Source of the DNA: a virus | Length of the DNA stretch: 22,500 bases | Direction: 5' to 3' (one strand) | Virus record (IMG/VR): IMGVR_UViG_3300037247_000247 | Location: 1-22,500 of that record | Shown here: piece after piece, positions 1-22,500 of the stretch | How positions within the stretch are numbered: position 1 is the first letter of the stretch | How the letters are laid out: each line of letters opens with the position of its first letter | Program-made: the position numbers and the translations under genes | The notes under the pieces: model-generated | The model's input: the letters and a program-made list of their open reading frames with translations, nothing else | Databases searched by the model: none | What the model was told of the DNA's origin: nothing

Positions 1-55
1 CGGGGGTGTAAACCGGGCCAGTTGTCGGAGGGGGGGGGTAACGGGGGTGGCAACA
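1..55. other. G-rich non-coding left edge
   Basis: This short stretch precedes the first rightward gene. It holds several runs of G on the plus strand: G5 near 2-6, G3 near 16, a G9 run at 30-38, and G5 followed by GG at 43-50. The spacing is compatible with a G-quadruplex on the plus strand. No ORF or stem-loop of note is seen. The window may simply begin at a contig edge, where G homopolymers are error-prone. Confidence 0.35.
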
Positions 56-85
56 TTTAGAAGGTTAGGTAAATAACAGTATAGC
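56..85 (+). promoter_or_regulatory. Weak candidate sigma70-type promoter
   Basis: TTTAGA at 56-61 and TATAGC at 80-85 are separated by 18 bp. They lie just upstream of the rightward gene starting at 102, so they could act as -35 and -10 boxes. The match to consensus is partial and the call is an inference. Confidence 0.25.
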
Positions 86-101
86 ATAGAAAGGATGTGA
101 C

Positions 102-416
102 ATGAGTATTAACGATAATTTAATCAAGTTTTTGCAGATATACGACGAAGCAAAGCAAACTGAGAAATTAAACAACGAAGCCCTTGACGTTATTGAGGAT
201 GCCTTGAATGATACAACGGCATACAATGCAAGGGGGCAAATAGCCAGCCAGTGTGATTTAGACATCGGATCGGAGTGGGAACTTTTGGCAATGGGACTGG
301 ATAACTCAAATGTGGCGGGTTTTATCCGAGTGATGAAAGATGCTAGAGAATTCAAAAAACCCTTGTTGAATGATTCAATTGAGGTGATAAGGGCATTGGT
401 AAAGGATGGTGAATGA
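102..416 (+). CDS. Hypothetical small acidic protein
   Basis: This is one of only two genes on the plus strand, and it runs toward the leftward structural operon. The 104-aa product is mostly helical and acidic, with no signal peptide, membrane segment or known motif. An AAAGGATG sequence about eight bases before the ATG is an acceptable SD site. An overlapping minus-strand frame exists, but it lacks an SD site and fits no operon, so the plus frame is preferred. The next gene starts two bases after this stop, suggesting a two-gene transcript. It could be a regulatory or host-takeover gene. I do not recognise the family. Confidence 0.6.
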   Translation: MSINDNLIKFLQIYDEAKQTEKLNNEALDVIEDALNDTTAYNARGQIASQCDLDIGSEWELLAMGLDNSNVAGFIRVMKDAREFKKPLLNDSIEVIRALVKDGE

Positions 417-417
417 T

Positions 418-597
418 ATGACACGAAATGGAAGATTTGTAAAATTCATGTTTGCAAAACATCAGGGATGGATTAGGGTGCTTGGCAAAGGTATCGCAAT
501 AAAAAACACAAATCATCATCCATTATTATTTTCTCAAAGGAACGGATACACAAAGGGGATTATGATAAAGCAAGTGTATATTCACTTTCTGTCTTAA
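418..597 (+). CDS. Small basic hypothetical phage protein
   Basis: The product is 59 aa, basic and aromatic, with a central GWIRVLGKGIAIK segment and a later HPLLFSQRNGY segment. The pattern of an aromatic-glycine core followed by LFS-x-RNGY resembles short hypothetical proteins I associate with many phage genomes, but no function is known to me. I chose the ATG at 418, two bases after the upstream stop, because a GGTGA SD site lies just before it. An in-frame ATG at 406 overlaps the upstream gene and has poorer spacing. The stop is followed four bases later by a strong inverted repeat. Confidence 0.6.
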   Translation: MTRNGRFVKFMFAKHQGWIRVLGKGIAIKNTNHHPLLFSQRNGYTKGIMIKQVYIHFLS

Positions 598-601
598 AGC
601 A

Positions 602-632
602 AAACGGCCGTACTAAATGGGTACGGCCGTTT
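602..632. terminator. Bidirectional hairpin terminator built on ACGGCCGT
   Basis: A perfect 11-bp inverted repeat (602-612 and 622-632) encloses a 9-base loop. Each arm contains the octamer ACGGCCGT. It lies between the converging genes ending at 597 and 714. On the minus strand the stem is followed by TTTTGCTTT, a good intrinsic-terminator tail for the leftward late operon; the plus-strand tail is short. The rest of the gap (633-713) holds only a short dyad at 662-672 and a CCACGGTGG palindrome at 699-707. Confidence 0.75.
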
Positions 633-713
633 AAGGGAGTTGATGAAATGAATCATTAGGGGATGACTCATCGAAGTTATTGTATCACAAAGTGTAAACC
701 ACGGTGGACACTT

Positions 714-1013
714 CTACCCTTTGATTTTATTAGTTGATTGATGCGCTGTAACGCCACCCGCTAATGCTGACAAGAACGATGTAAACAATGCGCCTAATCC
801 CTGCGGAGTACATTCGTAAACGGGAATCCCCACAATTTGTAAATCAGTACACGACAACCCCGCAATTAAAATAGTTACAATGGCCATGACGGCGGCAATG
901 ATAAGTTGCTTTTGTTTTGGTGTATATTTGTCATACCATGTATTTAATTTTGGTAGAAATGATAAACCCAGTGATATCACAAAACCCGCTATATAACTAA
1001 TTGAGTATTCCAT
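714..1013 (-). CDS. Holin-like small membrane protein
   Basis: The 99-aa product has about three hydrophobic segments (residues roughly 4-22, 37-54 and 70-88) separated by a basic loop (KYTPKQK) and a Cys-containing loop. It ends in a short polar tail with two lysines. Size and topology fit a small phage holin or other phage membrane protein. It is the last gene of the leftward operon, downstream of the tail genes, where lysis genes often sit. A strong AAGGAGA SD site nine bases before the ATG overlaps the end of the preceding gene. No endolysin is visible, so the lysis role is inferred from topology and place alone. Confidence 0.55.
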   Translation of the reverse strand: MEYSISYIAGFVISLGLSFLPKLNTWYDKYTPKQKQLIIAAVMAIVTILIAGLSCTDLQIVGIPVYECTPQGLGALFTSFLSALAGGVTAHQSTNKIKG

Positions 1014-1017
1014 GTGC

Positions 1018-1293
1018 TTATTTCTCCTTGCGCCAGCTTCGCCACATATCGGCGGCCATTATCCCGCTGCCTGTTGCCAAAAAAGCTAACGATAATCCTT
1101 CTAATAAATGATCGGTAGATAGTTTCTTCTTCCTCTGTCTTAGTATTTCAAGGTTAGTGAATGCGCCAAAGAAGGCCAGCGACACACCAACGGCTGGCCC
1201 ACCTCGCAATCTTCCAAAATCACCAGCATCAGCCCTGTAAATGTGGGGGTGAAGTACCAGTGAAGTAGCTAGTGATAAAATCACATTAAACAC
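1018..1293 (-). CDS. Small hydrophobic protein, possible membrane protein
   Basis: The 91-aa product starts with a hydrophobic stretch (residues 1-15) and has two more moderately hydrophobic segments (about 33-46 and 67-83). The intervening and C-terminal parts are basic (RQRKKK, WRSWRKEK). The start is a GTG without a convincing SD site, and a second GTG three codons later is possible, so the N terminus is uncertain. It sits four bases before the holin-like gene and twelve after a coiled-coil membrane protein, which suggests a shared role in lysis or membrane attachment. I do not recognise a family. Confidence 0.45.
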   Translation of the reverse strand: MFNVILSLATSLVLHPHIYRADAGDFGRLRGGPAVGVSLAFFGAFTNLEILRQRKKKLSTDHLLEGLSLAFLATGSGIMAADMWRSWRKEK

Positions 1294-1304
1294 AAAATTA
1301 ACTA

Positions 1305-1580
1305 TTAAAATATCCCACCCTTAGATTTTGGCTGTAATGCCTTGTATAATTTATCATGTAAATCTTTTATCCGCTTGTCGTATGATTCTATTATTTGCTC
1401 GATCTTATCCCTTAGTTTTTTGTTCTCTTCCTTCAATTCAGTTTCCACCGTTTCGAGGCGTTCTATTTGCTGCCCTTGGTACTCAACTGTGGTATTCAAG
1501 TCCTTTAATGACAATTTGAAATAGGCGGTAATGATACCACCGACTGCTGTTATTAACGCTAGTATGATGTTTTCTTCCAT
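1305..1580 (-). CDS. Membrane-anchored coiled-coil protein, XhlA-like in layout
   Basis: The 91-aa product has an N-terminal hydrophobic segment (about residues 5-22) followed by a long charged heptad region (about 25-82) rich in Glu, Lys, Leu and Ile. It ends in a short basic Gly-containing tail. This is the reverse of the usual haemolysin XhlA layout, where the membrane segment is C-terminal, so it is only loosely comparable. It directly follows the last tail gene and opens a cluster of three small membrane-type genes. It may be a holin partner or spanin-like linker. No strong SD site is visible. Confidence 0.5.
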   Translation of the reverse strand: MEENIILALITAVGGIITAYFKLSLKDLNTTVEYQGQQIERLETVETELKEENKKLRDKIEQIIESYDKRIKDLHDKLYKALQPKSKGGIF

Positions 1581-1620
1581 GATGTTAATTGCTCATTCTG
1601 ATAAGTTACTACATTGTACA

Positions 1621-3201
1621 CTACAGCCGCTGTATTGTTGTTGATGACAGTATTCCGCGCCGCTCCAATTTTGCATCCAATTTCGCATCCACATTATCAA
1701 CTGTGAAGCGGAGTTGCCTAGACTTGTGATCGTAATCCATCGCCGTTATCTTGAATACAGTCTCTTGATTTAGGGAAGCGGTTGCCTCTGGAAATAAATC
1801 CACAATTTGAACCGTTCCTCCACCGTTTACAATAGGCTGCCACAGCGGCCATTCTGACCCATTTCCATCACGGATGAAATCAGAGCGCACCGTGAATGAC
1901 TGCTCTTGCTCTGCCTCGTTACTTAACCCAAGTTCTGCAATTTGCGCCGCTTGTGTGGAGTTTGAATTGTTGATAAACTCTGCAACCTCAGACGGCCAAA
2001 ATGCTTCCGTATTAGGTTCGATCTGTACTTCTTCAAATCTATTTGGGTTTGTTGTCTTGATTGAATAGTCATCCCCCGTCAATGCCACCGCGCTAACCTC
2101 ATAACGCTCACCATCTTCATTCGTCTTACCGCCCGACATCGCCCCCGCTATTGTTAATGTGTTGGTTGCAACACTTGTTATCGTTCCAGTTGAGAAGTCG
2201 TTAATATTTGTCAGCACATCGCCAACCAATACCCCAAGATCGATAAAGTCAACCGTTGCATCTGTTAATGTTGTGGTACTTCCCCCGTCGGCGGTTCCTG
2301 TTGTCTTTGCTTTCCACCCATCAAAATTTAATTGAGTTTGCGAAACCACGTTAACAATATTTGTTACACCGCCCGTGTTTATATTTGTGATTTTGTCCCC
2401 AGGGGAAACACCATCAGTTATAAAAGTAGCACCCGCATCGGTTAATACCGTAGCAGCAACGGCCGTAAATGTTCCAGCAACTAACCCATACCACACCCTA
2501 GACACTGTTGCTACATTGGTGATTCCGCGTGATAGATTTAACTTGTCAATATCGCGTCTGTTCAATACCCAGTCTGGGTTCAACACGGCCGTATCCCGCG
2601 CTTGATAATGTGGCTTGTATTGTTGCAAACTTCCTGCAAGCATAGGATTATCGGTGAACCAAAAATCAATAATGTCAAAGTTTGAATTGCTCAATTTCAA
2701 AATATCACGAATGATGTTAATTGGGTACTCACCCTCTGGTTGATCTGGATTCCACCCGTTAGTGGTAGTGGCGTTGGCTTCTATTTCATCAGTTGTCCCG
2801 TCGTCAATCGTGACATAAGAATCTAACACGTTTTCAATCACATCAGTTAGCGTTGTTGATGAATCATAAAATCTACGTACCAACTTTTCCATCATGCGCA
2901 CAGATGGGCCTTTGACGATGTATTTAATCTGGTTAGCCGATAGCCAAACACATTCAGTTATCCACCCGCTAATGGGGAGGGATACCCAGTCTGAATATAG
3001 TGCTAGTCGTTGCCCCTGGTGATTCGCATAGCTGTCAAATGCGCTAAAGGCATCGGTTCGATTTACAATTACTTCCATTCGAGTCATGCCGAATTTATCC
3101 AACTGCCAACGAATGCCAGCGGATTCAACCGATTTGAATTGTTCTAATGGCTGGGCTAACGTGTCGTTGTTTTTAAATCGAGCGGCTAGTAACTTTGTCA
3201 T
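1621..3201 (-). CDS. Tail hub / tail-associated protein with inserted beta-repeats
   Basis: The 526-aa product is the last large gene of the tail module. The N-terminal third (about 1-235) resembles siphophage baseplate hub or Tal-type proteins: beta-rich segments with ISGWITE and a WVLNRRDIDKLN motif. Residues 251-358 hold two related repeats of about 45 residues (LTDA..F...GV..GD...NI...TNI/TSV...T.L). The C-terminal third (about 365-510) resumes the hub-like fold, with a DYDHKSRQLRFTVD motif typical of tail proteins that close a domain. The start overlaps the upstream stop as TAATG. Two copies of ACGGCCGT lie in it. The hub role is inferred from position after the Dit-like gene and from fold-like features. 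Confidence 0.6.
   Translation of the reverse strand: MTKLLAARFKNNDTLAQPLEQFKSVESAGIRWQLDKFGMTRMEVIVNRTDAFSAFDSYANHQGQRLALYSDWVSLPISGWITECVWLSANQIKYIVKGPSVRMMEKLVRRFYDSSTTLTDVIENVLDSYVTIDDGTTDEIEANATTTNGWNPDQPEGEYPINIIRDILKLSNSNFDIIDFWFTDNPMLAGSLQQYKPHYQARDTAVLNPDWVLNRRDIDKLNLSRGITNVATVSRVWYGLVAGTFTAVAATVLTDAGATFITDGVSPGDKITNINTGGVTNIVNVVSQTQLNFDGWKAKTTGTADGGSTTTLTDATVDFIDLGVLVGDVLTNINDFSTGTITSVATNTLTIAGAMSGGKTNEDGERYEVSAVALTGDDYSIKTTNPNRFEEVQIEPNTEAFWPSEVAEFINNSNSTQAAQIAELGLSNEAEQEQSFTVRSDFIRDGNGSEWPLWQPIVNGGGTVQIVDLFPEATASLNQETVFKITAMDYDHKSRQLRFTVDNVDAKLDAKLERRGILSSTTIQRL
2142..2451 (-). repeat. Tandem protein-level beta-repeat in the hub gene
   Basis: Residues 253-295 and 312-353 of the hub protein align over their length. 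Shared elements are LTDA, then F-x-x-x-GV, then GD, then TNIN, then a second threonine-rich strand ending in T-x-L. The repeat type is known from phage structural proteins as a short beta-sandwich or stem module. It looks inserted between the two halves of the hub. The identity is visible at protein level but is weak in DNA. Confidence 0.55.
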
Positions 3202-5114
3202 TACGCATCACCTATTAGGTGAGATGCCATAGGGGTGATTTCGAGGGATGTTTGATTTGTTTCTGTAGGAATATACTGCGGAGTCGCTCCCCCCGCGTCC
3301 TCGGTAATAAATAAAAACCGATGTTCTTTATGTGGTAAAGTATTAACGAGTTCTCCCGTTGCCCCTCTTATCCTCCCAAGTTTCTGGCTGATACTGTAAA
3401 ACGATTGCAAATCAGACTCATAACGGAAATCGCCACCAAATGTGACGGGAGCTATTGCAAACGAATCAGTTGGGAAAAAGTAGATGCCTACAACCCTCGC
3501 ATTTCCTGTACCCGCTGTTACACTAAATGCAAATGTTATTGTTGTGAACTCGGAAGAAGAAGGGGGTAGTGCGCCTGATGCGTTCAGAGTTCCAAAATCA
3601 ATAAGCTGATACACTCCTGTATCTGCCACGCTTCTAGTCTCATCCAGCAATGGATCTCCTCCAGCTGCGGTTATTGATGATTGTAACCTGAAATCAATTC
3701 CGGTACTCGATGCTCGAAGAACCACCAATATCCTCACAGGTTGCCCAAATGTAGAAAATGAATCATCTGCTGAGATCGCAGTAGTTGCTATCCCGGAATC
3801 TGGCACTGTATTTTCCAAATACCCACCGCCCAGGACACTTGCATCCGCCGTGTTGGTCCATCCGCCTCCGAGTGTCCACCCGCTCCGATCCTTCAAAATC
3901 AAAGCATCTGACGAGATTTGATTTCCGGTATGCCTAATCCCAATGTATGGGATCCCGTTGTTTTGGTAGTTTAACTTGTAACTGTACGGCATACCCCCCA
4001 ACACATTCCACACGTCCAAATAATTAATCCTTTCTTCATTGCCCGCCGATGGGTCGTATCTATTTTTCAGTGCCGACGATGAACAAAACGCAGATGGGAT
4101 AATAGTCTGGTCAAACTCAAGGTAAGCATTATCAATTAACCCGCGATCCGCAACAGTGCTAGACACGGCGAGGATTCCCGTTTGATTCGTGAATGATCCA
4201 TTATTCCCTGAGAACGAAACTCTATACCATGTATTACCCTCTCGGTCAATCCGTTCCATATCAGACACGCTGCCCGCATCATTCACCATTAATGCTTTTG
4301 ATTGGATTACATTTGAAAAGTTATTCGATCTTAGCGATATAGTAATAGTTCCTATTTTTGTACGTGCCCATACATATGCAACTAAATTAGCATCCAATAT
4401 GCTTGTTGTCACCTGTATTTTTACACCACTATTTACACCAGTTGATACAAATTCCTGGCTTTGCCCACCCGTTAACCATGACGCGGGATTCATAGATGTA
4501 GTTGATGCGTTATTGTTTATCCATCCGTCTGCAAGATTTGCGCTTGTGTTATTTTCTATAACATGCGGAGAGGATGGGAAGTCGTTTCTTAAATTAATCA
4601 CTTCGCCACGTCCCGCTGGTGTGCAAAGTAGATTGACGTTAATTCCTATCGTGGATTCATCCAACAACGCCGCAGTAGAATAGTAACTATTGTTATCCTG
4701 AAAACTCCCTTGCTGGATGATAAAATCAGTTGTGGGGGATGATGGGGATAACTGCATCCTAAATATAACATCAGGCTGCGACCCGTTCCTGTATGCCTGA
4801 TAGGCCGTTGATTGCTTTCCCTGTATATGTCGTTTTAACGTGGATAGATTTTTGCTAACGTTGGGTTGATCTGCTGTGGCTGTTACTCGTAATGTAAACG
4901 CCCACAATCTGTTTTGTTCTTCTAAATTAATTGTCTCGGGTGGCCCATCATCACTATCATGCACTGTGGGAGTAGGCACTTGCCCTGACAGTCCAATAGT
5001 GGGTTCATCCATTATCTTGTATGGTGCGGTATTCAATGGAAACACATTCACATAATCGACTTCTGTATTCCCATCATTTATTCGTATAGATGCTACAATC
5101 GGTAATTCTGCCAT
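3201..5114 (-). CDS. Dit-like minor tail protein with two carbohydrate-binding-like segments
   Basis: The 637-aa product follows the tape measure, where siphophages encode the distal tail protein. Residues 1-175 form a beta-rich N-terminal part. Residues about 185-335 look like a phage tail carbohydrate-binding module, with GWINN near the start and the signature GNTWYRVSFSG. A second similar segment lies at about 405-560 (SGWTLGGGWTN to VVGIYFFPTD). A short C-terminal part returns to a structural fold. Such modules commonly bind host-surface glycans. An AAGGAA SD site precedes the ATG, and the stop forms TAATG with the hub start. ACGGCCGT is absent here, unlike in most neighbours. Confidence 0.6.
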   Translation of the reverse strand: MAELPIVASIRINDGNTEVDYVNVFPLNTAPYKIMDEPTIGLSGQVPTPTVHDSDDGPPETINLEEQNRLWAFTLRVTATADQPNVSKNLSTLKRHIQGKQSTAYQAYRNGSQPDVIFRMQLSPSSPTTDFIIQQGSFQDNNSYYSTAALLDESTIGINVNLLCTPAGRGEVINLRNDFPSSPHVIENNTSANLADGWINNNASTTSMNPASWLTGGQSQEFVSTGVNSGVKIQVTTSILDANLVAYVWARTKIGTITISLRSNNFSNVIQSKALMVNDAGSVSDMERIDREGNTWYRVSFSGNNGSFTNQTGILAVSSTVADRGLIDNAYLEFDQTIIPSAFCSSSALKNRYDPSAGNEERINYLDVWNVLGGMPYSYKLNYQNNGIPYIGIRHTGNQISSDALILKDRSGWTLGGGWTNTADASVLGGGYLENTVPDSGIATTAISADDSFSTFGQPVRILVVLRASSTGIDFRLQSSITAAGGDPLLDETRSVADTGVYQLIDFGTLNASGALPPSSSEFTTITFAFSVTAGTGNARVVGIYFFPTDSFAIAPVTFGGDFRYESDLQSFYSISQKLGRIRGATGELVNTLPHKEHRFLFITEDAGGATPQYIPTETNQTSLEITPMASHLIGDA

Positions 5115-5126
5115 AATGTTAGTTCC

Positions 5127-7256
5127 TTAGTTAACTCCTGCTTCTTCCATGACGGTTGATGTTGTTCCAGACCCGCCACCGCCTGGCACATCTCCTATTG
5201 TATTCACGATAACATTCACTTCTACCTCGCTCGGCAATTGTGCAAGTTTTGTTGCTAAAATATCAACCGACCCAGACGCAACAATAATAGACTTATCAGT
5301 AAGCTCCATAGCGGTTGTGACCATTCCAGCGTTCTCGGTACCGGCCACACCCAAAGCAACTAATTGCTCTGTTGTCAAATCCGCCCCAGTTCCAATCAAC
5401 CCCACGGCATTCGCTAGGCGTTCACTTTCTTCTTGAGATACAACCCCATCGCTTAAATAAATGTCAAACAATTTTTGGGTCACTTCTGTAGTTTGTACAG
5501 TGCGCCGCGTTTGTTCGAGTTGTATATCCGCCTGCTCTTGCGTTTTCAATCCAAGAGCGACTGCCAAGTCTAACAATTGCGCTGTATTTCCTTCAACGTC
5601 GCCACCCTCTGCAATAATTCTCGCTTCTGCAATGTCGAAGGCGTTGTTTTTTAATTGTTCGGTGAATGCCATCTCGGCTTCTAGCTTCGCCGCTTGCGCC
5701 GCTTTGAATGCTTCTAAGTCGCCAGTATAAACAGATGCAATATCGCCTTGGCTTGCTTCTAACTCAGCACGTCGCAATACAAGGGCTTCTCTCTGGCTTT
5801 GCGATAAGTCGCCTTGCAATGTATTGAAAGCTCCTAGCCATTCCGCGCCGCCCTCTTCTGCGGTGTCCACAATATCACGCATGGATGCTTTTTGATCCGC
5901 GTCAAGATCGCCAAATAGTTGCGCCGTGATGGTGGCAATCTCTGAGGAGTTGTCTCGTGTAGATTCAACCCATTCACCTTGCGCCGCTGCCATATCATCT
6001 TGAGCCTGAATGTAATCATCAGCAAGGGGGAGTGCTTCATTAAATGCGTCGAGATAATCATCTCTAAGTGTCTTCGCAGCTTCTTCTAGTTGTTCCTTTT
6101 GAAAACGCAAGCTATTGGTAAGCCTATCGCTTACCTCTGTGTTTTTCTCACCAGCTTTTGCGTACATATCAGCTAATTCAGTAGAACGCTCAAATTCTTC
6201 GCTAACATCCTCTGTGGAATCGGCTAAATCTTGGTTTGTACCAACAAGCCCTTTTAAGATTTGGTCTGATCTTTCGTAAGTGTCTGCGTTTTCATTTAAC
6301 AACAAATTTTGGTCTTCAACCATTTCATTTAGAAATTCCGTCAACCTTGCTTGTGTCTCTAATGTGCTTAACGATTTATCGCTTTCCTCTCGCACCAATG
6401 CGCGGATAGCCCTCAGCTCTTTATTAGTCACGCCAGCCGCTTTTTGCGCGGCATCTAATTCACGAACGCTTTTTCGTGCGTTCGCCATTGACGAGATAAG
6501 AGGTCCGCCCACCTCAGCGGTAGTTAATGCAAACTCATCTTTTAGATTTTGCACATCAGCCTCAAGCGTAGATATATCTTTTGCTGTGCCTTTCGCCGCC
6601 CCCCCCACTGCGATCATGGTTTCCTCTGCGGCCTCCATTGTAGCCTGCAAGAATGCGGTTTCTCGATCTAGCCCATTAATCCCTGAGGTTAGTTCGTTTA
6701 TTCGTTCGCGTACCTTTCCCGATGACAAGCCAAAAGTATCAAGTCTCGGAATCGACTGATTCGCTAACAAAAGTGCGAAATCCTCCATCGCCTGGTTAGG
6801 CCCCACATTCATAGCAGCCCCCAATGTGACGGCTACCTCTGCTAGATCAGCAGCCTCTTCTGTTGTCGCCGCTAACCCCATTGCCATAAATCTGTTGGCG
6901 GATGTCATCAGATCGAAATTCGACACCATGCCCTGTGTGGCAACTTGCAAAGCTCCCAGCATCACATCAGCAGTTGTTCCTATGGATTTTGTCAGACTGT
7001 CGAATGTACTGGCGACTTGTTGAACTTCTCCCCCGCGTTTTATCTGGTCAATGGCAACTTGTGCCGCGCCAGCAACGGCTTGAAACGCATTCTTTGCAAG
7101 ATCAAGTTTAGACTTTAACTCAGTCCATCGGGTTCCAGAATTCCCCGCGTCGTCACCAGCTTCCTCCGCAGCATCACCTGCCCCCTCAATCTCTTCAATA
7201 ACTTTATCAAAGCCCTCGGTTATGGCGCGTACAATTAATTCGGTTTCAGTAGCCAC
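5127..7256 (-). CDS. Tail tape measure protein
   Basis: The product of about 709 aa is largely helical, with Ala-rich and Glu/Gln-rich stretches. A short Gly-rich linker (GGGGSG) lies near the C terminus. It directly follows the frameshifted tail chaperone genes, a conserved arrangement for tape measures. The N-terminal third resembles phage tape-measure domains (segments such as LGALQVATQGM, TSANRFMAMGL and RLDTFGLSSGKVRERI). Open reading extends to a TTG at 7262, but I prefer the GTG at 7256 because a GGTGA SD site lies seven bases before it and only one base before the TTG. At roughly 0.15 nm per residue the tail would be about 100 nm. No lytic transglycosylase motif is seen. Confidence 0.85.
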   Translation of the reverse strand: MATETELIVRAITEGFDKVIEEIEGAGDAAEEAGDDAGNSGTRWTELKSKLDLAKNAFQAVAGAAQVAIDQIKRGGEVQQVASTFDSLTKSIGTTADVMLGALQVATQGMVSNFDLMTSANRFMAMGLAATTEEAADLAEVAVTLGAAMNVGPNQAMEDFALLLANQSIPRLDTFGLSSGKVRERINELTSGINGLDRETAFLQATMEAAEETMIAVGGAAKGTAKDISTLEADVQNLKDEFALTTAEVGGPLISSMANARKSVRELDAAQKAAGVTNKELRAIRALVREESDKSLSTLETQARLTEFLNEMVEDQNLLLNENADTYERSDQILKGLVGTNQDLADSTEDVSEEFERSTELADMYAKAGEKNTEVSDRLTNSLRFQKEQLEEAAKTLRDDYLDAFNEALPLADDYIQAQDDMAAAQGEWVESTRDNSSEIATITAQLFGDLDADQKASMRDIVDTAEEGGAEWLGAFNTLQGDLSQSQREALVLRRAELEASQGDIASVYTGDLEAFKAAQAAKLEAEMAFTEQLKNNAFDIAEARIIAEGGDVEGNTAQLLDLAVALGLKTQEQADIQLEQTRRTVQTTEVTQKLFDIYLSDGVVSQEESERLANAVGLIGTGADLTTEQLVALGVAGTENAGMVTTAMELTDKSIIVASGSVDILATKLAQLPSEVEVNVIVNTIGDVPGGGGSGTTSTVMEEAGVN

Positions 7257-7554
7257 TTTCAATCACCATATGTAAGTCTTGTTGAAGCGTTGTCAACTTC
7301 GTCAGGTTAAGAGGCTCGTCTTGTTTATTTGCCTTCTCTACCTCTAAATGCAACGAGCGCACATTAGATATTAATTGTGCGCCCGTTAATGTTCTAATCG
7401 GTTGTTGTGTGAATCCACCGTCATAAAGGAAACGGCCGTTTCTCATTGCTTGAAATTGTTGCCCGTCTGCACCCACGAGCGGTATTGTCATGCCGCTTTC
7501 TGTGAAGCTCCAACCGTGGCCATCAGATTCAAGAGCGCACCAGTATTCAAGGGC
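7246..7554 (-). CDS. Tail assembly chaperone frameshift extension (T part of GT)
   Basis: This frame has no initiation signal of its own. Its only upstream ATG is at 7578, without an SD site and inside the preceding gene. Read through the slippery site at 7554-7560, it adds 102 residues to the first 103 residues of the upstream chaperone, giving a GT-type fusion of about 205 aa. The domain starts ALEYWCALE and ends with a helical segment rich in Leu and Lys. In lambda-like phages the GT form bridges the tape measure and the tail tube protein, and position immediately before the tape measure fits this. The stop lies just inside the start of the tape measure gene. Confidence 0.8.
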   Translation of the reverse strand, partial: ALEYWCALESDGHGWSFTESGMTIPLVGADGQQFQAMRNGRFLYDGGFTQQPIRTLTGAQLISNVRSLHLEVEKANKQDEPLNLTKLTTLQQDLHMVIESGY

Positions 7555-7862
7555 TTTTTTTTTGGAATTGTAAAACATGCTTCAAAGCCGTGAACGTCAT
7601 TTGCTAATACCTCAGATACCACCCAATTCATTAATCGCAACGGGCATTTTGTTAAGTCCCATTCCTCATGCTTCCCCGTTAGTCCAGGCAGGTTGTAATT
7701 ATCACAAATGGTAATGGATACCGCGAAACGTTTAAGAACGCCTTTAGCGTCCTTGCTGGCTTCCATCGCTTCCAACCATGTTAGATAATGAGAGCCAAGC
7801 CACACATTAGGAATTTCTATATAGTAATCTTCGTTGTCTTCCAGTGGACAAGGTATTCTCAT
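7488..7862 (-). CDS. Tail assembly chaperone (G part)
   Basis: The unshifted product is 124 aa. It begins MRIPCPLEDNED, contains a central helical region (WLEAMEASKDAKGVLKRF), and ends 21 residues past the slippery lysines. I chose the ATG at 7862 because it overlaps the upstream stop as TAATG, the pattern used at most junctions here. A start at 7916 would add 18 Arg-rich residues that merely read the end of the previous gene in another frame. As in other siphophages, this short form and the frameshifted form probably act together on the tape measure during tail assembly. Confidence 0.8.
   Translation of the reverse strand: MRIPCPLEDNEDYYIEIPNVWLGSHYLTWLEAMEASKDAKGVLKRFAVSITICDNYNLPGLTGKHEEWDLTKCPLRLMNWVVSEVLANDVHGFEACFTIPKKKPLNTGALLNLMATVGASQKAA
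7554..7563 (-). other. Programmed -1 ribosomal frameshift site (A AAA AAG)
   Basis: On the minus strand nine A are followed by GCCC. In the upstream frame the codons are CCA AAA AAA AAG, so the in-frame heptamer A AAA AAG is present, the same slippery sequence used by E. coli dnaX. A -1 slip enters the second frame at GCC and reads on to the stop at 7246. Just downstream a near-repeat is seen (GCCCTTGAATACTG and GCTCTTGAATCTG), but no strong stimulatory hairpin is obvious. Confidence 0.85.
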
Positions 7863-8296
7863 TATGTAACGGTTCCCCATACGGCCGTAACGCCTTCGCC
7901 GCCAACGGCGTTCCATGCGTTCGTGACCGCGCTTCCAGTTGAAGGACTCACAAGGTAGTTTTGCAATAGCATGTTTGTCATCGTAAATTCTGGATCGCCA
8001 CTTGTGGGGGCTGCCCCAATACCAATTGCAACCACAATGGGAACAAGAGTACCTGCGTCTGCCAATGGTTGTACAACGGTGTGGCTTCCTAACGTATCGT
8101 TATCAAGAAATCCTGAGAAATCCAAAGTCACAGACCCAGTACCTTGCAAATTCTCCATAATGGTATTACAAAGCGTGGTGATGTCGGTTTGTTCATGAGT
8201 AAGCCCAACACCGCCAGAGCTTGTTATTGAACATGTTACTAATAAACTATTAATTGATATTGTTACAAATCTTGAATGGGTTTTACCTACCGCCAT
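7862..8296 (-). CDS. Tail tube-like protein, smaller paralogue
   Basis: The 144-aa product shares its whole plan with the preceding 256-aa protein. Both begin MAV and soon carry GKTH-x-R. Both then have an IMEN segment followed by a short strand ending in F, a VA-(I/F)-GI strand with a P and G nearby, and a late segment with AVTNAW or AVAISA running to V-W-G or VAGWG. It is therefore probably a tube-type protein formed by duplication. It could be a second tube subunit, a tube tip or initiator protein, or a decorating copy. It lies next to the chaperones, the usual site of the major tail protein. A TAGGAG stop/SD overlap precedes its ATG. Confidence 0.65.
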   Translation of the reverse strand: MAVGKTHSRFVTISINSLLVTCSITSSGGVGLTHEQTDITTLCNTIMENLQGTGSVTLDFSGFLDNDTLGSHTVVQPLADAGTLVPIVVAIGIGAAPTSGDPEFTMTNMLLQNYLVSPSTGSAVTNAWNAVGGEGVTAVWGTVT

Positions 8297-8306
8297 AATG
8301 TTTCTC

Positions 8307-9077
8307 CTAGAGTGGTATTTGTGCCAACCATAATATTAAATCTGTGCCAGCGTTTTTAACTAATGAAGCGCGGGTGTATCTATCAACCGATCCCGGGTCT
8401 GTTATAACTGCGCTTGTCACCGCAGAGCCAATATTTGTAGCCACGCCTAATGTCGCCGAAAATACGGAATCGGCAGGACTATCTTCCATCGTTAAATCCC
8501 AGTCATTTGTGCCCATTGCACCCGCGCTTTGTGCCACATGGTAAATCCACATGTAGCCCTTCGGAGCGGCGGCGCCATTATCTAAGCTGGGCAAATCAAT
8601 CGTTGCTGATTCACTTACCCCGATGGCTAGCATTTGCCCCCATCCAGCTACAGCGTTTTCGCCTGCGTTAAATGTCGCACTAATAGCAACCGCGTCAGAT
8701 GGTGTCATATTCGGTAGATATGTGAACTGTGTCAGGCTTGCCGAGAATGAAGGCGCACCAATGGTAGGTGGTTCGCTAATACCAAATGCTACAGTTCCAA
8801 ATAAGTCAGTTCCTATTGCATTTAATGCTGTGTGTGTGCCAGCGTTGACACCGGGAGCAGAAACTTTATTGTTAAACAATGCGGAGTAATCCCCAAAGTT
8901 AACGGTCGCCATCCCTGGGATATTTTCCATGATGTCAACCCATCCAGTCACATCGGCAGGATTGCCACCAAGTCCCACGGTTCCGAGCGACCTACTATCA
9001 CCGCTCAAGTTGTTGCCTTGGATTAAAAGTCGCGCATATCTGACATGTGTTTTGCCTGTTGTTACTGTTACGGCCAT
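8307..9077 (-). CDS. Major tail tube protein (probable)
   Basis: The 256-aa product is beta-rich and low in charge, as expected for a tube protein. It has GKTHVRYARLLI near the N terminus and DIMENIPGMATVNF at about residues 47-60. The C-terminal half has a distinct strand pattern (about 150-256) that its smaller neighbour lacks, possibly an added surface domain. It is preceded by an AAGGGA SD site. Its location between the tail completion protein and the chaperones supports the major tube role. Which of the two paralogues forms the bulk of the tube cannot be told from sequence. Confidence 0.65.
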   Translation of the reverse strand: MAVTVTTGKTHVRYARLLIQGNNLSGDSRSLGTVGLGGNPADVTGWVDIMENIPGMATVNFGDYSALFNNKVSAPGVNAGTHTALNAIGTDLFGTVAFGISEPPTIGAPSFSASLTQFTYLPNMTPSDAVAISATFNAGENAVAGWGQMLAIGVSESATIDLPSLDNGAAAPKGYMWIYHVAQSAGAMGTNDWDLTMEDSPADSVFSATLGVATNIGSAVTSAVITDPGSVDRYTRASLVKNAGTDLILWLAQIPL

Positions 9078-9080
9078 AGT

Positions 9081-9548
9081 TTAATCCCTTGTAATCACCG
9101 TGAATACCATAGGTATACTTAATATATTCGGCATCTCAGATCCGCTGCCCTCATCAAAGTCGGGGAGTATTGGATCGCCTGGAGTCAAGTCTGAAAATGT
9201 TTGCAGATTAAAATAATCCGTTAACGCAAGATTGCGATTAACTTTAAGATTGAATTCCGTGAGTATCGCATCGCGCAAGGATGCTATTTGTAATTCGTCT
9301 TGGTTCCAATCAAAGAAAGGAATAATCGGGCCAACTAAACCCGTCCATGTGTTTGTTACGCAGTCCATTTCCTCGACACTAGAAACAAGACCAAATTGTC
9401 TAATCAATACCCATGGTGCAGCCTGCTCGCTTCTATCTAAGAAATCCCAACTACTAATGAATACGGATGCACTATCAAACTCCGACATTGCCCCGATGAT
9501 GGTTTGTATTGCTTCTGCAATAACACTTGATTCATTAGCGACTGCCAT
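9081..9548 (-). CDS. Tail completion / tail terminator-like protein
   Basis: The 155-aa product is of the size and position of the gpU-like tail terminator family, lying between a gp10-like neck protein and the tube protein. It has an N-terminal helix (about 5-22) followed by alternating strands, including WVLIRQFG, a pattern seen in that fold. The C terminus ends with a strand (LSIPMVFTVIT) typical of a closing beta sheet. The start overlaps the upstream stop as TAATG. I rely on order and length, since no diagnostic motif is visible. Confidence 0.55.
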   Translation of the reverse strand: MAVANESSVIAEAIQTIIGAMSEFDSASVFISSWDFLDRSEQAAPWVLIRQFGLVSSVEEMDCVTNTWTGLVGPIIPFFDWNQDELQIASLRDAILTEFNLKVNRNLALTDYFNLQTFSDLTPGDPILPDFDEGSGSEMPNILSIPMVFTVITRD

Positions 9549-10024
9549 TAGTCAGACACCTTGTTAACCCAATTAACGGTGATGCGATTTAATGCCACAC
9601 GTGTTGATGGTTCCCATTTGCGAAAGGCGCGATCACTAAACTTGTTAGGTTTTGTACCTGGGTGATTAACCGATCTAAAGAACACAATCCCGCCGGCTTT
9701 TGGCCAGTTGAATCGTAAAAATCCCCCAGCGCGTTTTGGGAATATAGGATGCGGTTTCGTTCCTTCAGTGATAAAAGTTCCGAGGGGTTGCGGCATTGTG
9801 CCATTTAGGGTGATTGTCTCTCCCTGTTGTCTCGTTGTGAACCGTATTCCCTCGGCAAATTTACCCGTATTCTTCGGAGCTTCTTCCCGCATAAACTTGA
9901 CCCAGCGTTGACCCAACGAGCGCATTTCATCACGCTTGTCTTTTAATAGATCGTCATTCGCTTTGGTGAACCGTCCTTGAATATCTCTAAAGGATGGTTG
10001 TACGGTTAAGCTAACTTCTGCCAT
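9548..10024 (-). CDS. HK97 gp10-like neck / head-tail joining protein
   Basis: The 158-aa product carries the gp10-like signature: an N-terminal helix, then EEAPKNTGKFAEGIRF (about residues 48-63), and then THPIFPK-type residues (TKPHPIFPKRAG, about 89-100). A short C-terminal helix (FSDRAFRKW) follows. This family joins the connector ring to the tail. It lies one gene after the connector and overlaps it as TAATG. The protein is basic, as is usual. Confidence 0.7.
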   Translation of the reverse strand: MAEVSLTVQPSFRDIQGRFTKANDDLLKDKRDEMRSLGQRWVKFMREEAPKNTGKFAEGIRFTTRQQGETITLNGTMPQPLGTFITEGTKPHPIFPKRAGGFLRFNWPKAGGIVFFRSVNHPGTKPNKFSDRAFRKWEPSTRVALNRITVNWVNKVSD

Positions 10025-10443
10025 TATCCGAACGCCTTAAATACAAATTGTCTTTCAGTCGCTGCCCCGTTACTCTCAAAACCGCGCCTTTTGTTTTTAA
10101 CAAAATCACCCACCGCGTCCGTTAAATTAAACGTATCGGTTGTGGCATTGCGATTTGTTGGACCACGGCTTGACCGTTTCCTTACCCATTGCTCAATAAA
10201 CTTTGCTACTTGCTGATTAGCAAACAGATCAAGTGCAGGTGTGACCGCAGGTTCGGTCACTGGCGTGAGGAAATAGACATTCCCTAACTCGATGTTAAGT
10301 TCACTGCTTATCTCATCAAGCCAGTTTTCGACCTGTGATAATGTGGGGTTGGTTGCAGCGGTATAAAGCCCCGTACCTGAATCGGTATAAGGCTTCGTAA
10401 TACCAGCCACGCCATTGATCCCCGCATCACCATAGTCAGCCAT
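10024..10443 (-). CDS. Head-tail connector / adaptor protein
   Basis: The 139-aa product has a helical middle (LSQVENWLDEISSELNIEL, about residues 35-53) typical of gp6-like head-tail adaptors, which begin a helix with S-x-x-x-V-x-x-W-L-x-x-I. The C-terminal region is basic (KNKRRGFES). Position just after the capsid and before the gp10-like gene agrees. It overlaps both neighbours as TAATG. The N-terminal 30 residues are Gly- and Thr-rich and probably flexible. Confidence 0.65.
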   Translation of the reverse strand: MADYGDAGINGVAGITKPYTDSGTGLYTAATNPTLSQVENWLDEISSELNIELGNVYFLTPVTEPAVTPALDLFANQQVAKFIEQWVRKRSSRGPTNRNATTDTFNLTDAVGDFVKNKRRGFESNGAATERQFVFKAFG

Positions 10444-10604
10444 TATTTATCCACCGATGGGTTGCGTTGCTTGCGTTTTGGCTTTGATTGAACAACCCTT
10501 TCGAGCCGTCCAATCTTCAACCAGTGCGCCGCTTCTTCTTCTCGCAATTCCAAAATAGTGCCAATTGGTTCATAGAACTTACCAATCACTTTGTACTTAT
10601 CCAT
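10443..10604 (-). CDS. Small basic protein downstream of capsid
   Basis: The 53-aa product starts MDKYKVIGKFYEPIGT, contains the segment LELREEEAAHWLKIGRLE, and ends with a basic tail (KPKRKQR). The middle looks like the small phage proteins that follow the capsid gene and read V-x-G-x-x-x-x-G-x-x-x-x-L-x-x-x-x-A-x-x-L/W, often described as hypothetical. I chose the ATG at 10604, which overlaps the capsid stop as TAATG, over an ATG seven codons upstream inside the capsid gene. A role in head completion or DNA contact is only a guess. Confidence 0.65.
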   Translation of the reverse strand: MDKYKVIGKFYEPIGTILELREEEAAHWLKIGRLERVVQSKPKRKQRNPSVDK

Positions 10605-11650
10605 TAGTTTCCTGTTGACAGACACATACCTGCACGATTTGCAAACGTTGAAGTCGTGCGCGGTGCTGCGATTGTCATCACGCGCCAGTGAGTTGTCATG
10701 CCATCATCTGATTGCCATTCAACAATTGTAAAAGGCATTGCTTCCACCCATACTACGGTGTTACGTTGAAGGCTAACACCCAAGACACTGCCATCGGCCA
10801 AAAATTGAGGTTTAACCGATCTTACGGCCGTGATTTGTGGGATTGATTCAATAAACTCTAATTCCGTTACGTTATTGTCAGCACTTCGAGGGGTTCCTGA
10901 AATCTCATTGTATTGAGTTTGACTTGCATAAATGGTAATGTTGCTGTCAAAATTATCAGCCGCTTGTGCTGCAATGATATTATTAACAACGGTTGTTGCG
11001 TTGCCCGGCGTGCCCCAAGACAATCCAGCCGCGGAGTTTGTATCTGGGTTATTGGTGTATCCAAATGTCTCGGAAGCGGTTGCAATTTTCACATCACCGA
11101 AGCCGTTAAACAGTGCGTTCTCTTTAGCTTCTGCAACAACTTGCGCAGCTTGCACCGCTTGATCTGTGGAGAATGATCGGCCTGTGCTGTTGTATGCACC
11201 CATTGCACGGAAGCCCACGCGGAATGATTTACTAATCACAGGGACGGTGATCGCTTTCCGTTCTGTTTGGAATTGATCGCGGTCGTCTGAGGCTTCACCA
11301 TCGACGGTGATGTCTGCGGCTGTGACTTCGCTGGTAACATCCCATTCATGTTGTACAAAAAATGGGGATTCACCAATCACCAATCCAGCGTCCATTAAAT
11401 CTTGTACGCCTGACATTGGTACTGATTGCTCACCAATTACGGCCGATTCCAATGATTTCCAGCTATCCTCTGGTAATGCCGAGAATGTTTCAATTGTTTG
11501 CCCAAATTGATTGTATTTGTTTAACGCTCGATGCCATTTACCGCTTGTTGGACTTTTAACCCATTTTTCTACGGTCTTACCTTTCGCGTTAGTTTCAAAC
11601 GCTGGGGTGCATCCCCCGATCAGCATATCACGATTAATTTTGTTACTCAT
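10604..11650 (-). CDS. Major capsid protein (HK97 fold)
   Basis: The 348-aa product has the hallmarks of an HK97-fold capsid protein. There is an N-terminal region without a long scaffold, and an extended-loop-like segment (about residues 105-150) running from DVTSEVTAADITV to VISKSFRVGFR. An A-domain-like C-terminal part includes FTIVEWQSDDGMTTHWRVMTIAAP. The segment resembles encapsulin-like and related capsid families more than HK97 itself. It sits after the decoration protein and the scaffold and before the connectors. An AGGTG SD site lies close to the start, and the start overlaps the upstream stop as TAATG. No separate delta domain is seen, consistent with a distinct scaffold. Confidence 0.88.
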   Translation of the reverse strand: MSNKINRDMLIGGCTPAFETNAKGKTVEKWVKSPTSGKWHRALNKYNQFGQTIETFSALPEDSWKSLESAVIGEQSVPMSGVQDLMDAGLVIGESPFFVQHEWDVTSEVTAADITVDGEASDDRDQFQTERKAITVPVISKSFRVGFRAMGAYNSTGRSFSTDQAVQAAQVVAEAKENALFNGFGDVKIATASETFGYTNNPDTNSAAGLSWGTPGNATTVVNNIIAAQAADNFDSNITIYASQTQYNEISGTPRSADNNVTELEFIESIPQITAVRSVKPQFLADGSVLGVSLQRNTVVWVEAMPFTIVEWQSDDGMTTHWRVMTIAAPRTTSTFANRAGMCLSTGN

Positions 11651-12123
11651 TATAACACCTCGATGTCAAAGCGAAGGCCATCAACGCCAGTGGTCAATGC
11701 TTTTGCCTTTAATGTGTTGGCGATTGTTGTAGCGTCAATCGTTCCTGATGTCAGGAATGTTCCGATTTGAGTTGCCCCGCCATCAATCACGATGGCATCG
11801 ATTGTGATTGCGCCTTCTGCGATAACGTTCAAACGATCACCACGAACTGGGGAAACATAACGAACCACATCACCCGCAACATATAACGCATCGATTGCAT
11901 CTGCTGTATTTGCATCGTCAAAGACTTTTTCAAGTGCAATATATAATTGATCCCACGGAACTGTGCCATCTGACGCGGTAGCTGTTGGGGGAGTCGTGGT
12001 GTGGTCAAGTGTTAACATATGACCCGCTGCGATTCCCGCGCCAGCCTGTGCTTCAGGAAATGATTGTGTGCCATTTCGATTGTGGCTAGAAAGGAATACA
12101 ATACTTGCTGCTGCCTTGGCCAT
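11650..12123 (-). CDS. Head decoration protein-like
   Basis: The 157-aa product is beta-rich, with many small residues (AGAGIAAGHMLTLD), and has V-R-Y-V and GDVV strands. It lies between scaffold and capsid, the standard place for lambda gpD or DUF2190-type decoration proteins. The C terminus is a series of short Thr- and Ala-rich strands. Both ends overlap neighbours as TAATG. Length is greater than classical gpD (about 110 aa), so DUF2190-like or a related stabilising protein is more likely. Confidence 0.6.
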   Translation of the reverse strand: MAKAAASIVFLSSHNRNGTQSFPEAQAGAGIAAGHMLTLDHTTTPPTATASDGTVPWDQLYIALEKVFDDANTADAIDALYVAGDVVRYVSPVRGDRLNVIAEGAITIDAIVIDGGATQIGTFLTSGTIDATTIANTLKAKALTTGVDGLRFDIEVL

Positions 12124-12470
12124 TAGTCCACCTCTACATATTTAACATTTTCATCAGTACTGATGAAAGCCGAGAAGCTGCCACCGTTGCCCGCGTAATT
12201 GGCGGGTTTGAAAGCGGCTTCTAATTTGCTCAAATCAGCAACGGACATTGCTTGCAAGCTATCAGCTTCCAATGTGCAACGTTCATTTGCTACGAGTCGC
12301 GCCACAATGGGGGCTTTCTCGCTGTTGGCTGAGTTGGTGATAACTTCGTCAACACGGCCGTTTACAGTTTCAATTGATGTCACAAGGTCTTTAATCAAAC
12401 CTTTTAACTCATCAATTTGAGCTGAGTTGTCAATAACAACAGGCTCTTGTTTTGGTTCTTTATCTGCCAT
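12123..12470 (-). CDS. Nested scaffold protein from an internal start
   Basis: An ATG at 12470 lies in the same frame as the protease and begins MADKEPKQEP. A strong AAGGAG SD site at 12480-12485 stands nine bases before it. The 115-aa product holds the coiled-coil segment and the C-terminal part of the protease protein, which is where a scaffold is expected. Phage lambda C/Nu3 uses the same arrangement of a scaffold nested in the protease gene. Separate synthesis is inferred from the start signal. Confidence 0.65.
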   Translation of the reverse strand: MADKEPKQEPVVIDNSAQIDELKGLIKDLVTSIETVNGRVDEVITNSANSEKAPIVARLVANERCTLEADSLQAMSVADLSKLEAAFKPANYAGNGGSFSAFISTDENVKYVEVD

Positions 12471-13103
12471 AGGTATGTTCTCCTTGTCTTGGCTAAAACC
12501 TAAATCTACTAATACCCTTTTGACAAGGGCTACAACTTTATTTTCTTGCGCTTCTTCTTCATTGCGAACTAATCCACACCCATCATCTACGCTACACGCG
12601 CCAGGTGTGTCTAGTAAGATTGCCAAATGATCATGGCGTATATTGTGTACAATTTCTGTGTATGCGTTCCCTAGAAAGTTTCCCGCTTGCGTTACCTTAT
12701 CGCTGAACCAACCAAGCGAAACCTCTAATACTTTCTTGCCTTTAATAGCGTTCAGTATTTCTAGCCCCTGAGTACCTGTTTGATTCAGCCGTTCAACCTC
12801 AAACCATGCTTCCGCTTTTAATGAATCCTCATCAATGTGGGCATTAAAAACTTTCCCGATGGTTTCAACATCTGGATTGTTTGCCGGAATGGCTTGCCCC
12901 TGATCGCCAGATGGATGATTGATTGTAATTGGACGGCCGTTTAATGATTCTACTGATTCTGCTAATTCGTCACGCTGTACGAGTCGCCCATTCATCACTG
13001 ATTCAATCGCAGCCACAACGGGAGCCACAAGCCACTGTTTGCCGTTCTTTGTAATTCGTTTAATGTCTACGGTATTGATTTCTAAACTATTCGTGTAGAT
13101 CAT
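12123..13103 (-). CDS. Prohead maturation protease (DUF2213-type) with C-terminal scaffold
   Basis: The 326-aa product has a protease half (about 1-180) followed by a scaffold-like half. Visible protease features are GRPITINHPSG with His63, the EVSLGW motif with Ser129 as candidate nucleophile, and NIRHDHLA with His159; these match the phage DUF2213 protease family. A Cys-rich CSVDDGCG follows. After residue 200 a coiled-coil stretch (IDELKGLIKDLV) begins the scaffold. I chose the ATG at 13103, which overlaps the upstream stop as ATGA. A GTG at 13169 extends the frame only through the end of the upstream gene. Two ACGGCCGT copies lie here. Confidence 0.8.
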   Translation of the reverse strand: MIYTNSLEINTVDIKRITKNGKQWLVAPVVAAIESVMNGRLVQRDELAESVESLNGRPITINHPSGDQGQAIPANNPDVETIGKVFNAHIDEDSLKAEAWFEVERLNQTGTQGLEILNAIKGKKVLEVSLGWFSDKVTQAGNFLGNAYTEIVHNIRHDHLAILLDTPGACSVDDGCGLVRNEEEAQENKVVALVKRVLVDLGFSQDKENIPMADKEPKQEPVVIDNSAQIDELKGLIKDLVTSIETVNGRVDEVITNSANSEKAPIVARLVANERCTLEADSLQAMSVADLSKLEAAFKPANYAGNGGSFSAFISTDENVKYVEVD

Positions 13104-13300
13104 ATGCTCATCCCAAGGTACATCAGTAAAGACACAAGTAACACAGTTCCCATGATAGTAATTAACCACCTGATTGAAAACATTGTGAATTCCCTATCCG
13201 TCATCCCCCCCCCCATTGAATTAGGGGAAGGTTTGGGTGGAGGCTCTCGATATTTAGTTTCCCGTACTGGTCTACTCTTGTCTGGTCTAACTAATTTCAT
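13100..13300 (-). CDS. Small single-pass membrane protein
   Basis: The 66-aa product has a basic, Pro-rich N-terminal half (PVRETKYREPPPKPSP) and one strongly hydrophobic segment near the C terminus (about residues 43-64, IRWLITIMGTVLL and on). I chose the ATG at 13300 because AGGAG stands before it, and the preceding peptide gene stops in that site. A longer frame from 13345 has no SD site. The stop overlaps the protease start as ATGA. A run of ten G inside the gene (coded as GGG between two Met codons) is slippage-prone. Function is unknown; a membrane protein between a terminator and the protease is unusual. Confidence 0.65.
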   Translation of the reverse strand: MKLVRPDKSRPVRETKYREPPPKPSPNSMGGGMTDREFTMFSIRWLITIMGTVLLVSLLMYLGMSI

Positions 13301-13307
13301 ATAACTC

Positions 13308-13385
13308 CTATCTGTTCGGTGTTGTTTTCTTCGGCCTCTTAACAACCTTCTTCTTCGGCTTCTTCTTTGGTCTATGCTTTGTCAT
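13308..13385 (-). CDS. Lysine-rich 25-residue peptide
   Basis: The frame from the ATG at 13385 to the TAG at 13308 encodes 25 residues. Apart from Thr, His, Pro, Val and Asn it is nearly all Lys and Arg, with runs such as RPKKKPKKK and KRPKK. An AGGTGA SD site lies just before it, and its stop is part of the AGGAG used by the next gene, so translation coupling is likely. The transcript must pass the strong terminator immediately upstream. Polybasic peptides can bind DNA or RNA or condense packaged DNA, but no function can be assigned here. Confidence 0.6.
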   Translation of the reverse strand: MTKHRPKKKPKKKVVKRPKKTTPNR

Positions 13386-13394
13386 GGTTCACCT

Positions 13395-13435
13395 AAAAAC
13401 AAAAAATCCGCACCTCCAATTAAGGAAGCGCGGAT
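13395..13435 (-). terminator. Intrinsic terminator after tRNA-Trp
   Basis: On the minus strand ATCCGC (pairing 13406-13411 with 13430-13435), an internal mismatch, then TCC/GGA with a six-base loop form a hairpin. It is followed by TTTTTTGTTTTT. This is a textbook terminator ending the tRNA transcript. The SD site of the lysine-rich peptide comes directly after the T-run, so downstream genes must be reached by read-through or antitermination unless a distant promoter exists. Confidence 0.85.
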
Positions 13436-13466
13436 CAAATGATGCGGGCTAGAAATATGTGTTTAG

Positions 13467-13539
13467 CAGCGAATATAGGATTCGAACCTACAACCTACGG
13501 GTTTGGAAGCCGTTGCTCTTCCATTTGAGCTAATTCGCT
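13467..13539 (-). tRNA. trnW: tRNA-Trp (anticodon CCA)
   Basis: The acceptor stem is seven perfect pairs (13533-13539 with 13468-13474). A four-pair D stem (GCTC/GAGC), an anticodon loop TTCCAAA with anticodon CCA, a five-base variable loop, and a T loop TTCGAAT with a five-pair stem (one G-T) complete the cloverleaf. The discriminator base is G, as in bacterial tRNA-Trp. The anticodon stem has one C-C mismatch next to the loop, which is odd. The 3' CCA is not encoded. It lies at the end of a short transcript ended by a terminator. Confidence 0.85.
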
Positions 13540-13540
13540 C

Positions 13541-13680
13541 TTACATATGCACCTATCGGTAGCCTGTGGCTCCCCCAGTGTGCATATTGCCGATGATGGG
13601 CGTTCGCATCCCATACCATCCCCTCGACTTTTCACGATTCCGCTAATTTTTGAGGGTCGCACTACTACAGTGCTACATCG
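13541..13680 (-). ncRNA. Candidate structured RNA upstream of tRNA-Trp
   Basis: This stretch has no credible gene but several nested inverted repeats. ATATGCAC (13545-13552) pairs with GTGCATAT (13580-13587) around an AGCC-tgt-GGCT hairpin (13561-13571). ATCGG (13555-13559) can pair with CCGAT (13590-13594), giving a pseudoknot with the first stem. GATGATGGG (13592-13600) pairs with CCCAT-ac-CATC (13610-13620), a nine-pair stem with a two-base bulge. CCCTC (13621-13625) pairs with GAGGG (13652-13656), and GCACT pairs with AGTGC (13659-13673). Pairings are seen in the sequence; function as RNA is inferred. The alternative is a transcribed leader processed off the tRNA. Confidence 0.45.
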
Positions 13681-13689
13681 TACATATTT

Positions 13690-13718
13690 ATCTTAGTCTA
13701 TATTAGGCTCTTTTGCAA
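13690..13718 (-). promoter_or_regulatory. Candidate promoter for leader and tRNA-Trp
   Basis: On the minus strand TTGCAA (13713-13718) and TAAGAT (13690-13695) are spaced by 17 bp, a fair match to a sigma70 promoter. It overlaps the end of the preceding gene and would start a transcript at about 13683. That transcript would contain the structured leader, the tRNA and the terminator. Confidence 0.4.
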
Positions 13719-13890
13719 GTTCTTCTACCGTATGCACCTGCACCGCCCTGATAGCTCGTGTCAATGCTTCATTACCCATTGCTGCGTTTTGATTCAATGC
13801 GCGATTGCATACCTCATTCAGTTTGATGATGGTTGCACGTTGTACTTGCTTCGGTGGCGTGTATAGGTATGTTGGTTTAGGCTCAGTCAT
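13693..13890 (-). CDS. Hypothetical protein
   Basis: The 65-aa product has an N-terminal Pro- and Tyr-rich stretch (PTYLYTPPK) and then two likely helices, one with ATIIKLNEVCNRAL and one with AIRAVQVHTVEELAK. It has no membrane segment and no motif I recognise. A GAGG SD site lies just before the ATG, and the ATG directly abuts the upstream TGA. It is the last gene before the tRNA region. Confidence 0.6.
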   Translation of the reverse strand: MTEPKPTYLYTPPKQVQRATIIKLNEVCNRALNQNAAMGNEALTRAIRAVQVHTVEELAKEPNID

Positions 13891-14100
13891 TCATTTCCTC
13901 AATTTCTCTAATTTCTCTACCAATCCCTCTACATGGTCAAGGTGCTTTTCGACAATTCCCCTGTAGTTAGCAAGCTCGCGCCCTATTTCGTACATGCTGG
14001 TTTCGCGCCCAAATAGCTCCCCCGTTTTTCCATCCTTAACCGCATCGAGTACTGCAAGTGCTATTGTAACATCTAGGGGAATTGGAAAAAGTCTTGACAT
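13891..14100 (-). CDS. Hypothetical helical protein
   Basis: The 69-aa product is helical with a heptad-like C-terminal half (IVEKHLDHVEGLVEKLEKLRK), suggesting a short coiled coil. Its start overlaps the upstream gene by 28 bases, with GGGG about eight bases before the ATG. It belongs to the run of small unknown genes between the fibre-like gene and the tRNA. No function is assigned. Confidence 0.6.
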   Translation of the reverse strand: MSRLFPIPLDVTIALAVLDAVKDGKTGELFGRETSMYEIGRELANYRGIVEKHLDHVEGLVEKLEKLRK

Positions 14101-14348
14101 TTGGAGTGCCCCTTTTTGATCTTCTCAATCATCCATTCTCTGATAATCCGAGCATTACTATTGATAAAAATCTTAACACGATCAAGCCTCGTTTGGGGGC
14201 GCAGGGCTAACGTATGATCATCAATAAGTTCTTTAACCATATATGTGTTGCCGCCAACTGCATAGCTTCCATCGTCTTGCTTGTAAACAATATCACCCGC
14301 ACCTACGCCACTTCCTGGGAAGTAAACGTCTGTAATAATCTTATCCAT
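14073..14348 (-). CDS. Hypothetical small beta protein
   Basis: The 91-aa product begins MDKIITDVYFPGSGVGAGD and has a beta-rich first half with GSYAVGGNTYMVKEL, then a basic C-terminal half (REWMIEKIKKGH). I chose the ATG at 14348 with an AGAGG SD site; it overlaps the upstream stop by eight bases (ATGGATAA). A longer frame from 14402 would lie entirely inside the upstream gene. The first half resembles a small SH3-like or KOW-like fold (a G-D-I-V strand), but this is weak. Confidence 0.6.
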   Translation of the reverse strand: MDKIITDVYFPGSGVGAGDIVYKQDDGSYAVGGNTYMVKELIDDHTLALRPQTRLDRVKIFINSNARIIREWMIEKIKKGHSKCQDFFQFP

Positions 14349-14682
14349 TGCTAGCCCTCTTGACCGCGTTCTGAGCCATCCCTGATAACATCTGCTGTAC
14401 AAGTGGCTTTATCACTTCGTGACTTGATAACATCTCGCCACATACCTTTACAATATAATCATCAACATTGGCGTTGATGGTTGCCCATGTGATAGGACAC
14501 AATTGTAACACGTCATCCTCACTCTTTAGAGTGTACCTCATCTTGAAATATACCTTTGTAGGATCATGCGGAAGCCCTGCATTCTTATACTGTGATTTGC
14601 TGGATACGGCCGTTACGGAATCAAGATTGTATTCTTTTTTGATGCTGTTACATAGTTCTCTAAGTCGTTTAGCTTTGCTCAT
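14341..14682 (-). CDS. Hypothetical protein
   Basis: The 113-aa product starts MSKAKRLRELCNSIKKEYN. Its middle carries VYFKMRYTLKSEDDVLQLCPITW, followed by a helical region (DDYIVKVCGEML) and a basic C terminus. The ATG at 14682 overlaps the upstream stop as ATGA. An alternative ATG eight codons earlier lies inside the upstream gene. One ACGGCCGT lies in it, coding Thr-Ala-Val. I do not recognise a family. Confidence 0.6.
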   Translation of the reverse strand: MSKAKRLRELCNSIKKEYNLDSVTAVSSKSQYKNAGLPHDPTKVYFKMRYTLKSEDDVLQLCPITWATINANVDDYIVKVCGEMLSSHEVIKPLVQQMLSGMAQNAVKRASNG

Positions 14683-14888
14683 AGTTTGCCCAATCCCCAT
14701 TCCCACAATCTTTTTGCTAATTTTATTAGCTGCTCTGTTTTTGTCATAGCGCGAACTGTGATAGTTGAGTCATCCAGCACGTTTGTTATGACGAACTTAT
14801 ATCCAATCTCGTCGCCTGACTTAACTCCATCGGTAAACCACGCATCCGTATCAACGATTTGATTTGTTGCTTCCCATTTCTCGCTCAT
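14679..14888 (-). CDS. Hypothetical small protein
   Basis: The 69-aa product has a beta-like first half with a GDEIGYKFVITNVLDD segment and a helical C-terminal tail (KTEQLIKLAKRLWEWGL). The DEIGYKFVITNV part recalls the GDIVYKQ strand of the gene at 14073-14348, so the two may be distant relatives. Both ends overlap neighbours as ATGA. Function unknown. Confidence 0.55.
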   Translation of the reverse strand: MSEKWEATNQIVDTDAWFTDGVKSGDEIGYKFVITNVLDDSTITVRAMTKTEQLIKLAKRLWEWGLGKL

Positions 14889-15175
14889 AGTTTATCCCAC
14901 ACCCTTAACAATAAAACACCCTCGGTCTTTGTCCATTCACCATTGGCGTAATAAGATTGAAACCCAACACGACCACCGTTATCCGTATATTTCCATGCGC
15001 CAGCCATCCACACACGATTGCCTTTCTTATCGCGCCTAATCTTTGCATCGGCGGGGGTGTCTTCTTCCATGCCATCATACGCGCCACATTGGAAATCAGT
15101 GTCATCGTAAAGGCCATCATAAGGATATATGACCCCTTCAACTTCAATCTCAAATAGTCGCTCTGCTTTGCTCAT
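14885..15175 (-). CDS. Hypothetical acidic protein
   Basis: The 96-aa product starts MSKAERLFEIEVEGVIYPYD and is rich in Asp and Tyr. It contains a KGNRVWMAGAWKYTDNGGRVGF stretch with many aromatic residues and ends in a strand with VLLLRVWDKL. The start overlaps the fibre-like gene's stop as TAATG. The first 20 bases match those of the gene starting at 14682 at 17 positions. Its job is unknown; it could be a small virion or fibre-assembly protein. Confidence 0.55.
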   Translation of the reverse strand: MSKAERLFEIEVEGVIYPYDGLYDDTDFQCGAYDGMEEDTPADAKIRRDKKGNRVWMAGAWKYTDNGGRVGFQSYYANGEWTKTEGVLLLRVWDKL

Positions 15176-16293
15176 TATGAAATACCTAACCTATCCGCAT
15201 TGAAAACAACATTCTCGATATCCACATTTGCCGTCCCTGTATTTAGATAGACATACAACTCAAGCACATCAGAGTCGGTAATTATCTGCTCGGCTAATGC
15301 GGCGACCGTGGTGCTACCTGAACTTATAGATGCTTGTGAAGCGTCTATCCTAGTGAATATGCCAGAGGCTACCCCGTTAATATAAAACTCTAAAAACACA
15401 ACGACATTTGCAGATATATTGGAGAGCGTTAAATTTCCCGCGAATTGATAGAACCCACTTAATGTAATATTTTCGGGAGCAAACGAAGCTCTGAAAGAGC
15501 CAACAACGGCCGTGTTTGTTACCGTCATATTCCTAGAAAATGGCGTGTTATTGTATCCCTCTAATGGGACGGGTGATGTCGTCAATGCCTGTGTATGGAT
15601 AGGGCTATCTGTCCTTGATTGTGCCAAGGCGATGGGGTCTTGCACATCCTGTGGACCCACAATAATCATTCCCTCTAGGGGATCATCCACAATCACAATA
15701 CCAACGGCAATCACAATTGAAGGCGGAATATTAACCAAATCCCCCGCCGTGATAGCGCTTAAAAATAAAACATCACCCGCAGAGAATGAGGAAGTATCTT
15801 GACCTCCCACATTCCCCAGCCTTGTGATGTATCCCGTTTCTCCATCTGGTATGTCATGGGTTGCCACGCCTGTTACGATGGCATTGTTTACCGTGTTGGC
15901 TTGTGCTAATACAATCGTTGGCAATCCGGAAGCGGAGCCCTCGGTTCTACATGCTTTCCCATCTGGTATTATTGCCCCGCTATTATTGAGAACTCTGATC
16001 ACTAGCTCTTGTGCAATGTTGATTGTTACATCAGACTCTTCATTGAAATAGCTAAGTGCTTTTTTGTCATTGTCATAGAACAATAATGCTTCATCGTGCG
16101 CGGGGTTAACTGTGTTCGTGAATTTTATTGGATTCGTCGTTTCGTTTCCTAGGTCGGTTGTTTGTTGCAGTGTTCCACGTACATCATCAACACGCACTCG
16201 ATTCGATGAGTTTGGGGATACCCGCTCGATCTCTAATTCATCATCATCTTGCGCGGGTGTGCCATCGTTTAAGTCACTTATCTTTTTCGCCAT
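15175..16293 (-). CDS. Fibre-like virion protein
   Basis: The 372-aa product begins MAKKISDLNDGT, a typical N terminus of phage fibre and spike proteins, followed by acidic ERVSPNSSNRVRVDD. Residues about 95-220 hold repeated Ala- and Val-rich beta strands. The C-terminal part (about 255-372) resembles a jelly-roll receptor-binding domain, with SGFYQFAGNLTLSNIS and VFLEFYINGVASG. It lies inside the head module rather than at the tail end. With the preceding collagen-like fusion, a fibre attached to the head or portal vertex is possible. That is inference; it may also be a tail fibre gene moved here. Confidence 0.55.
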   Translation of the reverse strand: MAKKISDLNDGTPAQDDDELEIERVSPNSSNRVRVDDVRGTLQQTTDLGNETTNPIKFTNTVNPAHDEALLFYDNDKKALSYFNEESDVTINIAQELVIRVLNNSGAIIPDGKACRTEGSASGLPTIVLAQANTVNNAIVTGVATHDIPDGETGYITRLGNVGGQDTSSFSAGDVLFLSAITAGDLVNIPPSIVIAVGIVIVDDPLEGMIIVGPQDVQDPIALAQSRTDSPIHTQALTTSPVPLEGYNNTPFSRNMTVTNTAVVGSFRASFAPENITLSGFYQFAGNLTLSNISANVVVFLEFYINGVASGIFTRIDASQASISSGSTTVAALAEQIITDSDVLELYVYLNTGTANVDIENVVFNADRLGIS

Positions 16294-17861
16294 TAACTTG
16301 TAACTCCTAATACTGTTGTGCGCAAATCACCCGCTACATCAATTCTATCTTCGCCATTGACAGTGACACGCTGCAGGATTGGTAAAAGTGGATCGGTTCC
16401 AGTGACCAGTTTGCCTATTGGGATAACGGCCACCACACCCGACGTGGTTTCGGGTAACACAATCCCATACATTTGTATGGATGGAAAGTATACACCAATA
16501 TGACTAATCTCATCTCCATCATCGTCATACACGGTAACGATTGGGAATTTTGGCATCTCGGTAATCACCATGTCAATCGTATTCTCATATGGGAGATTAG
16601 CAACCCGATCACCGCCGCCTGTGCCACGTGCCCCAAGTAGCGGTCGTTTCGTGGACATTGGCCATTTGATGCGTTGCTCTGTTCCATCGGTGAACTTAAT
16701 CACCAACTCATTAGTGACTTGGTTAAACTTGATAGAACGAATGCCTCTCCCGTCGCTACCATCGTCACCTTGCTCCCCTTGCTTGCCATCGTCCCCAGTC
16801 GCACCCGTTGCGCCGCGCTCCCCTTCATTCCCAATTAATCCTTGGATGCCATCTAACCCATTACGGCCGTTAATGGCTGGCTCTTTAATGATACGTATAG
16901 CACCAGATTTGCCTTTCATGCCCCGCAATCCAACCTTACCGCGCTCACCTTGAGTGCCTTGCTTCCCTTGCTCACCTTTGTTAATCCGAAATTCAGGGAT
17001 AGTAATAATGGGGGTCTTGGTTTGCTTTTGCCAACCGTTGGCAATAAGCAACGGCTCCAAGGATTCGATGGTTAACTCTTGTTCGTTAAATATAGGTTGA
17101 CGTACACGAACAAGTACCCAGCGACATCGGCAACGGGGATGAACCGGAATAATTCCACCTGTCGCATCGACGGGGAACACGCCCTCACCTAACCCAAATC
17201 TATCCGTTGTTTCTAGTGTTTCACATAAGATACAAACATCGTCATCGCCAGCGGTTGTGAATTTCTCAGCCTCTACACCGACAGTCACCGCCCCTATTGA
17301 TTTGGCGACGGCCGTAATTCCCATACTAATGCCACCAATGACACGAACGGCAACCGATGTTATTGATCGCGTGATTGCAATCTTATTAATCCGATCAATG
17401 ATAGCTTGTGTTTGTGCGGGCACTGTATCAGGTCGCAGAAAACCAATCGCACCGACTACACCCACAACCTTGCTAATATCACGCCTCTCATCTGGCGTGT
17501 CAATCAATACCTGTGTTGACTTTGATGATGCTTGTGTGGCCACCTCATCTCGAATATTACGCAGGTCATTTAATGCTTCAGTGTGTATCTCATCAATAAG
17601 TGTGTTACGTTCTGATGGTGCAAGTGCAACCACCTCCCCCAAGTCACGGCTCGAAAGTGATTCTGACTTCGCCACCGTTTCTCGAATAAAGGGCAACATC
17701 CAATCCCCATTGTTACCAATAACAAAACGTTCAACCAATGCGTTAACATTGGCATTCACATCACGCTTGATTTCCGCAATGACTCGTTTCCACCGCTTTG
17801 TGTATTCACGTCCCCAGCGATTGCGTAGGGTGATTGATCCTGTGGGGTCGGTGCTAGCCAT
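16293..17861 (-). CDS. Mu gpF-like minor head protein fused to collagen-like repeat
   Basis: The 522-aa product has three parts. Residues 1-270 form a phage Mu gpF / SPP1 gp7-type head morphogenesis domain, ending in the family's Cys/His motif, visible as CILCETLE (about 208-215) and then GGIIPVHPRCRCRW (about 240-253). Residues about 294-322 and 335-372 are Gly-X-Y triplets (such as GEQGKQGTQGERGK) rich in Glu, Lys, Asp and Arg, so collagen-like. Residues about 375-522 are a beta-rich C-terminal domain starting with RSIKFNQ. This minor protein usually acts at the portal vertex in head assembly. Fusion to a collagen-like stem and a C-terminal domain is unusual. The start is a TAATG overlap. 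Confidence 0.75.
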   Translation of the reverse strand: MASTDPTGSITLRNRWGREYTKRWKRVIAEIKRDVNANVNALVERFVIGNNGDWMLPFIRETVAKSESLSSRDLGEVVALAPSERNTLIDEIHTEALNDLRNIRDEVATQASSKSTQVLIDTPDERRDISKVVGVVGAIGFLRPDTVPAQTQAIIDRINKIAITRSITSVAVRVIGGISMGITAVAKSIGAVTVGVEAEKFTTAGDDDVCILCETLETTDRFGLGEGVFPVDATGGIIPVHPRCRCRWVLVRVRQPIFNEQELTIESLEPLLIANGWQKQTKTPIITIPEFRINKGEQGKQGTQGERGKVGLRGMKGKSGAIRIIKEPAINGRNGLDGIQGLIGNEGERGATGATGDDGKQGEQGDDGSDGRGIRSIKFNQVTNELVIKFTDGTEQRIKWPMSTKRPLLGARGTGGGDRVANLPYENTIDMVITEMPKFPIVTVYDDDGDEISHIGVYFPSIQMYGIVLPETTSGVVAVIPIGKLVTGTDPLLPILQRVTVNGEDRIDVAGDLRTTVLGVTS

Positions 17862-18067
17862 TAATCACATATCCCATTTTCTTTTATCTTCACAATCCAA
17901 TCGTCATATTCTAAGGCGGCTATGAATTGCTCAGAGAATGGTTTCTTTTTCTGAGTATTCAGAATCTCGGGCTCTCCGTCCCATGCAATCTTTTCAACCC
18001 ATATGTATTTTACATACTCTTCTTTTGGTAATACCGCTTGCCCGTCAATTGTTATTTGATTAGCCAT
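17861..18067 (-). CDS. Hypothetical small acidic protein between portal and minor head gene
   Basis: The 68-aa product contains WVEKIAWDGEPEIL and ends DDWIVKIKENGICD. It has no membrane segment or motif I know. Its start overlaps the end of the portal gene and its stop overlaps the next start as TAATG, so it belongs to the head operon. Small genes between portal and minor head protein occur in many siphophages but mostly lack a known role. Confidence 0.65.
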   Translation of the reverse strand: MANQITIDGQAVLPKEEYVKYIWVEKIAWDGEPEILNTQKKKPFSEQFIAALEYDDWIVKIKENGICD

Positions 18068-19631
18068 CTATCGCACTATCCTCAATCATATCATCCTCGC
18101 GTTGCAACATATCATCCTGAGTTTCCCCAGTTTGTGGAAGATTGCCGAAGCCTCTCACTTCGTCATCGCTCATCACCACGCCGTTAACTTGCGCGGTTTG
18201 TGCTGATGATAGTGAAGAAGCATAAACGTTCACAATCTCCGCCTCTTCCTTGGGATTATTTTCCAGTATCGAAGGCCATGTAAAAATCCCTGTTTCGTTA
18301 GGCTGTCCCAAATTGTAATCGCCAACTCCACCTTTAGGGGAAGAAAGCACACCGTATACAATCAAGCGGTCTAGCAAGTCTCTTACAATTGGCTCTGCAT
18401 AGGTTCGTTGGCGTGTTGATATTGTACCCGCCCACTCTTTAGCGTCTTGTCCAGACGCTAAATTCCCGCGTTCTGAACCAAAGTAAATACGATTAGGAAT
18501 CCCGCTTGTTGCCGCCAATATCTTTTCTTCAACTGAGAACATACCTTCTGGATTGACATCTTTACCGCCTAGCTCTTGCACCTTCGCATCTTGCAATGTC
18601 AGGTATCTTCTCATACCATTGATGTATTCATCTATTTGATCTTCAATGTCGTCAAGATCACCCTTTAGCAACGTAGCATCACTATCCACCGTTACAGCCA
18701 TACCGCGATCAGCAATACGCCAATATGCTTCGGCACTGCCAGCCAGCGTTTTTTGAATCTCCATTAATATATTAAGAGATCGTCGCATCTTAGGAATTCC
18801 GATCACGCTATTATCTAGCGTATCCTCAGCTAGATGGATGACTCGCGTCCAATGAACGGTAAGTCCCGGTGTCTCACCAAATGATATTGCCGTCCCCCCA
18901 CTTGCGTCTACATTTTCAAACTGTATGGTGTATATTTCTGGCTGCCCAAAGCGAGGGGAAGAAGGATCGCCGTTTAGGTCGATTTGTGCAATTGAATCTT
19001 GACCATACGGCCGTAAATACAATAAGTCATCCAAGCCCTTTAGTGAACCAGGCTTTACTGCCTTCGATAAATTACCACTTCCAATTGATTGCCCCTCGTC
19101 ATCAGTAGGTTGATCATTCAACCCAATAAGGATAATACCGAACTCACCAATGCTTGCTTGTGTATCGGCGGTGCTAAATGTTTCCCAAAGGTCAAACTTC
19201 TTGGCCATCGTTTCAGTGTCTTCTGTAAATGGTGTATCAACCCCTTCATCCTCACTGATCGCTGGCGGCTTTTGCCATGTGGATTGCACATACTTATCAA
19301 CGATACGGCCGCCCAAAGTGCGATCATATATTTGGCGGTAATCCTGATAGGTAATGCTATTGTAAGGTAGGTATCCGGCAATACTCCAAATGTCTCTTTT
19401 GCCATCATGGGAGACACCAGGGAGCCGTCCGCGGCGGTTCCCTGTGGCGTTGGTGGTTGGCTCCTTGCGGTTAAACCACTGAAGAGGAGGTCTATTCGCG
19501 GTAACTTTCTCAACCGATGCCCTCAACTCTCCAAGCTCTCGATGCTTCCTTGCAATCCGTTTCTCTTGATTTTGTATCGCCTGTGATTTCACACGGCCGT
19601 TTGCTTTTTCTTTACGTGATGTTGCTGTCAT
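18060..19631 (-). CDS. Portal protein (DUF1073-like)
   Basis: The 523-aa product follows the large terminase, with an ATGA overlap. The N-terminal tail is basic (RIARKHRELGELR). From residue about 88 the segment YLPYNSITYQDYRQIYDR and GGRIVDKYVQSTWQKPP resembles DUF1073-type phage portals. The typical C-terminal elements GIPNRIYFGSERGNLASGQD and ETGIFTWPSILENNPKEEAE follow, and a helical acidic tail ends the protein. The portal ring is the DNA gate and the starting point of head assembly. Length (about 520) is normal for this family. Two full ACGGCCGT copies and one variant (ACGGCCGC) lie in it. Confidence 0.88.
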   Translation of the reverse strand: MTATSRKEKANGRVKSQAIQNQEKRIARKHRELGELRASVEKVTANRPPLQWFNRKEPTTNATGNRRGRLPGVSHDGKRDIWSIAGYLPYNSITYQDYRQIYDRTLGGRIVDKYVQSTWQKPPAISEDEGVDTPFTEDTETMAKKFDLWETFSTADTQASIGEFGIILIGLNDQPTDDEGQSIGSGNLSKAVKPGSLKGLDDLLYLRPYGQDSIAQIDLNGDPSSPRFGQPEIYTIQFENVDASGGTAISFGETPGLTVHWTRVIHLAEDTLDNSVIGIPKMRRSLNILMEIQKTLAGSAEAYWRIADRGMAVTVDSDATLLKGDLDDIEDQIDEYINGMRRYLTLQDAKVQELGGKDVNPEGMFSVEEKILAATSGIPNRIYFGSERGNLASGQDAKEWAGTISTRQRTYAEPIVRDLLDRLIVYGVLSSPKGGVGDYNLGQPNETGIFTWPSILENNPKEEAEIVNVYASSLSSAQTAQVNGVVMSDDEVRGFGNLPQTGETQDDMLQREDDMIEDSAIDG

Positions 19632-21058
19632 CGTCTTAATCCTTTCTTGCGTCCAAATGTTCCGGCTCTTTTGCCACTGTTGAATCTATTAAATGCACCA
19701 CTTGCCGCATCTACGCCATCGCGTGGCTTTGCTGGAAACCTGCAAAACATATCTACTAATTGTCGATTCCATGAAGCGTGCAATAGTTTAACATTAAATG
19801 CCCCCGCTTGACTAGCCAGAGGTTCTGCCCGCGTTACCTTATCACCTGTTACCTTATCAGGAAATGAAGCAAACCCCGCTAATGTAACACGCGTTGTGTT
19901 CTGTGCTGATTCCTTTCCGCCGCTTCCAGGCTCTTGCTCATGACCTGTTACCACATGGCCATATAATTGATTATCAGATACGGCCGTATTGCGTATGATG
20001 CGTTCGCGTTCTGGTGCTTCCCATTGTCCAATGATTAAATCAATAATGTAATAAGTATCATTGGCTTTTACCATCAACAAACCCGCCGTATAATCACCTG
20101 CCCCTTTAGTCCCTGCCTTATCCCAATATCTTACGTATTGACCCCCACTAGGAACGGATGTCACCACCTCAAACATTCCACGGGTAAACATTCCACCCTC
20201 TCGCGTTGTGGGTTGCTGTTGATATAGTGCCCCGAAAAAGTAATCACCTAGCTTTCCCTTGATCTTGTTCAACTTATCAATTGTATATCGTGAGGGGTTA
20301 AGTGCTTCCCCTAAATTCCTTGTATCTTGTTCGATGGTGCAAGTGCTTGGGTATTCTGGCAACTCTTCTTTGATTGCTTCATAGTGCAAAATGTGCCAAT
20401 GTTCTGGCGACTCTTCCTCGATGTCAAGCAACCACCCAGAAAGATCGTTAACATCCCACCGCGTTTGGATAATGATAATTGCTTCGTTTGGCTCTGCTCT
20501 TGTATAGAATGTGGACATGTACCAATCAGTATTTCTATCCTGAATAACAATAGACTTTGCTTCTTCTGCATTCTTTACGGGGTCATCAATAATCCCTAAG
20601 TGGAAACCCTTCCCCGTGATTGGGCCACCTACGCCAGCCGCCCATAAACCACCACCGCTTGTTGTTTCCCAATGCTTTACCGCCGCGGCATCATCTTTTA
20701 ATTGCCCACCAATACGGGTGAAATTATCACGGGAGTTTCTTGACAATGTATATGCTAAATCAGCAGCGTATGAATTGATGCCAACAAAGCGGGCGGGATG
20801 CCTGTATAAATAATACGCGCTAAACATGCGTGATATGGTTTCGGACTTGCCATGTCGAGGTGGCATGAATACCATCAGCCGATTGATCTTGTCGTCTGCG
20901 ACATCTTGCAAATTATTGATAAGTGATTTTAAGTATTGGGGGGTTGAGTCAAAACGTGGATTTACAATCTTTATATAGTCGGCAAAGGATAATACGGCCG
21001 TTTTATTGGGTGAGGTAAACCATGTATCTAGTTTAGGAATCGTTATCGTTGGGTACAT
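19628..21058 (-). CDS. terL: Terminase large subunit
   Basis: The 476-aa product has an N-terminal ATPase with a Walker A motif at residues 66-72 (PPRHGKS) and a Walker B motif near 153-159 (HLGIIDD). A C-terminal RNase H-like nuclease follows, with RYWDKAGTKGAGDYTAG as its first acidic motif (about residues 305-321) and later conserved Glu/Asp residues near EQEPGSGGKES. It drives DNA into the head and cuts it. The gene overlaps the small subunit by 26 bases and the portal as ATGA. Length is typical for the Terminase_6 type. Two ACGGCCGT copies lie here, both coding Thr-Ala-Val. Confidence 0.92.
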   Translation of the reverse strand: MYPTITIPKLDTWFTSPNKTAVLSFADYIKIVNPRFDSTPQYLKSLINNLQDVADDKINRLMVFMPPRHGKSETISRMFSAYYLYRHPARFVGINSYAADLAYTLSRNSRDNFTRIGGQLKDDAAAVKHWETTSGGGLWAAGVGGPITGKGFHLGIIDDPVKNAEEAKSIVIQDRNTDWYMSTFYTRAEPNEAIIIIQTRWDVNDLSGWLLDIEEESPEHWHILHYEAIKEELPEYPSTCTIEQDTRNLGEALNPSRYTIDKLNKIKGKLGDYFFGALYQQQPTTREGGMFTRGMFEVVTSVPSGGQYVRYWDKAGTKGAGDYTAGLLMVKANDTYYIIDLIIGQWEAPERERIIRNTAVSDNQLYGHVVTGHEQEPGSGGKESAQNTTRVTLAGFASFPDKVTGDKVTRAEPLASQAGAFNVKLLHASWNRQLVDMFCRFPAKPRDGVDAASGAFNRFNSGKRAGTFGRKKGLRR

Positions 21059-21398
21059 TGCTGCTCATTGCTTCTAATAGTCTAACTGATTTATCAGTCA
21101 CCACGCCATGAAGTACAGCGACCCCCGCAGCGTCTTGCTTGTTTAACCACGCCTCAGTTTGAAAGAATTTTGATTGTATCTCCAATGTCACCAAGTTAGT
21201 ATGGAGTAGTTTAATAAGTAGTTCTCCAATCTCTTCCTGCTTTTTTTGTATCCCGCTTTTTGGGACACCATCACGGTTCTTCCAGTTTGATATTGTTCCT
21301 GGGGGTATGTCGTATTCACGCGCCACACTGTTAATTGATTGCCCCTGCAACAACGCGGCCATTACTGCGGCTTTTACTTCTGGTGAATATTTACTCAT
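21033..21398 (-). CDS. terS: Terminase small subunit
   Basis: The 121-aa product starts with a helix-turn-helix (about residues 9-45) carrying the segments SINSVAREYDIPPGTISNWK and DGVPKSG. This is the DNA-binding domain that recognises the packaging site. A helical oligomerisation region follows (EEIGELLIKLLHTNLVTLE). It directly precedes the large subunit. The SD site is weak (TGTAGG). Most of the packaging signal may lie in or near this gene, but I see no obvious repeat there. Confidence 0.8.
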   Translation of the reverse strand: MSKYSPEVKAAVMAALLQGQSINSVAREYDIPPGTISNWKNRDGVPKSGIQKKQEEIGELLIKLLHTNLVTLEIQSKFFQTEAWLNKQDAAGVAVLHGVVTDKSVRLLEAMSSNVPNDNDS

Positions 21399-21501
21399 GC
21401 CTACATATTACCACAATCCCGTTTGTGATGTGCAGGTAAAGAAAAAGGACACCCACGAAGATGCCCAATCTCTACAAAACATTTAATATAAGGAATGTGA
21501 A
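21399..21501. other. Intergenic region before terS
   Basis: This region of about 100 bases lies between the small gene ending at 21502 and terS. It has a weak TAATAT about ten bases before the terS start, with TG one base before it, so it might serve as an extended -10 box, but no -35 box fits. No terminator hairpin is clear. It could carry a packaging signal (pac or cos), which cannot be seen from sequence alone. Confidence 0.3.
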
Positions 21502-21762
21502 TTATTCTAAAACAGTTGCCCCATCAGCCCAATACAAACTATCTACGGTTTGTCCCTGATCGTTCATAAAATAGATCGCGTGTTCGTGATCTTTTTGGAG
21601 TTCCATTTCTTTTATAACCGTTTTGTTCTTATATACTGTAAGGAAAATTGTATTCTCATCTTTTTCTTTGGGGTCGTCTACGCTGGGGAAGCATTTCCTA
21701 ATTACGGCTTCATCGCAATCAAAACGGTGTGTCGAAAATGGGGTGTTAACTGTTACAAACAT
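21502..21762 (-). CDS. Hypothetical small acidic protein
   Basis: The 86-aa product starts MFVTVNTPFSTHRFDCDEAV and has alternating strands and charged segments, with NTIFLTVYKNKTVIKEM in the middle and an acidic C terminus (WADGATVLE). A strong AAGGAG SD site and a promoter-like pair of boxes precede it. It is the first gene after a terminator. It may be a regulatory or morphogenesis accessory protein; I do not recognise a family. Confidence 0.65.
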   Translation of the reverse strand: MFVTVNTPFSTHRFDCDEAVIRKCFPSVDDPKEKDENTIFLTVYKNKTVIKEMELQKDHEHAIYFMNDQGQTVDSLYWADGATVLE

Positions 21763-21801
21763 GTCTATCTCCTTTGTCTAACTGAATTACTATCTGAGAT
21801 A

Positions 21802-21830
21802 ATGATAACAGAACATAGACACCGATTCAA
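21802..21830 (-). promoter_or_regulatory. Candidate sigma70 promoter for the 21502-21762 gene
   Basis: TTGAAT (21825-21830 on the minus strand) and TATCAT (21802-21807) are 17 bp apart, close to the sigma70 consensus. They lie directly downstream of a terminator and about 40 bases before the ATG at 21762. The same promoter could also feed the terS operon. The call rests on consensus match and position. Confidence 0.5.
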
Positions 21831-21832
21831 CT

Positions 21833-21871
21833 GGTAAACAAAAACCCTCACAAGGAGGGCTTAGGTTTACC
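21833..21871 (-). terminator. Two-tier hairpin terminator
   Basis: GGTAAAC (21833-21839) pairs with GTTTACC (21865-21871), enclosing a second stem CCCTC (21845-21849) with GAGGG (21855-21859). On the minus strand the inner stem is followed by TTTTTGTTT. It ends the leftward gene at 21930-22118. The outer stem could form instead of, or on top of, the inner one. Confidence 0.75.
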
Positions 21872-21929
21872 GGGCAAGGTAACTAACAAATTGTTGGCTT
21901 CTTTCATTAACAAATGTTAGATGTATTAA

Positions 21930-22118
21930 TTATAGCATGGATTCCAAAAGTCTGTTTTGCATTGTTATCCATTTCTCCATTGTTTGCACATCCATATCGA
22001 GGCAAATCTCTTTTCCTTCATTTGTTATGATAATCAACCCCACGTTTTGATTATCGTCCTTTGCTGTTTGGAAAATAACATCCCCATCATCATCGTACAT
22101 TGTTTCATAAATTTCCAT
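21930..22118 (-). CDS. Hypothetical small acidic protein
   Basis: The 62-aa product is acidic, starts MEIYETMYDDDGDVIFQT, and ends with a helix (QTMEKWITMQNRLLES). It has no membrane segment or motif I recognise. An AGGGAGAT SD site is present eight bases before the ATG. Terminators flank it on both sides (21833-21871 downstream, 22133-22175 upstream), so it would need its own promoter, but none with a good -35 box is seen. Confidence 0.55.
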   Translation of the reverse strand: MEIYETMYDDDGDVIFQTAKDDNQNVGLIIITNEGKEICLDMDVQTMEKWITMQNRLLESML

Positions 22119-22132
22119 ACAATCTCCCTATA

Positions 22133-22175
22133 TTAAAAATCCCCGCCCACCCGTGAGGGATGCAAAGGACGGGGC
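22133..22175 (-). terminator. Intrinsic terminator for the right-edge gene
   Basis: CCCCG (22141-22145) pairs with CGGGG (22170-22174), with a GC-rich inner region between. On the minus strand ATTTTTAATAT follows the stem. It ends the leftward gene at 22208-22468. Confidence 0.7.
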
Positions 22176-22207
22176 TTTCTAGACTCTTTCCTAACAACGT
22201 TATGGAT

Positions 22208-22468
22208 TTATTTCATTTGCACCTCCTTTTGAGATATAAAATAGTCGACAAAGCTGCCAATAATCATGTCTGATATTTCCCACACTCCTGAGAACCCCGA
22301 TGAAAGTTCTGTCACGCATTCCTTATGGTCATCGTTGGAAAGCGTTATAATTACTAAATCATCTTTTTGTACCACGCTTACAAATATGCGTATACCATGT
22401 CTATCGTGCATTTCATCTACGAATTTTCTTGAAATTTTCCATGCCAGTTTTCTTAATCCATTATCCAT
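22208..22468 (-). CDS. Hypothetical protein at the right edge
   Basis: The 86-aa product starts MDNGLRKLAWKISRKFVDEMH and has a basic helix followed by beta strands (IRIFVSVVQKDDLVIITLS) and a hydrophobic helix-like end (DMIIGSFVDYFIS). A GGAGA SD site precedes the ATG with an eight-base spacer. Three near-identical GGATAATGGATAATGG copies overlap the start, but only the third ATG opens a long frame. The upstream promoter, if any, lies outside the window. I do not recognise a family. Confidence 0.55.
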   Translation of the reverse strand: MDNGLRKLAWKISRKFVDEMHDRHGIRIFVSVVQKDDLVIITLSNDDHKECVTELSSGFSGVWEISDMIIGSFVDYFISQKEVQMK

Positions 22469-22500
22469 TATCCATTCTCCAACCCAACCGTCGTCGGGTC

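Follow-up and report, generated by a model that had tools for sequence, protein, structure and literature searches.

The window analysed here, a whole 22.5-kb stretch of tailed-phage DNA, holds genes for a major head protein, a protease-like protein, a portal and a large terminase, and it carries 17 exact copies of the palindromic octamer ACGGCCGT (756 per Mb), whose number and positions were reproduced by our count. Fifteen of the copies lie in called genes, where they are read as T-A-V (8), N/Y-G-R (6) or L-R-P-Y (1), and two (604 and 623) lie outside called genes. The copies of ACGGCCGT and two near-copies are as follows.

604..611, strand., copy 1, outside called genes
623..630, strand., copy 2, outside called genes, 19 bp from copy 1
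2459..2466, strand., copy 3, T-A-V, gene 1621-3201
2585..2592, strand., copy 4, T-A-V, gene 1621-3201
7432..7439, strand., copy 5, N-G-R, gene 7246-7578
7881..7888, strand., copy 6, Y-G-R, gene 7488-7916; also overlaps gene 7862-8296
10824..10831, strand., copy 7, T-A-V, major head protein gene 10604-11650
12354..12361, strand., copy 8, N-G-R, protease-like gene 12123-13169
12933..12940, strand., copy 9, N-G-R, protease-like gene 12123-13169
14606..14613, strand., copy 10, T-A-V, gene 14341-14706
15506..15513, strand., copy 11, T-A-V, gene 15175-16293
16863..16870, strand., copy 12, N-G-R, gene 16293-17861
17308..17315, strand., copy 13, T-A-V, gene 16293-17861
19007..19014, strand., copy 14, L-R-P-Y, portal gene 18060-19631
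19593..19600, strand., copy 15, N-G-R, portal gene 18060-19631
19980..19987, strand., copy 16, T-A-V, large terminase gene 19628-21058
20994..21001, strand., copy 17, T-A-V, large terminase gene 19628-21058
11439..11446, strand., near-copy ACGGCCGA, CGGCCG core intact, last base differs
19305..19312, strand., near-copy ACGGCCGC, CGGCCG core intact, last base differs

All 19 CGGCCG hexamers of the window fall inside ACGGCCG and 17 of the 19 are complete octamers, as the original prediction had it, and only 3 single-mismatch neighbours of ACGGCCGT occur. The claimed expectation of about 0.2 copies was borne out by dinucleotide shuffles of the window (mean 0.22, maximum 2) and by Markov models of orders 1, 2 and 3 (0.21, 0.20 and 0.45), and it falls to 0.13 when the core is masked. 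The third-order value, singled out beforehand as decisive should it come close to the count, thus stands at 0.45 against 17; the climb at orders of four and above (2.5, 12.5) arises solely from the octamer's own weight in the counts at those orders. Since most sites are coding and chiefly in two frames, as had been noted, with one site in the third (L-R-P-Y), a bias in codon usage, GC or protein composition alone, with no force on the word, has to be weighed. Shuffling codons with proteins and codon usage fixed gave a mean of 0.54 and a maximum of 3 against 16 observed (the 15 genic sites, one tallied twice because of two overlapping genes), which upholds the earlier claim that codon choice alone does not explain the copies.

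The octamer is iterated genome-wide in one order of Chloroflexota

In Chloroflexota genomes G001-G017, ACGGCCGT occurs 6,316-15,176 times per genome versus 40-459 times for the reversed word, and it is at background in six non-Chloroflexota genomes (G018-G023). Only 11 of the 298 genomes in a sample of the class exceed 1,000 copies, all from one order. Genomes of this Anaerolineae order carry about 3,000-15,000 copies each, about 1-2 per kb, and no comparable density was seen elsewhere in the class sample. The enrichment, which the original prediction would have had to give up if absent from plausible hosts, is thus present in them, and it is common to many independently named assemblies. Hosts of the type carrying the outer pair A...T (A-type) have about 1,000-2,100 copies per Mb, with observed/expected ratios in sampled genomes of about 15-62 by an order-2 model and of 73-124 once the core is masked, so the palindrome is many-fold over expectation genome-wide as well as in the window. 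One-base deviations in these hosts fall mainly on the two outermost bases (TCGGCCGT at 5-7 times and GCGGCCGT at about 3 times expectation); internal-base deviations are near or below expectation. These results support the earlier analogy with HIP1, the highly iterated palindrome (HIP) of cyanobacteria. A literature search revealed no earlier account of iterated palindromes in Chloroflexota, and ACGGCCGT turned up only incidentally, in unrelated works.

Spacing of the octamers is roughly Poisson, gaps up to 50 bp being mildly under-represented; regular spacing from a spacing-limited function was rejected on these gaps. Intergenic density is lower than coding density, possibly from lower GC together with slow kinetics, an observation that does not decide on a neutral ratchet.

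The outer pair differs by lineage

Across HIP genomes of the order the CGGCCG core is constant and the outer pair is lineage-specific. Most genomes have A...T (ACGGCCGT), two (G329 and G129) have T...A (TCGGCCGA, T-type), one (G216) has G...C (GCGGCCGC, G-type), five (G186, G312, G238, G349 and G350) have a loose outer pair, and G336 has switched to TGCCGGCA. Alternative HIPs therefore replace one another among relatives. On an rpoB tree, the A-type requires 2 changes versus 16.3 in shuffles.

Sites are nearly saturated, conserved and visible in proteins

T-A-V is written as ACGGCCGTN in 186 of 187 cases in G011, 136 of 139 in G339, 7 of 7 in the window, 12 of 12 in L149 and 13 of 13 in L186; in hosts and viruses alike, the octamer occupies nearly all sites that permit it. 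Between two species, 38 of 45 octamer sites (84%) were kept versus 20% for other octamers. In an rpoB alignment, 84 octamer sites gathered in 9 columns, and where amino acids were identical the octamer was kept at 88-100% among A-type genomes and at 5% against non-A genomes. The idea that T-type genomes relabel A-type positions in rpoB was rejected, there being no overlap of sites. No evidence was found for a repeat family, a mobile element or an assembly artefact, and such an origin is vanishingly improbable: flanking sequence differs at each copy in the window, the octamer is carried by many independently named assemblies, and its sites are orthologous in rpoB.

The tripeptide TAV is enriched 6-8 times in A-type hosts and viruses, and its anagrams are at about 1. 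Correspondingly, SAE/SAD is enriched 4.6 times in T-type host G329 and AAA 4.3 times in G-type host G216. The palindrome has changed the amino-acid sequences of host proteins, an effect that reaches beyond codon choice. Composition bias alone is ruled out by the codon-shuffle and anagram controls, and it also leaves aside that T-A-V is almost always ACG-GCC and that octamers of comparable composition lack such conservation; we regard it as highly improbable.

The phage very probably carries the mark of its hosts

A relative of the phage, L005, with a terminase 63% identical, has 12 copies of ACGGCCGT in 10.4 kb. Each viral locus is dominated by one type, which is A or, for at least two of the loci, T. 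Very probably, the 17 octamers of this tailed phage are the imprint of a genome-wide HIP of its hosts, as the original prediction had suggested in reading them as a mirror of the host genome and a host-range marker; the same octamer reaches about 1-2 per kb in the Anaerolineae order only, within the class sample. The phage has probably long replicated in A-type hosts. Genomes G344 and G330 share the window's low GC and come close to its octamer/core ratio (85% vs 89% in the window), and G330, G331, G202 and G344 rank highest among A-type genomes in core-masked tetranucleotide usage. The likeliest hosts are thus A-type genomes of lower GC, those around G202/G330/G331 or G344. The best tetranucleotide match overall is the T-type genome G329, and the nearest terminase within the order (59%) belongs to G321, which lacks the A-type octamer; the 4.6-kb contig bearing this terminase has no copy. 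Searches for a CRISPR spacer or a prophage in an A-type genome found no direct host link, comparison of window DNA with genomes matched nothing beyond a tRNA-Trp and a short stretch of terminase, and the portal and major head proteins revealed no closer phage relatives. For phages of the abundant, mostly uncultured wastewater Chloroflexota, octamer type is a simple host marker based on composition.

Possible causes: selection for binding, biased repair and others

The octamer was also proposed to be a modification site, an option that the methyltransferase families tested (C5, N4/N6 and D12) do not support. The C5 family (PF00145) is present in 26 of 56 genomes and absent from several of those richest in the octamer, among them G001, G014, G005, G002, G015 and G339; G005, G338, G339 and G344 lack good PF01555 matches; and the D12 enzyme, which is near-universal, is similar to DpnM/Dam (GATC) and occurs also in genomes without this HIP. 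Presence of PF00145, PF01555 or PF02086, the three families compared, does not track the trait, and all three were rejected as its driver; a cognate enzyme of another family or of altered specificity may nonetheless exist, and gaps in draft genomes may hide some members. Vsr endonuclease was found in only 8 of 56 genomes, too rare to be the cause, so the octamer does not appear as a product of very-short-patch repair, the C5 enzyme, too, being missing from many of the genomes richest in the octamer.

These data bear on a methylation-linked repair ratchet without selected function (Elhai's model), in which a CGGCCG or GGCC methyltransferase would mark sites and G-methyl-C-directed mismatch repair would convert neighbours and protect the palindrome. 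In its favour, cyanobacterial HIP1 and alternate HIPs track methyltransferases (PMC4390886), GGm4CC methyltransferases affecting replication and UV tolerance are known (PMC6560206), near-misses are skewed to the outermost base as in HIP1, and phage DNA bears the mark as well, which a cell-wide process would produce. However, besides the enzyme distributions above, ATGGCCGT, the deamination product of methylated CpG, has no consistent excess in A-type genomes, and the model leaves the lineage-specific outer A...T, T...A or G...C unexplained. We consider this ratchet rather unlikely.

A DNA-uptake or self-recognition tag, by which cells would preferentially retain or take up octamer-bearing DNA and phages carrying it would evade destruction, would fit the octamer's presence in both hosts and phages and the dominance of one type in each viral locus, and uptake sequences and Chi reach such densities in other bacteria. 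Near-saturation even at 19 bp distance and roughly Poisson spacing nevertheless exceed the needs of a tag, and uptake tags are mostly non-palindromic, which makes this explanation improbable.

The explanation that we consider likely as a whole joins the host HIP imprint to a selected binding site. A host factor would recognise CGGCCG with a preferred outer base and, once an octamer has formed, would make its loss very difficult on all DNA in the cell, that of phages too. This could come about through weak selection, acting site by site, in favour of binding by a conserved DNA-binding protein of the host, with chromosome maintenance, recombination or self-recognition as candidate roles. Taken alone, weak selection for a site bound by this putative protein on every resident replicon has an even chance of being right. 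Biased repair is the main rival; conserved and saturated sites would be expected under it as well as under selection. A bolder version, which we hold only tentatively and at somewhat less than even chances, is an undescribed methylation-free DNA-marking system in one Chloroflexota order: a CGGCCG-reading protein with a lineage-tuned outer base would nearly saturate all replicons, those of host and phage, and alter proteins, a change of preference would rewrite the word genome-wide, and viruses would carry a host-lineage barcode.

Comparison with known systems

HIP1 has eluded explanation for about thirty years. Its study has so far been confined to cyanobacteria and entangled there with methyltransferases; the Chloroflexota palindrome is an independent counterpart in another phylum, and its natural outer-base switches, with genomes lacking obvious methyltransferase families, provide a comparative system for a gene co-occurrence search of the cause. 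Cyanobacterial HIPs are palindromic words at about 300-2700 per Mb (PMC4390886). Like HIP1 (GCGATCGC), ACGGCCGT is a palindromic octamer found genome-wide at about 1 per kb or more, with single-base deviations concentrated at the ends (computed here; PMC4390886 for HIP1). It is not HIP1 proper: sequence and phylum differ, the Chloroflexota core is CGGCCG, the outer pair shifts between lineages, and no cognate methyltransferase family appeared among those tested. GCGATCGC itself is counted 0 times in L005 and 23 times in L016. Alternate cyanobacterial HIPs (TCGATCGA, GGGATCCC, GGCGCC, rCCGGy and GCsGC; PMC4390886) likewise replace one another between relatives, some with the core kept and the outer pair changed. 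However, they are sporadic and alternative cores track a methyltransferase (PMC4390886), whereas in Chloroflexota a large clade shares one form, which none of the tested methyltransferase families tracks.

The Vsr/Dcm system is similar in that a repair bias makes a word common, but neither Vsr nor its C5 partner is present in most of the HIP genomes studied here. In enterobacteria, Vsr is known to drive over-representation of words around Dcm sites, and the only changes it is known to make are T-to-C. Chi sites and uptake sequences are also short words maintained genome-wide far above expectation, but as a rule they are not palindromic, and we know of none that nearly saturates permissible codons or alters protein composition this much. 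With near-saturation and the TAV, SAE and AAA shifts, a DNA word steers proteome composition in these Chloroflexota.

Octamer enrichment in the window and in one order of Anaerolineae

The enrichment of the palindrome ACGGCCGT is real and far larger than the window. Exactly 17 copies occur there, against 0.22 expected from shuffles and 0.2-0.45 from Markov models of order 1-3, so the third-order expectation is not near the observed count and the strong excess of the original prediction stands. Codon choice is indeed insufficient, as had been argued: with proteins and codon usage held fixed, 16 in-gene copies (15 sites, one scored twice in two overlapping genes) were seen versus 0.54 expected and a maximum of 3. 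The count also bears out that all 19 CGGCCG hexamers lie within ACGGCCG; only three single-mismatch neighbours of the octamer are present, and every other palindromic octamer occurs at most twice in the window.

When 84,980 species genomes were scanned for three octamers close together, the matches listed included many Chloroflexota assemblies (ACE_CHL11, Go_SlAct_bin_68, CFX1, CFX4, CFX8, BJ8, CHL1, SJ142 and more) amid scattered GC-rich actinobacteria and others. Whole-genome counts, which confirmed the octamer in candidate hosts, gave 6,316-15,176 copies in 17 Chloroflexota genomes, with 40-459 copies of the reversed word; six non-Chloroflexota genomes that the scan also returned stood at background levels. 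Only 11 of 298 genomes of the class carry more than 1,000 copies, and all 11 belong to one order (56 genomes, two labelled Ardenticatenaceae), in which 31 of the 56 exceed that number. A 16.8-kb contig, L451 (G338:C1), has zero copies though its genome carries about 1.5 per kb; it may be DNA acquired recently or a binning error, and octamer absence could flag foreign DNA.

The outer pair as a lineage trait

The CGGCCG core is enriched in most lineages of the order, and which outer pair flanks it depends on the lineage: the largest group has A...T (A-type), genomes G329 (87/119 sampled cores) and G129 (51/68) have T...A (T-type), and G216 has G...C (61/72; G-type). In G186, G312, G238, G349 and G350 the pair is not fixed (loose type), the core being several-fold enriched nonetheless. 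On an rpoB tree with uneven internal support, A-type requires 2 changes versus 16.3 with shuffled labels. The single-mismatch excess is confined to the outermost base (T 5-7-fold, G about 3-fold), as are the single-base deviations of HIP1, the cyanobacterial octamer palindrome GCGATCGC (PMC4390886), and the original likening to HIP1 was right. This is a highly iterated palindrome (HIP) family in a second phylum, undescribed in the literature searched, with natural switches and viral carriage.

Across the whole genome of G336 (loci L257-L259, L359 and L405) a different iterated palindrome, TGCCGGCA, has taken the usual one's place, with 3,665 copies, and CGGCCG is almost gone (447 genome-wide); G337 has 886 copies of TGCCGGCA. 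The viral locus L199 (IMGVR_UViG_3300049045_000044) holds 71 CGGCCG and just 14 full octamers, like the loose-type G186 and G312.

Saturation, conservation and effect on proteomes

Three frames can hold ACGGCCGT, namely T-A-V, [N/D/H/Y]-G-R and x-R-P-x. With genes defined simply as the longest ORFs, the codons for T-A-V read ACG-GCC-GTN in 186/187 cases in G011 (200 kb), 136/139 in G339, 58/58 in G005 and 51/51 in G002; the figures are 12/12 for viral locus L149, 13/13 for viral locus L186 and 7/7 for the window, and [NDHY]GR is typically written as the octamer at 80-100%. Measured against the amino-acid expectation, TAV is 6.3-7.7-fold enriched in A-type hosts and 7.5-fold in viruses that bear the HIP (2.7-fold in the window, on small numbers), while its anagrams TVA, VAT and AVT stay near 1; the TAV ratio is 1.1 in HIP-free viruses and 0.4 in HIP-free genomes of the order. 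In T-type G329 the string in excess is SAE/SAD (4.6-fold) and in G-type G216 it is AAA (4.3-fold), matching what the octamers of these genomes predict. The DNA word has thus created amino-acid strings, beyond choosing codons.

Between G011 and G339, 38 of 45 octamers are kept over 26 alignable kb (79% identity) in a conserved region surrounding rpoBC; for octamers of any sequence the share kept is 20%, and for anagrams 22%. In rpoB, 84 octamers from 23 A-type genomes fall into 9 columns, the commonest common to 21 genomes; where amino acids are identical, the octamer is kept at 88-100% within A-type and 5% against non-A genomes, against which other octamers are kept at 14-17%. Part of this positional sharing stems from near-saturation of permissible sites, not position-specific function.

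Bound-site selection and repair as possible causes

A model in which a conserved DNA-binding protein would read the CGGCCG core with an adjustable outer contact, and weak selection per site would act on every replicon, fits the switches between lineages, the copies in phages and the cost in amino acids. A repair-type ratchet as the origin of the octamers, akin to the methylation-guided one proposed by Elhai for HIP (PMC4390886), would account for saturation and conservation as well as bound-site selection does; coding versus intergenic density and spacing do not separate the two. HIP frequency follows methyltransferases in cyanobacteria (PMC4390886). In draft genomes of the order, none of three methyltransferase families tracks the trait: many of the richest genomes lack a C5 match, PF01555 is weak or missing in several HIP genomes, and a DpnM/Dam-like D12 enzyme is near-universal, also in genomes that lack this HIP. 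Vsr is rare. Some D12 enzymes make GGm4CC (PMC3425538, PMC6560206), and a changed specificity is possible. C5 matches number 3-6 in G312, G186, G329 and G216 (loose, T- and G-type), above most A-type genomes, and just one in T-type G129.

The phage, its hosts and its viral relatives

The window, a virus record of 22.5 kb, belongs to a tailed phage:
Window, minus strand: large terminase, portal, head maturation protease-like gene, major head protein and tail-like genes
10604-11650, minus strand: major head protein, matching DUF6260 and, weakly, encapsulin (Linocin_M18)
13466-13539, minus strand: phage-borne tRNA-Trp (CCA)
16293-17861, minus strand: head-morphogenesis-like protein in which residues about 295-371 form a collagen-like repeat

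The types recur in viral loci: 21 are strongly A-type, with 0-3 copies of the T-type word in each, and two (L600 and L583) are T-type, lacking the A-type word. The window resembles G344 and G330 in low GC and in its octamer/core ratio (17/19; 85% in both genomes), and its tetranucleotide usage, with the core masked, is nearest G330, G331, G202 and G344 among A-type genomes. Host placement below the order is tentative, because the best tetranucleotide match overall is T-type G329. No host link through a prophage or spacer emerged, and the best terminase match within the order (59%) comes from a genome outside the A-type, G321, where it lies on a small contig.

The nearest viral terminase (L005, 63% identity) belongs to a locus with 12 copies of ACGGCCGT in 10.4 kb. 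The twelve other relatives found have zero copies, and one of them, the distant terminase relative L016 (IMGVR_UViG_3300041964_000194), carries 23 copies of HIP1 in 14 kb instead; the palindrome is therefore ruled out as a phage-family property and tracks something else, presumably the host. L016 offers a parallel, in which a phage likewise echoes a host's palindrome.

Follow-up and report, generated by a model that had tools for sequence, protein, structure and literature searches.

A lone tRNA-Trp gene with its own terminator, probably a moron-like cargo insert in the head operon of a tailed phage

What occupies the one long gap in an otherwise tightly packed viral genome? The window, by which we mean the whole 22.5-kb stretch of the viral record that was analysed, carries nearly all of its genes on the minus strand, and from TerS down to position 714 adjacent genes overlap or lie no more than 40 nt apart. 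The single exception is a 307-nt gap between a possible 25-aa ORF and the ORF at 13693, a spacer that is anomalously long for so packed a genome and that houses a tRNA and a terminator. Our analyses indicate that the lone tRNA-Trp and its own terminator are likely a moron-like cargo insert in the head operon of an uncultivated tailed phage.

On the minus strand TerS is followed by TerL, the portal, a MuF protein with a collagen-like region, a 372-aa ORFan, small ORFans and the tRNA insert. After the insert come a small membrane-type ORF, the protease, a 157-aa gene in the decoration-protein position, the major capsid protein (MCP), the tail genes and a possible spanin. The following features frame the insert.

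21033-21398, minus strand: TerS, assigned by position and by similarity adjoining TerL in relatives
13693-16293, minus strand: variable cargo upstream of the tRNA, running from MuF to the tRNA and made up of seven ORFans, six of them small and one of 372 aa
13308-13385, minus strand: possible 25-aa ORF, extremely basic (MTKHRPKKKPKKKVVKRPKKTTPNR), with an SD-like AGGTG, heading the protease/capsid gene block
12123-13169, minus strand: head maturation protease, the first conserved gene downstream of the tRNA (PHROG 760, 12864, 530 and 2229; syntenic in relatives)

No match was returned by a Pfam scan of all seven upstream ORFans or by a PHROG scan of those at 13693, 13891 and 15175. The possible 25-aa ORF has a coding score of -0.24, which gives no support for coding. 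In the MuF/head-morphogenesis position, the protein encoded at 16293-17861 (minus strand) carries a fused region of collagen-like G-x-y repeats (Pfam Collagen, E = 3e-10), and its PHROG head-morphogenesis matches are weak.

Two elements of the gap were readily confirmed.

13467-13539 (13466-13539 according to ARAGORN), minus strand: tRNA-Trp gene, anticodon CCA, found by ARAGORN and Rfam RF00005
13405-13436, minus strand: intrinsic terminator stem-loop with a 13-bp stem and a 6-nt loop, followed by the T-run TTTTGTTTTT (13404-13395)

The original prediction had placed a full tRNA-Trp and a strong terminator here, and both were borne out. The tRNA was called by ARAGORN and scored 63.7 bits against RF00005, well above threshold, and the tRNA-Trp(CCA) gene is real and ordinary. 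A pair check gave A1-U72 and G73, which we take to fit bacterial tryptophan identity. Pairing is complete in the acceptor, D and T stems, the sole unpaired position being a C31-C39 mismatch in the anticodon stem, and the CCA tail is not encoded. Directly after the tRNA, the GC-rich hairpin at 13436-13405 and its U-run rank top among the terminator-like sites of the window, with a fold of -22.9 kcal/mol and a z of -7.53.

The mismatch raises the question of whether the gene is a decaying tRNA (a pseudogene) with relic flanks. C31 occurred in 0/34 fetched viral tRNA-Trp genes when both positions were left free in the search, an alternative fold of the anticodon arm beats the cloverleaf by 1.2 kcal/mol in silico, and the CCA is unencoded; the mismatch and the competing fold may count against the cargo reading as well, since a tRNA with these predicted features could be decaying. 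However, the three other stems are intact, the Rfam score is high, an encoded CCA is absent from many tRNA genes, and a mismatched C39 is also found in the phage tRNA-Trp genes of L119 and L129 (A31-C39, 2/34). We therefore regard decay as very unlikely. Other phage tRNA-Trp genes (L101, L107, L120 and L126) resemble this one in being tRNA-Trp(CCA) genes on a viral contig whose fetched stretch holds no other tRNA, an arrangement seen in many viral contigs. The present gene differs from them in lying within the head operon, with its own terminator, the unusual C31-C39 and an unencoded CCA. A pattern of the exact tRNA arm searched against one genome per bacterial and archaeal species gave no match.

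The cargo reading draws on the tRNA, called by two methods, on the strong terminator directly after it, on the 307-nt gap, on the single tRNA-Trp genes of other viral contigs and on a comparison with related loci. Single-protein scans with the protease, MCP and portal found no close relative of the phage, and TerL and portal alignments yielded distant relatives only (portal identity at most 39%). The portal relatives were drawn from IMG/VR and GTDB genomes, plus named phages. The order TerL-portal-MuF-[variable]-protease-MCP is broadly common to Hardycor1, MaInes, Pocitis76 and HJTV-4, and relatives of the head maturation protease are located after portal/MuF in other phages. None of the 86 related loci that have both genes carries a tRNA between portal and protease. 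The portal-to-protease distance in these 86 loci ranges from 1.3 to 10.9 kb (median 2.8, window 6.5), about an eightfold variation, and the interval holds an opposite-strand endonuclease gene in MaInes and a CxxC protein in Hardycor1. In these sequences the portal-protease interval is a variable site.

Two further observations were made among the relatives. One distant relative carries another tRNA within the packaging operon, a tRNA-Met between TerL and portal (L035:2405-2482), which favours the cargo reading. In another locus (L014:3997-7074) the TerL relative lies in three collinear pieces, corresponding to query residues 23-154, 153-221 and 241-459 and separated by gaps of about 1.1 and 0.7 kb. 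The gaps look like two insertions, intron- or homing-endonuclease-like; Rfam gave no intron match.

A promoter of its own would also be expected of a moron in the strict definition, and the original prediction had proposed a promoter-like pair of boxes ahead of the leader.

13690-13718, minus strand: promoter-like boxes TTGCAA-17 nt-TAAGAT, matching 8/12 consensus bases; weak and unproven

The letters are indeed there, overlapping the end and the stop codon of the upstream ORF, but they carry no significance: sites at the 8/12 level number 515 on the minus strand of the window (about 2.3 per 100 bases), and the pair misses the cut-off of our promoter scanner (9/12 matches). The boxes are at chance level and are evidence neither for nor against a promoter.

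The locus was then compared with published descriptions of morons (PMC1524935 and PMC2629481). That the insertion separates genes which are neighbours in related phages is indicated by the absence of tRNAs in the 86 loci, the variable interval and the shared gene order, and the insert has its own terminator. Its G+C content (0.43-0.51, against 0.446 for the window) reveals no shift in base composition, a feature that is typical of morons and not strictly required, so a recent foreign origin of the insert is not shown. With the composition unshifted and the promoter boxes at background frequency, we call the insert moron-like, not a proven moron; the absence of a convincing promoter is an argument against the cargo reading. 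Like the morons of lambdoid and P22-like late operons (P22 ant), it places extra material and a terminator between adjacent or near-adjacent late genes. It differs from them in carrying a tRNA instead of a protein gene, in its unconvincing promoter and in its unshifted G+C content.

Under the preferred reading, a tRNA-Trp(CCA) gene with its own terminator would have been inserted into the variable MuF-protease interval of the late operon. Its RNA would be supplied either by run-in transcription from the upstream head genes or by a weak local promoter. Host RNase P would trim the 5' leader and host 3' nucleases the tail, the host CCA-adding enzyme would complete the tRNA, and the completed tRNA would supplement tryptophan decoding. 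The 153-nt leader would be a non-coding spacer with one ordinary hairpin, and the terminator would limit transcription into the capsid genes. That the gene was inserted as cargo, and how it is expressed, processed and used, is what we infer. As it stands, the locus represents one more phage tRNA.

The remaining part of the gap, upstream of the tRNA, is where something more unusual had been proposed.

13540-13692, minus strand: spacer or leader on the 5' side of the tRNA, non-coding as judged by coding score
13543-13590, minus strand: leader hairpin immediately 5' of the tRNA, with a ATATGCAC/GTGCATAT stem and an inner AGCC/GGCT stem
13555-13594, minus strand: proposed second stem of the pseudoknot (13594-13590 with 13559-13555), attributed to chance

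That no protein gene explains the segment, as originally noted, agrees with the codon scores. The ORFs crossing 13540-13692 score like non-coding frames (-0.21 to -0.26 log2 odds per codon, compared with -0.25 for wrong frames and +0.20 for real genes), and coding in the leader was rejected on this basis.

The leader folds at -48.6 kcal/mol with a z of -2.75 (200 shuffles), and it ranks second by z among 224 windows of the strand, a noisy ranking with 20 shuffles each. Most of this is attributable to the hairpin next to the tRNA: the stretch 13541-13590 folds at -20.9 kcal/mol (z -3.67), only 1/200 shuffles was as good, and the stem pair probabilities of the hairpin are 0.66-0.99. The remaining local hairpins have z values of -0.2 to -2.0. 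According to these folding models, the leader is somewhat more folded than chance, mainly via the 13543-13590 hairpin, which is the only predicted structure of the leader that is clearly better than chance. This excess folding is left unexplained if the leader is a plain spacer, and in that respect it weighs against the cargo reading.

Homologues of the leader were sought by several methods. Nothing significant was found by blastn of the leader alone against phages, against plasmids or against all fetched loci, or by a leader 18-mer search in IMG/VR, while blastn of the whole segment against phages gave matches confined to the tRNA part. A single-sequence covariance model of the leader retrieved only itself, the best other hit among the 113 other loci having E = 6.4; the search sets comprised 80 sources (the window plus head-module or TerL relatives) and 35 (the window plus tRNA-Trp contigs). 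In Rfam, searched up to E = 10, the tRNA was the sole family matched and nothing was reported for the leader. An 18-nt stretch of L067 that matched the leader is part of a 227-aa ORF, and the match was taken as chance.

Interleaving stems in the leader had been put forward as predicting a pseudoknot, together with the proposal of a novel structured phage RNA whose functional H-type pseudoknot would control tRNA processing. The arms are present exactly as described, 8 bp and 5 bp in length, and they interleave to form the strongest H-type pseudoknot of the leader by stacking energy; the better-than-chance fold of the leader as a whole also fits such an RNA. The knot itself, though, is not above chance. 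Its energy of -22.5 compares with a shuffle mean of -22.4, and an H-type pseudoknot of equal or greater strength is present in 42% of dinucleotide-preserving shuffles. The nested ensemble gives the 5-bp stem a pairing probability of 0.0 and the 8-bp stem one of 0.66-0.99, values to be read with the caveat that a nested model cannot hold a knot. Both arms of the 5-bp stem are claimed by nested helices: the 5' one doubles as a side of a hairpin in 13586-13622, and the 3' one belongs to the inner stem of the hairpin at 13543-13590. Forming the knot would therefore break up parts of these two hairpins. Chance-level strength and the cost to competing hairpins leave the pseudoknot unsupported, and with no homologue in the searches above, an RNA of this kind seems highly improbable. 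The broader suggestion of a new phage non-coding RNA or a leader controlling tRNA processing likewise found no support: the knot and the promoter are at chance level, and the leader has neither an Rfam family nor a homologue.

Known structured RNAs associated with phage tRNAs fit no better. GOLLD and ROOL are large phage-associated RNAs linked to tRNA clusters. The leader resembles them as a non-coding RNA near a phage tRNA gene, but they are much larger and neither was matched in Rfam. Theta-type (HDV-like) ribozymes have a nested double pseudoknot with a catalytic strand. A self-cleaving RNA of this type would share with the leader a folded structure and interleaved stems, and theta ribozymes do occur beside phage tRNAs (PMC10879173). 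In tRNA-associated theta ribozymes, however, the cleavage site is no more than 5 nt from the 3' end of the tRNA (PMC10879173), whereas the leader is on the wrong side of the tRNA, at its 5' end, and the 3' flank enters the terminator. The last two arms are joined by a 2-nt link with no space for a catalytic strand, a scan of both strands with an HDV-like descriptor found none, and the Rfam search up to E = 10 gave no ribozyme match. We assign this explanation next to no probability.

On the other side of the tRNA, the layout has consequences for the genes that follow. About 10 nt separate the end of the T-run from the ATG of the possible 25-aa ORF and, because of this, no promoter fits between them. 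Expression of the capsid genes would then depend on read-through, on processed RNA or on a promoter internal to the insert; a promoter farther downstream, inside the small ORFs, may also serve the protease and capsid genes. A strong terminator within a head operon, with no promoter space before the next possible gene, is a layout worth keeping in mind. For the P22 ant moron, an effect on the read-through of late transcription into the tailspike gene has been described (PMC2629481), and by analogy the consequence of the layout here may be comparable.

One possibility is that the insert acts as a valve on the capsid operon, at the level of transcription or of RNA processing. The terminator and the excised tRNA (through RNase P and 3' nucleases) would part the upstream head genes from the protease and MCP genes, and the structured leader would modulate read-through, as a cis-acting antitermination RNA, or shield the new RNA ends. 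The missing promoter space, the better-than-chance fold of the leader and the P22 precedent point in this direction. Against it, the leader matches no Rfam family and no homologue, trans-acting antiterminators can carry phage late operons past terminators and would make a leader function unneeded, and a promoter farther downstream, inside the small ORFs, may serve the same genes. We therefore consider a valve unlikely. It is quite improbable that the 153-nt leader represents a new phage RNA acting in cis, with whose help late transcription would get through, or survive, the roadblock that the tRNA and the terminator form just ahead of the capsid genes; such an RNA would most plausibly be a read-through/antitermination or end-protecting element. 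If the structured leader did permit read-through at the terminator, it would rank as an antitermination RNA of a phage. Real novelty at this locus could arise only in this way.

Elsewhere in the window, two neighbouring tail-region genes (7862-8296 and 8307-9077, minus strand) encode paralogous proteins with 34% identity over 148 aa, and the pair is a tandem duplication. Between convergent genes, at 598-634, there is a near-perfect hairpin (AAACGGCCGTAC...GTACGGCCGTTTT), which is probably a bidirectional terminator closing the late operon; its region has the lowest fold z in the window (20 shuffles per window).
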